Of a stretch of DNA of 64,000 nucleotides, positions 1-64,000 are shown in pieces. The stretch lies in NCBI RefSeq assembly GCF_003858635.1, contig NZ_RQJO01000007.1, positions 1,551,941 to 1,615,940 of the forward strand. The letters run 5' to 3'. This DNA is from Larkinella rosea. Its GTDB lineage: Bacteria > Bacteroidota > Bacteroidia > Cytophagales > Spirosomataceae. Position 1 is the first letter of the stretch; every line of letters starts with the position of its first letter. The translations under genes and the position numbers were made by a program. Below the pieces are notes generated by a model. The model saw only the letters and a list, made by a program, of their open reading frames with translations, did no database searches and had not been told where the DNA came from.

Positions 1-166
1 GGAGATTATTTTTTTTCTCTGCGTAACTCTGCTCTTCTCCGCTTACCTCCGCGAAATAACTTTACAAAATAAATCGTACTTTGCAGACTGATTCGGAGAT
101 TTGGTAACAGTCTAGGAATCAGCCTATTTTTTCTTTAAGCTATCTATTTTTTATTCCCTACTGACT
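1..166. other. Upstream region of the aldolase gene
   Basis: No gene is seen. The first 50 bases are built from repeated near-identical words of the type CTCTGCG, CTCCGC, like one arm of the word-type palindromes found elsewhere in this window; its partner arm, if any, lies outside the window. A weak Bacteroidota -7-like element (TACTTTG, 77-83) precedes the gene by about 85 bases, with no convincing -33 element. Confidence 0.4.
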
Positions 167-1246
167 ATGAGCGAAGTAGCCACCCGATTTAAACCCGGCG
201 TCGTCACCGGAGAAGGCGTCTCCGAAATTTTCCGTCACGCTAACGAAAATGACTATGCGCTTCCGGCGGTAAACGTTGTCGGTACCAATTCAGTCAACGC
301 CGTTTTGGAAACCGCTAAAGCCGTTAACTCACCGGTTATCATTCAGTTCTCGAATGGCGGAGCTATTTTTTACGCGGGCAAAACCCTGTCGAACACCAAT
401 CAGCAAGCGGCTATTGCGGGTTCGATTTCCGGGGCAAAACATATTCACGCGATTGCTGAATTATACGGTGTGCCGGTGATTCTGCACACGGACCACTGTG
501 CCAAGAAATTGCTCCCCTGGATCGACGGTCTGCTCGACGCGGGTGAAAAACATTTCGACCAAACCGGGAAACCTCTGTACAGCTCGCACATGCTCGACCT
601 GTCGGAAGAACCGATCGAAGAAAACATCGAAATCTGCGCCAAATATTTCGAGCGGATGGCGAAAATCGGCATGACGCTGGAGATTGAACTCGGCGTGACG
701 GGAGGTGAAGAAGACGGCGTCGATAACTCGGACGTCGACGATTCAAAACTGTATACGCAGCCTTCGGAAGTAGCATTTGCCTACGAAGAATTGAAGAAAA
801 TATCGCCGAATTTCACCATTGCGGCCGCTTTTGGCAACGTTCACGGCGTTTACAAACCGGGTAACGTGAAGCTGTCACCGATCATTCTGAAAAACTCCCA
901 GGACTACATTCAGGAGAAATTCGGAACGGGTCCGCTGCCGGTCAACTTCGTTTTCCACGGCGGTTCAGGGTCAAGCCGGGAAGAGATCCGGGAAGCTATT
1001 CACTACGGAGCCATCAAGATGAACATCGATACCGATATTCAGTGGGCAACCTGGGAAGGCGTTAAAAACTACTACGAAGCCAACAAAGCGTATCTGCAAG
1101 GTCAGTTGGGGAACCCCGCCGGGGCAGATTCGCCGAACAAAAAATACTACGATCCGCGCGTCTGGTTGCGCAAAGGGGAAGAAAGTCTCGTAAGCCGTCT
1201 AAAAGTGGCTTTTGAAGATCTGAACTGCATCAATCGCCTGGCGTAA
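167..1246 (+). CDS. fbaA: Class II fructose-bisphosphate aldolase
   Basis: Zinc-dependent aldolase that interconverts fructose-1,6-bisphosphate with dihydroxyacetone phosphate and glyceraldehyde-3-phosphate in cytosolic glycolysis and gluconeogenesis. The 359-residue length fits the class IIA (E. coli FbaA) type. Visible signatures are HTDHC at residues 107-111 with the catalytic Asp109 and zinc ligand His110, the second zinc-ligand region around NVHGVYKP, the phosphate-binding FHGGSGSS and the NIDTDIQWA motif near the C-terminus. The ATG at 167 matches the family N-terminus. The gene stands alone and ends in a strong terminator 30 bases downstream. Identity is very secure. Confidence 0.97.
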   Translation: MSEVATRFKPGVVTGEGVSEIFRHANENDYALPAVNVVGTNSVNAVLETAKAVNSPVIIQFSNGGAIFYAGKTLSNTNQQAAIAGSISGAKHIHAIAELYGVPVILHTDHCAKKLLPWIDGLLDAGEKHFDQTGKPLYSSHMLDLSEEPIEENIEICAKYFERMAKIGMTLEIELGVTGGEEDGVDNSDVDDSKLYTQPSEVAFAYEELKKISPNFTIAAAFGNVHGVYKPGNVKLSPIILKNSQDYIQEKFGTGPLPVNFVFHGGSGSSREEIREAIHYGAIKMNIDTDIQWATWEGVKNYYEANKAYLQGQLGNPAGADSPNKKYYDPRVWLRKGEESLVSRLKVAFEDLNCINRLA

Positions 1247-1276
1247 GGAGTTAAAATGAGGCCGCCCTCGCGGTTA

Positions 1277-1314
1277 AAAAAAGAGTTACGGGCTTCGGCT
1301 TGTAACTCTTTTTT
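1277..1314 (+). terminator. Intrinsic terminator of fbaA
   Basis: A perfect 13-bp stem (1277-1289 with 1302-1314) continues through wobble pairs to a C(TTCG)G tetraloop at 1293-1298. The A-rich left flank and T-rich right flank mean it could act on both strands. Confidence 0.9.
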
Positions 1315-1796
1315 GTTTTAATGCCAGAAAAGTGCCGTTTACACATTGGTCCTACCCGCCCTTTCTTTCGTCCGCTGGATTGGTCAGCGTCCGGTGAAAA
1401 TCTCGGATACGAACTACAGCACCCAGCCCTACTCTGCCGTGAAGGTATACCGGTTTGGACTTGCCGACCGGATTGACAAACCGCCCGGTTTCTCTCCTTC
1501 CAGCCCGATGTTCTGTGCATTTTTTAAATGAACAGAACAATCACAAAATCTGAAATAACCAAAAATATACTTTTGTAAAAATAAGTATCAAAAAATAGTG
1601 TATTCAACTATTAATGTCTGATAGTTCATTTAAAATTCCCTTTATACAGCTTCTTTTTATCGAAAATTAGTAATCGCCGTTGAATTGAAATGCGAATTTC
1701 TAAAAAGTATTCAAGAATTTAGTATTTATACCTAGTAGTAGGTAGCCCGAATTAACTCGTTTTGCGTATCTTGGGAAAGCCAATACGAAACGTGTC
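1315..1796. other. AT-rich intergenic stretch, no gene supported
   Basis: Short open frames on both strands at 1346-1540 overlap each other and show no family features, so I do not call them. From about 1540 the DNA becomes clearly AT-rich compared with its flanks. A good -7 element (TATACTTTTG context, TAnnTTTG at 1568-1575) and a small inverted repeat, TACCT/AGGTA at 1729-1744, are visible upstream of the zinc-ribbon gene. Confidence 0.5.
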
Positions 1797-2015
1797 ATGA
1801 AAACTTTGTCCCTTTTATCAACGACGCTCAACGTCGTGTTCATTTCCCGACGGTTTACCACCAGCAAAGAGTGTCCACACTGTGGTCGGGATCAATCCGC
1901 AGCAGAACGAATCCCCCGCTCAATACTCACGAAAAGTATGTTGTTTTTCATTCCGAATCGCACGTATCGCTGCATGGGTTGCCGTAAATCGTTCGTAAAA
2001 ATCGGCAATTATTAA
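1797..2015 (+). CDS. Small zinc-ribbon protein, function unknown
   Basis: A 72-residue protein with two knuckles, CPHC near residue 27 and CMGC near residue 59, spaced as in treble-clef or zinc-ribbon folds, and a basic C-terminal tail (RKSFVKIGNY). The hydrophobic start (LSLLSTTLNVVFI) is short and not a convincing signal peptide. Such small ribbons usually bind zinc and nucleic acid or a protein partner, but I do not recognise the family. It sits alone in AT-rich DNA between two terminator palindromes, unlike the GC-richer neighbouring genes, which may mean recent acquisition. The four cysteines argue for a real gene despite its size. Confidence 0.6.
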   Translation: MKTLSLLSTTLNVVFISRRFTTSKECPHCGRDQSAAERIPRSILTKSMLFFIPNRTYRCMGCRKSFVKIGNY

Positions 2016-2130
2016 ATAATACAATACGGATTTTTACTCAATTGTTACCACTAAAATTGAAGATATAATCGTCTGATAATATCATTTATTTTCCGAATGA
2101 ATCAATCGGCAGTTTCAATTTTATGATCAG

Positions 2131-2201
2131 AAATAAATTTCACTCCCGTTATCATTTCAATTTCTCTATAACTGAAATGATAACGGGAGTGAAATTTATT
2201 T
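2131..2201 (-). terminator. Long perfect palindrome, terminator of the M24 peptidase gene
   Basis: A perfect 29-bp inverted repeat (2131-2159 with 2173-2201) around a 13-base loop. The right arm reaches a few bases into the 3' end of the peptidase gene. The flank gives a short T-run on the minus strand; it could also stop read-through from the zinc-ribbon gene on the plus strand. Confidence 0.8.
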
Positions 2202-3554
2202 TACGTACAATAATTTACGGGGAATGGTGTAAATCTCGATTTGCCGACCGTCGATGTATCGAAAACTCGTTCCATCGAAAAAACCGTCTTCCTCGAGCAT
2301 GATGCGAACGGTTTTCTTCCATTCCGGTACCTCGACGGCCGCATTCAGTTCAATCGAATAAGCGGTGTTGGCAAATAGTGGGTAATCGCCCGAGCCAGGT
2401 ACGCCTTTCTGCTGATCCCACATCCCAATGGTCGGGCCCGCTGCGTGACCGTGAACGCCAATTGGGTGGGTATAAATGGTACCCGTGATTCCCTCCTTTT
2501 TCGCCTGCTCCAAGGCTTCGAGGAGCAACTGATTACCGGTTTTTCCGGCCCGAAACCGTTCCGTCAGAATATCCTGCAGGCGGTTTCCCTGCTGAAACGC
2601 TTTCCGAATGGCTTCGGGCACTTCGGTTTCGCCGGGGCGGAGGATGTAAACGTGTTGCTGCTGATCGGTGTTCAGTCGCAAATAGGTTATGCCAAAATCG
2701 ACGTGCAGCAGATCTCCCGGCATAATGACCTGCATGGACGGTTTTTTAGAGAATGTTCTGAGATGTTCAAACTGCTGATTATCCGCACGTTGAATGTCAA
2801 CCGTTGGATGAAACCAGGTTTCGAGGCCCAAATCGGTAATCCGCTGGCGAAACCACCAGACGACGTCGTCGGTCGTCGTCACTCCCGGCTGAATAACCTG
2901 CTCGGAAAACCCTTCCTGAATGATCTGGTGCGACAACCGGCAGATGAGCGGATAAATCGCCATTTCCTTTTCTGTCCGCGTTTCCAGCCAGCCAACCGAC
3001 AGTTTTTCCGCCGAAACAAGCTTTTTTTGGTATTCAACTGGCAGTTTTTCCAGAAATTCGCCGTGCTCGGTAAATGTCAGGCCGTCGGCGTGAGCGTAGT
3101 TTTTGGAAAAGTTGATCCCGATTTTATTGGGCTTGCGATCCTGAATAATCTTCGCCAGCGCTTCCCACTGATTCGGCCGCACGTCAATGTCCCAGGCGCC
3201 TTTCAGCAGATTCCCGACATCATAACGGGCAATCGCCAGCTTCTCCACGCCTTTTTCCACGCCCTGATCGTAGAAAACCATCATGGTCCGCCGACGCGCC
3301 GAGAGCCAGGTGCTGGGCAACATGGTTTTCAAAACCGGGTCTTCGTTGTATTCCCGCGAAATGATGATCCACATATCGATCCCTTCCCGGCGCATCAACT
3401 GCGGCAATAGGTTATTAAACCGGTATTCCAGAATTTCATCAACGACGCGGGAGCGCTCCCGTTCATTTAGAATGGCAGACGGCGAAACCGGTTGAGCCAA
3501 TACGTGGAAAGTTGAAAATAACACCAGGACGAGCGGAAGGAGATGTCGATTCAT
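2196..3554 (-). CDS. Exported M24 family metallopeptidase (Xaa-Pro aminopeptidase-like)
   Basis: Pita-bread-fold peptidase, probably cleaving N-terminal residues ahead of proline in the periplasm or envelope. The start carries a signal peptide (hydrophobic LLPLVLVLFSTF, then LAQP). An N-terminal creatinase-like domain is followed by the catalytic domain, in which the metal ligands are recognisable in order: HVDFG (Asp), the second Asp in LNTDQQQ, His in THPIGVHGH, Glu in SIELNAAVEV and Glu near the C-terminus. I chose ATG 3554 over the in-frame TTG two codons upstream. The DUF5686 gene is divergent. The long open frame on the opposite strand (2445-3410) is a shadow. Confidence 0.88.
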   Translation of the reverse strand: MNRHLLPLVLVLFSTFHVLAQPVSPSAILNERERSRVVDEILEYRFNNLLPQLMRREGIDMWIIISREYNEDPVLKTMLPSTWLSARRRTMMVFYDQGVEKGVEKLAIARYDVGNLLKGAWDIDVRPNQWEALAKIIQDRKPNKIGINFSKNYAHADGLTFTEHGEFLEKLPVEYQKKLVSAEKLSVGWLETRTEKEMAIYPLICRLSHQIIQEGFSEQVIQPGVTTTDDVVWWFRQRITDLGLETWFHPTVDIQRADNQQFEHLRTFSKKPSMQVIMPGDLLHVDFGITYLRLNTDQQQHVYILRPGETEVPEAIRKAFQQGNRLQDILTERFRAGKTGNQLLLEALEQAKKEGITGTIYTHPIGVHGHAAGPTIGMWDQQKGVPGSGDYPLFANTAYSIELNAAVEVPEWKKTVRIMLEEDGFFDGTSFRYIDGRQIEIYTIPRKLLYVK

Positions 3555-3748
3555 AGGCAACAGAATACGTTATTGTTTGTTAAAAATACGGATTTTCTAC
3601 GCTGGTGAGCAACCGTAGCCTATCTTTCGACATCTTGCAGCAAAACCAGCCGACGGGCATACCGATGCGCAACAATCCGTTCGTTACTCCTTTATTGCAA
3701 CAGTGGTCCGGAATCCCTATTTTCCATTACGAATACTAACCTGATTGT

Positions 3749-6448
3749 ATGAAATACTTGCTTACCATCCTCTTCATCGTCTTTTTTACGCCATACATCG
3801 CTGCCCAGGGAATCCGGGGAACCATCAAAACCGCCAAAGGTGAGGTACTCCCCTACGCGGCCATTGTGGTAAAAGGGACGTCCAGCGGGGCCATCACCAA
3901 TACCGAAGGGCGCTACGAAGTCGCGCTGAAACCGGGCAAGTACAGCGTCATTTTCCAGTATCTCGGTTTTCAGGCGCAGGAAAAAACCGTTGACATTGGC
4001 AGCGACTGGCAAACGATCGACGTCACGATGGAAGAACAGGCATTTCGCTTGCAGGAGGTTCAGGCCCGCGAGGGCAAGGAAGATCCGGCCTACAGCATCA
4101 TGCGCCGGGCCATTGCGAAGGCCAAATACCACGAACTTCAGGTGATGAGCTTTACCGCCCGCGCCTACACCAAAACGACGTTTACCGTAACCGATCTGCC
4201 GATGCAGTTCATGTACCGGAAACAGTTGAAAGAAGCCGAAAAAGACGGCTTTAAGATTGGCGTTCCGATGTTGTACGAGTCCGTTTCGGAAGTGACGTTC
4301 AAGCAACCGAACACCTACCGCTACCACCTGATCGGTTCCCGGAATTCGATGGGCGACAACCTGTCAGTAAGCGATTATTTTCTGACGAGTTTCTACCGTC
4401 CGGAGGTCAACAACGCGGTTTCGCCCCTTTCGCCCAAAGCGTTTGCTTATTATAAATTTGAGTATCAGGGAACGTTCAGTGAGCGCGGCATCGACGTGAG
4501 CAAGATTCAGGTCGTGCCGCGGGCGTATGGCGAAGGGGTTTTCCGGGGCTATATTTTTATCATCGAAAACAGTTGGGCTATTCACAGTTTGCAGCTCGAA
4601 ACCCGGAATCCGCTCGGTTTCGATATCAAAATCCGGCAGGTGTATAGCCCAGTGCAAAACGTCTGGCTGCCGGTCAACCAGCGGTATAACCTGGAAGGGA
4701 AAATCATGGGAGCTGCCGGAAACGCTCAATTCATTATCAATCAATCCTTTAAGAGCCTCCAGGTAAATCCGGCTTTTGTGGAAGAAGTCAAAATTGTGGA
4801 CGAAAAGTTTGATAAACCGGCGGTTTCGCTTTCCAACAAAGACATCAAAGGACAAAAACTGGAAGATAAAATTGCCAAACAGAAAGAATACTCGACCAAA
4901 GATTTCAAAAAACTGCTGAAAGAGTACGAAAAGCAGGAATACAAGGCTAAAAAAGAACGGAAAGAAGAGGTCGAGGTTTCACGGAACGACTCCACCATTG
5001 TCGACTCGCTGGCCGGAAAACGAAGTAACGCCTTCTGGGATTCGCTGCGGGCAGTTCCGCTGACAACGGCGGAATTGAAAAGTTACGTCAAGCGGGACAG
5101 CCTGAAAATTGTCCGAAAAATTGAAGTTACCAAAGACAGTACGAAAGCCGTCCGCGATTCGACGAAGAAAAACCGGGCCAGCAAAACCTTTAAACCGGGT
5201 CAGTTAATTTCGGGAAATACCTGGAATTTCAGCAAGCGAACGGCGCTGACCTGGGACAGCCCGCTCCAGAAAATTTATTACAACACCGTGGAAGGCTACA
5301 CGTTCGATCTAGGCCTGCGACTGCGGTATTTTCTTCGAAAACCGCAACGGGATTCGACCCGCCGACGAGTGGTTAACAAACCAACGCCCGACTTAACCAT
5401 CGGCGGAGCCGGACGCTACGAGTTCGGTATGAAGCGGTTCATCGGAACGGGATTTGTCGGTTACAACTACAAAGGTACGAACGTCAGCCTTTCCGGCGGG
5501 CGCTGGGTCAATCAGTTGAATCCCAACGAACCGATCAGTCCGTTCCTGAACTCCATCACTTCGTTGTTGTTCGAAAAAAATTACGCGAAGTTTTACCAGC
5601 GCGACTTCCTGCGCCTGAACGTGGCCGCTCGTCCTTTCCAAAACCGCATCAGTGTCAACAGCAGCCTGGAATACGCCGAACGAACGGAACTGGCAAACTA
5701 CAAGGAGAACCTGAAACCGTGGATCGACTGGAATCAATTCAGTTATTCGCCTAACCGGCCAACCAATGCCGAAGGTTCGGCGGGATTTGCAATGAACCAG
5801 GCGCTGATTTTCAATTTGTCCTTATCGGGTAAACTGGCGGCCACGCGGTACCGGATTCGCAATGGTCGGCGGGTGGCCAGCCGCAACAACAGTCCCGAAC
5901 TGACGCTGAATTACCGCAAAGGCATTCCGCTGAATTCCGGAGGTTCCGGAATTAGTGATGTCGATTATGACTTTTTGCAGGCCGGTTTGAGCCATTCGTT
6001 CGAAACCGGTATTCGGAGTCGGTTGAGTTACAACGTGTCGGCGGGCGGTTTTCTGAACGACAAGGCAGTGTTCTTCCCGGATTTCAAACATTTTCAGGGC
6101 AACGAGTTTTTTCTGCAACAGGGCGATCCGACCTCTATTTTCCGCATGTTGCCGTATTACCAGTACAGCACCGGCAAGCGGTTTGTCGAAGGGCACGTGC
6201 TGATGGAATACCGCAAATTTCTGATTACCCAACTGACGGTTGTCCGGTTGACCGGTTTGAAGGAAAATCTCTTTGTGCATTACCTCGGCACCCCCAACTC
6301 CAAAAACTACACCGAAGTGGGTTACGCCCTCGATGGCCTGATTCCGGGCATTTTCCCGTTCTTCCGGGTCGAAGTGATTTCGCAGTGGCAGGATTGGCAA
6401 TACCAGAAGCTCGGTTTCCGCATTGGCACGACTTTAAAGTTCCGCTAA
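3749..6448 (+). CDS. DUF5686 outer-membrane protein with carboxypeptidase-regulatory-like domain
   Basis: An 899-residue protein with a signal peptide (YLLTILFIVFFTPYIAAQG), then a CarboxypepD_reg-like beta-sandwich (about residues 22-105, with the GxxLPYAAIVVKGTS pattern seen in SusC-type proteins), then a DUF5686 body. A lysine/glutamate-rich linker of about 110 residues (roughly 365-480) separates two parts; the C-terminal part has alternating aromatic strands ending in FRIGTTLKFR, as expected of an outer-membrane barrel. Family members are common in Bacteroidota but have no established biochemical role. Monocistronic, divergent from the M24 peptidase gene. Family assignment is firm, function open. 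Confidence 0.85.
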   Translation: MKYLLTILFIVFFTPYIAAQGIRGTIKTAKGEVLPYAAIVVKGTSSGAITNTEGRYEVALKPGKYSVIFQYLGFQAQEKTVDIGSDWQTIDVTMEEQAFRLQEVQAREGKEDPAYSIMRRAIAKAKYHELQVMSFTARAYTKTTFTVTDLPMQFMYRKQLKEAEKDGFKIGVPMLYESVSEVTFKQPNTYRYHLIGSRNSMGDNLSVSDYFLTSFYRPEVNNAVSPLSPKAFAYYKFEYQGTFSERGIDVSKIQVVPRAYGEGVFRGYIFIIENSWAIHSLQLETRNPLGFDIKIRQVYSPVQNVWLPVNQRYNLEGKIMGAAGNAQFIINQSFKSLQVNPAFVEEVKIVDEKFDKPAVSLSNKDIKGQKLEDKIAKQKEYSTKDFKKLLKEYEKQEYKAKKERKEEVEVSRNDSTIVDSLAGKRSNAFWDSLRAVPLTTAELKSYVKRDSLKIVRKIEVTKDSTKAVRDSTKKNRASKTFKPGQLISGNTWNFSKRTALTWDSPLQKIYYNTVEGYTFDLGLRLRYFLRKPQRDSTRRRVVNKPTPDLTIGGAGRYEFGMKRFIGTGFVGYNYKGTNVSLSGGRWVNQLNPNEPISPFLNSITSLLFEKNYAKFYQRDFLRLNVAARPFQNRISVNSSLEYAERTELANYKENLKPWIDWNQFSYSPNRPTNAEGSAGFAMNQALIFNLSLSGKLAATRYRIRNGRRVASRNNSPELTLNYRKGIPLNSGGSGISDVDYDFLQAGLSHSFETGIRSRLSYNVSAGGFLNDKAVFFPDFKHFQGNEFFLQQGDPTSIFRMLPYYQYSTGKRFVEGHVLMEYRKFLITQLTVVRLTGLKENLFVHYLGTPNSKNYTEVGYALDGLIPGIFPFFRVEVISQWQDWQYQKLGFRIGTTLKFR

Positions 6449-6739
6449 CCCGGTGAGCGCCGGGCCGACGATTTGGTCGAAGACCCCGACAGCGGTTGGA
6501 CAAATCTCAGCATCGTTCCAATGCGGTTTTCTAAAGAGTGTCGTTAATTCAGGATTAAAATGCCGTTTTTCGCTTGATTTGCTCGTTTTTAGCCAGAAAT
6601 TATAAAAAGCTAAAGGGAAGTTAACCTACCGCTAACCAGGCTTTCAGCCGCTGTCAGGGTATTTTAACTTCCTTTTAACTCAAATTTCATATGCTTTAAA
6701 TCTACTCGCTCTTCATTTGTACCAACAAAAGACAGAAAA
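6449..6739. other. Intergenic region before the metal-efflux operon
   Basis: No gene is seen. A short hairpin (CCCGG/CCGGG, 6452-6466) just after the DUF5686 stop may act as a weak terminator. A word at 6649-6660 (CGCTGTCAGGGT) recurs in the palindrome at 59187-59269. TTCATTTG at 6712-6719 is one base from the -7 consensus and is the best promoter candidate for the efflux operon, without a clear -33 element. Confidence 0.35.
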
Positions 6740-7105
6740 ATGGGTCTTCTCCGAAACATAGCACTAACTGTTGGCCTGATTTTGGCAGTGGTTTGCCGTG
6801 TTTATCCCTCTGTCGCCGAAACGGTTTCATTCTCGCATCCCGCTAGGCAGACGACCGTCATTCAGGAGAACCACACAGTGAATCTTTCCACAGATTCGGC
6901 TTTCTATTTTATTCAGGACGAAAACGAGGAACACGCCCCAACGCTCGATTCAAACTTCCTGCCGTCGCTGCCAATTGAATGGAATAACTGGCTGACGGTT
7001 TTGGAATCTTCCCAGCAAAGCCTTTTTATTCCCGTTGGCAAACGGGCCGGGCCGCATCAGCCTTATTACTTGTTATTCTGTTCATTACGCATTCCTTCGC
7101 TTTAA
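6740..7105 (+). CDS. Small exported protein of unknown function leading the metal-efflux operon
   Basis: A 121-residue protein with an N-terminal signal peptide (ALTVGLILAVVC, likely cleavage after VAET or nearby) and no recognised domain. It has scattered His, Asp and Glu residues (for example DENEEHAP) but no clear metal site and no conserved cysteines. It precedes the TolC-like gene by 89 bases on the same strand. Small exported proteins often lead Bacteroidota RND metal-efflux operons, so a sensing or metal-binding role is a reasonable guess only. The hydrophobic tail (YYLLFCSL) is unusual for a soluble periplasmic protein. Confidence 0.5.
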   Translation: MGLLRNIALTVGLILAVVCRVYPSVAETVSFSHPARQTTVIQENHTVNLSTDSAFYFIQDENEEHAPTLDSNFLPSLPIEWNNWLTVLESSQQSLFIPVGKRAGPHQPYYLLFCSLRIPSL

Positions 7106-7194
7106 TTGCCCCGGACGAGTTCGTCCCATTGCTTCCAGGTTTCTTTGAACGCCATCCGGCGCAGTACACTCTTAAAACATAGCAAATATTCACC

Positions 7195-8469
7195 ATGAAA
7201 AGGATTCTTCTTTTCGTGTTTGGGTGCCTTGTCAGCTTTCCAATGGTTTCGTTTGCCCAAAGCGATACCCTGCGGCTGACCCTCGCCCAGGCCGAAGCCC
7301 AGTTTCGCCAGAACAACCTTCAACTGATGGCGACGAAGTTGGGCGTCAATGAAAATCAAGCCTACGAATTTCAGGCTAAACTCTGGAACAACCCGAATAT
7401 CTACATTGAGCAAATGCCCTACAATCACCAGACGAAGGAAGTGATGCCTCTCCGGCAGCAGAATTCGGAACAGGTGGTTCAGTTGCAGCAATTGCTCCTG
7501 CTGGCCGGAAAACGGAACAAACAACTGGCCATTGCCCGCACGAACACCGAGCTCGCCAACGACCGGTTTTATGATCTGCTGCGGACCCTGAACTACCAGC
7601 TACGCACCACGTTTTACGACCTGTATTATACGCAGCAGGCGCTCATTGTGTACGAACAGGAAACCGCTACCCTCCGCCAGACCGTCAATTTGTTTCAGGA
7701 ACAATACGATAAAGGCAACGTGCCGCTGAAAGACCTGACCCGGCTGAAAGCCTACCTGTTCAACCTGACCAACGAGCGTCAGCAGCTGCTTCGAAAATTG
7801 ACCGACGACCAGGCCGATCTGGCCGTCTTACTGAATGCCAGCCCTTCTGTACCCTTGAAACCGTTGCTGGAAAATACGGAGGCCATCCAGCCTGCCGTCG
7901 GTCAACTTTCTGTTGATGAACTGATTAAACAGGCGACCGAAAACCGCTTCGACCTGAAAGCGTTCCGCGATCAGGCCTTGCAGGAAAAACAGAACCTCGC
8001 CTTGCAGAAAGCGCTGGCCGTACCGGATTTGACGGTTCAGGCCACGTACGACCGCAATGCGGGCTACATTCCAAACTACCTGGGCATCGGCGTGGGCATT
8101 AACCTGCCGGTTTTTAACAAGAATCAGGGGAACATCAAAGCCGCTACAATCCGGACCCAGAGCAGCCAGCAAATTACCGATGCCTACACCCTTCAGGTCG
8201 AAAGTGATGTGCAGCGGGCATTCAAAAAAGTGCAGCAAACCGACCAGTTGTACAGGACGTTCGATCAGAAATTCAACAACGATTTCAGCCGGCTGATCGA
8301 CGGCGTCATCACCAATTACCGCAAACAGAACATCGACGTCGTCGAATTTCTGGACTTCTTCGACTCGTACAAAGCCAGTCAGATTCAATACAACCAACTG
8401 CAAAACGACCGGATGCAAAGTCTGGAAGAATTGAATTTCGCCGTTGGCACGAACCTATTCACCAAATAA
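7195..8469 (+). CDS. TolC-family outer-membrane efflux protein (CzcC-like)
   Basis: Outer-membrane channel subunit of a tripartite RND pump. It has a signal peptide (ILLFVFGCLVSFPMVSFAQ), then two repeated long amphipathic coiled-coil helices and beta strands typical of the OEP family (424 residues). Heptad-like stretches such as QVVQLQQLLLLAGKRNKQ and the C-terminal QYNQLQNDRMQSLEELN are seen. The family start is at ATG 7195. It is followed 25 bases later by the adaptor gene and then the pump, so all three parts of the complex are encoded together. Confidence 0.9.
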   Translation: MKRILLFVFGCLVSFPMVSFAQSDTLRLTLAQAEAQFRQNNLQLMATKLGVNENQAYEFQAKLWNNPNIYIEQMPYNHQTKEVMPLRQQNSEQVVQLQQLLLLAGKRNKQLAIARTNTELANDRFYDLLRTLNYQLRTTFYDLYYTQQALIVYEQETATLRQTVNLFQEQYDKGNVPLKDLTRLKAYLFNLTNERQQLLRKLTDDQADLAVLLNASPSVPLKPLLENTEAIQPAVGQLSVDELIKQATENRFDLKAFRDQALQEKQNLALQKALAVPDLTVQATYDRNAGYIPNYLGIGVGINLPVFNKNQGNIKAATIRTQSSQQITDAYTLQVESDVQRAFKKVQQTDQLYRTFDQKFNNDFSRLIDGVITNYRKQNIDVVEFLDFFDSYKASQIQYNQLQNDRMQSLEELNFAVGTNLFTK

Positions 8470-8494
8470 GCCGCGGTTTTCGAACCGTACCCTC

Positions 8495-9622
8495 ATGAAA
8501 ACGAATCATCTCGCCATACAATCCATGAAGCTGCCCATCCTTCAGGCCACTTATTTTCTCTCTTTTCTGCTTTTAATAAGTCTGGCGGGTTGCCAGTCTT
8601 CCGCCAATCCCGATGACAACGAAGACGACGCTACCAAACAGAAAGTCAACCTGTTAGCGACTGCCAAAATCGACACGGCCCGGTTGCTGCCCGTCAATAA
8701 TGAATTGAACCTGACCGGTAAAATCACCTTCAATCAGGACAAAGTCGTGAAAGTGTTTCCGCTGGTCGGCGGCCACATCGAAGAAGTCAAAACCGATCTC
8801 GGCGATTACGTCAAACGCGGGCAGGTGCTGGCCGTTATTCGCTCCGGCGACATGGCCGATTTGGCCCAGCAGGCCATCACCGCCAAAGGGCAACTGGCCG
8901 TGGCGCAAAAAAACCTTCAGGTAACGGAAGATATGTCAAAAGCCGGTCTGGCCGCCCAGAAAGACCTGATTGCGGCTCGCGAACAAATGCAAGCCGCTCA
9001 GGGTGAGGTCAATCGGGTGGCCGAACGCAAGAGTATTCTCGGCGGTTCCGGCTCCATTTACGTCGTCAAAGCACCCAATGACGGTTTTGTTGTCGAAAAA
9101 AATGCGTCGCAGGGTATGGAACTCCGCTCCGACGATCCGGAAAATCTATTTACGATTTCGAACCTCGATCAGGTTTGGGTACTGGCCAATGTCTATGAAT
9201 CGGATCTGGCGAACGTCAAGGAAGGTTTCGACGCATCGATCTCCACACTTTCGTACCCCGACCGGGTTTTCAAAGGAAAGATCGATAAGATTTTCAACGT
9301 GCTCGATCCCGAAAGTAAGACGTTGAAAGTGCGGGTGACCCTTCAAAACGCAGACTTTACCCTGAAGCCCGAAATGTTCGCCAATGTGCGGGTTCAGTAC
9401 GCGGGACATGAGCAACGTATAGGCATACCGGCAAAGGCGATTGTGTTCGATAAAAGCCGCAATTTCGTCGTGGCCGTTAACTCCCGTAACCAGCCGGTTG
9501 TTCGCGAAGTCGACGTGTTCAAAACCATCGGCGACGTTACGTACCTCAACAGCGGCCTGAAAGCCGGTGACCGCGTTGTGAAACAGAATCAGTTGCTCAT
9601 TTACAATGCCTTAGGAAACTAA
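8495..9622 (+). CDS. RND efflux periplasmic adaptor (CzcB-like lipoprotein)
   Basis: Membrane-fusion subunit joining the inner-membrane pump to the TolC-like channel. A lipobox (LAGC, about residue 34 from this start) anchors it as a lipoprotein; the acidic PDDNEDD stretch follows. The body shows the barrel-sandwich hybrid (GGHIEEVKTDLGDYVKRGQ), a coiled-coil hairpin (VAQKNLQVTEDMSKAGLAAQ) and the beta-barrel domain (VWVLANVYESDL). ATG 8495 lies downstream of the channel stop; a longer open frame from 8444 would overlap that gene and is unlikely, and ATG 8525 directly before the hydrophobic segment is an alternative. 375 residues. Confidence 0.88.
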   Translation: MKTNHLAIQSMKLPILQATYFLSFLLLISLAGCQSSANPDDNEDDATKQKVNLLATAKIDTARLLPVNNELNLTGKITFNQDKVVKVFPLVGGHIEEVKTDLGDYVKRGQVLAVIRSGDMADLAQQAITAKGQLAVAQKNLQVTEDMSKAGLAAQKDLIAAREQMQAAQGEVNRVAERKSILGGSGSIYVVKAPNDGFVVEKNASQGMELRSDDPENLFTISNLDQVWVLANVYESDLANVKEGFDASISTLSYPDRVFKGKIDKIFNVLDPESKTLKVRVTLQNADFTLKPEMFANVRVQYAGHEQRIGIPAKAIVFDKSRNFVVAVNSRNQPVVREVDVFKTIGDVTYLNSGLKAGDRVVKQNQLLIYNALGN

Positions 9623-9624
9623 TT

Positions 9625-9712
9625 GGAGGAATAATGGAGGAGAGGATGAATGGATAAAAAGTAAAATAATTCCTTCAGCCGCCTTATCCTTCATCCGCTC
9701 CTCCTTTACTCC
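9625..9712. repeat. Long imperfect hairpin between adaptor and pump genes
   Basis: Arms at 9625-9657 and 9684-9712 pair over nearly their whole length with a few bulges. Both arms are built from GGAGGA/GGATGA words. It fills the only sizeable gap within the efflux operon after the adaptor gene. It could be an intra-operon attenuator or mRNA-stability element; no run of Ts follows directly. Confidence 0.65.
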
Positions 9713-9728
9713 TTTCATCCTTCACTCC

Positions 9729-12700
9729 ATGAACAAGTTCATCAAAAATATCATCTCGTTCTCGCTGAAGAACCGGTTTTTTATATTCTTTCTGACCGCA
9801 TTGGCCGTCGTCGCGGGTTTTGTCAGTTACCAGAACACACCGATCGAAGCTTTCCCGGACGTTACCAACACCCAAATCACCATCATCACGCAGTGGCCGG
9901 GCCGGAGTGCGGAAGAAATCGAGAAGTTTGTCACCATTCCGATTGAGATCGGCCTGAACCCGGTTCAGAAGAAAACTGACATCCGTTCCACGACGCTGTT
10001 TGGTTTATCAGTGGTTAAAATCATGTTCGAAGACAACGTCGATGATGCGTTTGCCCGCCAGCAGGTCAACAATTTGCTCAGTAGCATCGACATTCCGGAC
10101 GGCGTCAAACCGGATGTGCAACCACCCTACGGCCCGACCGGTGAGATTTTCCGCTATACGCTCAAAAGCAGCACCCGCACCAGTCGCGAACTGAAAACGC
10201 TCCAGGATTGGGTGATCGACCGTCAGTTAAAAAGCGTTCCGGGTGTGGCCGACGTGGTTAGTTTCGGTGGTGAAGCCAAAACCTACGAGATTTCAGTCGA
10301 TCCGCGTCGATTGCTCGATTACGGCATTACGCCCCTTCAATTGTACCAGGCCGTTGCCAATTCCAACGTCAATGTCGGGGGCGATGTGATCGAGAAAAAC
10401 TCGGAAGCCTACGTCGTACGCGGCATCGGTTTGCTGAAAAACAGCCAGGACATTGGCAATGTCATCATCAAAAACGCCAACGGAACGCCGATCATGGTTC
10501 GGAATGTGGCGCAGGTGTCGGAATCGGCCTTGCCAAAACTCGGTCAGGCCGGGCGCGACAATCAGAATGACGTCGTGGAATGTATCGTCGTCATGCGCAA
10601 AGGCGAAAATCCGAGCGAAGTGATCGAAAACGTGAAAGCGAAAATCAACGAACTGAATACCCGCATTTTACCGTCGGACGTTCAGATCGATACGTTCTAC
10701 AACCGCGAGACGCTGATTCATTTTGCCACGCACACCGTGACCCACAACCTGATTGAAGGACTCGTTTTCGTGACAGTTATTGTGTTCCTGTTTATGGCCG
10801 ACTGGCGCACCACCGTTATCGTCTCGATTGTCATACCGCTGGCGTTGCTGTTCGCGTTTATCTGTTTGCGACTTAAAGGCATGTCGGCCAATTTGCTGTC
10901 GATGGGCGCGATCGACTTTGGAATCATTGTCGACGGCGCGGTGGTAATGGTCGAAGGAATTTTCGTCACGCTCGACGAAATGGCAATTCACAACGGGATG
11001 CCAAAGTTCAACAAACTCGCCAAACTCAGCGTGTTGCGAAAAACCGGCACGGAGATGGGCAAGGCGATTTTCTTCTCCAAACTCATCATCATCACCTGTC
11101 TGATTCCCATTTTCTCGTTCCAGAAAGTCGAGGGTAAAATGTTCTCCCCGCTGGCCTGGACGCTCGGTTTTGCCCTGCTCGGTGCACTTATATTCACGCT
11201 GACGCTGGTGCCGGTCATGGCTAGTTTCCTATTGAAAACGAATGTTCGGGAAAAACACAACCCGATTGTTAACGTCATTACCAAGTATGCAACCAAGACC
11301 TTCGGCTTTACGTTTGCGCACAAAAAATTGAGTTTGCTGGTGGCTTTTGGCCTGGTGGCTGTTGGATTGTCCGGTTTTAAATTGCTGGGAACGGAGTTCT
11401 TGCCGGAACTCGACGAAGGCTCAATTTACGTGCGGGCCAGTATGCCAATGAGCATTTCGCTGCCCGAATCCGTCAAGCTGACCACGCAGATGCGGCACGT
11501 TTTTGAGCAGTTTCCGGAAGTCAAAGGCGTTATTTCGCAAACCGGCCGACCCAACGACGGAACCGATCCGACCGGTTTTTACAACATCGAGTTTCTGGTC
11601 AGTATTTTTCCGAAAGAGGAATGGAAACGGCCCATCTCGAAGGAACAGTTGATCAACCAGATGCAGAAAAAACTGGCGGTTTTTCCGGGGGTCGATTTCG
11701 GGTTTTCTCAACCCATCATGGACAACGTGGCCGAAGCGGTTTCGGGTGTCAAAGGGTCGATTGCCGTGAAAGTCTACGGCCCGGATCTGTACACGCTGGA
11801 ACACAAATCGACCGAAATTGAGAAACAACTGTCGACCGTCAACGGCATTACTGACTTGGGAGTAATTCGCAACATTGGTCAGCCGGAACTCCGAATCGAA
11901 CTGGACGAACAGAAACTGGCGTTGTACGGCGTCGATAAAGCGAATGCGCAAACCGTAGTCGAAATGGCAATTGGTGGAAAAGCCGCGACGCAGATTTACG
12001 AAGGCGAACGGAAATTTGACCTGCGGATTCGCTACGACCAGCCGTTTCGCTCGAACGAAGCTGCGATTGGAAATCTGATGGTGCCGACCAATAACGGTTC
12101 GCAGATCCCGATCAAGGAAATCGCCAAAATTTACACCCAAACCGGGCCCATTCTGATTTACCGCGAAGGCAACCAACGCTACGGCGCCGTGAAGTTTTCG
12201 GTGCGGGGCCGCGACATGGGGGGCGCCGTGGCCGAAGCCCAGCAGAAAGTGACCGCCAACGTCAAACTGCCGCAGGGGTATTCGATCAAATGGGCGGGTG
12301 ACTTTGAAAATCAGCAACGCGCCACCGCCCGATTGACGCAGGTCGTTCCGCTCAGCCTGCTCGGTATTTTCTTCATCCTGTTCGTGCTGTTCGGCAACGT
12401 CAAAGACGCCGGGCTGGTGTTGTTCAACGTGCCATTTGCAATCATCGGGGGCATTGCGGCTTTGCTCATCACGCACGTCAATTTCAGCATTTCGGCGGGT
12501 ATCGGCTTCATCGCCCTCTTCGGAATCTGTATTCAGAACGGCGTGATTCTAATCTCGGTTTTTAAAAAGAATCTGCATAACCGGCTCAGTCTCAATGAAT
12601 CCATCCGACTCGGTGTGATTTCGAGGGTGCGACCGGTCGTCATGACCGCGATGATGGCGGCCATTGGTCTGATTCCGGCGGCCATCTCCACCGGCATCGG

Positions 12701-12830
12701 TTCCGAGACCTCGAAACCACTCGCGATTGTGGTGATTGGCGGGTTAATCACGGCCACTTTTCTGACCCTGTTCATCTTTCCGCTCGTGTTTTACGTCTTC
12801 TACCGACCGAAAACATTAGCGCCCGTTTAA
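9729..12830 (+). CDS. Heavy-metal RND efflux pump, CzcA/CusA family
   Basis: Inner-membrane proton-driven pump of the HME-RND class, 1033 residues, the normal length. TM1 is at residues about 14-32 and the second half-repeat begins near residue 530 (LSLLVAFGLVAVGLSGFKLLG). The TM4 signature DFGIIVDGAVVMVEG matches the divalent-cation (Co/Zn/Cd, CzcA) subtype more than the Cu/Ag CusA type, which is the basis for the predicted substrate. The C-terminal TM cluster ends at FPLVFYVFYRPK. It closes an operon with the channel and adaptor and is followed by an intrinsic terminator. Confidence 0.93.
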   Translation: MNKFIKNIISFSLKNRFFIFFLTALAVVAGFVSYQNTPIEAFPDVTNTQITIITQWPGRSAEEIEKFVTIPIEIGLNPVQKKTDIRSTTLFGLSVVKIMFEDNVDDAFARQQVNNLLSSIDIPDGVKPDVQPPYGPTGEIFRYTLKSSTRTSRELKTLQDWVIDRQLKSVPGVADVVSFGGEAKTYEISVDPRRLLDYGITPLQLYQAVANSNVNVGGDVIEKNSEAYVVRGIGLLKNSQDIGNVIIKNANGTPIMVRNVAQVSESALPKLGQAGRDNQNDVVECIVVMRKGENPSEVIENVKAKINELNTRILPSDVQIDTFYNRETLIHFATHTVTHNLIEGLVFVTVIVFLFMADWRTTVIVSIVIPLALLFAFICLRLKGMSANLLSMGAIDFGIIVDGAVVMVEGIFVTLDEMAIHNGMPKFNKLAKLSVLRKTGTEMGKAIFFSKLIIITCLIPIFSFQKVEGKMFSPLAWTLGFALLGALIFTLTLVPVMASFLLKTNVREKHNPIVNVITKYATKTFGFTFAHKKLSLLVAFGLVAVGLSGFKLLGTEFLPELDEGSIYVRASMPMSISLPESVKLTTQMRHVFEQFPEVKGVISQTGRPNDGTDPTGFYNIEFLVSIFPKEEWKRPISKEQLINQMQKKLAVFPGVDFGFSQPIMDNVAEAVSGVKGSIAVKVYGPDLYTLEHKSTEIEKQLSTVNGITDLGVIRNIGQPELRIELDEQKLALYGVDKANAQTVVEMAIGGKAATQIYEGERKFDLRIRYDQPFRSNEAAIGNLMVPTNNGSQIPIKEIAKIYTQTGPILIYREGNQRYGAVKFSVRGRDMGGAVAEAQQKVTANVKLPQGYSIKWAGDFENQQRATARLTQVVPLSLLGIFFILFVLFGNVKDAGLVLFNVPFAIIGGIAALLITHVNFSISAGIGFIALFGICIQNGVILISVFKKNLHNRLSLNESIRLGVISRVRPVVMTAMMAAIGLIPAAISTGIGSETSKPLAIVVIGGLITATFLTLFIFPLVFYVFYRPKTLAPV

Positions 12831-12866
12831 AAATTTTTTGACAATGTTTTAAGAGAATCGGTACAG

Positions 12867-12889
12867 ACCCGCCAACTTTGGCGGGTTTT
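12867..12889 (+). terminator. Intrinsic terminator of the metal-efflux operon
   Basis: ACCCGCCA pairs with TGGCGGGT (12867-12874 and 12879-12886) around a four-base loop, followed by TTTT, 37 bases after the pump stop codon. Confidence 0.85.
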
Positions 12890-12899
12890 GTCTTGGAAC

Positions 12900-13625
12900 A
12901 TGAGAGCGGTTTTGATTATTTGCTGGTTAGTTAGTTGGGGAATTTCGGCGGGTTGGGCGCAATCGGTGGGCATTCAGCCGCCGGTTGATTCGCTCCAAAC
13001 GCCCAAACGGTATCCCGTTCGATGGACGCTCAATCTCGATTTTCGGAATTCGTTTATCAACCGGCAACCCGTCAATGTGTGGGGAGTGAATACGGGAATT
13101 GTTTATGGCCAAAAACGGCACCAGATCACAATTGGTTATTATTGGTTGTCCTACAATTCGTACCTGCGCCTGATCAACTGGCACCGAAATGCGTCAAGAC
13201 GGCTGAATCTGGAGTATTATACCAAAACCGATATGGCCTACGGAAGTCTGATGCTGTGGCCTAATCTGATCAATAACCGCCGGTGGCTGTTCAGCGTTCC
13301 GGTCGAAATCGGGGCCGGATTGGCGTCGGCGGTGCGCACCGACACCCGAACCGATACACTGAAAGGTAATTCGCGCAAGGATTTTTTCATGCCCATTCAG
13401 GCGGGAGTTTACGGGCAGTATAAAGCGTCGCGCTGGGTGGGTTTCAGCGCGCAGATTGGTTACCGGCTTTCGGTTTTTCAAACCAATGTCAATCAACACT
13501 ATAACGGAACCTATTACAGTTTTGGAACCGTCATTTATCCCGAATTTTTCAAGGAAATCTGGGGGTATATCCGGTATCGAAAATGGGAGAGAAAACCATT
13601 TTTCAACGCCCCAGCCACTCTTTAA
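12900..13625 (+). CDS. Exported protein of unknown function, probable small outer-membrane barrel
   Basis: A 241-residue protein with a signal peptide (VLIICWLVSWGISAGWAQ). The mature part is rich in alternating aromatic strands (RHQITIGYYWLSYNSYLRLINW, shortened here to its pattern) as in small beta-barrels, and ends with aromatic residues, but I do not recognise a named family. ATG 12900 was preferred because the in-frame TTG at 12888 falls in the T-run of the upstream terminator. Its end overlaps the convergent response-regulator gene by 23 bases. Function open. Confidence 0.6.
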   Translation: MRAVLIICWLVSWGISAGWAQSVGIQPPVDSLQTPKRYPVRWTLNLDFRNSFINRQPVNVWGVNTGIVYGQKRHQITIGYYWLSYNSYLRLINWHRNASRRLNLEYYTKTDMAYGSLMLWPNLINNRRWLFSVPVEIGAGLASAVRTDTRTDTLKGNSRKDFFMPIQAGVYGQYKASRWVGFSAQIGYRLSVFQTNVNQHYNGTYYSFGTVIYPEFFKEIWGYIRYRKWERKPFFNAPATL

Positions 13626-14373
13626 ACGCCGTTACGCGGTCGATGCTGACGAAGATTTCCTGACGCGATTCGGGTAACAGGTCGAGTTTCAACTTACTTC
13701 CCGAATACGTATAAACGGATTGAATGGCCGAAAGCGCCACCAGAAACGAGCGGTTGATCCGGAAAAACTGGTTGGGGTCGAGCAACTGACCCAGTTTGTC
13801 GAGGCTGTAGTCGATGATGTAATGCTGGCCCGGAAACGTGGTCAGGTAGGTTGCTTTGTTCTCGAAATAGAAATACGCAATGGTGCTCGTCGGCACACTC
13901 ATTAGCCGCGGGCCAACGGTTACCATAAACCGGTCGCGGTAGGATGACGGCCGTTGATCTATCGTGAATGGCTTCAACCCATCCGGATTGGACGCCGACC
14001 CGGTGTTGCCCAGCCGAAGCTTTTTAAATTTATCGATGGCCGCAGCGAGTTCGTCGGCATCGATCGGTTTCAGCAAATAATCAACGCTGTTGGCTTTGAA
14101 AGCCTGGAGCGCATACTCGTCATACGCTGTCGTAAAAATGATGGGCGTCGTTAAATTGAGCTGTTCGATCAGCCGGAAACCGAGGTCGTCTTCCAGATGA
14201 ATATCCAGAAAAATTAAGTCAGGCATCCCCTCATCCGCCGTTTCAAACCACTGAATCGACTGCACCACCGACGGCAATTGAGCCAGAACGCGGATAGACG
14301 GATCGTAATCATGCAACAGACTAGTCAATCGCCGGGCGGTCAATTCTTCATCTTCAATGATCAGAACGTTCAT
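13603..14373 (-). CDS. LytTR-family DNA-binding response regulator
   Basis: Output half of a two-component system. The receiver domain (residues 1-120) has the acidic pair EDEE at the start, the phospho-acceptor Asp in DLIFLDIHL and the Lys in LLKPID. The C-terminal LytTR domain (about 150-250) carries the strands FMVTVGPRL, IAYFYFENKATYL and the family pattern FFRINRSFLVAL. It overlaps the upstream kinase gene by four bases (ATGA), so the two are co-translated. Bacteroidota LytTR pairs often control adjacent genes; the divergent ABC operon is one possible target, which is inference. Confidence 0.92.
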   Translation of the reverse strand: MNVLIIEDEELTARRLTSLLHDYDPSIRVLAQLPSVVQSIQWFETADEGMPDLIFLDIHLEDDLGFRLIEQLNLTTPIIFTTAYDEYALQAFKANSVDYLLKPIDADELAAAIDKFKKLRLGNTGSASNPDGLKPFTIDQRPSSYRDRFMVTVGPRLMSVPTSTIAYFYFENKATYLTTFPGQHYIIDYSLDKLGQLLDPNQFFRINRSFLVALSAIQSVYTYSGSKLKLDLLPESRQEIFVSIDRVTAFKEWLGR

Positions 14374-15524
14374 GGTAATAGCGGAATTTGAACGACAAAT
14401 TCACCCGTTTCTTTCTCGACCAAAACCGGCAATTTGGTCAGCAATTTATACCGACTGATGATGTTCTGCAAACCGAGGCCGGTCGAAACCTCGGCTTGCG
14501 GACGAAGTTGCATGACATTACTGATCACGAGATTTTCATCTACTTTCCGAATATGCACAACCAGCGGTTTTTCGTTCGACATCTGGTTGTGTTTGACCGC
14601 ATTTTCGATCAGCAATTGCAACGTTAGCGGAGCAATGCCGTAGCGGGAAACGTCGCCTTCCGGAATGTCGATGATCACGTGCAATTTGTCCGCAAACCGG
14701 ATTCTAAGCAGAAAAAGGTAGGAATCTACAAATTCCAGTTCGGATTTCAGGCTGATTCGTTCGGCATTTCGCTGTTCCAGAATATACCGGTAAACCTTCG
14801 ACAACCGGCTGATGTACTGAACCGACAGCTTGGTATTGGTTTCCACCAGCGACGACAGAATACTGAGGCTATTGAACAAAAAATGCGGATTGACCTGGTT
14901 CTTCAGAGCCGAAAACTGCGCCTGAACGGCTTCCTGTTTGAGTTGTTCCGCTTTGACCCGCACATCTTCCAGACGCTTGTACCCGCGCCGGTTGGCCGCC
15001 AGGTAAAACAGCGAAAGCATGGCCATCACGGTCAGGCCGTTGTTCATTTTCCGACGTCGTTCGAGATCGATTTCCAGGCAATCCTCCTCAACAAAAAAAC
15101 GCCAGGTTGATATTTCGGTATAATGAAGGTTGCGTTCCAAAAAACCGCTGATCGATACCCAGAGGTTATTAAAAACCAGGTTAAACAAAACCGCCAGCGC
15201 TCCGGCAATGACCAGGGTCGCCAACTGCGCGGGCAATTTGAACTCAACCAGAAATTCTTTCCCCTTCTGGTTGAAAAACCGTTGCTGCATCCACTCAGTT
15301 ACGCTGAGCCAGAGGGTAAAAAAAAAGATAGTAAAGGCAATTTCCATCAGCCACAAAGGCCAGACGCGATCCAGAATGAGCCAATTGTGCGTATTCAGGC
15401 TATTGGCCGGTCTGATGGGCCAGTTCACGTAAATGCGAATGGGCCAGTAAATGGCAAAAACGCTGGCTGCGAGTTGCCACTTTTGAAGGTTCGTCAGATG
15501 GGTAGAGATGGGTAAGGTAGTCAT
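14370..15524 (-). CDS. LytS-type sensor histidine kinase (His_kinase family)
   Basis: Membrane sensor, 384 residues. Four hydrophobic segments are visible (around residues 20-38, 52-72, 96-118 and 160-178), then a coiled linker and the His_kinase domain with the phospho-acceptor in QVNPHFLFNSL, the N box IENAVKHN and the G box GLGLQNI. There is no separate extracellular sensor domain of any size, so the signal is likely sensed in or near the membrane. Pairs with the LytTR regulator that it overlaps. Confidence 0.92.
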   Translation of the reverse strand: MTTLPISTHLTNLQKWQLAASVFAIYWPIRIYVNWPIRPANSLNTHNWLILDRVWPLWLMEIAFTIFFFTLWLSVTEWMQQRFFNQKGKEFLVEFKLPAQLATLVIAGALAVLFNLVFNNLWVSISGFLERNLHYTEISTWRFFVEEDCLEIDLERRRKMNNGLTVMAMLSLFYLAANRRGYKRLEDVRVKAEQLKQEAVQAQFSALKNQVNPHFLFNSLSILSSLVETNTKLSVQYISRLSKVYRYILEQRNAERISLKSELEFVDSYLFLLRIRFADKLHVIIDIPEGDVSRYGIAPLTLQLLIENAVKHNQMSNEKPLVVHIRKVDENLVISNVMQLRPQAEVSTGLGLQNIISRYKLLTKLPVLVEKETGEFVVQIPLLP

Positions 15525-15541
15525 GGATTCGTTAAGACAAA

Positions 15542-15561
15542 TCCCCGGTTAGGGCCGGGGA
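15542..15561. repeat. Short GC-rich hairpin in the kinase/ABC divergent promoter region
   Basis: TCCCCGG pairs with CCGGGGA around a six-base loop, 18 bases upstream of the kinase start, so it would lie in the kinase 5' leader. No other clear element is seen in the 280-base gap apart from the operator at 15774-15799. Confidence 0.45.
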
Positions 15562-15742
15562 CTGTACAAAATAAAACCAATTATTACAAAACTAATAAAG
15601 CGCAGAACGCTTTACAGGGTCCAATTTCCCTTTGGATGCGCAATAAACCAAGCCAAATACGCTGAATGCCGTTTTTGGGTAGTCGAATGCCCTGTTCGGC
15701 CTGATGAGTTAGTATGATAATTCGTAGGATATGAAATTTTCC

Positions 15743-15799
15743 TTGACATTTTAAAATCAATTATTGTCCTTTGTAGTGTATTAGTTAAATAGTACACTA
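15743..15799 (+). promoter_or_regulatory. Promoter and probable GntR (YtrA-type) operator of the ABC operon
   Basis: An inverted repeat TAGTGTA-N12-TACACTA occupies 15774-15799, ending five bases before the ATPase start. Upstream, TTGACA at 15743 and a weak -7 element (CCTTTG at 15768-15773) are 20 bases apart, which would put the transcription start inside the repeat. The operon encodes its own YtrA-type repressor, and members of that group bind such dyads at their own promoters, so autorepression is the likely logic. Confidence 0.6.
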
Positions 15800-15804
15800 A
15801 AACT

Positions 15805-16638
15805 ATGATTAACATCACGAACCTGACCTTTGGGTACTCACCGAGGAAAACGATGTTCCGGAATCTGACGTTGTCGCTTCCGGCCGGAAACATTTATGGG
15901 TTGCTGGGCAAAAACGGCGCGGGCAAATCGAGTCTGTTGCGGCTGATGGGCGGAATGCTGTTCCCCCTTTCCGGAACGGTGGAGGTGGCTGGTTACACGC
16001 CCCGAAAGCGCGAACCCGCTTTCCTGCAGGAACTGTATTTTATCCCGGAAGAAATCTATTTGCCCTCGGTATCACTCAGCCGTTACATCGACACGATGGG
16101 GCCTTTTTATCCGAAATTCAATGAGTCGCAGTTTCGGAAATACCTGACCGAATTCGACGTACCCGCCGATCAGAAACTTACTGCGATGTCGTACGGGCAG
16201 AAAAAGAAGGTCATCATCAGTTTCGGACTGGCCACCAACACCCGGGTTCTGATCATGGACGAACCGACCAACGGCCTCGACATTCCCTCGAAAAGCCAGT
16301 TCCGGAAAGTGGTTGCCTCGGCCCTGGCGCCCGACCGGCTGATGCTGATTTCAACCCACCAGGTGCGCGATCTCGACAACCTGATCGATGGCGTTATCAT
16401 CATCGACGAAAGCGAAATTCTGTTGAATCATTCCCTAACCGACATCAGTGACCGCCTGATGTTCAATACCCTGACCAGTCTGACCGAATCGGACCGGGTT
16501 TTATACGCAGAACCATCGCTGCGGGGCTATTCCGTCATTCAGGAAAACCGGGAGCAGGAAGACAGCCGAGTGGATCTGGAGCGGCTTTTCAACGCCATTG
16601 TCACCAACCGTGAAAGCATCAAAAATCTTTTCAGCTAA
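15805..16638 (+). CDS. ABC transporter ATP-binding protein
   Basis: Cytoplasmic ATPase subunit, 277 residues. Walker A is GKNGAGKSS, the signature is YGQKKK (a variant of LSGGQ seen in small YtrB-like ATPases), Walker B is VLIMDEP followed by the D-loop TNGLD, and the switch His is in ISTHQ. The C-terminal 70 residues are a family-specific extension. It begins a four-gene operon with a permease and a YtrA-type repressor, which resembles B. subtilis ytr-type transporters of unknown or antibiotic-related substrate. Confidence 0.9.
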   Translation: MINITNLTFGYSPRKTMFRNLTLSLPAGNIYGLLGKNGAGKSSLLRLMGGMLFPLSGTVEVAGYTPRKREPAFLQELYFIPEEIYLPSVSLSRYIDTMGPFYPKFNESQFRKYLTEFDVPADQKLTAMSYGQKKKVIISFGLATNTRVLIMDEPTNGLDIPSKSQFRKVVASALAPDRLMLISTHQVRDLDNLIDGVIIIDESEILLNHSLTDISDRLMFNTLTSLTESDRVLYAEPSLRGYSVIQENREQEDSRVDLERLFNAIVTNRESIKNLFS

Positions 16639-16749
16639 ACGCCATGAGCATTTTTGCCATTTTCCTCCAACTTTTGCCAGCCCTGCTGTCGGACCTCCCC
16701 GCTCCATTGTTTTCTTTCGTCTCAACTCTCCTCTCTTTCCTCTAACCTC

Positions 16750-17544
16750 ATGAACCAGATTTTTGATTTTCAGCGGTTTACACTGGTGTTGAAGCTGCAT
16801 CTTTCGGAACATCTTAAATCATACCTCCTCGGCATTGGCGTTCTGGCTGGTGTCTGGTTGATGATGCTTTTACCGGATGCGACCCGGATTTCGGTTTTCA
16901 ATGAATCGATCTACCGGAAACACGGAATTTTCTTTGCGTTTATTTTTTGCGGAGCCGGAGCCTGGTTTGCCAGCGAAGCCTTTCGAATGGTCAGCACGCC
17001 CGTTCGGGGAATTCCGTACCTGGCATTGCCCGCATCGCAACTGGAAAAATTTTTATCCGTATTTCTGATGGTCTTGTTATTCATACCGGTATTTCTGGGC
17101 ATTTTCTACGCCATCGAAGGTATTACATTTTCGGTAATGAACGCCCGCTTGCCTGCAGGTAGCCCGCGCTATCAATTACTTGATTTAATGAGTAACTACT
17201 TAGAAAAAGATCTTCGGTATCTGGCCTATCTGGTTCCGCCTTTTTTCCTGGTCGGCTCGATTTATTTTTCCAAAATACCCTTTATAAAAACCGGGGTCAT
17301 TGCCTTTCTCATCTTTTTTATCACGTCTTTGTTTTTAAACGAATTCATCCTTCGCCGGATCTTTCCAGCTCGTGAACATTACGGAGTTACGTTATTTCAG
17401 GAAGTTAGTTTTATTGAAAACCGTCGGCCGTACTTGGTTACTTTAGCCGGAGTGCCCCGATTGATCATTAATTCGATCCTGCTGCTGTTCGTGCCGGCCT
17501 TGTGGTATATTGCCTACGTTCGATTCCGGGAAAAAGAGCTATAA
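16750..17544 (+). CDS. ABC transporter membrane subunit (predicted permease)
   Basis: A 264-residue polytopic protein with about six hydrophobic segments, including YLLGIGVLAGVWLMMLL near the N-terminus, FLMVLLFIPVFLGIFYAI and a C-terminal INSILLLFVPALWYIAYV. ATG 16750 is chosen; a TTG 32 codons upstream would add a low-complexity cysteine/serine-rich stretch typical of non-coding DNA. It lies between the ATPase and the repressor gene and is almost certainly the partner of that ATPase. No known substrate can be named. Confidence 0.8.
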   Translation: MNQIFDFQRFTLVLKLHLSEHLKSYLLGIGVLAGVWLMMLLPDATRISVFNESIYRKHGIFFAFIFCGAGAWFASEAFRMVSTPVRGIPYLALPASQLEKFLSVFLMVLLFIPVFLGIFYAIEGITFSVMNARLPAGSPRYQLLDLMSNYLEKDLRYLAYLVPPFFLVGSIYFSKIPFIKTGVIAFLIFFITSLFLNEFILRRIFPAREHYGVTLFQEVSFIENRRPYLVTLAGVPRLIINSILLLFVPALWYIAYVRFREKEL

Positions 17545-17546
17545 CT

Positions 17547-17918
17547 ATGGATTTCCAAGATAAAAAAGCCATTTATTTACAAATCGCCGATTACGTCTGT
17601 GATAAAATACTGCTGGCGCAATGGCCGCCGGGCGTGCGAATACCGTCGGTTCGGGATCTGGGTGTTGAGCTGGAAGTCAATCCCAATACCGTGATGCGGA
17701 CGTACGACTTTTTACAGCAGAAAGAAATCATTTATAACAAGCGGGGCATCGGTTATTTCGCGGCCGACGACGCCATCGACCGCATTAAATCCTACCGCCG
17801 GGAGCAATTTCTGGAAACGGAATTACCTCATTTTTTCCGAAATCTGTATCTACTAAATATCAGCCTGGAAGAAATTGAGGAGCGTTTTAAAGCATTTATT
17901 GAAGTAGAGTTTAAATAA
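17547..17918 (+). CDS. GntR-family transcriptional repressor, YtrA subfamily
   Basis: A 123-residue regulator consisting of the winged helix-turn-helix (residues about 10-75, with the pattern PSVRDLGVELEVNPNTVMRT) and only a short C-terminal helical tail, the mark of the YtrA group, which lacks an effector domain. It starts two bases after the permease stop, so it is translated with the transporter. The dyad at 15774-15799 is its likely operator. ATG 17547 is preferred over a start 15 codons upstream inside the permease gene. Confidence 0.9.
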   Translation: MDFQDKKAIYLQIADYVCDKILLAQWPPGVRIPSVRDLGVELEVNPNTVMRTYDFLQQKEIIYNKRGIGYFAADDAIDRIKSYRREQFLETELPHFFRNLYLLNISLEEIEERFKAFIEVEFK

Positions 17919-17998
17919 AATTCCAGTTAAAAGGGTTGCCGGTTTATTCATTAAAAACCACACCATTCACTGAATGGAATAGCAATAACGAAAACCGT

Positions 17999-18676
17999 AT
18001 GAAAACAAGTAATATGCTGGTAATTGCCCTTTTTATAACGGGCCTGCTTACGCTGATCGGTGCCAATGTGGCCTTGAAAGCAGAATACGACAAAATCGAT
18101 TTCAACGACCCTTTTTCCGGTCTTTCGTCCATCACACTGAAGCCGTTTCGCATCCTGAAACTGGAAGGCAATTTAAACGGCCTGGTCAGCGTCGAAACCG
18201 GAAAAACGTCTGAAATACGGCTTCAGGAAGACGTAAAAAGCCAGTTCACCTTTCGCTCATCGGGCGATACGCTGGTGGTCCTCTACAAACCGGAATCTTC
18301 ACCCTGGCAATCGCGGCCCAATCAGTACATCAATGCGGTTCCTGCAGCAACCATTCTGACGCCCTCGCTGCACACACTGATCACGGACAAAGTAAGCTGT
18401 AATCTCAATCGCTTAACCACTGAAAATCTGACAATTAATCAGCAGAATGCCGGGGTATTGCTAACGAATAGTACCATCGGTACGCTCACCGTGACGGACA
18501 GTCGGGGCAGCGAACTTCACACCAAACCAACGAATCGTATCCGCAACGCGGTCATTTTTTCCCGCGACAGTTCCAATATCACCGTCGAGCGTAACATTTT
18601 TGACTCATTTGCCCTGGAATATGATAGCCTGACGAAGCTAAAAATACCGGGCAGTTTGTTGAAAAAGATAAAATAA
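17999..18676 (+). CDS. Membrane-anchored protein with adhesin-head-like beta repeat
   Basis: A 225-residue protein with a hydrophobic N-terminal segment (MLVIALFITGLLTLIGANVAL) acting as signal anchor or signal peptide. The rest is beta-rich, with short repeating strands (for example LTINQQNAGVLLTNSTIGTL) resembling the beta-helical head domains of DUF2807/GIN-type proteins, but the match is by pattern only. It is the last gene of the YtrA/ABC operon, 80 bases after the repressor gene, so it may be part of the same envelope response. Function unknown. Confidence 0.55.
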   Translation: MKTSNMLVIALFITGLLTLIGANVALKAEYDKIDFNDPFSGLSSITLKPFRILKLEGNLNGLVSVETGKTSEIRLQEDVKSQFTFRSSGDTLVVLYKPESSPWQSRPNQYINAVPAATILTPSLHTLITDKVSCNLNRLTTENLTINQQNAGVLLTNSTIGTLTVTDSRGSELHTKPTNRIRNAVIFSRDSSNITVERNIFDSFALEYDSLTKLKIPGSLLKKIK

Positions 18677-18682
18677 CGACGT

Positions 18683-21079
18683 TTACGGTTCCAGAACCGT
18701 CTGCTTTTCCGTGACGGTTCTTACTTTTTCTTTTGAGAAATAAACCGGAAAATAGTCGTTCTTTTCCCAGAGCGGAAACAGGTCGCGGTAGTGGGGGCTC
18801 GTCGGATCGCCCGACTGGCCGGGGCTGTTGATTCCCAGCGTTTTGTCCCAATCCTGGGTATCGACCAGAATCCGGAAACTCGCGCCATTTTCCTGATTCA
18901 GCAAATTTCCGGTGCTGTTGACCGTTTCGCCGTAGCCGCCCCGCGGAGCCGGGCCAATGGCGTATTGGGATGCCTGTTTCGGGCTCATCAGGTTACTGAG
19001 TGGGTGAGAAAGGTAAACATGCTTATTTCCCGTCTGACCATACCACCAATGCGTCCGGTCAAAACCCAGTCGTTCGTTCAGGTCGGCAATGGCATTTTCG
19101 AGGCCGGTAAGCAATAAATCCGTCCGGTCGATGTTCTTCAATGGGCCCTGAGAACCGGGTTGTAACCACTCGATAACCCGTTCGGTTGGAATGGACGGAT
19201 TATATCGCCAGACTTTTTCCGGTACTGCGGCTTCATACACCTCCGACCACAACTGGGTTTCCCAGGCCACATAAATGGCCGCCGTGATGGAGCCTGGTTC
19301 AAGCTTAAAATCCCAATCCAGCAACTGCTGCCGGGCCCATTCAACCGGCTCACTTTCGGCTTTCAATCCCGCTAAAAGTGGCACCAGTTTTCGGGCAGTC
19401 ATCGACACATAATCCGCCTGCAACGATTTAAAATCGGCTAACGAATGCTTTGGTTTGCTTTTTAAAACTTCGGCAATGCGGTTTGCCCGCGCCGGCGAAG
19501 CCCACTCCCACCCAACGGCATCACGGTGTGGGAACGTGTTCGGAATCAGGTTGTTATTGGCCGTAGCAATATATCCTTCCGCCGGATCGACTTTGCTAGG
19601 CAACTGCTGAATGGGCAAAAAACCGCTCCATTCAAACCGGCCGTCGCCCGGCACCGGCACCAGCCCCGTCCAATTTTTACTCCGAACAGGCGAAATTCCG
19701 GAAGCTTGCCAGCCAATTGCACCCTTTTGAGCTGCTGCATTCCGTCCTGCCCAAACCATGTTTTCGCCGGGAATCCGGTTGAAGGTACATGACTGCCGAA
19801 ATTCGTTCCAGTTTTTTGCCTGATTCATCCGCAAACTGGCCAGATATGGCGCTCCGCCGACCTCGAGCCAGGCCGACCGAACGGCGTACAATTTCCGGTT
19901 TTTCACGTCTTCAAAAACCACGGGGCCGTGCCGCGTATATTTCAACTGCACAACAACCGGTTTTTGCGCTTTTACCGCGATCGTGTCCGAAATTACCCGA
20001 ACGGTTTCCCAATTTCCCTTGTACCGGTACTGGTTCTGATTGGCAGGGTTGGTTTCGTAAACGTATAAATCTTCGGTATCGGTTTCGAAAATGGTTAATC
20101 CCCAGGCACCGAACTCATTGTGGCCCACCGAAACCCCCGGCAAGGCCGGTTCTCCCGCCCCGACGACATGCCAGCCCGGTGCGTGCAGATCGACCCAATA
20201 CCGCAACGCCGGCACCCCGATCGCCCGGTGCGGATCATTGGCCAGCATTGGAAAACCGCTCGCCGATCGCTTGCCGCTGACAACCCAGTTATTGGAACCG
20301 GTAAACTGCTTCTGGTTATCAAACCAAACCGCTGCCTCTTCCTCCGTTGCGCCCGGTCCCTGGTCTTTGTCCGTAAATCGAACGGGCAGTCGGAAGGCTT
20401 CGTACAGTTCCAGAATGGGTTGGAAAAGCTCCTCGCCATTGACGTGAAGCGTCAGATCCGGTTCGCCGGTTTTGGATACAGGTTGAAACCGGGAGAGTTC
20501 CCGCACCTTTTCCGGGCCCAGTAAATGCACCATCCGGCCGAAATCCAGTTCGGAGCGGATATTTTCCAGCAATCCCTGATGGCGGCTGATGACCACTTCC
20601 GGCGTCCAGAAACCGGGTTTTGTTTTTAAGAGCTGGAACTCCACCGGAAGCTGATCGGGCGTCTGATTGATCTGTCGAATGTAGGCGTTGATTCCGTCGA
20701 CAAAAGCGTTGACGATCTGCGGCCCGTTGGGGTGGTAGTGTTTCAGTTCCTGCTGCAGATTGCCCCTAAATTTGAACAGTCGCGCGCCCTGATCACGCCT
20801 GATTTCCTTCGGTCCCAGTACTTCGGCCAGCGTTCCGGTGGCCTGCCGACGCCACATTTCGAGCTGAAAAAGTCGGTCAGAAGCGACATTGTAGCCCTGG
20901 GCAAAAAACAAATCGTGTTCGTTTCGGGCGTAAATATGCGCTACTCCCCAGCGATCCCGCAGGATTTCGACCGGCTGTCGCAATCCGGGGAGTTTGAGTT
21001 TTTCGGCGGATTGCGTGCAGGCAGTCGGGCTGCTGAAAAGCAGCCAGCAGGCAGAAAGCAAAACCGTTAATCGCATCAT
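18683..21079 (-). CDS. Penicillin acylase family amidase
   Basis: An Ntn-hydrolase, 798 residues, made as a precursor that cuts itself into alpha and beta chains. The beta chain would start at Ser262 in TGSNNWVVSG, the expected nucleophile, and the LANDPH motif follows. A hydrophobic N-terminus exports it; the Cys21 context (SPTAC) is a poor lipobox. Members hydrolyse amides such as penicillins or acyl-homoserine lactones; the substrate cannot be read from sequence. It ends only seven bases from the convergent ABC-operon gene. Confidence 0.9.
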   Translation of the reverse strand: MMRLTVLLSACWLLFSSPTACTQSAEKLKLPGLRQPVEILRDRWGVAHIYARNEHDLFFAQGYNVASDRLFQLEMWRRQATGTLAEVLGPKEIRRDQGARLFKFRGNLQQELKHYHPNGPQIVNAFVDGINAYIRQINQTPDQLPVEFQLLKTKPGFWTPEVVISRHQGLLENIRSELDFGRMVHLLGPEKVRELSRFQPVSKTGEPDLTLHVNGEELFQPILELYEAFRLPVRFTDKDQGPGATEEEAAVWFDNQKQFTGSNNWVVSGKRSASGFPMLANDPHRAIGVPALRYWVDLHAPGWHVVGAGEPALPGVSVGHNEFGAWGLTIFETDTEDLYVYETNPANQNQYRYKGNWETVRVISDTIAVKAQKPVVVQLKYTRHGPVVFEDVKNRKLYAVRSAWLEVGGAPYLASLRMNQAKNWNEFRQSCTFNRIPGENMVWAGRNAAAQKGAIGWQASGISPVRSKNWTGLVPVPGDGRFEWSGFLPIQQLPSKVDPAEGYIATANNNLIPNTFPHRDAVGWEWASPARANRIAEVLKSKPKHSLADFKSLQADYVSMTARKLVPLLAGLKAESEPVEWARQQLLDWDFKLEPGSITAAIYVAWETQLWSEVYEAAVPEKVWRYNPSIPTERVIEWLQPGSQGPLKNIDRTDLLLTGLENAIADLNERLGFDRTHWWYGQTGNKHVYLSHPLSNLMSPKQASQYAIGPAPRGGYGETVNSTGNLLNQENGASFRILVDTQDWDKTLGINSPGQSGDPTSPHYRDLFPLWEKNDYFPVYFSKEKVRTVTEKQTVLEP

Positions 21080-21152
21080 TCGGGGGTCAGGTTAAGTTAT
21101 TAAAGTACTCTTTTTAGAAACAAATAAAAATTCCAACAATTTTCATTTTTTA

Positions 21153-21182
21153 TTGAAAACTCAGAAACATCTTATACATTTG
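21153..21182 (+). promoter_or_regulatory. Probable promoter of the GbsR-type regulator
   Basis: TTG at 21153 and a consensus -7 element TACATTTG at 21175-21182 are 19 bases apart. The -7 element ends only four bases before the ATG, so a transcript from it would have almost no leader. Confidence 0.5.
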
Positions 21183-21186
21183 AGAT

Positions 21187-21687
21187 ATGACGTTTGATGA
21201 AGCAAAAAACCGGTTTATTCAGTCTTGGGGAACCCTGGCAACCCAGTGGGGAATTAATCGTACAATGGCCCAGATTCATGCTTTGCTTATGATTTCACCG
21301 GAACCGCTTGACACGGACGTCATTATGGAGTCTTTACAGATTTCAAGAGGAAATGCCAATATGAATCTTCGCGATTTACTCGACTGGGGGCTTATCTACA
21401 AACACCTTAAAATGGGTGAACGTAAAGAGTTTTTTTTCGCCGAAAAAGACGTTTGGAAAATTGCCCGGCAAGTGGCGAAAGAACGTCGTCGTCGGGAAAT
21501 TGCCCCGGTTATTGAAATTTTGGAAGAGCTAAAAACCGTTGAAACGAACACGCCCGAAGCGAAAGAATTTCAGAAAGTGATTACCGAAATCAGCAAAGTG
21601 GTTGGCTTTGCCGATAACACCATGAACGCCGTCATCAAAGCCGAGGAGAATTGGCTGATGGGCCAGTTTCTGAAGGTATTCCGATAA
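21187..21687 (+). CDS. GbsR/MarR-family transcriptional regulator
   Basis: A 166-residue regulator with a winged helix-turn-helix (about residues 20-90; LQISRGNANMNLRDLLDWGLI is the recognition region pattern) and a C-terminal helical dimerisation part. This architecture is that of GbsR-like proteins, which often control osmolyte uptake, although no such genes are adjacent. It lies 41 bases before a membrane-protein gene on the same strand, a plausible partner or target. Confidence 0.85.
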   Translation: MTFDEAKNRFIQSWGTLATQWGINRTMAQIHALLMISPEPLDTDVIMESLQISRGNANMNLRDLLDWGLIYKHLKMGERKEFFFAEKDVWKIARQVAKERRRREIAPVIEILEELKTVETNTPEAKEFQKVITEISKVVGFADNTMNAVIKAEENWLMGQFLKVFR

Positions 21688-21728
21688 TTTTTTTAACTAT
21701 AATTTTCATTATTTTCTGAAAATACAAT

Positions 21729-22298
21729 ATGAAAAATAACAAAATTATTGACTTGGTAAGCCAAAAATGGTACAGGATGTGGGTAATTCTCCCAATCCTG
21801 ATGTATGGTTTGTGTATTGCTGGTGAAGGATTAATTTACTATTTCCCGATCTTACTCGTAGCCGCCCAATTCATCTCAATTCGCTTCCATCCTTTGTCTG
21901 AGCATTCCGGTTGGTGGTGGGCGTGGCTTCTGGGCTCAATCTTTTGCTACCTTATTGCCTGCAAAATATTTAGTCCTGTAATTACTTATCTAGGGGTTCC
22001 GCCTGATTATTCCTATGTAAAAAATGTCACCCTATACATTCTTTCATTTTACATAAGCCAAATGCCAGCCGAAATCGTATTGATGTTGATATTCCCGCAA
22101 TGGCGGTTTGGATGGTGGATTTTCGGCAATAGCCTGGCGGCAATTGGCTGGATGGGAGCATTTTTAGTTCTCTATTATTTCACCCCATTTCCCTATTCTG
22201 TTGGGGATAGATTTACTTTTTTCTGGGGGTTCATTGGCCCTAGTATCCTTGGGAACGCAATAACCGGTTATTTTCTGGACATCGGATCAAGAGAATAG
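21729..22298 (+). CDS. Membrane protein of unknown function
   Basis: A 189-residue integral membrane protein with about five hydrophobic segments (starting near residues 17, 35, 64, 98 and 135) and many tryptophans (SGWWWAWLLG, RFGWWIFG). I recognise no family. Codon choice is more AT-rich than in neighbouring genes. It follows the GbsR-type regulator closely on the same strand and probably shares its transcript. Confidence 0.65.
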   Translation: MKNNKIIDLVSQKWYRMWVILPILMYGLCIAGEGLIYYFPILLVAAQFISIRFHPLSEHSGWWWAWLLGSIFCYLIACKIFSPVITYLGVPPDYSYVKNVTLYILSFYISQMPAEIVLMLIFPQWRFGWWIFGNSLAAIGWMGAFLVLYYFTPFPYSVGDRFTFFWGFIGPSILGNAITGYFLDIGSRE

Positions 22299-22301
22299 TT
22301 C

Positions 22302-23105
22302 TTATTTCGCCGACTTCAAAAACGCCAGCACTTCCCGGGCGAAACCTTCCGATCCGGAGGTATTGCCGTGATTGCCCGGTACGGTTTTCAAGGTTGAATT
22401 CGGCAGTAATTTTGCCAGATCACCGGCGCGGCCATTGTCCTCATCCTGATCACCGGAAATAATCAAAACCGGTATTTTCACTTTGCTTAGTTCTGCCGGG
22501 CTGGTCGACGGCTGGGTCTGTTGCTGAAACCCGAGCGCGAGCGTGTCCAATCCGCGGGTTTTGGCCGAATTCAGCGCGCCCTGAAACTCGGGGTGCAGGT
22601 GGGCTTTGCCACTGAACAATTCGGCAAAGGCCATTCGGCGCGACCAGTTCGGATTCGTAAAGTCGGCGCCCATTCCGCCCAAAACCGCCGAGCGCAGGTT
22701 TTTATCCAACACCAGCAGCCGCGCCGTGATGATCGATCCGCGGGAATAGCCGACGGCATCGTAGTTCTTCAGCTTCAGGTGCTTCATCAACCCCATGATG
22801 TCTTTGGCTTCGGCATCATTCCGGTACGCTTCGACGGTATGCGGTTTATCCGACAAGCCGTTTCCGCGCAAATCCAGTTGAACCACTTTGTAACCGGCAT
22901 CGAGCAGGGTTTGGCGCAGGACCGATTTTTGCCAGGATGTTCCATTGCCCATAAAACCGTGGACGAGCACCACCGGTTTTCCTTCACCAGCCACTTCATA
23001 GTGGATGTTGGTCCCATCGAATGAAGTAAAAAGTGGTTCGCGGGCGGTTTGCGCCGAAGCGATTCCCGGCAGCGCCAGCAGGAGAAAAGCGAGAAGTTTT
23101 TTCAC
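22302..23105 (-). CDS. Exported alpha/beta hydrolase
   Basis: Serine hydrolase of the alpha/beta fold, 267 residues. The signal peptide (LLAFLLLALPGIASAQ) sends it to the periplasm. Visible are the oxyanion strand VLVHGFMGNG, the nucleophile elbow GYSRGS, the acid in ISGDQDEDN and the His in PGNHGN. It starts with GTG at 23105; no ATG lies nearby in frame. Substrate unknown (esterase or lipase-like activity expected). The stop lies four bases from the convergent membrane-protein stop. Confidence 0.85.
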   Translation of the reverse strand: MKKLLAFLLLALPGIASAQTAREPLFTSFDGTNIHYEVAGEGKPVVLVHGFMGNGTSWQKSVLRQTLLDAGYKVVQLDLRGNGLSDKPHTVEAYRNDAEAKDIMGLMKHLKLKNYDAVGYSRGSIITARLLVLDKNLRSAVLGGMGADFTNPNWSRRMAFAELFSGKAHLHPEFQGALNSAKTRGLDTLALGFQQQTQPSTSPAELSKVKIPVLIISGDQDEDNGRAGDLAKLLPNSTLKTVPGNHGNTSGSEGFAREVLAFLKSAK

Positions 23106-23203
23106 GGTTAAGGTGTTCAGGCTGGTAAGTTAGTAAAAAAACCTTTCCCGGCTGGATTGGTTATTTAGCTATTCACGGACTAAAGATTGTGAATACGGAA
23201 ATT

Positions 23204-23449
23204 ATGAAAACGGAAATGGAAGAATTGTTGACTGACTTCCGGATTTCGCATATGAACCCCGGCATCTTCAAAAACCAGAGCGGAGCGGCAATGGAGGATG
23301 GAGATGAAGACGAACTGGACGAAATCGAGGAGGAGGAAGACCTGTACGATGAGCCGCTGGACGAAGACGGCGATCCAACCGGCGAGCACGATCACCATCA
23401 GGACGACAACTATGCCCTCGGCGGCAAAGTAACCCGCAGTGGCACTTAA
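23204..23449 (+). CDS. Small, highly acidic protein, function unknown
   Basis: About 81 residues from ATG 23204 (86 if GTG 23189 is used). The N-terminal part (MEELLTDFRISHMNPGIF) may form a helix; the middle is dominated by Asp and Glu (EDELDEIEEEEDLYDE) and ends with a His/Asp patch. Likely disordered. It is followed 11 bases later by another acidic small gene, which suggests a two-gene unit. No known family is recognised. Confidence 0.5.
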   Translation: MKTEMEELLTDFRISHMNPGIFKNQSGAAMEDGDEDELDEIEEEEDLYDEPLDEDGDPTGEHDHHQDDNYALGGKVTRSGT

Positions 23450-23460
23450 CTCAAAACCGC

Positions 23461-23658
23461 ATGGAAACGTATAACCCAGCTGAAGACGAAAACCAGGGCA
23501 TTGCATCCACCATGGCTCGCCATGATTCGGGCACTGGTGAAGAACTGGAACCGGGCATCAGCCCATCCGGCAACCTCCCCAGCCCCGATCCCGACCTGAC
23601 CGAAACGACTTTGTTTGACGAAGCGGATGAAGAAGACGGACTCTCTAGTGAAGAATGA
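23461..23658 (+). CDS. Second small acidic protein, function unknown
   Basis: A 65-residue, Pro/Glu/Asp-rich protein (PSPDPDLTET, DEADEEDGLSSEE) with no hydrophobic segment and no domain I recognise. It starts 11 bases after the preceding acidic gene and ends at a palindromic terminator shared with the convergent guaA gene. The composition predicts a disordered chain. Coding status rests on its clean position between the neighbouring gene and the terminator. Confidence 0.45.
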   Translation: METYNPAEDENQGIASTMARHDSGTGEELEPGISPSGNLPSPDPDLTETTLFDEADEEDGLSSEE

Positions 23659-23727
23659 TGGATGCTGGATAATGAACGATGAATCATGGTATTAAGCCAT
23701 CCATCGTTCATTATCCAGCATTCTTAT
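23651..23727. terminator. Bidirectional palindrome between the acidic gene pair and guaA
   Basis: A 19-bp perfect core (23663-23681 with 23702-23720) is extended by partly paired flanks made of GAATGATGGATG-like words. It sits exactly between two convergent genes and ends in a short T-rich stretch, consistent with termination in both directions. Confidence 0.75.
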
Positions 23728-23728
23728 T

Positions 23729-25261
23729 TTACTCCCACTCAATGGTTGCGGGCGGTTTGGAGGAGATGTCGTAGACGACGCGGTTGACGCCTTTGACGCG
23801 GTTGATGATTTCATTCGAAATGTCCGCGAGGAATTCGTAGGGCAGGTGCGCCCAGTCGGCGGTCATGCCATCGACGCTGGTAACGGCCCGCAGAGCCACG
23901 ACGCGTTCGTACGTCCGTTCGTCGCCCATGACGCCGACGGATTGAATTGGCAGCAAAATGGCTCCGGCCTGCCAAACCTGATCGTACAACCCGTATTTTT
24001 TCAAACCGTTGATGTATAACGCATCAACTTCCTGCAAAATCTGCACTTTTTCGGCGGTAATATCGCCCAGAATTCGAATGGCCAAACCGGGGCCGGGGAA
24101 CGGGTGACGTTTCAGGATGGTATCGGGTAAACCGAGGGCCTTGCCAACCGTCCGAACTTCATCCTTGAACAACGTATTCAACGGTTCGACAATCTTCAGC
24201 TTCATAAAATCGGGCAAACCGCCGACATTGTGGTGGGATTTGATGGTGGCTGATGGACCTTTCACCGAAACCGATTCGATAACGTCGGGATAAATTGTGC
24301 CCTGTCCCAGCCAGTCTACGTCTTCAATCAGGTGCGATTCCTGATCGAAGACCTCAATGAAGGTCCGGCCAATGGCTTTGCGTTTGGCTTCCGGATCAGT
24401 CAAACCGGTAAGGGCCGAATAAAACTGATCTTTGGCATCAACGCCTTTGATATTTAATCCCAGGTGCCGGTACGATTCCAGCACCTGCTCAAATTCGTCT
24501 TTCCGAAGTAGTCCGTTATCGACAAAAATACAGTAGAGGTTCTGGCCAATTGCCCGATGAACGAGCGTAGCTGCCACCGACGAATCCACGCCACCCGAGA
24601 GGGCCATGACGACCTTGTCGCTGCCGATTTTCTCTTTCAGGGAAGCAATGGTCGTTTCCACGAACGACTCGGCGGTCCAGTTCTGCGAACAACCGCAGAT
24701 GTCGACCACAAAGTTTTTTAATACGGTTTTCCCCTGTGTCGAATGCGTTACTTCCGGGTGAAACTGAATGCCGTAGGTTTGTTCGTTGGCAATCTGAAAA
24801 GCCGCAACCCGAACGGTTTCGGTAGAGGCAATGATCTGAAAATTGTCGGGCACCGACGTGATGGTATCCGCGTGCGACATCCAGACCTGTGTATTGGTTT
24901 CCAGCCCCTTCAGCAGCGGATTCTCCGTGTTCACCGTACTCAGTTTAGCCCGGCCATATTCACGAATGGTCGACGGTTTTACTTCGCCCCCGCTGGTGTG
25001 TGCCATCAATTGGGCTCCGTAGCAAACGCCAAGGATGGGTAGTTTATGACGAAAGGCCGCCAGATGAACCATGGGTGCATCGGCATCCCGGACCGAGCAG
25101 GGACTTCCGGATAGAATAATACCCTTAACGTCGGGGCTTATCTTTGGAATGTGATTGTAGGGGTGAATTTCGCAGTAAACGTTGAGTTCGCGCACCCGGC
25201 GGGCAATGAGTTGGGTGTATTGCGAACCGAAATCGAGGATCAGAATTTGTTCGGTTGTCAT
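23729..25261 (-). CDS. guaA: GMP synthase (glutamine-hydrolysing)
   Basis: Converts XMP to GMP with ATP and glutamine, the last step of guanine nucleotide synthesis. The N-terminal class I amidotransferase has Cys80 in GVCYGAQ and the His168/Glu170 pair in QFHPEV. The ATP-pyrophosphatase loop is SGGVDSS at 222-228, and the dimerisation domain ends with the typical [10 protein letters not shown]. Length 510 is normal. Single gene with its own promoter and a shared terminator. Confidence 0.98.
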
Positions 25262-25278
25262 GATACGATTCTAAAAAC

Positions 25279-25309
25279 CAAAATTAGGGTGTTTTTAGGA
25301 AACTGACAA
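25279..25309 (-). promoter_or_regulatory. Probable guaA promoter
   Basis: On the minus strand a consensus -7 element TAATTTTG (25286-25279) lies 20 bases after TTG (25309-25307). The predicted leader is about 10 bases. Confidence 0.6.
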
Positions 25310-25343
25310 CTTTAACGCTTGAATCCGGTATTTCTATTCAAAA

Positions 25344-25381
25344 TTCGGACCAGCAGCCGCACAGTCGGCTGCTGGTCCGAA
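25344..25381 (-). terminator. Terminator of the SASA esterase gene
   Basis: A perfect 16-bp stem (25344-25359 with 25366-25381) with a six-base loop, immediately after the esterase stop codon, followed on the minus strand by a T-rich run. Confidence 0.85.
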
Positions 25382-25387
25382 CCGAAT

Positions 25388-27868
25388 TTATCGGCTAATG
25401 AGCACTTTTTTAACCGCTGATGCATTCCCTATTTCGGCAGAAATCAGAACGGACTGCAAAACCGTATTCGGCACCTCAACGACCTCGTCATGGATTTTAC
25501 CCAGACCCAGTACGGTTTGTTGCCACACCACTCGACCGGAAACATCAAGCATTCGCAAGAAAGCGGTTTGCTTTTCAGGAATGAACAACCGTATGTTCAA
25601 TCGTCCAGCCGTTGGGTTCGGATACACCGTAACCGCCAGATTGACTTCGGGTGCTTCCGCGTTTGTCCGGGTATTATTCGGACATGTCATATTTTTCGGA
25701 CTACCCGGCAGGAAGTAACCCGTACCCACAACCCGCACCCGAATGGATTGATTCTGACCATTTTTAACCGTAGACGGTGGCGTATAATTAAATCCGTGCT
25801 CCCCATTTCCTTTATTGGCGTTCTTCAAATCCTGACGGAAATTAGCGGCTTTGATCGAGCCAACCACGACATTATTGGCTAAAAACTCCACCGTAATCGG
25901 CGCATTGGGAGCATCGACATTATACACCCAGCCCCAGATGTTCCCACAGCTTACGCCATCCAGATTTCCGCCGTAATTCGTTCCCGGTGGATTGGGCGAA
26001 GGATTCGTCGGCGGATTCGTCGGGGGATTTTCGACGGGCGGAACGGGCGTACCGGTATTGGCACAGGTCATATTTTTCGGACCTCCCGGCAGGAAATACG
26101 TCGTACCCACAACCCGAGCCTTAATTTCCTGATTCAAGCCGTTTTTAATGGAAGCCGGAGGGGTAAAATTGAACCCATGCTCGCCATTTCCTTTACCGGC
26201 ATTCTTCAAATCCTGACGGAAATTAGATGCGACAATGCTGCCAACCACGACATTATTAGCTAAAAACTCCACCGTAATGGGCGCATTCGGCGAACTGACA
26301 TTGTACACCCAGCCCCAGATATTTCCACAGCTTACGCCATCCAGACTTCCGCCATAATTCGTTCCGGGCGGGTTGGGCGAAGGATTCGTCGGCGGATTTT
26401 CAACCGGCGGATTTTCCGTTGGAGGGGTCGTTGAAGCGGCTTCCAGTGTCACTTTATGAAACGTAAGGGCCCGCATTCCGCGTCTGTTTACCAGGAAAGG
26501 CCCGCCAAAGGGGGTTGCAAAATTGTTGGGTAAATACGTAATGGTGGATGCCGAAACCGGTTTTGTCAGTTTCAAAGTAATGCGGTTTCCCTCCGCCGAT
26601 CCGCTGGCAATAACCCGCTCCTGCTGGACGTTGTTGTAATCGAAATAAATAAAATCCCGAATATCCCGCAACACACCGCTTACAACGGTGTCCTGCTTCC
26701 AAACCATCGTCGCACCTGGTTCAAACTCCAGTACGACTTCTTTCTTATCGGCGGTTTTGTAATACGCCTTTTGAATATTGGGGGATGAAACATTGCTGAC
26801 ATCGCTTGATTGGTAGAAATCCCGCGCCAGTAATCGGAAGACTTCCTTCGCAAACTGAATTTGTCCTTCCGGGCCGTAATGAACCCCGCCGTAGGCCGGA
26901 AGACCCACGGTTGCAATGGCTTCCGTTCGTGGGAAAATCTGAGGAGTTCGGCGCTGAAAATCACGCAGTTGAGCAGCGCCCTTATTCCCATCCGGTAATA
27001 AATTCACCTGGGCAACATAGTATTTCCCGATATTGGGATAGTCGTTCTGCCAGTTTCCAAACAAGGTTCGAATATCATCTTCATAACCTATGGTTGAACC
27101 GCCACCGGCTTCGTTTTCGCCCTGCCGCCAGATAAACGCCTTTATTCGGCCAATGGCACCGGCTTTTTGGGCCCAATAGAGGAGTCGGCCGTATAAGGTC
27201 GTGTGATCCGCCGGATTCGCGGGGTTGCGGTAGATGTGACTTTTGATGGATGTTCCGCCCACTGATCCGTTGATCATACAGGTCGGCATATTGAAATTTT
27301 CAAGAATAAGGCGCTGGATTTCAGTCGCGATGCGTCCCACCTGGCCGTCCTGAACATTGGATAACCGCCAGATTGTGTCGGGTTTCGCACCCGCGCTATT
27401 TCCGAATGCCCGAACGAAATTGTTCCGATAAAAATAGTCGTTGGGGTTATAACCGGTTAAATTGGATTGTCCATTACACAGAATAATATCTCCGCAAACA
27501 ATATTATCCCGGCTATCCACCAACACAGAATCTTTTCCTTCGATGGCGTACACCATGAATTTATACTGATTCAAACCGGCTTCGATGGTGGGATTGAACT
27601 GGATTTGTGATTGATTACCGTTTTTGGAAACCGCAACCCGCTGGTATTTCCATTTCACATCGTTTTTGAACACCCAAACCGACGCGGTGGAGTATTTGGT
27701 GGTCTGTAATTGCCCGACAATGGGCACCTCCGACTTGTTCTGATTATCACGGGGATAAAGTTGAAGATTAGCGGGCCACTTCTGCCACTTAACGCTAACT
27801 TGAGCAAATGAAAAATAGGGGCATAGAAGTAATAATACCCACCAGAAACCAGTAGATTTTTTTCTCAT
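25388..27868 (-). CDS. Secreted SASA-type (sialate O-acetylesterase-like) esterase with T9SS sorting domain
   Basis: An 826-residue exported carbohydrate esterase candidate. After a signal peptide (LLLLCPYFSFAQ) comes an N-terminal beta domain, then the SASA/DUF303 SGNH-like domain with nucleophile Ser135 in NGQSN, the RQGENEA motif at 248-254 and a His near residue 330 (HYGPEGQ). A linker region follows, then Pro-rich linkers and two copies of the cysteine-bracketed GW module (507-602 and 634-729), and a T9SS C-terminal domain (about 745-826, starting VYPNPTAGRLN). It is therefore secreted or cell-surface attached. The exact acyl substrate is unknown. Confidence 0.85.
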   Translation of the reverse strand: MRKKSTGFWWVLLLLCPYFSFAQVSVKWQKWPANLQLYPRDNQNKSEVPIVGQLQTTKYSTASVWVFKNDVKWKYQRVAVSKNGNQSQIQFNPTIEAGLNQYKFMVYAIEGKDSVLVDSRDNIVCGDIILCNGQSNLTGYNPNDYFYRNNFVRAFGNSAGAKPDTIWRLSNVQDGQVGRIATEIQRLILENFNMPTCMINGSVGGTSIKSHIYRNPANPADHTTLYGRLLYWAQKAGAIGRIKAFIWRQGENEAGGGSTIGYEDDIRTLFGNWQNDYPNIGKYYVAQVNLLPDGNKGAAQLRDFQRRTPQIFPRTEAIATVGLPAYGGVHYGPEGQIQFAKEVFRLLARDFYQSSDVSNVSSPNIQKAYYKTADKKEVVLEFEPGATMVWKQDTVVSGVLRDIRDFIYFDYNNVQQERVIASGSAEGNRITLKLTKPVSASTITYLPNNFATPFGGPFLVNRRGMRALTFHKVTLEAASTTPPTENPPVENPPTNPSPNPPGTNYGGSLDGVSCGNIWGWVYNVSSPNAPITVEFLANNVVVGSIVASNFRQDLKNAGKGNGEHGFNFTPPASIKNGLNQEIKARVVGTTYFLPGGPKNMTCANTGTPVPPVENPPTNPPTNPSPNPPGTNYGGNLDGVSCGNIWGWVYNVDAPNAPITVEFLANNVVVGSIKAANFRQDLKNANKGNGEHGFNYTPPSTVKNGQNQSIRVRVVGTGYFLPGSPKNMTCPNNTRTNAEAPEVNLAVTVYPNPTAGRLNIRLFIPEKQTAFLRMLDVSGRVVWQQTVLGLGKIHDEVVEVPNTVLQSVLISAEIGNASAVKKVLISR

Positions 27869-28021
27869 GTATACACGTTCAAAGTACGTGCGTAAAATTC
27901 AGGCTTTTAACGGTTTATGCTACTTTTTGACGAATAAATATTACTATGTTTTATTATTCGGTTACAATGTTAATTCTAAACCTGAACAAACACGAATAAA
28001 TCCGCTGGTCGATCACCGGAT

Positions 28022-29263
28022 TTACGGGTAAATCAGGTACTTTTTTCGCATCTCCTTATACTGGCTCAAACCCGGCTCCCAGGTTTTCCGAATGGCTTCT
28101 TCCGTCAAACCCAATTTGAGCTGATTCGGCAGTTGATCGTTTCCGTACAGTCTAAAAATATAGTTGGTAGCCAGAAAGAAGTGCTCTTTATCGACGGCTT
28201 TTTTGTAAAAATCAATCAGGTAATTGAGTTTTAAACCCTGATTTGTGGCATCGACGGCCGACAGATCCAGGCCGTAACACAGCTTTCCTTCCTGCGGAGG
28301 ATTAATCGCCCCCGGTTTGTCGACCGGCGTAAACTGGTATGATCCGAACTTCGGATTACCGGGTCCGCCAATGACCTGAAACTGTTTGTCGGTTCCACGC
28401 CCCACGCTGACAATCGTACCCTCAAACAGGCAAAGCGTCGGGTAAAGCAGTATCGACTGCTGATTCGGCAGGTTGGGAGAAGGCGCTACCGGCAGGGTGT
28501 AGGCAACCTGATGGTTATAATCTTTTACGGGAATAACGGTCAATGGGCAACGTAAATCAGCTTTAGCCGTATCCGGTTTTTTGAGCCATTTCTCGCCGTT
28601 GATCATCCGCGCCAGTTCGCCCACCGTTAAACCGTGGAGAATCGGAATGGGGTGCATCCCCACAAATGATTTGAATTGCGGGTTCAAAATAGGGCCGTCG
28701 ACGTACTTGCCGTTCGGGTTGGGCCGATCGAGCACGACGAACGGTTTTTTGTTTTCAGCGCAGGCTTCCATCGCGTAATGCATCGTGCTGATGTAGGTGT
28801 AAAACCGGGTTCCCACATCCTGAATATCGAAAACGATCACGTCGAGCGAGTCGAGCTGGGCCACGGTTGGTTTACGATTGGCGCCATACAGCGAGATAAT
28901 CGGCACCCCGCTTTTGGGGTCACGCCCATTGCTGATCGTTTCGCCATCCGTGGCCTGTCCCCGAAATCCGTGTTCGGGAGCAAAAATGGTTTTGATCGTG
29001 ACGCCCCGCGACAACAAACTGTCTACCAGATGGGTTTTGCCAATAACCGACGTATGATTGACGATCATTCCCACCCGTTTTCCGAGCAGCGACGGCAAAT
29101 ACAGGTTCATTTGTTCGGCTCCGGTGCGAACGGTTTCGGGGGTCGATGCGCTGGCGGGCTTTCGGCCGGTTTGTGCCGAACAGCTGATCGAAATTCCGGC
29201 CAGGCTCAAAAAACAGGTAGCAACGAGCAATTTTACGGATGAAGTCATTAGTCGTTTGATCAT
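28022..29263 (-). CDS. DUF1343 exo-beta-N-acetylmuramidase (NamZ-like)
   Basis: Envelope glycosidase of the NamZ family, which removes terminal MurNAc from peptidoglycan fragments in characterised relatives. The 413-residue protein has a signal sequence with a possible lipobox (ISISC near residue 28). Family motifs are GMIVNHTS, FAPEHGFRG, SLYG, VFDIQDVGTRFYTY and LDRPNPNG. ATG 29263 is used; ATG 29248 is an alternative. The permease gene is divergent. Its likely role is turnover or recycling of wall sugars. Confidence 0.88.
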   Translation of the reverse strand: MIKRLMTSSVKLLVATCFLSLAGISISCSAQTGRKPASASTPETVRTGAEQMNLYLPSLLGKRVGMIVNHTSVIGKTHLVDSLLSRGVTIKTIFAPEHGFRGQATDGETISNGRDPKSGVPIISLYGANRKPTVAQLDSLDVIVFDIQDVGTRFYTYISTMHYAMEACAENKKPFVVLDRPNPNGKYVDGPILNPQFKSFVGMHPIPILHGLTVGELARMINGEKWLKKPDTAKADLRCPLTVIPVKDYNHQVAYTLPVAPSPNLPNQQSILLYPTLCLFEGTIVSVGRGTDKQFQVIGGPGNPKFGSYQFTPVDKPGAINPPQEGKLCYGLDLSAVDATNQGLKLNYLIDFYKKAVDKEHFFLATNYIFRLYGNDQLPNQLKLGLTEEAIRKTWEPGLSQYKEMRKKYLIYP

Positions 29264-29390
29264 TTATAGTGCAAATCTGTTACTTTTATGTGGTATTTTA
29301 TACAAAACAATCTCCCGGTTCTGCGTTTTTCAGTTAATTAATATAAACCGGTTTGCTGATTCAACCAACCGACCACTAAATCCATTTCGC

Positions 29391-30629
29391 TTGAACGTTC
29401 CGTTTTTTATTGCACGGCGCATCCGTCACACCCCTACATCGAGTTTTTCGGCGACCGTCACCAAAGTTGGAATTGCCAGTATTGCCATCGGGTTGGCCAG
29501 CATCATCATTGCCTTTGCGGTTTTGCTGGGCTACAAACAGGGCATCGAGCAAAAAATTTTCGCATTCGGTTCCCACATCACCGTCTCTAAATTTTCGCTG
29601 AATAATTCGTACGAAGAAACGCCCCTGCCAGTAAAAACCCCACTTTTTGAACAGGCAGACAAAATCAACGGAATTCGGCATATTCAGGCAGTTGCCACCA
29701 AAGCCGGGATGCTCAAAACCGCCGACGAGTTATCAGGAGCGATATTGAAAGGTGTTGGCCGGGAATACGATTGGGATCTGTTCCGGAGTGCGCTGGTAGC
29801 CGGGAACGTTCCGCAGTTTTTCAAAGATAGTTCCCAGTGCAACCCGAATTATTCATGCCAAATCCTGATTAGCAAGCGAATTTCGGAGCGGCTTCAGCTC
29901 GACGTCGGCAAGGATGTGATCATGTATTTTATCGGCAACACGTTGCGTCCCCGCAAATTGCAGGTCTCGGGCATTTACGACACGGGCCTTGAAGAAGGTG
30001 ATAACGTTATGATTATCGGCGACTTACGACTCATTCAGCAACTCAATAACTGGGGAGCAGATTCGGTGGGGGGATACGAAATCTTTGTCAAGGATTTTAA
30101 CCAGCTCAACGAAGCCTACCGGGGGGTTCGCGATGCGGCTTCTCCCGACATGCGGCCCATGCGCGTGACGGATACCTATAAACCGCTGTTTGACTGGATG
30201 ACGTTGCTGGATCAGAATACCGGCATTTTTCTGGTGTTGATTCTTTTCGTCGCCGGTTTTAATATGGTAGCAATTCTGCTGGTACTAATGATGGAACGGA
30301 CGCCCATGATCGGCTTATTAAAGGCGTTTGGTAGTCCTAATTCGCTGATCCGGCGCGTGTTTCTGTACGTCGGACTGAATATGGTGATCAAAGGCCTGGT
30401 GATTGGCAATCTGATCGGAATCGGTTTGTGCGCGGTTCAGTATTATTTCGAACTGATTCCACTCGATCCCAAAAATTACTACATGAATACGGTTCCCATC
30501 GCCTGGAGTTTCCCGATTATCGGTCTGGTCAATCTGGCCGCCATCACCCTGATCGGCCTGGTAATGTGGTTGCCCACACTGGTAGCCACAAGGATTCAAC
30601 CCATTAAAGCCCTTATATTCAAGAAATAG
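29391..30629 (+). CDS. ABC transporter permease, LolC/LolE (FtsX) family
   Basis: Inner-membrane permease of the lipoprotein-release type, 412 residues. The N-terminal NVPFFIARRI is the family's usual opening, followed by TM1 (GIASIAIGLASIIIAFAVLLG), a periplasmic MacB-like domain, and three C-terminal TM helices (ILFVAGFNMVAILLVLMM; VGLNMVIKGLVIGNLIGIG; IGLVNLAAITLIGLVMWL). I chose TTG 29391 because no ATG or GTG fits; the open frame further upstream only runs antisense to the NamZ-like gene. The partner ATPase is not adjacent. Confidence 0.85.
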   Translation: MNVPFFIARRIRHTPTSSFSATVTKVGIASIAIGLASIIIAFAVLLGYKQGIEQKIFAFGSHITVSKFSLNNSYEETPLPVKTPLFEQADKINGIRHIQAVATKAGMLKTADELSGAILKGVGREYDWDLFRSALVAGNVPQFFKDSSQCNPNYSCQILISKRISERLQLDVGKDVIMYFIGNTLRPRKLQVSGIYDTGLEEGDNVMIIGDLRLIQQLNNWGADSVGGYEIFVKDFNQLNEAYRGVRDAASPDMRPMRVTDTYKPLFDWMTLLDQNTGIFLVLILFVAGFNMVAILLVLMMERTPMIGLLKAFGSPNSLIRRVFLYVGLNMVIKGLVIGNLIGIGLCAVQYYFELIPLDPKNYYMNTVPIAWSFPIIGLVNLAAITLIGLVMWLPTLVATRIQPIKALIFKK

Positions 30630-30650
30630 AAGGCGTTTCGGCGCCTTCTA
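30627..30650 (+). terminator. Terminator of the LolC/E-type gene
   Basis: TAGAAGGCG pairs with CGCCTTCTA around a six-base loop and is followed by TTTTCT. The stem includes the stop codon. Confidence 0.85.
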
Positions 30651-30664
30651 TTTTCTGCACGCCT

Positions 30665-33634
30665 TTACTTTCCAATGCTGATTTTTTTTGATTGAATCGA
30701 ATTTCCCTGCCGCAATTGAATCAGGAAAAAACCGTTGGCGCCCACCAGCGAGACTTTTTGGCGCTGCACGCCCTCTCCTTCTACGGTTTTCCGGAACCAA
30801 CCCCGCCCCGCAGCATCCAGAATCGATAACTCACCCGGTTTTCCGCCTTCCAGCCGATAGCCAATTTCGAAATTCCCATCCGTCGGATTGGGCCAAACTG
30901 TCAGCTCATAACCGGATTCACCTTCCGCACTCAAGCGGCTGCCCGATGGACAATTCAGCGGTTTGGGTGACCAGCTCAGCGTATAATTGCTGTTCTGAAC
31001 TTTGGCACTGATCTGGAACGTAGTCCCGGTTTTGACACTGGAAGGTGTCGGAAAATTATATACGTGGGACCCGTTACCTTTCCCGGCATCTTTCAAATCC
31101 TGGCGGAAAATGTTCGCATTAGCGGTTCCGATGGAAGTGCCGTTGGCGAAAAACTCCACCATCATGGGCGTATTGGGTTTGTTACGATCCCAGACCCAGC
31201 CCCGAATCGTACCGCATTCCACTTTGTCCAGATACCCTTCAAAATTGCCCGTTACCACAACCGGTGGCTCTGAACTGGCCGGGCTGATGGTGAGTGTCAC
31301 GACTACAAAATTACTCGCAGCCTGGTTATCTTCAGCCGCATAGGTCAGACTGAAGGTGCCGCTGACGGTGGGTGTACCGGCCAGCAGTCGGGACCCCGAC
31401 GTGAAACTTAAGCCGCCTGGCAAGGTGCTGATCGAGTACGTTAATGGATCGCTGTCGGTAAATACCGGGAGCGTCGTCGAAAAAGCGGTATTGACGGTGG
31501 CCGACAACGGAGCAACAACCGGTGCCTCCGGAGCGGTGTTGGTAACGCCGGTATTGCTCACCACCAGCGAAATAAAAGCGGACGTTGTGGACTGGCCATC
31601 ATTGGCCGAATAGGTCAGGCTAAACGTGCCGCTTACCGACGGTGAACCCGAAATAAGTCGCGTATCGGCCGCAAAGCCCAACCCGTTTGGCAAACCCGTG
31701 AGGTTGTACGTCAATGGATCGGTATCGGTAAATACGGGAAGCGTGGTTTCAAAACCGGAATTGATTGTGGCTGACAAGGGAGAAATAGCGGGCGCAACCG
31801 GTGCAGGATTTGATGGTGGCGGAGTACCCGTGCCGTTTCCGGGGCAGTTGATTGTTTTAAAGGATTCTTTCAACACATAGCCCGTTCCTTTCACGCGGGC
31901 ACTGATGTAGTGCGGTTTTCCGTCCTTCAGAAAGTCGGGCGTTGAAAAGGTGTACCCGTGCGATCCATTTCCTTTCCCGGCATCCTTCAAATCCTGCCGA
32001 AAGGTCTCGGCGGTTTTCTCTCCCACCACCGTATATCCTTCAAAAAACTCAACCACGAGCGGTGTGTTGGGCATCGTTTTATTCCAAACCCACCCGCGGA
32101 AAGAGGAGCAGTCGGCACCGGACAAAAACCCTTCCAGATTGTCAATCGGAGCTCCCTCTTCCGGAATAGATGCGAAAAAATGATCCATGTAGGCGGCCCG
32201 CTGGTCAACCCAGTTCTGCATATAAGCTAGCGCCCCATTATCCACCGAAGATGACCATTTCATTTTCTCCCGCTCATACACGCCTTCGCTCTGCAAAAGA
32301 GTATAGTTATCAGACAAATATTTTTTGAGATTTGCCGTAGTTAATACATTTTTCCGCAATTCGAACCACCGTTTTCTAAGTTTGTAATTTATGCCGTCGG
32401 CATTTCGATTCAGCAAACGGTTAAATAATCCGTTCGTCAACATATCGTTGGTTGTCGGAATTTTAACGGCATTAAACTGATATCCCAATGTACCATCCAG
32501 ATCCCAGGGAATGAGAAAATATGGCTCATTTTCTTTATACCGGGCCAGAAATACATTCTTGCCGGTGTTATCCGTCGCGCGTACCAGGTTCAAAAACAGA
32601 TAATAATCGACGATATTATCCATAACAACCCAGTTTTTAATTGAAGCATTAAATGTTTCAACCGAAGAATTAACAATGAACTTCAGATAATCATAAAGGT
32701 TATTCCAATTGTAAGGATCTTTGGGAAGTTTCATCTCATAACCAGACCAGTCCTGTCCATTTCCACCGTTAAAAGCAGGCAGAGGAGTTGCGTATGACGT
32801 TGCGTTTGACCAGCCATCTGCCTTGTATAATTCGCCCCTGATTTGCCCATTATCTGCCGTCTTTTTCAGTTTAAGCTGCTTGCGATCCATGTCTTCGGAA
32901 AAGGCATAAACCCCTAGGTATGAATCATTTGTAAACACATCCGCATACCGGGTTCGGATACCCGACACGGCATCCGGTTCTTTATTCGCATAGTATAACG
33001 TATGCATTTTTATCCAAAGAGCGTGCGAAGTAACGTTTGAAATCCGCATCGGTTCATTGTACATCGCCAGCAACAACCATTCACTGTCTTCGCGCATGCC
33101 CAGTAGTGAAGCATCCCGGGATTCCGCCCCGGCCGCATCAGTCGAAAGCTCTATTTTGTAGGATTTTTTGGGATATAAACGCGACGTAGCTCCCCGCACT
33201 TTTACCCCCATATTTGACGTAAAGATCTCACCAGATGACTGGCTAATCGAAATCGAGCCCCGGGTCAGATCGTCGTTTTCGCTGATTTTCGCATTGTTTG
33301 TATTGATTCGGATAATTGGCAGATTCGTAAAAAACAGTGCATACGTAATACCGTCTTTTGTAGTGCTGTATTTTTTTCCGATTTCAAAGGGGGTCGTGAT
33401 CCCGGAAAGGGCATATTCCTGCTGATCAAACAGGATTTTTGAAGGCGTTTCTCCCGATGATCCGGGGAGTTGGTTACAGACAATGATTTTGGTTGATTTA
33501 TCAATTTGGAATCGCCCCTGATCAATGGCAATCGATTGAGCATATACGTTTGTCATTCCTATAAAATAAATCAGGTAATGCACCCGATTGAAGACATCCC
33601 GCATGTTCCTTAAAAGCGTAATTTTTGTTTTCAT
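30665..33634 (-). CDS. CotH-kinase protein with Ig-like repeats and T9SS sorting domain (first copy)
   Basis: A 989-residue secreted protein. After a signal segment and a short beta region, the CotH atypical kinase domain spans about 100-490, with KVRGATSRLYPKKSY at 145-159 and the acidic PWDLD at 376-380. Then come a GW module (501-597), two putative Ig-like repeats (about 611-694 and 701-784, each with SGTFSLTY), a second GW module (798-896) and a T9SS C-terminal domain (about 910-989). CotH kinases phosphorylate spore coat proteins in Bacillus; the role of bacterial secreted forms is unknown. It is a tandem paralogue of the next gene, with near-identical DNA at the 3' ends. Confidence 0.85.
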   Translation of the reverse strand: MKTKITLLRNMRDVFNRVHYLIYFIGMTNVYAQSIAIDQGRFQIDKSTKIIVCNQLPGSSGETPSKILFDQQEYALSGITTPFEIGKKYSTTKDGITYALFFTNLPIIRINTNNAKISENDDLTRGSISISQSSGEIFTSNMGVKVRGATSRLYPKKSYKIELSTDAAGAESRDASLLGMREDSEWLLLAMYNEPMRISNVTSHALWIKMHTLYYANKEPDAVSGIRTRYADVFTNDSYLGVYAFSEDMDRKQLKLKKTADNGQIRGELYKADGWSNATSYATPLPAFNGGNGQDWSGYEMKLPKDPYNWNNLYDYLKFIVNSSVETFNASIKNWVVMDNIVDYYLFLNLVRATDNTGKNVFLARYKENEPYFLIPWDLDGTLGYQFNAVKIPTTNDMLTNGLFNRLLNRNADGINYKLRKRWFELRKNVLTTANLKKYLSDNYTLLQSEGVYEREKMKWSSSVDNGALAYMQNWVDQRAAYMDHFFASIPEEGAPIDNLEGFLSGADCSSFRGWVWNKTMPNTPLVVEFFEGYTVVGEKTAETFRQDLKDAGKGNGSHGYTFSTPDFLKDGKPHYISARVKGTGYVLKESFKTINCPGNGTGTPPPSNPAPVAPAISPLSATINSGFETTLPVFTDTDPLTYNLTGLPNGLGFAADTRLISGSPSVSGTFSLTYSANDGQSTTSAFISLVVSNTGVTNTAPEAPVVAPLSATVNTAFSTTLPVFTDSDPLTYSISTLPGGLSFTSGSRLLAGTPTVSGTFSLTYAAEDNQAASNFVVVTLTISPASSEPPVVVTGNFEGYLDKVECGTIRGWVWDRNKPNTPMMVEFFANGTSIGTANANIFRQDLKDAGKGNGSHVYNFPTPSSVKTGTTFQISAKVQNSNYTLSWSPKPLNCPSGSRLSAEGESGYELTVWPNPTDGNFEIGYRLEGGKPGELSILDAAGRGWFRKTVEGEGVQRQKVSLVGANGFFLIQLRQGNSIQSKKISIGK

Positions 33635-33788
33635 ATCATTTAGGGTTAACAGATAAATTCATAGTCGATCACCGCTTAATGTAAAGGCAGTAAACACAAA
33701 TGTATGATAATAAGTATAAGAAGAATATATATCTATTAATGAATTATCATTCGGCATATTTTATTCAATTACTTCGTAAATAAGTGCC

Positions 33789-33830
33789 TATAAAAAACGG
33801 GGCTGGAAATTTCCAGCCCCGTTTTTTATA
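33789..33830 (-). terminator. Perfect palindromic terminator after the second CotH gene
   Basis: A 42-base perfect palindrome, including a GC core (CGGGGCTGG) flanked by six As and six Ts, so it can terminate in both directions. It separates the two CotH genes. Confidence 0.92.
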
Positions 33831-33862
33831 CGAATCAAATTACTTCTTCGTAATATCCGATC

Positions 33863-36800
33863 TCACTTTCCTATACTGATTTTTTTACTTTGTATGCTGT
33901 TTTTCTGCCGCAACTGGATCAGGAAAAAACCGTTGGCGCCTACCAGCGAGACTTTCTCGCGCAGCACGCCCTCGCCTTCTACGGTCTTCCGGAACCAACT
34001 CCGGCCCAGCACATCCAGAATCACCAGCTCACCCGGTTTTCCACCGTCGAGCCGATACCCGATTTCAAAGTTGCCATCCGTCGGATTAGGCCAAACCGTC
34101 AACTCATTGCCGGACTCATCGTCTCCATTCAACCGACTTCCCGCCGGACAACTGAGCGGTTTGGGAGCCCAGCTCAATACAAAAGTGCTGTTCTGAACCT
34201 TGGCGCTGATCTGGAACGTAGCCCCGGTTTTGACGCTGGAAGGTGTCGGAAAACTGTAGACGTGATAGCCGTTGCCTTTCCCGGCGGAAACCAAATCCTG
34301 GCGGAAAATGTCGGCATTCGCCGTACCAATCGATTGATTATTCGCAAAAAATTCCACCGTCAGTACTGTATTGGGTTTGTTACGATCCCAGACCCACCCC
34401 CGGATCGTCCCGCATTCCACCTTGTCAAGGTACCCCTCAAAATTACCGGTCACCGACGTTGGAGCCGATAGGGTGGCCGAATTACTGACTACCAGTGAAA
34501 TATAAACCGGTGTAGTGACTTGTCCGTCATTGGCCGTATACGTCAGGCTAAAAGTTCCGCTCGTGGTCGGTGTTCCCGATAACGTGCGGCTGGCCTTCGC
34601 AAAACTCAAACCGTTCGGCAATCCCGTCAAATCATAAGTCAACGGATCCGTGTCGATAAACGGCGGCAATGCAGCAGAAAAAACCGTGTTGACCGTGGCC
34701 GACAAGGGTGAAGTAGATGGTGGCAGCGGGGGTTGGTTGGTTACTGCCGAATTGCTGACGGTCAGCGAAACATACACGGAAGTGCTCACTAAGCCATCAT
34801 TGGCCGTATATGTCAGGCTGAACGTGCCGCTCACAGTGGGCTTTCCGCTAATCGACCGCGAAGCTGCCGTAAATTTCAGCTCATTTGGCAAACCACTCAG
34901 GCTATACGTCATGGGGTCCGTGTCGGTGAAGGGAGGAAGCGTAGTTGAAAAAACGGCATTGACCGTGGCCGAAAGCGGTGCCATAGCGGGAGCCTGGGGA
35001 GGTTGGTTACTACCCGTACCAGCGGAATCGCTGATGATCAGTGTAACCTGAACAGGTGTAGTCAGGTTACCGTCATTGGCCGAATAGGTCAGGCTAAATG
35101 TACCGCTAACGGTTGGTATTCCGGTAATCTTGCGGGTGATGGGTTCAAATGACAATCCATGGGGTAAACCGGCCAGGCTGTAGAAAACGGAACCGTATTC
35201 CTGATCGAAAAACATCGGCAATGTCCAGGAGAAAGCCGCGTTGACGGTCGCTGATAGAGGTACAAGCGTCGGGGCCAATGGGGCAACATTCACATTCGGG
35301 CAGGTCACGGTTTTAGGCGCCTGTTTCAACACAAACGTGCTGCCCTGCACCCGGGCGGAAAGAACGTGCGGTTTATTATCGTATAAACTTCTGGGCGGCT
35401 CAAACGCGTAAGCGTGCAGTCCGTTGCCCTTTCCGGCGGATTTCAGATCGGTCCGGAAAATATCCGCAACGATCAATGAGATCACATTCTGCCCTTCGAG
35501 TATCTCCACGACAACCGGTTTGTTGGGTTTGTTGCCATCCCAGGCCCAACCCGAAATAACAGTGCAGTTGGCGCTCGACAAATAACCGTCGAGCGCTGTC
35601 GGCACATTCACATTGATGGTCATGGGTTGCGAAAAGGCGCTTTCGCATCCGATCGCCGACCGACAGCGAGCCTGGTAGGTTGTCGTTGTGGTTGGGCTGA
35701 CGGTTAGCTGAGTGCCGGTCTGGCCCGAATTCCACAATACAGTGCTGGCGCAACCCGTTGCTTTCAAAACCGTACTTTGTCCGGTATTAACAGCGGTCAG
35801 GCTGGCTGTCAGGCTCGGGGGTGCTGGTGGCGAGAGGCAACTTCCGATCAAAACCACTTCGCTGTATTTATACAATTCGTCCTTATTGACAATTTTTAAT
35901 CGGTAATAAGCCACCGTCGACGCATCCGAATGCGTAAATGGGTATGTTTTTTCACTGGAACTGTTTCCCGTTGCGGCTACCTGACCCACTTTTGAAAACG
36001 ACAAACCGTTGGTGCTAAACTCAATTTCAAACCGGCTGGCGTCTTTTTCCAAACTGGTTTTCCACTGCAACTGTTTTTCGCCTGCAACCGCTTGTCCGGT
36101 AAAACTCGCCAACGTAACCGCCACTGCGGAGGGGTCTTCTTCCGGAAATTCCCCAAAATACTGATCCAGAAATGCCATTCGGTTATCGATCCAGGTCATG
36201 ACCGGATTCTGGTCGGCCAACCGCATCGTTGACGGCCATCTCAATTCCTCCCGCTTGTAGGCCCCTTCATTGGTGAGCAGTGTGATGTTATCGGTCAGAT
36301 TCTTTTTAAAATTTGCCGTTGCCAATTCGCCCTGTCTCAAGGCAAACCATCTTTTCCGCATCCGACTCTTAAAACCGTCTGGATTGAGCGTCAATAACCG
36401 GTAGTAAAAACCATTCATCCGAACGTTTTCTGCCACGTTTGTCATTACGCCATTTACGTTACCAAAGCTGACATCGAAGTCCCACGGCAGGAGAATATAG
36501 GGCTCGTTTTCTTTGTACCGGCCAATGAATTGGTTATTTCCAAAATTATCGTCCGTTGCGCCGATTGAATTCAAGAACAAGAAACAATCGATCACATTAT
36601 CGAGCCGGAATTTCGTTTTAATCTCATTTTTAAAGTCAGCATCCGGCGATTTATTGATAAAAGTGGCTAATGCATATAAACTATTCCAGTACGGCAATTT
36701 GGGATAATCCATTTCATACCCGCACCAGGTTGCCGACGTATTATCGTAAGGCGGCAGGTTGTTTTTGTTGAATACACTCGTAAAAAACGCGGCATCGGTT

Positions 36801-37612
36801 TTGGCTCCCGACTTATACAATTCGCCCCGCATATCGCCATTATCTTTTGTCTTCTTCAGCTTAAGCTGTTTCCGATCCAGATCTTCCGTCATGATATAGA
36901 CCCCGTTATAGGAATTGTTTATAAAGACATCGCAATACCGGGTCCTGATTCCGGGCAATGCCTCCGGCTCCTGACCCATATAATAGAGCTGGTGCATTTT
37001 TAACCAGATCGCCCACGAAGCGACATTATTTACCCGCATTGGCTCACTGTACATCGCCAGCAACAGCCACTTACTATCCTGTCGCATGCCCAGTAATGAC
37101 GTTTCAAATTCTTCGTTACCACTTCCATCTTTCCAAAGCTCCATATTATACGACTTCTTGGGATTTAAACGTGATGTGTTGCCCCGTACCCGGATTCCCA
37201 TACTGGAACTGAACACACTCCCGGCGGGATTCGCGACCGAAACCGTGCCTTTGGTTCGGTTATCATCCTCACTGATGGCTACCCCATTCGTGCTCAAACG
37301 AATGATCGGGAAAGTGGTAAAATATAGTTTATAGCTACCAGAGACGCTTCCGAGGGTATATTCTTTCCCAATTTGAAAGGCCGCTCCCGCGCTTACATAG
37401 GAATAGCTTTTATCAAATACCAACGTCAGCGTTGATGCACTGCCCGGAATTACCGGTATTTTATTACATACGATCAGTTTCAATCCGTGATCGACCTGAT
37501 AGTCGCCTGCTGAAATTACAATTGTTTGTGCACTCACACTAATAAAGCTCACCAGAAACAGACCGAGCAGCCAGCCGGTTATGGGCTTACAATGTGTCAA
37601 TAAAGTGTTCAT
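33863..37612 (-). CDS. CotH-kinase protein with Ig-like repeats and T9SS sorting domain (second copy)
   Basis: A 1249-residue secreted paralogue of the neighbouring CotH protein. Signal peptide (WLLGLFLVSFISVSAQ), CotH domain about 100-490 (RVRGNTSRLNPKKSY; PWDFD at 376-380), a fibronectin-like region (about 500-590), an additional beta region (about 598-668), GW module (674-772), three putative Ig-like repeats (about 778-861, 871-953, 962-1044), a second GW module (1058-1155) and a T9SS sorting domain (about 1165-1249). Compared with the first copy it has one extra Ig-like repeat and the fibronectin-like insertion, so repeats have been gained or lost since duplication. Confidence 0.85.
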   Translation of the reverse strand: MNTLLTHCKPITGWLLGLFLVSFISVSAQTIVISAGDYQVDHGLKLIVCNKIPVIPGSASTLTLVFDKSYSYVSAGAAFQIGKEYTLGSVSGSYKLYFTTFPIIRLSTNGVAISEDDNRTKGTVSVANPAGSVFSSSMGIRVRGNTSRLNPKKSYNMELWKDGSGNEEFETSLLGMRQDSKWLLLAMYSEPMRVNNVASWAIWLKMHQLYYMGQEPEALPGIRTRYCDVFINNSYNGVYIMTEDLDRKQLKLKKTKDNGDMRGELYKSGAKTDAAFFTSVFNKNNLPPYDNTSATWCGYEMDYPKLPYWNSLYALATFINKSPDADFKNEIKTKFRLDNVIDCFLFLNSIGATDDNFGNNQFIGRYKENEPYILLPWDFDVSFGNVNGVMTNVAENVRMNGFYYRLLTLNPDGFKSRMRKRWFALRQGELATANFKKNLTDNITLLTNEGAYKREELRWPSTMRLADQNPVMTWIDNRMAFLDQYFGEFPEEDPSAVAVTLASFTGQAVAGEKQLQWKTSLEKDASRFEIEFSTNGLSFSKVGQVAATGNSSSEKTYPFTHSDASTVAYYRLKIVNKDELYKYSEVVLIGSCLSPPAPPSLTASLTAVNTGQSTVLKATGCASTVLWNSGQTGTQLTVSPTTTTTYQARCRSAIGCESAFSQPMTINVNVPTALDGYLSSANCTVISGWAWDGNKPNKPVVVEILEGQNVISLIVADIFRTDLKSAGKGNGLHAYAFEPPRSLYDNKPHVLSARVQGSTFVLKQAPKTVTCPNVNVAPLAPTLVPLSATVNAAFSWTLPMFFDQEYGSVFYSLAGLPHGLSFEPITRKITGIPTVSGTFSLTYSANDGNLTTPVQVTLIISDSAGTGSNQPPQAPAMAPLSATVNAVFSTTLPPFTDTDPMTYSLSGLPNELKFTAASRSISGKPTVSGTFSLTYTANDGLVSTSVYVSLTVSNSAVTNQPPLPPSTSPLSATVNTVFSAALPPFIDTDPLTYDLTGLPNGLSFAKASRTLSGTPTTSGTFSLTYTANDGQVTTPVYISLVVSNSATLSAPTSVTGNFEGYLDKVECGTIRGWVWDRNKPNTVLTVEFFANNQSIGTANADIFRQDLVSAGKGNGYHVYSFPTPSSVKTGATFQISAKVQNSTFVLSWAPKPLSCPAGSRLNGDDESGNELTVWPNPTDGNFEIGYRLDGGKPGELVILDVLGRSWFRKTVEGEGVLREKVSLVGANGFFLIQLRQKNSIQSKKISIGK

Positions 37613-38129
37613 AGTTGACAGAGGTTTAACGCACTTTCTATTATCGGGAATTATCCTAGAATTAAAGTCAGGCGGTTTGTTTAAAACTCAGCCCGGCCAT
37701 CACGTTATTTTTATAAGGAGGCAGCCCTACCCGCCCAGATCCGGCTACCTTAGCAAAAAACAGTATCGCGCAACTATAGGAATTATACGTTAGACAATTA
37801 GAAAATACGAATTAGAATAGATGTTATTTTTACTTACAAATAGAGCAAATTTCAACTAAATAATTGCACCTAAACTCAAAATACATTACATTATTTTCAT
37901 TAATTACAAAATTGGGTGTATTTTAAACTATTATTTCCCTGTAGTCAATCTTATTTGGGTATTATTACTAAACGGCGGCAAAAATAATTTACATTTTTAA
38001 TATGTCACATTTATTGCCAGCGTCAGTCCCTTACTATGTACACCTTTTTTTCGAAAGTGGATCCCTGATTCTACTTAGCACTGACTCCGGCCCGTTCAAC
38101 TCCTGGCCGGGTCAAATCCGTTTGGAAAT
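37613..38129. other. AT-rich gap upstream of the second CotH gene
   Basis: About 500 bases without a supported gene. The DNA between 37790 and 38030 is very AT-rich. No clear promoter element was fixed; transcription of the CotH gene must start somewhere in this stretch. Confidence 0.45.
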
Positions 38130-38213
38130 CTAATTTCCGATGCTGACTTTTCTGGTTTGAACCGAATTTCCCAGCCGCAACCGGATCAGGAAAAAATCGT
38201 TGACACCCACCAG
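38130..38213 (-). pseudogene. Relic of a T9SS sorting-domain 3' end
   Basis: On the minus strand this reads LVGVNDFFLIRLRLGNSVQT followed by RKVSIGN and a stop. It aligns without gaps to the last 27 residues of both CotH proteins (LVGANGFFLIQLRQGNSIQS, then KKISIGK). No homologous coding sequence continues upstream, where the terminator of the LiaF-like operon begins at 38231. It is best read as the tail of a deleted T9SS cargo gene. Confidence 0.8.
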
Positions 38214-38230
38214 AAATCCGGGCACAAAAA

Positions 38231-38256
38231 AATGGGCCAAATCCCATTGGCCCATT
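38231..38256 (-). terminator. Terminator of the LiaF-like/PspC operon
   Basis: AATGGGCCAA pairs with TTGGCCCATT around a six-base loop; on the minus strand it is followed by seven Ts (plus-strand As 38226-38232). Confidence 0.88.
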
Positions 38257-38294
38257 CGCACAAAATTGTCAGTTTGTTATTTTCAGACTACGTC

Positions 38295-39305
38295 TTAATA
38301 CCGTTCAACGGCAAACCGGGACACCCCGCCTTCGTAGTGAATGATTATTTTTTTGGCACTGGCCCCATACCCCGGGGTTTGGTAATTTCCTCCTCCGATT
38401 TCGTCAAAACCGTCGAGCTTTTTGAACGTAAGGGCGCCCTGGGTTTCAACCTGACAACCAACAGTTTTCGGAATTTTCAGTGTTACTGAGGTTACCCCGG
38501 ACTCGATTTTTACGTCCGACAAGGGAGCGCGGTCACCCAATTTCAATTCGATCTCGGCGGCTCCGGCCCCCAGCTTCACCGATTTTACGGCGTAGGCGCT
38601 TAAATCGAAGTTGGCCTGCCCGGCACCGATTCCAAAGTCAAACGACCAGGTAGGTTTCGCATTCAGTCGCAGATCCACCAGATTGACCAACTCCCCGGAT
38701 TTAATGTCAATTTCGTCGTCGTCCAGCTTCAGTTCAATATCCGCCGAACGTGAGTTATCATTGCGGTTGACCGACATGCTGTATTTACTGACGCTCATTT
38801 TGGTATCCGCTTCCACCAGACTATCGGAAGGCGTGCCGATGTAAAACCGCCCCGCCCCGCTTTCAAACTTCAGCGTTGCCTGGTCGATCGTGGCATCCAT
38901 CGGCTCAGCAATGTGACTGGTTTGCACCTTGGGGCGGTTTTCATGCTGATCGTCGTCATTGTCATGATCGTCGTCGTTTGAATTGTCATCATCATCGTCC
39001 TCATCATCATGATTGTACCGATAGTCGTACCTGTCATTTCCCCACCGGCCGTGATTCCAGCGATCGTTATGGAAAAATCCGAAGAAAGCGAGCGGCACCG
39101 AAACCGCCAGCAGAACGGTAGTGACCAGAGCCGCAGCCGGATTTGACCGGGAGAATATCAGATTCAAACCGGCCAGAATGATCAGGACCGGCCAGAACCG
39201 GGAGAAAAAATCCCAGTCGATGTAAAACCAGCCGTAATTCCGCGCCATAAACAGCACGCCCAGCGTGATGAGGGCAATGCCCCAGAATAATCCTGTTCGC
39301 TTCAT
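38295..39305 (-). CDS. LiaF-like membrane protein (DUF5668-type N-terminus, toastrack-like C-terminus)
   Basis: A 336-residue envelope protein. Three to four hydrophobic segments occupy the first 80 residues (GIALITLGVLFMARNYGW; FWPVLIILAGLNLIF; LVTTVLLAVSVPLAFFGFF). A strongly Asp/His-rich linker of about 35 residues follows, and then a beta-rich domain (about 135-330) resembling DUF4097/LiaF C-terminal domains. Such proteins act in cell-envelope stress control in Firmicutes; the PspC-domain gene 14 bases upstream strengthens that reading. The acidic linker could bind cations (inference). Confidence 0.78.
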   Translation of the reverse strand: MKRTGLFWGIALITLGVLFMARNYGWFYIDWDFFSRFWPVLIILAGLNLIFSRSNPAAALVTTVLLAVSVPLAFFGFFHNDRWNHGRWGNDRYDYRYNHDDEDDDDDNSNDDDHDNDDDQHENRPKVQTSHIAEPMDATIDQATLKFESGAGRFYIGTPSDSLVEADTKMSVSKYSMSVNRNDNSRSADIELKLDDDEIDIKSGELVNLVDLRLNAKPTWSFDFGIGAGQANFDLSAYAVKSVKLGAGAAEIELKLGDRAPLSDVKIESGVTSVTLKIPKTVGCQVETQGALTFKKLDGFDEIGGGNYQTPGYGASAKKIIIHYEGGVSRFAVERY

Positions 39306-39319
39306 GTGTCGGCGGGCGG

Positions 39320-39835
39320 TTATTGTGGCGGATTGTTTGAAGCATACGGATCAGACGTGCCGGTATTGTACGGATCGGATCCGCTGGTATACCGGTCGTT
39401 GGAAGGAGGTCCGTCGTGATGGGAACCTTTGTTCCGATCCTTGACAATCAGCCAGGCACCGATGCCAATCAGAATGAGCGGCCACATGTCGCCGAAATTG
39501 ATGTCAAACCACCGGTCGAGTAGAAAGAGAAACCCGATTCCGACCAAAATTGCCCCACCGACGAGGTTACCATTGCGTTCATTCGAATTCATGGTTGTGT
39601 ACAGATTAGTTGAAGGTTCAGACTGATAAGTTGAATAAGAATAAGCGGAAACCCGTTCCGGTAATACAATCCACAAGATAATGTAAATTATCAGGGACGG
39701 AACATGCGGCAGGAAAAAGCCGGCAACGAACAGGACACGAACCAGGGTTCGGTCGATGTTGAAATAATTGGCCAGACCGGCGGCTACCCCACCCAATTTG
39801 GCTTCGTCGCGAAGACGTTCTAAGCGTTTAGTCAT
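39320..39835 (-). CDS. PspC-domain membrane protein
   Basis: A 171-residue protein with a PspC domain at residues 1-60 (KLGGVAAGLANYFNIDRTLVR, shortened pattern, then the TM segment IIYIILWIVLP), a second hydrophobic pair (about 90-130; GGAILVGIGFLFLL, MWPLILIGIGAWLIV) and a Ser/Gly/Pro-rich tail. It leads a two-gene operon with the LiaF-like protein. PspC proteins sense inner-membrane stress; no PspA or regulator gene is adjacent here. Confidence 0.88.
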   Translation of the reverse strand: MTKRLERLRDEAKLGGVAAGLANYFNIDRTLVRVLFVAGFFLPHVPSLIIYIILWIVLPERVSAYSYSTYQSEPSTNLYTTMNSNERNGNLVGGAILVGIGFLFLLDRWFDINFGDMWPLILIGIGAWLIVKDRNKGSHHDGPPSNDRYTSGSDPYNTGTSDPYASNNPPQ

Positions 39836-39979
39836 GAGCGTATTAGTTAAAATACGATGTAAACGTAGAGCGGTTTTCGGTAGCTTGAAAGGAAGAAAGG
39901 AAGAATGGACGCGGGTTCGGATGAAAGTACGTATTACATGATAATAGGTAATACATACTACCGGGTTTAACCTAATAAT

Positions 39980-40606
39980 TCAATCGTCGGTCTCCAGGAT
40001 TTCCAGAATATCCATCAAATCGCCAAAATCCCGGGAACCGGGACGGTCTTCGTCTCCACCCGTCAACGCAATTCCCTGAATCGGAAGTTCGCCCAAAATT
40101 TCGGTTACGGTATCCGCCGTAAAGCCAATCCCGAGCAGAATGGGATACCGTGCCGCCAGATTTATTAAGACGGTTTTCAGGTCCTCATCCAGGTGTATGG
40201 CGCCTTTTGACTCGAGTAAATAATAGTCGACCTGATCGGACTGGCTGGATGAAAAGAACGACTCCAGCTGATCGAGCGTCAGTTGCGAAAGGTCGGTTTT
40301 CAGAATGACCCGGCAATCGAACGTCGAGATGTAGGGTAATAAGGCCGATTCTTCGATCTGAAGTACGTCCGGTTGGTACTGTTCCAGCAATCGCTCAATC
40401 TCGATGGCATCAATGGACGTCGTTTCGCCGACGATGTGCAAACCGGCCACCCACGACCGGATTTCCTTGAATGTATCCGGAGCCACGTACTCCGGCGAAC
40501 TTGCGTCCATCGAAAAACCGAGTAGATCGACGCCCATGCCGGCACAATACCGGGCATCACTCAGGTTGGTTACATTACTTATTTTAACGATGGTTCGAAG
40601 CGCCAT
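39980..40606 (-). CDS. TrpF-like protein, probably not a functional phosphoribosylanthranilate isomerase
   Basis: A 208-residue TIM-barrel protein of the TrpF family. The order of motifs is kept: KISN at 8-11 replaces the KICG motif with its catalytic Cys (Ser10 instead), LQIEES at 82-87 replaces the QLHG region, and YLLESKG at 129-135 has Glu where the catalytic Asp is expected and lacks the GGTG loop. The C-terminal phosphate-binding end is partly kept (LTGGDEDRPGSRDF). No trp genes are nearby. It likely binds a related phosphorylated ligand or has another role; the substitutions are seen, the loss of activity is inferred. Confidence 0.7.
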   Translation of the reverse strand: MALRTIVKISNVTNLSDARYCAGMGVDLLGFSMDASSPEYVAPDTFKEIRSWVAGLHIVGETTSIDAIEIERLLEQYQPDVLQIEESALLPYISTFDCRVILKTDLSQLTLDQLESFFSSSQSDQVDYYLLESKGAIHLDEDLKTVLINLAARYPILLGIGFTADTVTEILGELPIQGIALTGGDEDRPGSRDFGDLMDILEILETDD

Positions 40607-40896
40607 GCTGGTTTTTGGTTTTCAGTTTGCGGTTTTCAGTGCGTTTGAATGGTTGTGTACAAATCACAACAAATCCGTTCGGGAAAGCACCGAAGCACTG
40701 GGGTTGATCTAAAAACCGAAACCCGTTTCGCAAAAGTAAGACCGGTTTGAACATTCAAACCACGAATTCCATAAAAATTGTTTGCGGGAAGGTCGAATAC
40801 ATTTACTTTTCATCCTTTTACATTTATCATTGTTGTCAGACACACTGCTCTGAAATCCAGACTGCGATTCACACAACTTAATTCCTACTCCCTTGC
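40607..40896. other. Divergent intergenic region of the TrpF-like and patatin genes
   Basis: No gene is seen. A 7-bp hairpin (GGTTTGA/TCAAACC, 40744-40761) and words like GGTTTTCAG also present in the palindromes of the right-hand locus are visible. TTG at 40778-40780 and TACATTTA at 40798-40805, 17 bases apart, are the best promoter candidate for the patatin gene. Confidence 0.4.
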
Positions 40897-42765
40897 ATGG
40901 CAACCCGACTAAATCCGGCCCAAAACAACCTTCTACAAACCAGTCTCACCCAGTTATTCGGCGACTTTGATGCGCCAACCCTGGCCACGCTTACCCCCCT
41001 CCTGGAGTGGGTCGAAATCCGGGGTGGCGAATGCCTGTTACGCCAGAACGAGCCCGGCGATTCGATGTATTTCGTCATCAGCGGCCGCTTACAGGCTTTG
41101 GTAACGGCGGAAAACGGCCAATCCCGAAAAATCGGGGAAATCATGCGGGGCGAAACGGTGGGCGAAACCGCCCTGATTACGAACGAACCCCGGAATGCCT
41201 CCGTTTTTGCGCTGCGGGATACGGTGCTGGTCCGCCTGTCGAAAACCGCCTTCGATCAGGTCATCAACAAACACCCGGCGGTTGCCTTAAACATGGCCAG
41301 GTGCATTATTCAACGACTGAAAAAAACGCCATTTTCGGAGCGTTTTCACAAAAAACCGGTCAATATTTGCCTGCTTGCACTGCACACTACGGTCGATTTA
41401 AGCGGAATTGCGCAAAAACTTCATGAACTCCTGCGGCTGAAAGGTACGGTTTTGTTGCTGACAAGCGACCAGCTCAGTCAACTGAAAACCGGTGAGAACG
41501 ACAACACCGCCGACTCTCCGCTCCGCCAGTTTTCGCACCGGCTCGATGACCTGGAGTCCCAGTATGAGTACGTGTTGCTCGTTGCCGATCCGGCGGATTC
41601 GGGGGGTACGCTGTCGGAGTGGTCGCAATTCTGTGTCCATCAGGCCGACGACATCTTACTGCTGGCCGACGCCCAGCAACCCTCAGATCGGTCGGCGGTT
41701 GAAGATCAACTGTCTCAAAAAGGGTTAATTAACGGACAGGCCGAAACCCTGATCCTCATTCATCCGGCCGACACCCTCATTCCCCGACATACGTCAAACT
41801 GGCTGAACAAACGCCCCCAGATTCATGCCCACTACCACATTCGCCGGGATTCGGAGCGCGATCTGGCCCGATTGAGCCGCATATTAAGCAACACGGCCAT
41901 CGGTTTCGTACTGGCCGGGGGCGGTGCACGCGGATTTGCGCACATAGGCGTCTTGAAGGCCCTTCAGGAGTACCGCATCCCCATTGACTTTGTGGCCGGA
42001 ACCAGTGTGGGCGGTTTAATTGCCAGTGCCATATCGTTTGATCAACCGGCCGAGACAGTCCGGAAACACGCCCGGAAAGGAGCGTTGTTCAATCCATCAA
42101 AAGATTACAACTTCCTCCCGCTGATTTCCCTCATCCGCGGCCAGCGGATGGAGCAGATGATCCGAAATACCATCGGCGATTTTCTGGGGAATATCGAACC
42201 AGACATTGAAGATTCCTGGCTAACGTTCTTTACGCTCTCCAGCAATTACACGCAGGCCCGGCCGGAAATCCACACCCGGGGATCAATGATTTATTACCTG
42301 CGGGCCACGACGGCCATTCCGGGTGTTTTTCCACCGATCATCGATGGCGATGATTTTCTGGTGGATGGCGGTTCGTTCAATAATTTCCCGGCCGATGTAA
42401 TGAGCCGGATGCCCGTTGGAAAAATCATTGGCGTGGATCTCACGATCGACAAGCCCCGGAAACTGACGATCACCCGCATTCCCAGCCCGACGGCGCTGCT
42501 GCGCGACCGGTTTCGGGCTAAAAAGCAGCGTAAATACCGCCTGCCTTCGCTTTCCTCGATTCTGCTCAATTCAACGCTGCTCTACAGTTCGTCACAGCGC
42601 GGGGCAGCCCGACAAATCGTCGATCTGTATTTCAACCCCGATGTCAGCCGGTTTAGCTTGATGAAGTGGAGTTCTTATGATAAAATTGTTGAAAAAGGAT
42701 ACGAACACGCGATGATCGTTCTGAAGCAGATGAGCGACACCGAACTGGCGGCCTACCGGTCCTGA
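40897..42765 (+). CDS. Patatin-like phospholipase with cyclic-nucleotide-binding domain (NTE-type)
   Basis: A 622-residue cytoplasmic or membrane-bound lipase resembling bacterial NTE proteins. Residues about 15-140 are a cNMP-binding fold (MYFVISGRLQAL, GETVGETALITNEPRNAS). Residues about 150-310 are a middle region with Rossmann-like strands but no intact P-loop. The patatin domain (about 335-505) has the oxyanion loop GGGARG (341-346), the nucleophile Ser370 in GTSVG and Asp490 in VDGG. It would hydrolyse phospholipids or lysophospholipids, with the N-terminus acting as a control domain; whether it binds cAMP is unknown. Monocistronic. Confidence 0.9.
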   Translation: MATRLNPAQNNLLQTSLTQLFGDFDAPTLATLTPLLEWVEIRGGECLLRQNEPGDSMYFVISGRLQALVTAENGQSRKIGEIMRGETVGETALITNEPRNASVFALRDTVLVRLSKTAFDQVINKHPAVALNMARCIIQRLKKTPFSERFHKKPVNICLLALHTTVDLSGIAQKLHELLRLKGTVLLLTSDQLSQLKTGENDNTADSPLRQFSHRLDDLESQYEYVLLVADPADSGGTLSEWSQFCVHQADDILLLADAQQPSDRSAVEDQLSQKGLINGQAETLILIHPADTLIPRHTSNWLNKRPQIHAHYHIRRDSERDLARLSRILSNTAIGFVLAGGGARGFAHIGVLKALQEYRIPIDFVAGTSVGGLIASAISFDQPAETVRKHARKGALFNPSKDYNFLPLISLIRGQRMEQMIRNTIGDFLGNIEPDIEDSWLTFFTLSSNYTQARPEIHTRGSMIYYLRATTAIPGVFPPIIDGDDFLVDGGSFNNFPADVMSRMPVGKIIGVDLTIDKPRKLTITRIPSPTALLRDRFRAKKQRKYRLPSLSSILLNSTLLYSSSQRGAARQIVDLYFNPDVSRFSLMKWSSYDKIVEKGYEHAMIVLKQMSDTELAAYRS

Positions 42766-42780
42766 GATTTTCTGGTGGCA

Positions 42781-42833
42781 ATCCGGCGGCAGTTGGGCGG
42801 TTTTCTAGAAGATCGCCCAACTACCGCCGGATC
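42781..42833. terminator. Bidirectional terminator between patatin and FadR-type genes
   Basis: A long stem (ATCCGGCGGCAGTTGGGCG, 42781-42799, with 42815-42833, one mismatch or bulge) with a 15-base loop. Its right arm covers the 3' end of the convergent regulator gene. Confidence 0.82.
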
Positions 42834-43516
42834 GAATTATAATAAACCGATAAATGAATGTGCATTGCTTTTCGGAATTCTTCCGGCGTGCCATCGTTCA
42901 GGATTTTGAACAGATCGTAGTGCGTAACCGGGTTAGCGGGTGCAACATGGTCGGCGGTGGTGGTGAGAGTCGCAAAAACATGTTCAAAAACCGGGAACAG
43001 CAAACTCTGAAACCGCTGGAAAGTTTCGTTACCGGTCATATCATACAGCTTCCCGTGAAATTCGATTTCGTCTTCTTTGCTTAAAACCGGTAGCGTTTTC
43101 TGTTTTTCGACAATCGCTTCCAGCTCGTCCAGGTCCTGCTGCGTTTTCCGGGCAAACAAAAATTCGGCAATCCCCATTTCCAGAATCAGCCGCAATTCAA
43201 AAATATCCTTCTGATTACTCTTGCTGAGAATAAACGGATTCAGCACTTTCTCAATCCCGGCCAGCAAATCCGGTTGCGCCATGATCATCCCGCGACGGGG
43301 ACGGGCCTCGACCATCCCCAGCATCCGTAACCGACTCAGAGCTTCCCGCACGACATTCCGGCTGACATTCAGTTTCTGCGCAATCTCCAGTTCGTTTGGG
43401 AGCGCATCACCCGGTTTGAAAGCGTTCTCGGTAAAATACTCCCGCAGGATATTTTCGACACGGTCCGTCATCGATAAACTCTCCAAGGGTTCCAACAGGC
43501 CTGATTTGGGATTCAT
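42821..43516 (-). CDS. FadR-type GntR regulator (FCD domain), probable regulator of the sialidase locus
   Basis: A 231-residue repressor. The winged helix-turn-helix (about residues 15-80) contains PNELEIAQKLNVSRNVVREA and the FCD effector domain (about 95-220) keeps acid/His metal- or ligand-binding positions (DEIEFHGKLYDMTGN). ATG 43516 is chosen; a longer reading from 43564 adds residues with no family likeness and crosses the promoter. FCD regulators such as NanR, ExuR and UxuR sense sugar acids, which fits the divergent catabolic locus. Its likely operator lies at 43591-43605. Confidence 0.88.
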   Translation of the reverse strand: MNPKSGLLEPLESLSMTDRVENILREYFTENAFKPGDALPNELEIAQKLNVSRNVVREALSRLRMLGMVEARPRRGMIMAQPDLLAGIEKVLNPFILSKSNQKDIFELRLILEMGIAEFLFARKTQQDLDELEAIVEKQKTLPVLSKEDEIEFHGKLYDMTGNETFQRFQSLLFPVFEHVFATLTTTADHVAPANPVTHYDLFKILNDGTPEEFRKAMHIHLSVYYNSIRR

Positions 43517-43532
43517 TGTCTTTTTTTTGGTG

Positions 43533-43540
43533 CAAATGTA
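43533..43540 (-). promoter_or_regulatory. Probable -7 element of the FadR-type gene
   Basis: On the minus strand this reads TACATTTG, matching TAnnTTTG. No clear -33 TTG was found at the usual distance. Confidence 0.4.
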
Positions 43541-43590
43541 ATGCAAACCGGTTGTATTAATCACTTTTTGAAGGATTATATCTTTTTTTA

Positions 43591-43629
43591 TACAAGTTCA
43601 TTGTAATTAAAATACGACTATTATATTTG
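43591..43629 (+). promoter_or_regulatory. susC promoter with overlapping operator
   Basis: TTG at 43601-43603 and a consensus -7 element TATATTTG at 43622-43629 are 18 bases apart. The dyad TACAA-GTTCA-TTGTA (43591-43605) overlaps the -33 element, where a bound FadR-type repressor would block transcription. Predicted start is about 43636, leaving a leader of about 78 bases. Confidence 0.65.
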
Positions 43630-43713
43630 TAGGACAAATGAAAAGATAGTATTTAATTCTCCCTTACAGCCACATCCCACTATATCATTCTATGATTCTA
43701 ACTATCTACTTCC

Positions 43714-46700
43714 ATGAAGACACTGCCAGGAAACTTTTTTAAGCTCATCGTTCTTTGTTGCTGGCTGATTCTGGGGCATCTCGCAAATGCCCAGACGCCA
43801 TTGGTCAAAGGAACTGTCACTTCGGGAGCCGACAACGCACCTCTCCCGTTTGTAACCGTGGTGGTCAAAGGCACTCAGACCGGGGTCACAACGGATGCCG
43901 CCGGCAAATTCACCATCAATGCCCCCGCCGACAAAACACTGGTTTTTAGTTACATCGGTTACGTCACCCGAGAAGTGACGCCCGGTAACCAAACCGAGCT
44001 GAGTGTCGTGCTGGAACCGGATCAGAAAACCCTGAACGAAGTCGTTGTCGTCGGTTACGGCTCGCAATCCCGCGAAACCGTCACCACTTCGATTTCCAAG
44101 CTGGATAACAAGGTATTGGAAAACATTCCCTACGCCAATGCGGCTTCGGCTTTGCAGGGAACCTTACCGGGCGTTCGAGTGCAGACGACCACCGGCCAGC
44201 CCGGTGCTGCTCCACGGGTCATCATTCGTGGCGGAAATTCGATCAACAATCCGGACGGTTCTTCTCCCTTATACATTATTGATGGCGTCATCCGGGCCGA
44301 CATGAACGACATCAATGCCGACGACATCGAAACCCTGCAAGTGCTGAAAGATGCTTCCTCCACGTCAATTTACGGCGCGCGGGGCGCGAACGGCGTGGTG
44401 ATTATTACAACGAAAAAGGGGAAAGCCGGGAAAATGCAGATTACGTTTCGCCAAAACACCACCTTTTCGCAACTGGCGAAGAAGTATAACATGATGTCGG
44501 CGCGGGATTACGTCTACTTTGGCCGATTGGGCGTATTGAATTCGGCTAAAAAGATTCCGGAACGCATGAGCGTGCTGAGCATTGCCAACAGCTTTGGAAC
44601 CGGTAACGATCTTTCCAACCGCACGTATTCGACGGTGCAATACCTCACGCCCCAGAACCAGTATAAACTCAGCGAAGGTTGGGAAAGCATTGCCGACCCC
44701 GCCGATCCGACCAAAACCCTCATCTTTAAAAATACCGACTGGCAGGATGTGCTGTTTCAAACCGGTATTTCCCAGAACTATTATCTGGGCGCAATGGGCG
44801 GCACCGAAAAAGGCAGTTACAACCTGGGTGTGGGGTATCTGAAATCGCAGGGGATCGCCATCAACACGGATTTCCGGCGATTTACCTTCGATCTGAGCGG
44901 TGATCTGAAGATTCGTGAGAAGCTGAAAGTGAACGCCTTTACCAACTTTACCAATTCGGGTAACAATCAGGTTTTCAACGATAACCAGATTTTCCAGCGG
45001 GCGCTGGCCCTTCCGCCTACGGCTAAACTGTATTTTGAAGACGGAACCATGTCACCCGGTTTTAACCGCTCGATCGGGAACCCGCTGTACCAGTTAAACC
45101 GCTATACCACCGATAACCAATTATACCGACTCACACTTGGTGGCGGTTTGACCTGGAATATCCTGCCGGGGCTGACGTTCGAGCCTTCGACCTCGCTCTA
45201 CGTCATCGAAACCAACAACAACTCCTTCCAGAAATCGTACCTGAACGGCCCCCTGGCGTTCATCGATTCGCGGGTGGCGACGGGCATGCGCCAGACGCAC
45301 TGGCAGCAGCAGGTCGACGCGATTCTGTCGTACAACAAAAGCATCAACCAGCACGGCCTGGATTTCATGCTGGGTACCTCCTATTTTGACCGGAAAATAT
45401 CGATGCTGTCGGCCACGGGCCAGGGCGCTTCGACGGACATTATTCCGACGCTGAACGCTTCGGCTACGGCGGTTGCTGTCAGCAGCTCGATTACCCGCCA
45501 GCGGATCATCAGCTTTTTCGGCCGCGCCAACTACAATTTCGCGCAGAAATACCTGCTTTCGCTGAACGCCCGCTACGACGGGGCTTCCAACCTCGGTTTG
45601 AACAACAAATGGGGTTTGTTTCCCGGAGCTTCCGTGGGCTGGAATATCCATAACGAATCATTCTGGAAAAGCCTCGGTCTGACCGGCGTAGTGAACACCC
45701 TGAAGCTGCGGTCGAGCTACGGTGTCAATGGAAATCTGGGACAACTGGGTGATTTTCAGGCGCAGGGCAACTACAACGTCGGCGCGCGTTACGACGGCAC
45801 GGCGGCCATTCAGAATACGGTTATTCCCAACTCGAACCTCAAGTGGGAACAGACGCAAACCTACGACGTCGGTCTGGACATCGGGCTGTTCAACGGACGC
45901 GTCAACCTGCTCGTCGATTATTTCAACAAACGGACCGACAACCTGCTGACCAACCTCGAACTGCCGCTGGAAACCGGCTTTCAATCCATTCTGACCAACT
46001 ACGGCAGCCTACAGAACCGGGGTTTTGAGGTTGAAATTTCGGGTACGATCATCCGCACAGAGTCCGGTTTCAACTGGAACGCCGGTTTTAACATCGCCAC
46101 CAATCAGCAGAAAATCCTGAAACTCCCGGCCAATGGCAACGAGCGAAACAGGGTCGGCGGAGTGCTGGTGTACGATCCCGAAACCGGCAAAAACGAGTGG
46201 CGTGGTGGTTTGCAGGAAGGCGGACGCATCGGCGATTATTACGCCTACAAGCAGCTCGGCATTTTTGCTACGGACGAAGAAGCCGCTGCCGCACCCATCG
46301 ACAACATTGTGCCGCTGGCCAGCAAAGTCAAGTTCGGGGGCGATGTCAACTGGCTGGACGTCGACGGGAACAAGCAGATCAATTCGTACGACCGGGTGTA
46401 TCTGGGCAATCCGTACCCGACCGTTACCGGCGGTTTTACGACGGCGTTCGCCTACAAGAACTTTACGCTGAATGCCCGGGCCGATTTTACGCTGGGCCAC
46501 ACGATTTACAACTATACGCGGGCCTTGTACAACGGTCAGTTTGTGGGCGAAAACAACGCGTCGAACGACATTCTGCGCTCGTGGCAAAAACCGGGTGACC
46601 AGACCGACATTGCCCGCTATTACTACGCCGATCAGCAGGTGCAAAGCAACCTCTTCCGGCAGAATTCGCTGTATTTTGAGAAAGGCGATTTCCTCGCTAT

Positions 46701-46902
46701 CCGTGAACTTACACTCGGATACAGTTTTCCCGGCGCACTCACCACGAAACTCGGACTGAGCAACCTGCGTCTGAATGTAACCGCTAATAACCTGAAATAT
46801 TTTACGAAATATTCCGGTCTGAACCCCGAAGAAGGTGGGCAGGACAACGGGCGGTATCCGGTTCCCCGCAATTTCATTGTTGGTCTGAATGTGTCATTTT
46901 AA
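43714..46902 (+). CDS. SusC/RagA-family TonB-linked outer-membrane transporter
   Basis: A 1062-residue transporter for glycans or peptides. In order: signal peptide (LIVLCCWLILGHLANAQ), CarboxypepD_reg-like domain (about 28-108), TonB-box-like region (LNEVVVVGYGS), plug domain (about 115-230, with the SusC signature LKDASSTSIYGARGANGVV) and a 22-strand barrel ending in Phe. The plug keeps the usual family order. It is the first gene of the locus, has its own promoter and precedes SusD by 13 bases. Substrate is set by the following enzymes. Confidence 0.95.
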   Translation: MKTLPGNFFKLIVLCCWLILGHLANAQTPLVKGTVTSGADNAPLPFVTVVVKGTQTGVTTDAAGKFTINAPADKTLVFSYIGYVTREVTPGNQTELSVVLEPDQKTLNEVVVVGYGSQSRETVTTSISKLDNKVLENIPYANAASALQGTLPGVRVQTTTGQPGAAPRVIIRGGNSINNPDGSSPLYIIDGVIRADMNDINADDIETLQVLKDASSTSIYGARGANGVVIITTKKGKAGKMQITFRQNTTFSQLAKKYNMMSARDYVYFGRLGVLNSAKKIPERMSVLSIANSFGTGNDLSNRTYSTVQYLTPQNQYKLSEGWESIADPADPTKTLIFKNTDWQDVLFQTGISQNYYLGAMGGTEKGSYNLGVGYLKSQGIAINTDFRRFTFDLSGDLKIREKLKVNAFTNFTNSGNNQVFNDNQIFQRALALPPTAKLYFEDGTMSPGFNRSIGNPLYQLNRYTTDNQLYRLTLGGGLTWNILPGLTFEPSTSLYVIETNNNSFQKSYLNGPLAFIDSRVATGMRQTHWQQQVDAILSYNKSINQHGLDFMLGTSYFDRKISMLSATGQGASTDIIPTLNASATAVAVSSSITRQRIISFFGRANYNFAQKYLLSLNARYDGASNLGLNNKWGLFPGASVGWNIHNESFWKSLGLTGVVNTLKLRSSYGVNGNLGQLGDFQAQGNYNVGARYDGTAAIQNTVIPNSNLKWEQTQTYDVGLDIGLFNGRVNLLVDYFNKRTDNLLTNLELPLETGFQSILTNYGSLQNRGFEVEISGTIIRTESGFNWNAGFNIATNQQKILKLPANGNERNRVGGVLVYDPETGKNEWRGGLQEGGRIGDYYAYKQLGIFATDEEAAAAPIDNIVPLASKVKFGGDVNWLDVDGNKQINSYDRVYLGNPYPTVTGGFTTAFAYKNFTLNARADFTLGHTIYNYTRALYNGQFVGENNASNDILRSWQKPGDQTDIARYYYADQQVQSNLFRQNSLYFEKGDFLAIRELTLGYSFPGALTTKLGLSNLRLNVTANNLKYFTKYSGLNPEEGGQDNGRYPVPRNFIVGLNVSF

Positions 46903-46915
46903 TTAAGGAACGATC

Positions 46916-48388
46916 ATGAAAAATAACCTTATTGCCTTGATATTCATCTCTTTGCTGTGTTCCTGTGATAAAGAACTGGATGTAAAACCGGATAGCCAGA
47001 TCACGGCGGCTTCGTTCTGGACCACGCAGGAAGATGTGACCGGCGCCCGCAGCGGGATGTATGCCCGTTTCCGGACTTTCACGGATTTCAACCTGTATTA
47101 CCTCGGCGAATCCCGCAGCGAAATCATGGGAACCGGGATTCTGAATGCCGATTTCCGGATTCCGTATTTCCAGAACCGTCTGAACAAAATTACCGCTCCG
47201 GGCCCTGACTGGGGCACCATTTACACGGTCATTCACGACATTAACCTGATTCTGAAATACGCACCGGGCATCAAGTTCACGTCGGAAAGCACGAAGAATA
47301 CCATCCTGGCCGAAGCCTACACGATGCGGGCCTTTCTGTATTTCGTACTGGTACGCACCTGGGGCGGAACGCCGTTGCTGCTGGACCCCACGGAGTCGTT
47401 CGATCCGGCCACGATTTACAAGCCGCGGGCCAGCGAAGATGAAATGTTTAAACTGATCACGGACGATCTGGCGAAAGCGCTGGAGCTTTTCCCGGTCAAC
47501 ACCTATCCCACCCGGCGGGGGGCGTGGTCGAAACCGGCGGCCAACGCCCTGAAAGGCGATGTCTATTTATGGATTGCCAAGCGCCGAAACGGTGGTGAAA
47601 GTGCATTGAATACCGCGCTGGCGGCTTTGCAGGAAGTGCAGAAAACCGATGTAGGCCTGCTGCCTAATTTTGCGGATGTGTTCAGCTACGCCAACAAAGG
47701 CAACAAGGAAATTGTGTTTGCGGTGCGGTATCAGGATTTGGAAGCGGTCAACAACTACAGCGGGGATATGTACATCCGCGACAGCGATCTGCCGCCGGGA
47801 ACCGACGCCGAAACGCTGAAGAAAATCGGTCTCGGGGGTGGAATGAACTGGTGGGCGCCTTCGGAAACGATGCGGAAGCAATTTACGGCCGACGACAAAC
47901 GCAAGGACAAATCGTTCGTGGAAATTTACGGCAAAAACGCGCAGGGCAACCCGACTTTTTACACCTCGATCATGACCAAGTTTAGCGGTTTTATCGACGC
48001 CAACGGCCGTCGGTTTCTGGACGACATCATCATTTACCGCTACGCCGACATTCTGCTGATGATTGCTGAAGCCAAAAATGCGCTCGGTCAGGACCCCTCG
48101 GCCGAAATCAACCTGGTGCGGCAACGGGCGTACGGCGATCAGTTTGAAAAACACAAGTTCGTGTCATCGTCAAAAACCGTCAACGACGACGAAATTCTCC
48201 GGGAACGGCTGTTCGAACTCGCTTTTGAAGGAAAACGGTGGTGGGATCTGGTCCGCTTCAACAAAGCCTTCGACCTGGTTCCGTCGCTCGCCGACCGCAA
48301 AGGTCAAACCAACCTGCTGCTCTTCCCGCTTTCCGAAACCGTGATGAGCCGCAACTCCAAACTCGTCCAGAATCCGGGATACGAATAG
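46916..48388 (+). CDS. SusD/RagB-family surface glycan-binding lipoprotein
   Basis: A 490-residue partner of SusC. A lipobox (LCSC, Cys17) anchors it in the outer membrane. SusD N-terminal and C-terminal regions are recognisable (AYTMRAFLYFVLVRTWGG; ADILLMIAEAKNALG; RERLFELAFEGKRWWDLVRF, trimmed), and the TPR-like helical frame is normal. It starts 13 bases after susC. It lids the transporter and binds the ligand at the surface. Confidence 0.94.
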   Translation: MKNNLIALIFISLLCSCDKELDVKPDSQITAASFWTTQEDVTGARSGMYARFRTFTDFNLYYLGESRSEIMGTGILNADFRIPYFQNRLNKITAPGPDWGTIYTVIHDINLILKYAPGIKFTSESTKNTILAEAYTMRAFLYFVLVRTWGGTPLLLDPTESFDPATIYKPRASEDEMFKLITDDLAKALELFPVNTYPTRRGAWSKPAANALKGDVYLWIAKRRNGGESALNTALAALQEVQKTDVGLLPNFADVFSYANKGNKEIVFAVRYQDLEAVNNYSGDMYIRDSDLPPGTDAETLKKIGLGGGMNWWAPSETMRKQFTADDKRKDKSFVEIYGKNAQGNPTFYTSIMTKFSGFIDANGRRFLDDIIIYRYADILLMIAEAKNALGQDPSAEINLVRQRAYGDQFEKHKFVSSSKTVNDDEILRERLFELAFEGKRWWDLVRFNKAFDLVPSLADRKGQTNLLLFPLSETVMSRNSKLVQNPGYE

Positions 48389-48389
48389 C

Positions 48390-48534
48390 GGTTTACGGTT
48401 TTCAGTATTCGGTTTTCGGTGGGCCGCCGGAGCGGTTCCCCGCTGTGGCTGACACCTTCGATATTCGCTATTCAATATTCATTATTCGATATTTATTGAA
48501 TGCGTCAGCTACCGAATACTGAAAACCGTAAACC
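48390..48534. repeat. Nested 145-base palindrome after susD
   Basis: The outer arms (48390-48413 and 48511-48534) are a perfect 24-bp inverted repeat. A second pair GCTGAC/GTCAGC (48448-48453, 48504-48509) and AT-rich ATTCAATA-type arms nest inside. The right outer arm recurs almost unchanged at 63136-63158. It is the usual position for lowering expression of enzymes below that of susCD. Confidence 0.75.
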
Positions 48535-48580
48535 TAAAAACCAAAAACCTTAAACTACAAAAAACAAGTACACAAACACC

Positions 48581-49492
48581 ATGAATCATTCCCCAATCGG
48601 TGGCCTGTGGCCAGCCCTATTCACACCAGTCGATCAAAACGGAAATCCTGATTTTCAACAACTTGAAAAAATTGTCGAATTATGCATTAAACAAAAACTG
48701 GACGGGCTGTATATTTTAGGCTCCACCGGGCAGGGGTTTTTGTTCTCCGAACAACAACGGATGGCGATTACCCAAACCGTAATGGAAACCGTCAACGGAG
48801 CCATGCCGGTGATCGCGCAGGTGGGCGCGCTGAACACGAACGAATCGATCCGGCTGGCGCAGTCGGCGCAGGAAATGGGCGTTTACGGTATTTCGACCGT
48901 CGGGCCGATTTATTACCAGTCCGGCGTCCGGAATGCCCTGGCACACTACTCCGCCATCGGGTCATCCATCGACATTCCGTTTTTTCCGTACCACATTGGT
49001 AATCACAGTGTTTTTGGTGGCGACGCGCGGAAGTACATCGAGCAGATTCTCGCGCTGCCCAACATTGCGGGCATGAAACTCACGACGCAGAACCTGTACG
49101 AAATCAGCCTGATTCACATTCTGTCGCAGGACAAAATGGTGCTGTTCAGCGGGGCCGACGAATTGTTTTGCCAGGCCACGCTCTGCGGAACCGTAGGTGC
49201 CATCGGGAGTTTTTTCAACCTCTGGGGCGAGGAGTGCAAGTTTGTGCGCGAAGAGTTTATCAAAGGCAATTTTGAGCTGGGCAACCGGTTTATGCTTACG
49301 TTCCAGGAGATTATCTTCGACGTGTTGCCCAACATCTGGTCGTTCTTCCACCAGGCCATGCTGCTCAAACACGACATCAACATCGGTGCGCCCAACCCGC
49401 CCCTGGGGCTTGGCAATTCGCCCTGGAAAGAGAAAGACATCGTGGACATCTGCGACCGGATTTCTGCCGTGAGCGGCTTGGTCAATAATTAA
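48581..49492 (+). CDS. N-acetylneuraminate lyase / dihydrodipicolinate synthase family aldolase
   Basis: A 303-residue class I aldolase that forms a Schiff base with pyruvate-type substrates. GSTGQG at 47-52, Tyr137 in PYHIG and Lys166 in GMKLTT match the catalytic set of the family. Next to sialidase-fold genes it is most simply read as a sialic-acid lyase releasing pyruvate and an amino sugar, but the binding-loop residues differ (GSTGQ rather than GSTGE) and nanE and nanK are absent in the window, so the acid split may not be Neu5Ac. Confidence 0.8.
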   Translation: MNHSPIGGLWPALFTPVDQNGNPDFQQLEKIVELCIKQKLDGLYILGSTGQGFLFSEQQRMAITQTVMETVNGAMPVIAQVGALNTNESIRLAQSAQEMGVYGISTVGPIYYQSGVRNALAHYSAIGSSIDIPFFPYHIGNHSVFGGDARKYIEQILALPNIAGMKLTTQNLYEISLIHILSQDKMVLFSGADELFCQATLCGTVGAIGSFFNLWGEECKFVREEFIKGNFELGNRFMLTFQEIIFDVLPNIWSFFHQAMLLKHDINIGAPNPPLGLGNSPWKEKDIVDICDRISAVSGLVNN

Positions 49493-49501
49493 ATGACGGC
49501 C

Positions 49502-49539
49502 TTGAAACCGGGCTGAATGAAAAACCGGCCCGGTTTCAA
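49502..49539 (+). repeat. Hairpin after the aldolase gene
   Basis: A perfect 12-bp stem TTGAAACCGGGC/GCCCGGTTTCAA with a 14-base loop, starting nine bases after the aldolase stop codon. No T-run follows directly, so partial termination or mRNA stabilisation is possible. Confidence 0.6.
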
Positions 49540-49581
49540 TCGCCAGCGATTTTTCACGAAAACAGTACTTGCGCCGTAAAA

Positions 49582-51348
49582 ATGACGATTCGATTTCTAC
49601 CCAAACACCTGACCGCAACGCTCCGGAATTCCCGATTCGTCGGAATCTCCGTGTATTGTCTCGGTGTTTTTTGGGGAATCGAAAGTTACGCGCAGCGCCC
49701 GGATGAGTCGTCGTTCGGGATGCGATTGCGCGGGGTCCCGCAACGGGCGGCCGATGTTTTTGAACCGGTTTTCGTAACAGCCGCCCCCACGAATGAAGCC
49801 ACGCTCATCCGTACAAAAAACGGCGGATTAACGATTTTTTACGTCAACCGCCCCGGCGAAGCCGACAAACTCCTGTCGATTTCGTCACCGGATGGTTTGC
49901 ACTGGTCCGAGCCGGTGAAGGAACTGGACCTGCCGGGCCAGGCGTATTATGCCAACCGTGTCCTGGAAGATCGGAATGGCGGGCTGAATTGCATTTTTCA
50001 CCTGTGGAGCACGGGCGATAACGGCTACCGGGGTAAGCACCTGGATGTCTGGTATTGCCGGAAAACCGCTGCGGAAAAACCGTGGAGTTCGCCCCGAAAA
50101 ATTTACGACGGCTACGTGGGCTCGATGCGGAGTTTTATTCAACTGACCACCGGCGAATTGCTGATTTCATTCGCCAGAGCGGTTCCGCAACGTCTGGAGA
50201 AACCCGCAGACGGTCAGAAGGATTACGGCTGGAACGACATTCTGGTACTGCTTTCGGACGATAACGGGCAAAACTGGAAACCGTCGGCGGATCAACTGCA
50301 AGTCGAAATCGACGGAAGCATGCCGGTTCGTTACGGCGGGATTGAACCCAACGTACTTGAGCTGGCCGACGGACGGTTGTGGATGCTGATTCGCACGAAT
50401 AAAGGGCAATTGTACGAATCGTTTTCGACGGATCGCGGCAGGAGCTGGCAATCGGCTCAGCCCTCCCGCTTCATCTCTTCGGATTCACCGGCGGAACTGC
50501 TCCGGCTTTCGGATAATCGTATCGTACTGTTTTACAATGGCAACCAGCGCTGGGACAATCCCCGCAGCTATGCCGCCGGAGGTCGCGAAGTGCTGCACGC
50601 GGCCGTAAGCCGGGATGAGGGAAAAACCTGGAAAGGATTTCGGGAAGTATTGACCACGCCATCGGCCCAACAAAAAGCCACCAGCGACCGGGGCACCGCG
50701 TATGCGTCGGCAGCGGAAACCATCGCCGGGAAAGTGGCCTTCGTGGCCGGGCAGGGTGAAGCCAAAGCGATGGTGCTGTTTGATCCCGACTGGCTCGAAC
50801 AAGCCGAAGTCCGGGACGATTTTTCGGCCGGTCTGGTGCAATGGACGTTGTATGACGCCGACAGCCTGATTCGGTTAACGCCAGATCCCAAAACCGGACA
50901 GAATGCCTTGCTGGTGACTGCGGGTAGCGGAAAAACGAATGCGGCAGCCCTCTGGAATTTCCCGGCGACCGCCCAGGGAACGTTGAAAGTTGAGCTGGAA
51001 CTACCGCTGGATTCGCCAGTGGTTTCGCTGATGCTAACCGATCATTTCTCGGTTTCGACGGACTCAAAAGCCGCTGATCACGCGGTAGTTGGGTTTGTGT
51101 TTAAACCCGCCAACCGCCCGGGAAAACCGCCGAAAAACCGCCGGACGGTTTTGGAAATCCGGTGGAATTCGGCGGAAAACAAAGCCAATTTGTACGTCAA
51201 CGGCCGGCTGGCAGCCCAATCCGACTTCCATCGTCGACCCGGGTGTGGCCTTAATTACCTGCGGATCGGGCTCGCTGAGCATTCCGTCCCTCCGGCCACC
51301 TTTATGATTCGTTCAGTAGCACTTTCCGCCCAAAAGAACAATAACTAG
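49582..51348 (+). CDS. Exported BNR (sialidase-fold) hydrolase with C-terminal beta-sandwich
   Basis: A 588-residue exported protein with a long signal region (SVYCLGVFWGIESYAQ). Six-bladed-propeller Asp boxes are visible near residues 101-108, 225-232 (SDDNGQNW), 282-289 (STDRGRSW) and 343-350 (SRDEGKTW). Arg77 (LIRTKNGG) and Arg271 (LIRTNKG), and Glu255 are candidates for sialidase-type carboxylate binding and catalysis, but a FRIP motif is not evident. The C-terminal 180 residues look like a concanavalin-type sandwich. Likely releases an acidic sugar from a glycan; true sialidase activity is not proven by sequence. Confidence 0.8.
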   Translation: MTIRFLPKHLTATLRNSRFVGISVYCLGVFWGIESYAQRPDESSFGMRLRGVPQRAADVFEPVFVTAAPTNEATLIRTKNGGLTIFYVNRPGEADKLLSISSPDGLHWSEPVKELDLPGQAYYANRVLEDRNGGLNCIFHLWSTGDNGYRGKHLDVWYCRKTAAEKPWSSPRKIYDGYVGSMRSFIQLTTGELLISFARAVPQRLEKPADGQKDYGWNDILVLLSDDNGQNWKPSADQLQVEIDGSMPVRYGGIEPNVLELADGRLWMLIRTNKGQLYESFSTDRGRSWQSAQPSRFISSDSPAELLRLSDNRIVLFYNGNQRWDNPRSYAAGGREVLHAAVSRDEGKTWKGFREVLTTPSAQQKATSDRGTAYASAAETIAGKVAFVAGQGEAKAMVLFDPDWLEQAEVRDDFSAGLVQWTLYDADSLIRLTPDPKTGQNALLVTAGSGKTNAAALWNFPATAQGTLKVELELPLDSPVVSLMLTDHFSVSTDSKAADHAVVGFVFKPANRPGKPPKNRRTVLEIRWNSAENKANLYVNGRLAAQSDFHRRPGCGLNYLRIGLAEHSVPPATFMIRSVALSAQKNNN

Positions 51349-51377
51349 CTGACTCTAAACCCTTAACATTTTTTTGT

Positions 51378-52532
51378 ATGAACGTCTTAAAATCAATAAA
51401 ACCGGCCATCTTGCTATTTATCAGCGGGCTGGCCGTGTTGAATAATGGAACGGTATTGGCCCAAACCACCGGGCTTGACAAATCCGGTGGCAAAACGACG
51501 ACTTCGGGTTCCTGGATTGCCGACAAGGTCCAGGAAATCCCGGGGCTAAAAATGGGGCCGTTTGTTCGACTGGCCGACGGCGGTATTCTGACAGTTCTGA
51601 AAACCAAAAGCCTGATTAGCAAGGACGAAGGCAAAACCTGGACGGAATACACGATTTTCAACGATCCCGAAAAATTTGAGATCAGTGAGGAACGGGCGTT
51701 GATCCGCACCAAAAAAGGGGCAATTATTCTGGCCTGCATGAACCTGAAAGAACGCGCCAACTGGAACTGGCAGAAGGAAATTTCCGATTCGCCGGACGCC
51801 AAATTGCCGACCTACACCGTCCGCAGTCTCGACGGCGGAAAAACCTGGCAGGATGTTCAAAAACTGCACGACGAGTGGACCGGAGCGATTCGTGACATGA
51901 TCGAAACCAAAGACGGCAGCATCGTTTTTACCTCCATGATGATGCAGCACAACCCGGGTCGGCATTCCGTTTTGACCTATTCATCGAAAAACGACGGCAA
52001 AAGCTGGACCCGCAGTACCATTATCGACCTGGGCGGCACCGGCCACCACGGCGGGGTGACGGAAGCGACCGTCGAGCAGTTGAAGGATGGCCGTTTGTGG
52101 CTGCTGCTCCGCACCAACTGGGGCAGCTTCTGGGAGGCTTATTCGAAAGACGACGGCGTTACCTGGAGCGGTTTTAACCCGACCAAAATCAGCGCCAGCT
52201 CGGCCCCCGGTTTGCTTAAACGACTGAAAGACGGCAAGTTGGTGCTGGTCTGGAACCGCCGTTTTCCGGAGGGGAAAGTGGAATACAAACTCAGCGGGGG
52301 CGATAACCAATGGTCGGAAGTTCCGGCCAGCAACCACCGCGACGAGCTGTCGATTGCGTTTTCGAGCGACGAGGGCAAAACCTGGAGCAAACCGGTCGTT
52401 TTCGCCGAGCGCGGCACCCAGCCCCGCCTGTCGTACCCGTACATTTTTGAAGAAAAACCGGGCCTGCTCTGGATCACCGTCATGCAGGGTGAACTGCGCG
52501 TCAAACTGGAAGAAAAGGATTTTTTGCGGTAG
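51378..52532 (+). CDS. Exported BNR (sialidase-fold) protein
   Basis: A 384-residue protein with a signal peptide (AILLFISGLAVLNNGTVLAQ). Five Asp-box-like repeats are visible: SKDEGKTW, SLDGGKTW, SSKNDGKSW, SKDDGVTW and SSDEGKTW. Arg-containing strands (ERALIRTKKG; LWLLLRTNWG) match the order seen in the previous protein. It starts 29 bases after its neighbour and is part of the same transcript. Sialidase-fold is clear; substrate open. Confidence 0.82.
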   Translation: MNVLKSIKPAILLFISGLAVLNNGTVLAQTTGLDKSGGKTTTSGSWIADKVQEIPGLKMGPFVRLADGGILTVLKTKSLISKDEGKTWTEYTIFNDPEKFEISEERALIRTKKGAIILACMNLKERANWNWQKEISDSPDAKLPTYTVRSLDGGKTWQDVQKLHDEWTGAIRDMIETKDGSIVFTSMMMQHNPGRHSVLTYSSKNDGKSWTRSTIIDLGGTGHHGGVTEATVEQLKDGRLWLLLRTNWGSFWEAYSKDDGVTWSGFNPTKISASSAPGLLKRLKDGKLVLVWNRRFPEGKVEYKLSGGDNQWSEVPASNHRDELSIAFSSDEGKTWSKPVVFAERGTQPRLSYPYIFEEKPGLLWITVMQGELRVKLEEKDFLR

Positions 52533-52569
52533 AATCGGTCGTTGACCAACCCACTTTAAACGGAAATTT

Positions 52570-54378
52570 ATGCGTTTTCGGATACTAATTTTTCTGACAG
52601 CGGTTTTCGCTTTTTCCCTCAGCGTTCCGGTTTTTTCCCAAAAACCGGGGTCGACGGATAAAGATAATCTGACGATTGTGGCTTTCGGAAACTCCATTAC
52701 AGCCACCCGAAAAACCATCAATCAGGTGTTTGCGCAGCGGCTTCCGCAGTTGCTGGCGCAGAAAGGCGTGAGTGCCACGGTGATCAACGCGGGCATTCCG
52801 GGCAGCCACACCGGTCGCCAGACGGACCATAACCTGTTCAAAATCAGACACGCGCTCGACCGGTTTGAGACGGACGTGCTGGCCCATCACCCCGACCTGA
52901 CCATTATCGGTTTTGGCATCAACGATGCGCACATCGACAACGGGGGCGCCACCGGGCCGTCGCGCATTCCCCTGGAGAAATACCGGCAAAACCTGGCGTT
53001 CATGATCGAATCGCTGCAGAAACAGGGCAGTAAAATCATCCTGACCGTTCCGAACCCGCTCGGTAAAAAGTACCCGGAGTATCAGAACGAACGCTTGCAG
53101 TCGTACCTTGAAACCGTCCGGAATTATGCAAAGAAATACCAAACCGGGCTGGTCGATAACAACAAGGCTTTTCGAGATTACCAGACGCAAACCGGGGTGA
53201 GTTTTGATTCGCTTATGCTCGACGGGGTTCATCCGAACGACAAAGGTCACGAACTCATTGCCGCGAACATGGCGCAAGAAATTCTGCGGATTACCGGAAA
53301 CACGCCAACGAGCCTTTCGGCGCAGAAAAAGCTGGTGTTGCAACTGAATCCGGGTCCCGGCAATCCGCGCAACAGCGAAGGCGATTTCGTTACGCTGAAA
53401 GACGGCCGGATTCTGTTCATCTACTCGCGGTTTCTCGGCACGTCTTCGAGTGATTTTGCCGCAGCTACGTTGGTGGGGCGGTTTTCCAGCGATGGCGGCA
53501 AGACCTGGACGCCGGAAGATACGCCGATTGTGAAAAACGAAGGCGACATGAACGTGATGTCGGTGTCGTTGCTGCGACTGCAAAACGGAAACATTGCGTT
53601 GTTCTACGCCCGCAAAAATTCCATCGACGACTGCATTCCGATGATGCGGATTTCGACCGACGAAGCCAAAACCTGGAGCGAGGCCGTTCCCTGTATTACC
53701 GACCGGAAAGGCTATTTTGTGCTGAACAATAATCGCGTTATTCAACTGAAAACCGGTCGGCTGGTCATTCCGGTGGCCCTGCATGAAACGCCCCCCGGTG
53801 CCGGTTTCAACGGGAGAGGTCGGTTGTTTACCTATTATTCCGACGACAACGGCCAGAACTGGAAAGTGAGTCAGGAAGTCGCTAATCCTGACGCCATCAC
53901 GCACCAGGAACCAGGCTTAATTTCCCTGAAAAACAATCAGTTGATGATGATCATTCGGACCGATGCCGGTGTGCAGTACGCGTCGTATTCCACGGATCAG
54001 GGGCAAACCTGGAGTCCGGCGCAACCGACTTCCATTGTGTCGCCCGTATCACCCGCAACCATCGCCCGCATTCCGGCCACCGGCGATCTGCTGATGGTCT
54101 GGAACAACAACGACAACAAGGAGGGCAACCCGATCAAAGGCCGACGAACGCCCCTGAACATTGCGGTGTCGAAAGACGAAGGCAAAACCTGGCAGAACGT
54201 CAAAAACCTCGAAGCCGACCCCGACGGCTGGTATTGTTACACGGCCATTCATTTCGTAGGCAAAAAAGACGTTTTATTGAGTTATTGCGCCGGAAACCGC
54301 CCCAAAGGCACCGGTTTGTCGGTCACCAACGTCACCCGGCTGAGCCTGGATTGGATTTACAATATAAATCGACGATAG
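52570..54378 (+). CDS. Fusion of SGNH hydrolase and BNR (sialidase-fold) domain
   Basis: A 602-residue exported bifunctional protein. Signal peptide (ILIFLTAVFAFSLSVPVFSQ), then an SGNH hydrolase (about 32-240) with block I FGNSIT, block II NAGIPG, block III GINDAH and block V DGVHPND. The BNR domain follows (about 250-600; SSDGGKTW, SDDNGQNW, STDQGQTW, SKDEGKTW) and is a close paralogue of the next gene over its whole length. This suggests that de-esterification and glycosidic cleavage act on the same side chain, for example an O-acetylated acid sugar. Confidence 0.85.
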   Translation: MRFRILIFLTAVFAFSLSVPVFSQKPGSTDKDNLTIVAFGNSITATRKTINQVFAQRLPQLLAQKGVSATVINAGIPGSHTGRQTDHNLFKIRHALDRFETDVLAHHPDLTIIGFGINDAHIDNGGATGPSRIPLEKYRQNLAFMIESLQKQGSKIILTVPNPLGKKYPEYQNERLQSYLETVRNYAKKYQTGLVDNNKAFRDYQTQTGVSFDSLMLDGVHPNDKGHELIAANMAQEILRITGNTPTSLSAQKKLVLQLNPGPGNPRNSEGDFVTLKDGRILFIYSRFLGTSSSDFAAATLVGRFSSDGGKTWTPEDTPIVKNEGDMNVMSVSLLRLQNGNIALFYARKNSIDDCIPMMRISTDEAKTWSEAVPCITDRKGYFVLNNNRVIQLKTGRLVIPVALHETPPGAGFNGRGRLFTYYSDDNGQNWKVSQEVANPDAITHQEPGLISLKNNQLMMIIRTDAGVQYASYSTDQGQTWSPAQPTSIVSPVSPATIARIPATGDLLMVWNNNDNKEGNPIKGRRTPLNIAVSKDEGKTWQNVKNLEADPDGWYCYTAIHFVGKKDVLLSYCAGNRPKGTGLSVTNVTRLSLDWIYNINRR

Positions 54379-54436
54379 ACGATTGACCATCGACGATTGT
54401 TAAACGTCAATGGTCGATGGTCTATCGTCTATCGTC
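54371..54436. repeat. Word-type palindrome between the two paralogous BNR genes
   Basis: Two 29-base arms (54371-54399 and 54408-54436) match at 27 positions and are built from GACGATAGAC/GACCATCGAC words. The left arm covers the stop codon of the fusion gene. Confidence 0.75.
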
Positions 54437-54458
54437 CATACACAACTTCCTGATCACC

Positions 54459-55562
54459 ATGACCAAACTTATTTTTTGTACGCTTCTTTTGTTGACTTTC
54501 GGAACGGTTTGGGCGCAGACTGACCCGGTTTCCAGCGTTGCCCTGCAGTTGAATCCCGGCGACGACAATCCCCGCAACAGCGAGGGTGATTTTATCACGT
54601 TGAAAGACGGACGAATCCTTTTTGTGTATAGCCACTACACCGGCGGAAGCACGAGCGACCACGCACCGGCTCATCTGGCGGGGCGGTTTTCAAAAGACGG
54701 TGGCAAAACCTGGACCGACCAGGATCAACTCATTGTAGCGCGGGAAGGCGATATGAACGTGATGTCGGTTTCGCTGCTGCGGTTGCAAAACGGGAAAATC
54801 GCGCTCTTTTACCTGAAAAAGAACTCCGAGCAGGACTGCATTCCCCAGATGCGGATTTCGACCGACGAAGCCAAAACCTGGAGTGCACCCATGCCTTGTA
54901 TTACGGATAAAGCCGGTTATTTTGTGTTGAACAACAACCGGGTCATCCAATTGAAAAACGGGCGTTTACTGATGGCCGTTGCGCAGCATCAATCCCCGGG
55001 CGGTAAATGGCAAAACCAGGCTACCCTGTTCAGCTATTTTTCGGACGACAACGGAGCCACCTGGAAGTCGAGCCCGGCGGTTCCCAATCCGGAAAACGTA
55101 TTGACGCAGGAACCGGGTGTCATTGAGTTGAAAGACGGCCGTGTGATGATGATCATTCGGGCAGGAGGTGGTTTTCAGCAGTTATCCTATTCAAGTGACA
55201 AAGGCCAAACCTGGAGCCCGATTGAACCCAGTACGCTGCACTCCCCCGTTTCTCCGGCAACCATCGCCCGCATTCCGTCAACCGGCGATTTGCTGGTGGT
55301 TTGGAACAACAACGATGGCAGCAACCCGGAAATCAGGAATGCCCGAACGCCGTTGACGGTGGCAATTTCGAAAGACGAAGGCAAAACGTGGCAACACATC
55401 CGCAACATCGAGTCGGACCCGCAGGGCTGGTATTGTTACATCGCGATTCACTTTGTCAAAAAAGACGTGCTGCTGAGTTATTGCGCCGGAAACCGCATCC
55501 AGAAAAATCACCTGTCCATCACCCGAATCAATCGGCTCAATCTGGCGAAGTTGTACCAATAA
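54459..55562 (+). CDS. Exported BNR (sialidase-fold) protein, paralogue of the preceding fusion
   Basis: A 367-residue protein with signal peptide (LIFCTLLLLTFGTVWAQ). It aligns throughout with the BNR half of the preceding fusion (for example NPRNSEGDF, GDMNVMSVSLLRLQNG, NNRVIQLK, LLSYCAGNR), so the two arose by local duplication. Asp boxes SKDGGKTW, SDDNGATW, SSDKGQTW and SKDEGKTW are seen. ATG 54459 starts the signal peptide; the longer reading begins inside the palindrome and is rejected. Confidence 0.85.
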   Translation: MTKLIFCTLLLLTFGTVWAQTDPVSSVALQLNPGDDNPRNSEGDFITLKDGRILFVYSHYTGGSTSDHAPAHLAGRFSKDGGKTWTDQDQLIVAREGDMNVMSVSLLRLQNGKIALFYLKKNSEQDCIPQMRISTDEAKTWSAPMPCITDKAGYFVLNNNRVIQLKNGRLLMAVAQHQSPGGKWQNQATLFSYFSDDNGATWKSSPAVPNPENVLTQEPGVIELKDGRVMMIIRAGGGFQQLSYSSDKGQTWSPIEPSTLHSPVSPATIARIPSTGDLLVVWNNNDGSNPEIRNARTPLTVAISKDEGKTWQHIRNIESDPQGWYCYIAIHFVKKDVLLSYCAGNRIQKNHLSITRINRLNLAKLYQ

Positions 55563-55573
55563 ACCGGGTTTCC

Positions 55574-56359
55574 ATGAAAAACGATTCCGCGCTTTCCCGC
55601 CGATCATTTATCAAAACCGCCGGGATCGGCCTGGCTTTTCCGGCGGTTTTGACACCGGTTTTTCCCGAAGCGTCGGCGACGGGTCAGGACGTTCCGGATC
55701 TCGGAAAAGTCAAGGAACTGCTGGCCCGAAAAGACCCGAACGTCTGGCTTTTTACCGGCGACAGCATCACGCACGGGGCCAAGCATACGCACGGTTCGCG
55801 CAGCTATCCGGAGATTTTTTCGGAACGGATTCGCTGGGAATTGAAGCGGGTGCGCGACCTGGTGATCAATACGGGCATCAGCGGCAACGCCACCAGCAAC
55901 ATTCTGAGTGATTTCGAATGGCGGGTTGCCCAGTTCAAACCGGCGGTGGTTTCGCTGATGATCGGCACTAACGATTGCGCCCGAAAAGAAATAACGACCG
56001 CGGTTTTTGAACAAAACCTGACCGATCTTGTCCGGAAAATCCGGGCGTTGAGTGCCATTCCGATTCTGCATACGCCCAATCCGATCATCATCGAAAAAGC
56101 GCCGGAACGGAAGACATTGCCGGATTATATCCCGGTGATCCGACGCGTGACCGAAACGCAAAACGTGCTACTTGTTGATAATTACCAGCATTGGCAGACT
56201 ACCACCGCCATCAACGTCAACCGCGAATGGCTGAACGATCCGCTGCATCCGGGCGCGCGCGGGCACCAGGAAATTGCCCGCTTGCTGTTCAAAACACTAT
56301 CCATTTTTGACCCGCAGGAGCCCACCTGTGGGGGCGCTTATTATGAAGGAGAACACTGA
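55574..56359 (+). CDS. Exported SGNH/GDSL hydrolase with Tat-type signal
   Basis: A 261-residue esterase candidate. The N-terminus has a Tat-like motif (SRRSFIK) followed by a hydrophobic stretch. Catalytic blocks are TGDSIT, NTGISGN, GTNDC and DPLHPGARGH, so the Ser, Gly, Asn and Asp/His set is complete. ATG 55574 is 11 bases after the BNR gene; the longer open frame upstream overlaps that gene out of frame. Substrate is probably an acetylated carbohydrate (inference from context). Confidence 0.85.
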   Translation: MKNDSALSRRSFIKTAGIGLAFPAVLTPVFPEASATGQDVPDLGKVKELLARKDPNVWLFTGDSITHGAKHTHGSRSYPEIFSERIRWELKRVRDLVINTGISGNATSNILSDFEWRVAQFKPAVVSLMIGTNDCARKEITTAVFEQNLTDLVRKIRALSAIPILHTPNPIIIEKAPERKTLPDYIPVIRRVTETQNVLLVDNYQHWQTTTAINVNREWLNDPLHPGARGHQEIARLLFKTLSIFDPQEPTCGGAYYEGEH

Positions 56360-57284
56360 AAACCGCTTCTATAAACGGATCGACGGCGTTTTGCCAGGGT
56401 CGCACGTGTTGCTTACGGCGGGTGTCCACGGCGACGAATACGAACCGATGCTGGCGGCCAGGGCGCTGATGGACGAGCTGGAAGGAAAGCTGGCAGCAGG
56501 CCGGGTTACGATTGTGTCGGTTGTGAATGAAAGTGCGTACGAACGGGCGAACCGCTGCGGTGCCGACGGGCTCGATCTGGCCCGAATTTGTCCGGGAAAT
56601 CCGGATGGTTCGGTATCGGAGAAAACCGCTTCTTGGATTAGCTCGCTGATTCAAGAAGCTGATTATTACGTCGACATGCACACCGGCGGTTTAGCGTATG
56701 ACATTTTTCCGCTGGCGGGTTACATGCTGCATCCGTCGCCGGATGTACTTGAAAAGCAGCAACAAATGGCGATTGCCTATAATTTGCCCATCGTCTGGGG
56801 AACCGATCACCGACCCAATGGCCGAACGCTTTCGGTGGCCAGAGATGCGAATATTCCAGCTATTTACCTGGAATACGGCGGAGGAACCGGCCTGCGCGAA
56901 CCGGTTGTAGCTGCGTACAAAGACGGTTTTATCAATCTCCTGAAACACCTGAACCTGATTGCCGAACCCGTTCAAACCGCCCCGATTGCCGAGCGGTTTT
57001 GGGTGGAGGATCACCGACCGGATAGTGGCTATCTGCAAGCCAAAATGCCTTCGCCCGCCGATGGCGTTTTTGTGGCCGCCGTCAAACCGGGTGAGGTGGT
57101 CCGCCCCGGACAGGTTTGGGGCCAAATCCTCGATCCGGTTTCGGGAATCCGTACGGAAGTAACGACGGAATTGGGTGGCCTGGCATTTCTGTTGCGAACC
57201 AGTGTAAAAGTAAAAGAAGGCGATGCGTTGGGCGGTATTCTGCCCATCGACAAACCCGGTAAACGGATTAGTAAGAATGGATAA
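56343..57284 (+). CDS. Succinylglutamate desuccinylase/aspartoacylase-family hydrolase
   Basis: A 313-residue zinc amidohydrolase of the M14-like AstE/AspA family. The zinc ligands are His and Glu in GVHGDEYEP and the His in YVDMHTGG; RICPGNPDGS is the family middle motif. It starts inside the end of the SGNH gene (17-base overlap) and has no signal peptide, so it works in the cytoplasm. In this context it may remove an N-acyl group from an imported sugar or amino acid derivative. Confidence 0.82.
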   Translation: MKENTENRFYKRIDGVLPGSHVLLTAGVHGDEYEPMLAARALMDELEGKLAAGRVTIVSVVNESAYERANRCGADGLDLARICPGNPDGSVSEKTASWISSLIQEADYYVDMHTGGLAYDIFPLAGYMLHPSPDVLEKQQQMAIAYNLPIVWGTDHRPNGRTLSVARDANIPAIYLEYGGGTGLREPVVAAYKDGFINLLKHLNLIAEPVQTAPIAERFWVEDHRPDSGYLQAKMPSPADGVFVAAVKPGEVVRPGQVWGQILDPVSGIRTEVTTELGGLAFLLRTSVKVKEGDALGGILPIDKPGKRISKNG

Positions 57285-58089
57285 AAGAGTGGTCATCATC
57301 ACCGGCGCAGCGGGCGGAATCGGGCGGGCAACGGCCGAAAAATTCGCCACTGAGAACTTCCGGCTGGTGCTTTCTGATATTGCCGAAGAACCGCTCAAAA
57401 CGTTAGCGGCTGATTTGAAAAACCGCTACAGTGCTGACTGTTTGCCGGTTGTCGGCGATCTGGCGCAGTTGCCGGATCTGGAACAGCTCGTCGCCCAGAC
57501 GATTCAGCAATTTGGGCGGATCGATGTGCTGGTGAATAATGCGGCCTGGCGAACGCTGGAAACACTGCGAACGATGGAAATCGAAACCTGGGAAAAAACG
57601 CTGCGGGTGTGCCTGACAGCCCCGGTTTTTCTGACCAAATGGGTGGCGCAGCACATGGAGAAACAGGCCAATGGGGGCGTCATAATCAACATTTCCAGCG
57701 TCATGGCGGCCCGGCCTTCGGGCTGCGGCCCGGCGTATATCGCGGCCAAAGGCGCCCTCGAAAGCCTGACAGCGGAACTGGCGATTACGTACGGGCGCAA
57801 AGGAATACGGGTCGTTGGCGTCGCACCGGGGTACATCGATACCGAACTCAGCAATGATTACGTAGACCCAGAAGGCGAAAACATCAGCGCTAAAATAACC
57901 GCTGAACTCACCGGTTTTATCCCGATGGCGCGGGGCGGAAAGTCCCGTGAAGTGGCCGAAGCAATCTTCTGGCTGTGTTCTCCGCAGGCGTCCTACATCA
58001 GCGGTACCACCCTCACCATCGACGGTGGTTTGAAACCCAATTTCAATTCGTATTCCATCAAGAAGTTACAATTTCCCAACGAGTTTTGA
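57277..58089 (+). CDS. Short-chain dehydrogenase/reductase
   Basis: A 270-residue Rossmann oxidoreductase. The cofactor loop is TGAAGGIG, the NNAA motif follows, and the catalytic Ser/Tyr/Lys set is ISSVMA with YIAAK. The Asp after strand 2 (VLSDIAEE) favours NAD(H). ATG 57277 overlaps the preceding gene by eight bases. It probably oxidises or reduces a hydroxyl of the catabolic intermediate. Confidence 0.9.
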   Translation: MDKRVVIITGAAGGIGRATAEKFATENFRLVLSDIAEEPLKTLAADLKNRYSADCLPVVGDLAQLPDLEQLVAQTIQQFGRIDVLVNNAAWRTLETLRTMEIETWEKTLRVCLTAPVFLTKWVAQHMEKQANGGVIINISSVMAARPSGCGPAYIAAKGALESLTAELAITYGRKGIRVVGVAPGYIDTELSNDYVDPEGENISAKITAELTGFIPMARGGKSREVAEAIFWLCSPQASYISGTTLTIDGGLKPNFNSYSIKKLQFPNEF

Positions 58090-59171
58090 ACACGATCTGG
58101 AAATACCAAAACCAATTGCCGGCGGTTTCGCCCCACCACCGCGTATTGCTGGGCGAAGGCCAGACCCCGCTCGTCCGTTCGCGCTCGATTGGAGCTTCGC
58201 TGGGAATTGATAATCTGTATTTTAAGCTGGAAAACCTGAATCCGAGCGGTTCGTACAAAGACCGGTTTGCAGCCGTTCTGGTTAGTGAAATGAATGCCAA
58301 AGGCCAGAAAATCTGCATTGCCACCTCGAGCGGAAACACCGGCGCGGCTCTGTCGGCCTACTGCGCAGCCGCCGGAATGACCTGTATTCTGGTCGTGGTG
58401 GACGGGGCACCGATACCGAAAATCCGGCAAATGCAGTTGTACGGCGCTCGTATCTTTATGGTAAGCGGTTTTGGCAAAGATCCCGCCATTACGACGGCGG
58501 TTTTTGATGAACTCGAAAAACTGTGTCGTTCCTACCAAATACCGTTGCCAATCAGCGCGTACCGCTATTGTCCGTCCGCCATGCAGGGCGTTCAGACGAT
58601 TTCCGCCGAAATTCTGGAAACGCTGAATGGTCAGGTCGATCATATTTTTTCACCTGCGGGTGGCGGAGGACTGACGCTGGCAGTTACCCTGGGCGTTCTG
58701 GCCGAAAACCCGGCAACCCACCGAACCAAAGTCAACTGTGTGCAACCTGAAGGGAACGATACGATGGCCAGTTCGTTGCGGAATAACGGAACAGCGAAAG
58801 CGGTTTCTGCCTCAACCACCACCGTCAGCGGTTTGCAGGTTCCCGGCGTTCTGGACGGTGACCGGGTTATTGAAAACGGGCGAAAAACGGGCGGTAATGG
58901 CTATATTGTCACGGACGAGCGGGTTTTTGCGTGGCAAAAAGCGCTGGCCCAGCAGGAAGGTATTTTCAGTGAACCCGCCGGAGCCGTGGCATTGGCCGGG
59001 CTGGAAGACGCCGTTCGACGCAACGAAGTGAACCGAAAGGAAACCGTCGTTTGTCTGGTAACCGGCAGCGGTTTTAAGGACATGGCTTCGGTTGAAACGA
59101 ATTTTGGCCTGCCGCCGGTGCAAACCGTCGACGTTGGCCAGACCATTGCGCTGATTCAGCCGTTTTTGTGA
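58086..59171 (+). CDS. PLP-dependent threonine synthase/dehydratase-like enzyme
   Basis: A 361-residue fold-type II PLP enzyme. The Schiff-base Lys is in NPSGSYKDR, SSGNTGAAL binds the substrate carboxylate, and GGGG (in SPAGGGGLT) binds the cofactor phosphate. It resembles threonine synthase but could equally be a hydroxy- or diamino-acid ammonia-lyase. The start is taken as TTG 58086, overlapping the SDR stop by four bases (a TTGA junction); no ATG fits. Ammonia-lyases produce reactive enamines, which fits the RidA gene further on. Confidence 0.8.
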   Translation: MNTIWKYQNQLPAVSPHHRVLLGEGQTPLVRSRSIGASLGIDNLYFKLENLNPSGSYKDRFAAVLVSEMNAKGQKICIATSSGNTGAALSAYCAAAGMTCILVVVDGAPIPKIRQMQLYGARIFMVSGFGKDPAITTAVFDELEKLCRSYQIPLPISAYRYCPSAMQGVQTISAEILETLNGQVDHIFSPAGGGGLTLAVTLGVLAENPATHRTKVNCVQPEGNDTMASSLRNNGTAKAVSASTTTVSGLQVPGVLDGDRVIENGRKTGGNGYIVTDERVFAWQKALAQQEGIFSEPAGAVALAGLEDAVRRNEVNRKETVVCLVTGSGFKDMASVETNFGLPPVQTVDVGQTIALIQPFL

Positions 59172-59186
59172 TTGACTGTTTGAGCT

Positions 59187-59269
59187 GCTGACAGGGTCTT
59201 CGACCGCTTTCAGGGCGTGCGAAACCCTGACAGCGCCGGGCCGTCGATACGGCCAAAGGCCCTGTCAGC
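59187..59269. repeat. Cloverleaf-like structured repeat before the MFS gene
   Basis: An outer 10-bp stem (GCTGACAGGG 59187-59196 with 59260-59269) encloses two hairpins: 59205-59215 with 59225-59235 (one mismatch) and GGCCGT/ACGGCC at 59239-59254 with a CGAT loop. A related word occurs at 6649-6660. It could be an RNA element or a small dispersed repeat. Confidence 0.65.
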
Positions 59270-59313
59270 GGTTAGTTTGCATCCTGATTCAGAACTTTTA
59301 AAATGATAAAGCC

Positions 59314-60591
59314 ATGATTTCACCGACACTCCAAAAACCTTCGTTCTATCCGTGGCTGGTCGTGGGGTTGCTCTGCGTCGTCGGTTGTCTGAATTACCTC
59401 GACCGGATGATGATCACGACCATGCGGAGTTCTATTCTCGCGGAAATCCCGATGACCGACGGCCAGTTCGGCTTGCTGACGTCGGTTTTTCTCTGGGTAT
59501 ATGGTTTGCTGAGTCCGCTGGCGGGTTTTCTGGCTGATCGGTTCAACCGCAGCAGGGTCATTGTGGGCAGCTTATTTGTCTGGTCGATCGTGACCTGGTG
59601 TACCGCACAAGCGACCACTTTTGAAGAATTGCTGTTGACGCGGGCGCTGATGGGCATCAGTGAAGCCTGTTACATTCCGGCTGCGCTCGCGCTGATTGTC
59701 GATTACCACCGCGGCACCACCCGGTCGCTGGCGACGGGCGTTCACATGGGCGGCATCATGATTGGGCAAAGTCTCGGTTTTGTGGGTGGCTGGCTGGCCG
59801 AAAGCCGAAGCTGGAGCTACGCATTCGGTGTATTTGGTGTGGTTGGAATTGGCTATGCGGTGCTCCTGGCCCTCGTCCTTCGCGACCCGGTTGCTGTTGC
59901 CTCAGGTCCGGTAATTGGCGTAAAACCAGATTCCAACATCAGCTTCAAGGCCGCCATCGCTGACCTGTTTAGCCGTAAAGCGTACATCGTAGCCCTTACA
60001 CTCTGGGGCTTGGGCGGCATTGTGAGCTGGCTGGTTGTGGGCTGGTTACCAACCTATTACAAAGAACATTTTAATTTGTCGCAAACCGTCGCCGGGTTGT
60101 ATGCAACCGGTTATTTTCATACGGCCTCGCTGGTGGGCGTGCTGACGGGCGGTTTTCTGGCCGACCGCTGGAGCCGGACCAATCCGCGCGGACGCATTCT
60201 GGTCCCATTTATCGGGCTGATTATCGCGGCTCCGGGTATTTTTATCGCAAGCAGCACCTCCGTTCTGTCCGTTGCCATTGTCTGCTTCATGATTTATGCT
60301 TTCACGCGGACCTTCCTCGACGCCAACATGATGCCGATACTGTGCCTGATCGCCGATCAGCGCTACCGCGCCACGGGTTATGGTATTCTGAATCTGGTAG
60401 CCTGCATCATCGGTGGAATAGGCCTGTACGCAGGTGGTATTCTGCGCGATGCCGACATCGATCTCAGCCGGATTTTCCAGTTTGCCGCCTTGACGATGCT
60501 GATTTCCGCCGGTTTGCTCTACACCCTGAAACCGAAGCCCGAAGACATTCCCGAAAGTCCTGAAATCCAGAATAAACCCGTTTTAAAATGA
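59314..60591 (+). CDS. MFS transporter, probable organic/sugar-acid carrier
   Basis: A 425-residue inner-membrane carrier with 12 predicted helices and the MFS signature GFLADRFNRSR between TM2 and TM3. The N-terminal NYLDRMMITTM pattern is that of the anion:cation symporter group, which often carries sugar acids such as sialate, galactarate or hexuronates. It would bring the released acid into the cytoplasm. It overlaps the RraA gene by four bases. Confidence 0.88.
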   Translation: MISPTLQKPSFYPWLVVGLLCVVGCLNYLDRMMITTMRSSILAEIPMTDGQFGLLTSVFLWVYGLLSPLAGFLADRFNRSRVIVGSLFVWSIVTWCTAQATTFEELLLTRALMGISEACYIPAALALIVDYHRGTTRSLATGVHMGGIMIGQSLGFVGGWLAESRSWSYAFGVFGVVGIGYAVLLALVLRDPVAVASGPVIGVKPDSNISFKAAIADLFSRKAYIVALTLWGLGGIVSWLVVGWLPTYYKEHFNLSQTVAGLYATGYFHTASLVGVLTGGFLADRWSRTNPRGRILVPFIGLIIAAPGIFIASSTSVLSVAIVCFMIYAFTRTFLDANMMPILCLIADQRYRATGYGILNLVACIIGGIGLYAGGILRDADIDLSRIFQFAALTMLISAGLLYTLKPKPEDIPESPEIQNKPVLK

Positions 60592-61232
60592 ATTTTGACG
60601 AATTAAAAGACAAGCTATACGTGGCCGTTTTGTCGGACGTCCTCGATCAGTTAGGCTACACCCACCAGGCCACCCGCATTCCGTTTCACGCGTATACCGG
60701 GATTCCCAAATTGCTGGGCCGCTGTAAAACCACGCTCTGGGCGGACATGTACGACGTCGATAAAAATCCGTACGAACTGGAACTGCAGGCCGTCGATTCC
60801 TGCCAGCCGAATGATGTGCTGATTTGTGCTGCGGGCGATTCCCGCCGTTCGGGCATCTGGGGCGAATTGCTGTCGACAGCGGCCCGCAACAGTGGCTGTG
60901 TGGGCGTCATCGTTCACGGGGGTGTTCGGGATATCGACAAAATGCGGGCGATGGAATTTCCGGTTTTTGCCACCTCCAAAAATCCGTACGACAGTCAAAA
61001 CCGCCAGCGCGTGGTCGATCTGGATGTGACGGTGGAAATCGACGGCGTCAAATTCCGACCCGGCGATCTGGTCATGGCCGATGAGGACGGGATTGTCGTG
61101 ATTCCAAAAGAAATTGAAGATCAGGTCATTGTGGCTGCCCTTCAGAAAGTGGACGCCGAAAACGGCACGCGCGACGCGATTAAGAACGGCATGAAAGCCT
61201 GGGAAGCTTATCAAAAATTTGGTGTATTATGA
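60588..61232 (+). CDS. RraA-family aldolase/decarboxylase-like protein
   Basis: A 214-residue protein of the RraA / 4-hydroxy-4-methyl-2-oxoglutarate aldolase family. The region WGELLSTAARNSGCVG and the GGVRDID loop keep the Arg-Asp pair that in characterised aldolases binds the 2-oxoacid and metal. In a catabolic operon a role as 2-oxoacid aldolase or decarboxylase is more likely than RNase E control, since it lies between a carrier and RidA with four-base overlaps on both sides. Confidence 0.85.
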   Translation: MNFDELKDKLYVAVLSDVLDQLGYTHQATRIPFHAYTGIPKLLGRCKTTLWADMYDVDKNPYELELQAVDSCQPNDVLICAAGDSRRSGIWGELLSTAARNSGCVGVIVHGGVRDIDKMRAMEFPVFATSKNPYDSQNRQRVVDLDVTVEIDGVKFRPGDLVMADEDGIVVIPKEIEDQVIVAALQKVDAENGTRDAIKNGMKAWEAYQKFGVL

Positions 61233-61612
61233 ACGAGAAAAAAGTGGTCAGCGGGCTGAACATTCCAAAAAGTCACCTGCCTTTTTCACCCGGTATTATT
61301 TCCGGCGATTACCTGTTTGTGTCGGGCCAGGCTTCGGTGGACGATAGTGGTCAAATTGTCGATGACACCTTCGAAGGCGAATGCCGACGGTCGTTTGAAA
61401 ACCTGAAACGGATTGTGGAAGCCGCCGGAGCGAGTCTGGACGATGCGGTTCAGGTGCGGAATTACGTCGGCAAACAGGAATACCTGGCCGAATTCAACGC
61501 CATTTACCGGGAGTATTTCAACGCGCCGTTCCCGGCCCGAACCACGCTCATCGGCTGCCTCGGCGACCTGCTGAAGTTCGAAGTCGATGCGGTGTTTTTG
61601 GTCAGAAAGTAA
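61229..61612 (+). CDS. RidA-family enamine/imine deaminase
   Basis: A 127-residue trimeric protein of the YjgF/YER057c/UK114 family. The conserved Arg is present in FPARTTL and Glu in KFEVDAVF, so deaminase activity is expected. It hydrolyses 2-aminoacrylate-type enamines made by PLP dehydratases, and such an enzyme is encoded three genes upstream. Overlaps rraA by four bases. Confidence 0.9.
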   Translation: MNEKKVVSGLNIPKSHLPFSPGIISGDYLFVSGQASVDDSGQIVDDTFEGECRRSFENLKRIVEAAGASLDDAVQVRNYVGKQEYLAEFNAIYREYFNAPFPARTTLIGCLGDLLKFEVDAVFLVRK

Positions 61613-61621
61613 ATTTCAGTC

Positions 61622-63091
61622 ATGCCAAAACGAATTGCCCTGCTGGGTATTTACCACGAAACCAACACCTTCATTGAAACGCCCACGACGCTGGATGATT
61701 TCAAAAATGGCTACTGGCTGGCGGGTGACGCTATCCGAACTGAATACGAGGGCGCTCACCACGAAATCAGTGGCGTCATCGAAGTAATTGATAACCAGCC
61801 TGATCTGGAACTGGTGCCGGTTCTATACGTGTCGGCGACACCGGGCGGGATGATCGAGAAAGGTGCCTATGAATTCATATTGGCCGAATTAATGACGGCC
61901 ATCGATGCGGTTTTGCCCCTGGACGGCTGCATTGTGGTGCCGCACGGGGCCGGTGTTGCCAATTCATATCCCGACATGGACGGCCACTGGCTGGGTTTGT
62001 TACGCGAAAAACTCGGCAGTGAAATTCCGATCACGGGGACATTGGACCCGCACGCCAACGTCAGCCCGGCGATGGCGTCGGCCACGGATGCGCTGGTTGC
62101 CTATGCCACCAATCCGCATGTCGATCAACGGGTTACGGGCCGGAAAGCTGCCGAACTGCTGGTGGAAACCTTGCGTGGTAATCGGCGTCCCGTGCAGCAT
62201 CTGGTGCAACTGCCGATGGCGATCAGCATCGAGCAGCAATACACGTCGCAGGAGCCTTGCCGAAGCCTGTACGAGTTCGTAGACCAGACAAAAGAGGAGA
62301 ACCGCTTGCTTTCGGCGAGCGTGCTGCTCGGTTTTCCGTATGCGGATGTGCCGGAAATGGGTTCGGCCTTTATTCTGGTTGGCGATGAGAAACAAAACCC
62401 GGATGTCCGTTCGCTGTTGCAGTCGATCGGGCAGCAATTAGCCGACCATATCCTCCACCGAAAAGAAGATTTTAACGGCAGAAAAACCGGTATCTCCGAG
62501 GTTCTTCCTTCACTGGCAACCTTACCCAAACCGATCCTGATGCTCGACATGGGCGACAACGTGGGCGGAGGTGCGCCCGGAAATAGTACACACTTACTTG
62601 ATTACCTGGAAGATAAAAGCTCATCATTGGTTTTCTGTTGCCTCTATGATCCAATGGCGGTTTTGGAAGCGGGAAAATACAAGGTCGGTGACTCGTTTCG
62701 ATTGGCAATGGGTGAAAACGGAAAGAAATTGGAAACGGACGTGGTACTCGACCAATTGTCGGACGGAAAGTTTACCGAATCGACCCCTAAACACGGCGGT
62801 TTTGTGAATTACGACATGGGCGAAACGGCGATTGTAAAAACCGCCAATGGCAATACCATCATGCTGACGACCCGGCGAACCCCACCGTACAGTCTCCGGC
62901 AGATGACGGCTTTCGGACTAGAACCGGAATCGTTTGCGATGATCATCGCCAAAGGTGTCAACGCCCCGATTGCGGCCTACGCCCCGGTTTGTCCGACCAT
63001 TGTGCAGGTCGATACGCCCGGCGTCACCCAGGCCGATATGACGCTGTTTGCGTACAAAAACCGCCGAAAGCCATTTTTCCCATTTGAATAG
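61622..63091 (+). CDS. M81-family metallohydrolase (MlrC-like)
   Basis: A 489-residue cytoplasmic protein of the MlrC/DUF1485 family, named for linearised microcystin hydrolysis but usually an amide hydrolase of unknown substrate. HETNTF near residue 15 and DPHANVSP (about 142-149) are metal-site motifs, PHGAG is also kept, and the C-terminal domain contains DMGDNVGGGAPGN. It starts nine bases after ridA. With the aspartoacylase-like enzyme it may open amide bonds in the imported compound. Confidence 0.87.
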   Translation: MPKRIALLGIYHETNTFIETPTTLDDFKNGYWLAGDAIRTEYEGAHHEISGVIEVIDNQPDLELVPVLYVSATPGGMIEKGAYEFILAELMTAIDAVLPLDGCIVVPHGAGVANSYPDMDGHWLGLLREKLGSEIPITGTLDPHANVSPAMASATDALVAYATNPHVDQRVTGRKAAELLVETLRGNRRPVQHLVQLPMAISIEQQYTSQEPCRSLYEFVDQTKEENRLLSASVLLGFPYADVPEMGSAFILVGDEKQNPDVRSLLQSIGQQLADHILHRKEDFNGRKTGISEVLPSLATLPKPILMLDMGDNVGGGAPGNSTHLLDYLEDKSSSLVFCCLYDPMAVLEAGKYKVGDSFRLAMGENGKKLETDVVLDQLSDGKFTESTPKHGGFVNYDMGETAIVKTANGNTIMLTTRRTPPYSLRQMTAFGLEPESFAMIIAKGVNAPIAAYAPVCPTIVQVDTPGVTQADMTLFAYKNRRKPFFPFE

Positions 63092-63093
63092 TA

Positions 63094-63151
63094 GTTTTCA
63101 ATTTGCGGTATTCGGTTTACACCGGGCTGGCGTAAACCGAATACTGAAAAC
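63094..63151. repeat. Palindrome between M81 and SMP-30 genes
   Basis: GTATTCGGTTTAC (63108-63120) pairs with GTAAACCGAATAC (63132-63144), and GTTTTCA (63094-63100) with TGAAAAC (63145-63151) across a seven-base bulge. The right part repeats the outer arm of the palindrome at 48511-48534. Confidence 0.7.
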
Positions 63152-63161
63152 CGTAACCCAA

Positions 63162-63995
63162 ATGACACATTCCATCAAAAAACTCCTTGACCTGCCCTAT
63201 TACACCGAGGGCCCGGCGGTGGATCAGGAAGGTAATCTTTTCTTTTCCACCCTAACAGGGGGAGCCATTGGCCGATTGGATCGCCAAGGCAACTATTCCG
63301 TTTGGGCAAAAACCGCTTGCCCCAATGGACAGGTCATTCTGCCGGATGGGACGCATTGGGTATGTGATCCAAAGCAGGCAGCGGTTAGCGTGTTCAATGC
63401 AAAGGGGGAATTCCAGGAGACGGTCGTTCAGGGAGTTTGCGCGAATAAAGTAGTGGAGTCGCCAAACGATCTGATCATTGATTCGCACCAAAATCTGTAT
63501 TTCACGGAATCGATCCGAACGGATGGAAAAGTCTTTTTTGTGGGTTCCGACGGCCATGAACGGGTCGTTGCCGACGGCATCGATTACGCAAACGGTATTG
63601 CCTTATCCCGCGACGAGCGGTTTTTGTACGTGGCCGAAAGTTTTAAAAACCGGGTGCTGGTGATCGAACTCGCTGAGCCCGGAATTCCGAAAACGAAGCC
63701 GAAGGTCTTTGCCAATTTACCCGTTCATCGCTCCGGTAAGCCAACCGACAATTTGCCGGATGGGCTGGCGGTTGATCATGCCGGGAATGTCTGGGTGGCA
63801 CATTACGGGATGCAGGCCATTCAGGTGTTGACGGCGCGGGGCGACTGGCAGTTTTCCATCGACACGACCTTACCCTTGACGAGCAATCTCTGTTTTCTGG
63901 AAGACACGGCGCAACGCCAGACTTTGCTGGTCACCGGTGGCTCCGGCGAACCGGGTCCGGGTGGAGTGGTTCAGGTGACGGTTTTCCCAAAATAA
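63162..63995 (+). CDS. SMP-30/gluconolactonase-family lactonase
   Basis: A 277-residue six-bladed propeller enzyme without signal peptide. The metal ligands are all present in order: Glu in YTEGPAVD, Asn in SPNDLI, Asn in DYANGIAL and Asp in NLPDGLAVD. It hydrolyses sugar lactones, so it likely opens a lactone made by the SDR or a related dehydrogenase in this pathway. ATG 63162 follows the palindrome; the longer reading from 63048 crosses the M81 stop and hairpin. Last gene visible, ending five bases from the window end. Confidence 0.88.
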   Translation: MTHSIKKLLDLPYYTEGPAVDQEGNLFFSTLTGGAIGRLDRQGNYSVWAKTACPNGQVILPDGTHWVCDPKQAAVSVFNAKGEFQETVVQGVCANKVVESPNDLIIDSHQNLYFTESIRTDGKVFFVGSDGHERVVADGIDYANGIALSRDERFLYVAESFKNRVLVIELAEPGIPKTKPKVFANLPVHRSGKPTDNLPDGLAVDHAGNVWVAHYGMQAIQVLTARGDWQFSIDTTLPLTSNLCFLEDTAQRQTLLVTGGSGEPGPGGVVQVTVFPK

Positions 63996-64000
63996 CGGCA

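Follow-up and report, generated by a model that had tools for sequence, protein, structure and literature searches.

Described pathways and the locus

Sialate is catabolised through nanLET in Bacteroides, and its use is usually scored by nanA, nanK and nanE. Non-phosphorylative Entner-Doudoroff-type routes proceed by a sugar 1-dehydrogenase, a lactonase, a 2-keto-3-deoxy acid and a pyruvate aldolase. The E. coli type of sialate catabolism is defined by NanA, NanK and NanE, according to the available part of PMC10570557. As far as the available text describes it, the ong pathway of Pseudoalteromonas prydzensis serves the use of oxidised chitin, with GlcNAc1A made by LPMO, OngB of D-aminoacylase type, OngC of D-amino-acid deaminase type and KDG phosphorylated, and growth on GlcNAc acid depends on a RidA protein (PMC9537276). 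N-acylmannosamine 1-dehydrogenase (EC 1.1.1.233) appears as a ManNAc assay enzyme in the accessible portion of PMC9127241, and EpaA (cytidylyltransferase plus aldo-keto reductase, AKR) and EpaB (an SDR of 262 aa) convert Pse to 8-epi-Pse in that of PMC12053666. Our literature search found no report of an oxidative sialate pathway, and no physiological pathway for EC 1.1.1.233. The source of the latter enzyme is Flavobacterium.

The cluster of 20 genes described here, kept in Larkinella and related bacteria (Table 1), looks like a previously undescribed form of sialate use: the amino sugar would be oxidised first and degraded like an amino acid, instead of entering the textbook phosphate route. 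With nanATEK and nanLET it shares sialidase-fold enzymes, a NanM-like mutarotase, an MFS carrier, a lyase-like aldolase and a GntR/FCD regulator nearest to NanR. However, no nanE was found, and by Pfam no epimerase, sugar kinase, NanK or NagA/NagB lies within the locus, which carries instead a dehydrogenase, a lactonase, an N-acyl-amino-acid deacylase, a PLP enzyme and a pyruvate-aldolase-like protein. The ong pathway, as its source presents it, resembles our proposal in the deacetylation of an N-acetyl-hexosaminate, the PLP-dependent deamination to 2-keto-3-deoxygluconate and the RidA partner; it differs from this locus, where AstE and threonine-synthase-fold enzymes and RraA are found, there is no kinase, and entry would be by sugar dehydrogenase and lactonase. 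OngB-type D-aminoacylase and OngC-type D-amino-acid deaminase are absent from the locus by Pfam, and the AstE_AspA_cat and PALP proteins present instead have folds different from those of OngB and OngC. GlcNAc acid is the 2R epimer and mannosaminate the 2S, so the D-type enzymes described for ong are the counterparts to be expected. The Entner-Doudoroff-type steps are proposed here too, and glycerate kinase occurs in 3 of 80 loci, but a deacylase and a PLP enzyme replace the sugar-acid dehydratase. The locus SDR is likened to EC 1.1.1.233 by proposed reaction, not by sequence. AKR and an SDR of about 262 residues recall EpaA/EpaB, as partially available, by gene type and not by sequence, whereas the locus has no cytidylyltransferase and its setting is catabolic.

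Gene content

The window is the whole stretch of Larkinella rosea DNA analysed (64,000 nucleotides). Pfam assignments at 42821-63995 bear out the earlier note's description of a regulator facing about 20 kb of co-directional genes of named families. The MFS transporter is missing from that note's gene list, and NanM-like, AKR and SDR2 genes follow past the window, extending the end of the locus given there. By Pfam, four BNR_2 proteins are encoded, one of them fused to an SGNH domain, plus one separate SGNH protein. Counting likely starts from the ORFs, five of the eight junctions between SGNH2 and SMP-30 overlap (SGNH2-AstE by 17 bases, AstE-SDR by 8, and SDR-PALP, MFS-RraA and RraA-RidA by 4 each), in line with the earlier statement that most genes overlap by 4-17 bases; PALP-MFS, RidA-MlrC and MlrC-SMP-30 are separated by 142, 9 and 70 bases. 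The TTG start of PALP is placed on the basis of stops just upstream in relatives. Top NCBIfam matches fall below cut-off for the lyase, regulator, AstE, PALP, MFS and NanM; that of the regulator is NanR (71 bits, cut-off 260).

Table 1. Genes of the locus, in window coordinates.
Gene	Position	Strand	Basis or remark
GntR/FCD regulator	42821..43564	-	divergent from operon
SusC-type TonB-dependent outer-membrane transporter	43714..46902	+	Pfam
SusD-type glycan-binding protein	46916..48388	+	Pfam
N-acetylneuraminate-lyase-like aldolase, DHDPS family	48581..49492	+	Pfam, active-site positions
BNR1, sialidase-fold protein, C-terminal extension	49582..51348	+	Pfam
BNR2, sialidase-fold protein	51378..52532	+	Pfam
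SGNH esterase domain fused to BNR domain	52570..54378	+	Pfam
BNR4, GH33-like sialidase-fold protein	54417..55562	+	Pfam, model, alignment
SGNH2, SGNH esterase	55556..56359	+	Pfam
AstE/aspartoacylase-type deacylase	56343..57284 (start inferred)	+	Pfam
SDR	57277..58089 (start inferred)	+	Pfam, NCBIfam
PALP, threonine-synthase/dehydratase-fold PLP enzyme	58086..59171 (TTG start inferred)	+	Pfam
MFS transporter	59314..60591	+	Pfam, NCBIfam
RraA-like protein	60588..61232	+	Pfam
RidA-type enamine/imine deaminase	61229..61612	+	Pfam
M81/MlrC-type metallohydrolase	61622..63091	+	Pfam
SMP-30/gluconolactonase-like	63162..63995 (start inferred)	+	Pfam
NanM-like mutarotase	L008:1944-3008 (would be 64003-65067)		beyond window edge
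Aldo-keto reductase (AKR)	L008:3114-4052 (would be 65173-66111)		beyond window edge
SDR2, second SDR	L008:4215-5006 (would be 66274-67065)		beyond window edge

Conservation

The gene block is collinear in 6 of the 8 congeners searched, and five control regions of about 20 kb around PALP paralogues contain no other panel gene at E 1e-5; the association is thus more than chance. A reduced core is present in another genus (G024), comprising regulator, SusCD, lyase, BNR4 (the BNR gene retained there), AstE, SDR, PALP, MFS, RraA, RidA, MlrC, SMP-30 and NanM. Matches are lacking for BNR1 in the G006 locus and for M81/MlrC in those of G005 and L082.

Eighty loci were collected via the PLP enzyme, 44 of them with full flanks. 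An AstE-type deacylase match is found in all 44 and an SDR match in 42, the latter counted by tblastn at E 1e-5, a threshold that any SDR could meet. RidA is present in 29/29 full-flank Bacteroidota loci, and 25 of these 29 also carry a sialidase-fold protein and a lyase-like aldolase, which in several sits inside the inner half, the stretch of deacylase, SDR and PLP genes. The two halves, linked in the earlier note, are therefore one system in Bacteroidota, contrary to the independent occurrence that the note named as refuting the link; the link does not extend to 10 of the 15 full-flank loci outside this phylum, where the inner triad SDR-AstE-PALP is present with no BNR match, so that the triad is a portable module. 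A lyase match of at least 40% is found in 0/15 of these non-Bacteroidota loci. RraA has no match in 13/29 full-flank Bacteroidota loci. An HpcH/HpaI aldolase occurs in 19 of the collected loci, 17 of which are without RraA, a distribution that fits one aldolase standing in for another at that step. Neither is found in 17/44 full-flank loci, and the last step may therefore happen elsewhere or differently. A fusion of a Kelch/NanM-type domain with a sodium:solute symporter is encoded in the loci of four relatives.

Lyase and sialidase-fold proteins

By homology, the aldolase is a candidate N-acetylneuraminate lyase. The 29 distinct PDB sequences that match it best all carry the name (acyl- or N-acetyl-)neuraminate lyase, a set in which a few proteins recur as many variants; N-acetylneuraminate lyase is also its top NCBIfam model. 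Across 35 sequences, that of the window among them, nine active-site positions are each retained in 27 to 35: the equivalents of S47, T48, Y137, K165 and T167 in 35, 34, 35, 35 and 35, and those of G189, D191, E192 and S208 in 35, 35, 34 and 27, in E. coli NanA numbering. Among them are positions that contact the Neu5Ac side chain. The predicted model of BNR4 (mean pLDDT 89.5) is a six-bladed propeller, as in GH33 sialidases, with a Foldseek TM of about 0.7 to sialidases. Candidates for the Arg triad, Asp, Glu and Tyr, picked by eye, are invariant across 28 aligned sequences (R39, D67, E218, R234, R296 and Y327, numbered from base 54459). The (F/Y)RIP motif of GH33 sialidases is replaced by NPRNSEG in BNR4, and no RIP-type sialidase turned up when the 80 loci were scanned with a narrow motif. 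The earlier view of the outer half as sialic-acid-like is supported.

Proposed oxidative pathway

It is moderately probable that the locus serves an oxidative, non-phosphorylated import and breakdown of sialic-acid-type (nonulosonic) sugars. Gene content, order, conservation, family membership and active-site conservation are observed directly; reactions, compartments and substrate are what we infer. Outside the inner membrane, the SGNH esterases would remove acyl groups (SGNH2, with a twin-arginine-like N-terminus by eye, is perhaps a sialate O-acetyl esterase) and the sialidase-fold enzymes, at least BNR4, would free the acid, with SusCD importing material and NanM setting the anomer; the NanM-like gene just past the window edge speaks for the pathway. 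The MFS protein (top NCBIfam model D-galactonate transporter), proposed as inner-membrane sialate importer, would move the acid into the cytosol, where the lyase would yield pyruvate and N-acyl-mannosamine (ManNAc from Neu5Ac). The SDR, with glucose 1-dehydrogenase as top NCBIfam model, is proposed as N-acyl-D-mannosamine 1-dehydrogenase, SDRs being too versatile for assignment; it would oxidise C1, and the SMP-30-like protein, a putative N-acetylmannosamino-lactonase, would open the lactone to N-acyl-D-mannosaminate. Chemically, the product is a beta-hydroxy alpha-amino acid, N-acylated and of 2S (L-type) configuration, which would account for AstE and PLP enzymes of amino-acid-chemistry types. 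The AstE-type enzyme, whose nearest named relative is DoeB, an N-acetyl-L-amino-acid deacetylase, would act as N-acetyl-D-mannosaminate deacetylase and strip the acyl group. The PLP enzyme, closest to threonine synthase and Thr/Ser dehydratase models, would as a D-mannosaminate ammonia-lyase eliminate water and ammonia, RidA aiding imine hydrolysis, to give 2-keto-3-deoxygluconate. The RraA-like protein, nearest by sequence among solved structures to a 4-carboxy-4-hydroxy-2-oxoadipate aldolase, is proposed to cleave this to pyruvate and glyceraldehyde. Every gene of the G024 core would have a step except MlrC.

The earlier logic, by which a PLP ammonia-lyase and RidA give a 2-oxoacid and RraA cleaves it, is supported. 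The unusual glycan carrying an amino-acid group that was also suggested is not needed, since ManNAc from ordinary sialic acid, once oxidised at C1, is already an N-acyl beta-hydroxy amino acid; the inner half fits Neu5Ac itself, and its "amino-acid" genes are explained without an exotic substrate. Predicted sialidases outnumbered nanE about 21-fold in non-human environments in one survey, as far as its available text reports (PMC10570557); if the pathway is true, soil and water degraders that use a nanE-free route escape such surveys. The pathway could also give enzymes of the ManNAc dehydrogenase type a physiological role, and would provide testable functions in one pathway for the widespread RraA-like, M81, AstE-like and threonine-synthase-like families.

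NanE, AGE epimerases and alternative substrates

NanE (PF04131, cut-off 27) was not found over cut-off in 10 genomes, 8 with the locus. Among 33 more genomes with locus or core (6 not Bacteroidota), only 4 exceed it, at 27-28 bits and in frames of about 500 residues, so the earlier observation of no nanE extends to these 41 genomes, none with a convincing one. The absence alone is weak evidence, because NanE matches of at least 100 bits occur in 16/296 genomes of Bacteroidota and only about 2 would be expected. AGE-family epimerases are present in 10/10 genomes tested. By Pfam, none of ManNAc epimerase type lies in the locus, extension past the window included. G001, a congener without the locus, has a cluster of RIP-type sialidase, AGE epimerase and MFS.

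We think it unlikely that the outer half is a conventional sialate route (lyase, AGE-type epimerase elsewhere and ROK kinase) and the inner half an unrelated amino-acid or peptide module sharing its operon. This genome does have two AGE genes (149 and 125 bits), but no BNR match lies in the 14-15 kb around either; MlrC and RidA are typical of amino-acid and peptide metabolism and the triad occurs without sialidase-fold genes outside Bacteroidota, yet within Bacteroidota both halves are kept together in most loci, at times with the lyase inside the inner one. Equally improbable in our estimate is that a 2-keto-3-deoxy acid of KDO, KDN or DHA type is the substrate of the BNR proteins and the aldolase, and that the deacylase/PLP branch serves a different N-acyl amino sugar of the same glycan, for instance ManNAcA or L-FucNAc. 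Against it, NanM is found here together with a NanR-like regulator and with lyase residues that contact the Neu5Ac side chain. In its favour, some GH33 enzymes hydrolyse such acids, 2S amino sugars besides ManNAc exist, and none of the 15 full-flank loci outside Bacteroidota has a lyase match of at least 40%.

A possible but doubtful variant keeps the oxidative logic and starts from a nonulosonic acid of microbial glycans that is C8-epimeric or otherwise altered in its side chain; AKR/SDR2 would convert it to a form accepted by the lyase. AKR and an SDR are encoded together, as expected of a nonulosonate C8-epimerisation pair, and are adjacent in 14/14 loci with an AKR match of at least 35%. 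Homologues lie side by side in the same order in a Priestia pseudaminic acid cluster, and in five more plasmid regions one or both are found by neuB or pseudaminic acid synthase, acylneuraminate cytidylyltransferase or sialyltransferase, these six regions being taken from the top of lists and not at random. Given such clusters, a nonulosonic acid modified at C8 may be the substrate in place of Neu5Ac, and the AKR/SDR2 pair keeps the earlier note's hint of an unusual nonulosonic acid a possible one. Phage searches gave nothing specific. The BNR4 motif, unlike that of classical sialidases, also points away from Neu5Ac, and the AGE gene of 270-275 bits that G005 and G024 carry besides this locus hints at a different substrate. 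On the other hand, the product from Leg/Pse diamino acids would still bear an amine at C4, and RraA presumably could not cleave it directly. An AKR match is seen only in 15/29 full-flank Bacteroidota loci and not in the G024 core; the pair is therefore an accessory. Its probable task is to adjust some nonulosonic acids at the side chain (C8) ahead of the lyase step. More speculatively, the oxidative route in Bacteroidota may have been joined to catabolic use of a biosynthetic side-chain epimerase module, with C8-epimeric bacterial sialic-acid analogues as food, and the SDR-AstE-PALP triad may serve other 2S amino sugars in Planctomycetota and Verrucomicrobiota.

Gene content and conservation of the locus

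The catabolic locus is real, conserved and coherent, and its two halves belong together in Bacteroidota: an outer half with SusCD, lyase, sialidase-fold (BNR) and SGNH genes, and an inner half with an aspartoacylase-type deacylase (AstE), a short-chain dehydrogenase (SDR), a PLP enzyme of the threonine synthase/dehydratase fold (PALP), RraA, RidA, MlrC and SMP-30. The presence of the genes named in the earlier note is borne out by Pfam, which also places an MFS transporter between PALP and RraA. The window is part of an 8.17 Mb genome, and past the window's edge further genes encode a NanM-like mutarotase, an aldo-keto reductase (AKR, named by eye and from weak NCBIfam matches) and a second SDR (SDR2). 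The sulfatase that follows on the opposite strand has matches at congener loci in G006 only (26-30%). A cyclic-nucleotide-binding and patatin-like protein is encoded upstream of the regulator. Rfam and tRNA scans gave no matches.

Among 59 genomes (the own genome plus 58 relatives), close PALP counterparts are found in the own genome and eight others (62 to 87% identity, at least 464 bits), and the next-best score is 137 bits. Two of the eight congeners (G001 and G008) have no close counterpart. Regions around the eight close counterparts and five paralogues were compared. The block is collinear in six congeners (G002 to G007), although G006 has no BNR1 match at the locus and G005 has BNR2 in two copies and lacks an MlrC match. 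G024, from another genus, has a reduced core, and an 8.7 kb contig of G030 carries SGNH/BNR through PALP. No further gene of the panel was found in the five paralogue regions. The PLP family is rare, being found in 2 of 296 Bacteroidota genomes (E 1e-70), one of them the own genome; E. coli genomes gave no match to the PLP gene.

Coordinates of the window and of features in fetched regions (L numbers)
Feature	Coordinates	Position	Basis
Window	C10:1551941-1615940		
PALP	window 58086-59171 (putative start)	inner half, anchor of locus searches	
Cyclic-nucleotide-binding + patatin-like protein	window 40897-42765	outside the locus	by eye
Sulfatase	L008:5011-6543 (would be window 67070-68602, outside)	after SDR2, convergent with operon end	by eye
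AGE-family epimerase group of G001	L061:7042-10677		sialidase and carrier by eye
NanM-symporter fusion	L129:15134-17701		Pfam
NanM-symporter fusion	L141:16070-17875		Pfam
NanM-symporter fusion	L088:16476-18929		Pfam
NanM-symporter fusion	L080:16100-18631		Pfam; NanM match below cut-off
Glycerate kinase	L120:19189-20340	locus edge	Pfam
Glycerate kinase	L131:19190-20332	locus edge	
Glycerate kinase	L091:15-1070	locus edge	

Wider distribution

When genome contigs were scanned with PALP, at least 563 relatives were confirmed, and the best 80 loci among them belong to Bacteroidota (38) and to Planctomycetota or Verrucomicrobiota (42), with phylum taken from record titles. AstE and SDR are each found in 70 of these 80 (tblastn, E 1e-5). 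After exclusion of 36 loci shorter than full length, AstE is present in 44/44 and SDR in 42/44 full-flank loci at the same threshold. Both genes lie within 2.5 kb of PALP in 57 of the 65 loci with enough flank. The 29 full-flank Bacteroidota loci carry AstE, SDR, RidA and SMP-30 throughout, MlrC and NanM in 28, lyase (at least 40% identity) and any BNR in 27, MFS in 19, RraA in 16 and AKR in 15. The corresponding numbers for the 15 non-Bacteroidota loci are AstE 15, SDR 13, MlrC 6, BNR 5, RraA 4, MFS 4, NanM 3, RidA 2, and none for lyase at that level or SMP-30. Thus, SDR-AstE-PALP is a stable nucleus, coupled to sialate-type genes in Bacteroidota. The earlier note's joining of the two halves into one system holds in this phylum, where 25/29 full-flank loci keep BNR, lyase, AstE and SDR together.

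Three triads from Planctomycetota/Verrucomicrobiota (L090, L135 and L136) have a Gfo/Idh oxidoreductase alongside; in L090 and L135 an M24 peptidase-like protein is present too, as are a symporter and another SDR.

Substrate

A nonulosonic acid is probably the substrate. The lyase has N-acetylneuraminate lyases as its nearest solved relatives and retains nine active-site positions. The predicted fold of BNR4 matches sialidases (top match 5hx0, an uncharacterised Dyadobacter protein) and its candidate catalytic residues show no variation across 28 sequences, with NPRNSEG in place of the RIP motif. The NanM-like gene lies next to the block, and in four loci a NanM-type Kelch domain and a sodium:solute symporter form a single protein. 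The best plasmid homologues of AKR and SDR2 are adjacent and in the same order in a Priestia pseudaminic acid cluster, and homologues of one or both occur in five further plasmid regions with nonulosonate or sialyl genes; the six regions come from the top five entries of two lists of 12, those for SDR2 being best matches among at least 5000 records. In the phage collection, SDR2 and AKR queries yielded nothing specific, just generic hits in 101 records and a single weak one. According to the available part of PMC12053666, the AKR/SDR pair EpaA/EpaB is able to convert pseudaminic acid to its 8-epimer.

Neu5Ac itself is given slightly less than an even chance of being the main natural substrate. 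No convincing nanE was found in 8 + 33 genomes (six of the 33 non-Bacteroidota, core only), an absence that is nearly expected because a NanE match of at least 100 bits occurs in 16 of 296 Bacteroidota genomes. The AGE/RokA route was rejected for the locus, as AGE genes are present in the genomes and none is in the locus. G001, which is without the new locus, has an AGE-family epimerase beside a RIP-type sialidase and an MFS-like carrier, a group similar to the Bacteroides nan cluster. G005 and G024 have a high-scoring AGE gene in addition to the new locus. This leaves two readings: the genus can reach the same sugar by two routes, or the new locus acts on a different sugar.

Proposed pathway

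We lean towards an oxidative, amino-acid-like route. The lyase would split the substrate into pyruvate and ManNAc, which would be oxidised to N-acetyl-mannosaminate, deacylated, deaminated to KDG and cleaved by an aldolase. Oxidised at C1, ManNAc would become 2-acetamido-2-deoxy-mannonate, an N-acyl alpha-amino acid that carries a beta-hydroxyl. This acid is 2S (L), and its glucosamine epimer 2R (D). The unusual glycan with an amino-acid group proposed in the earlier note was set aside, since oxidised ManNAc already supplies the required structure.

For the 2R acid, experimental work exists on an analogous route, the ong pathway, which yields KDG and in which OngB is of the D-aminoacylase family, OngC is a putative D-amino-acid deaminase and OngD is an essential RidA protein (PMC9537276, available part). 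In contrast to these D-type enzymes, the corresponding ones of the present locus are by sequence nearest to L-amino-acid kinds. AstE is nearest to DoeB, an N-acetyl-L-diaminobutyrate deacetylase, and the residues that we take to be its zinc ligands and catalytic Glu are conserved in 55 or 56 of 56 sequences. PALP is nearest to threonine synthase and Thr/Ser dehydratases. The best curated model for SDR is glucose 1-dehydrogenase, under its cut-off, and the active-site N, S, Y and K are present in 44/44 sequences. We infer the triad's roles, which would be oxidation, deacylation and deamination, and likewise those of the aldolases and the glycerate kinase described below, from family and context. 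PMC4557933 was discarded as a source for a ManNAc dehydrogenase, its subject in the part available being UDP-ManNAc dehydrogenase. The open literature, searched in part and with most subscription papers outside its scope, gave no description of this pathway.

The last steps may vary. RraA is nearest to 4-carboxy-4-hydroxy-2-oxoadipate aldolase. Among the best 80 of at least 563 relatives, an HpcH/HpaI aldolase is found in 19 loci, just two of which also have RraA; these are two unrelated aldolase families in one setting. HpcH/HpaI was the sole protein cluster used for counts, as the clustering contained spurious reverse-strand frames, and one cluster merged NanM with symporters through fusions. 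Neither aldolase is found in 17 of the 44 full-flank loci. RraA is not universal and MlrC has no assigned step in the pathway, both of which count against the oxidative reading. A glycerate kinase, which would consume oxidised glyceraldehyde, is present in 3 of the same 80 loci. Six Bacteroidota loci (L081, L092, L114, L119, L120 and L131) carry a class III aminotransferase that shares 69-100% identity with the L120 copy, with no RraA match in any of them, and this enzyme was considered as a candidate stand-in for a step where RraA is absent. In L146 another aminotransferase of class III is annotated next to NeuB.
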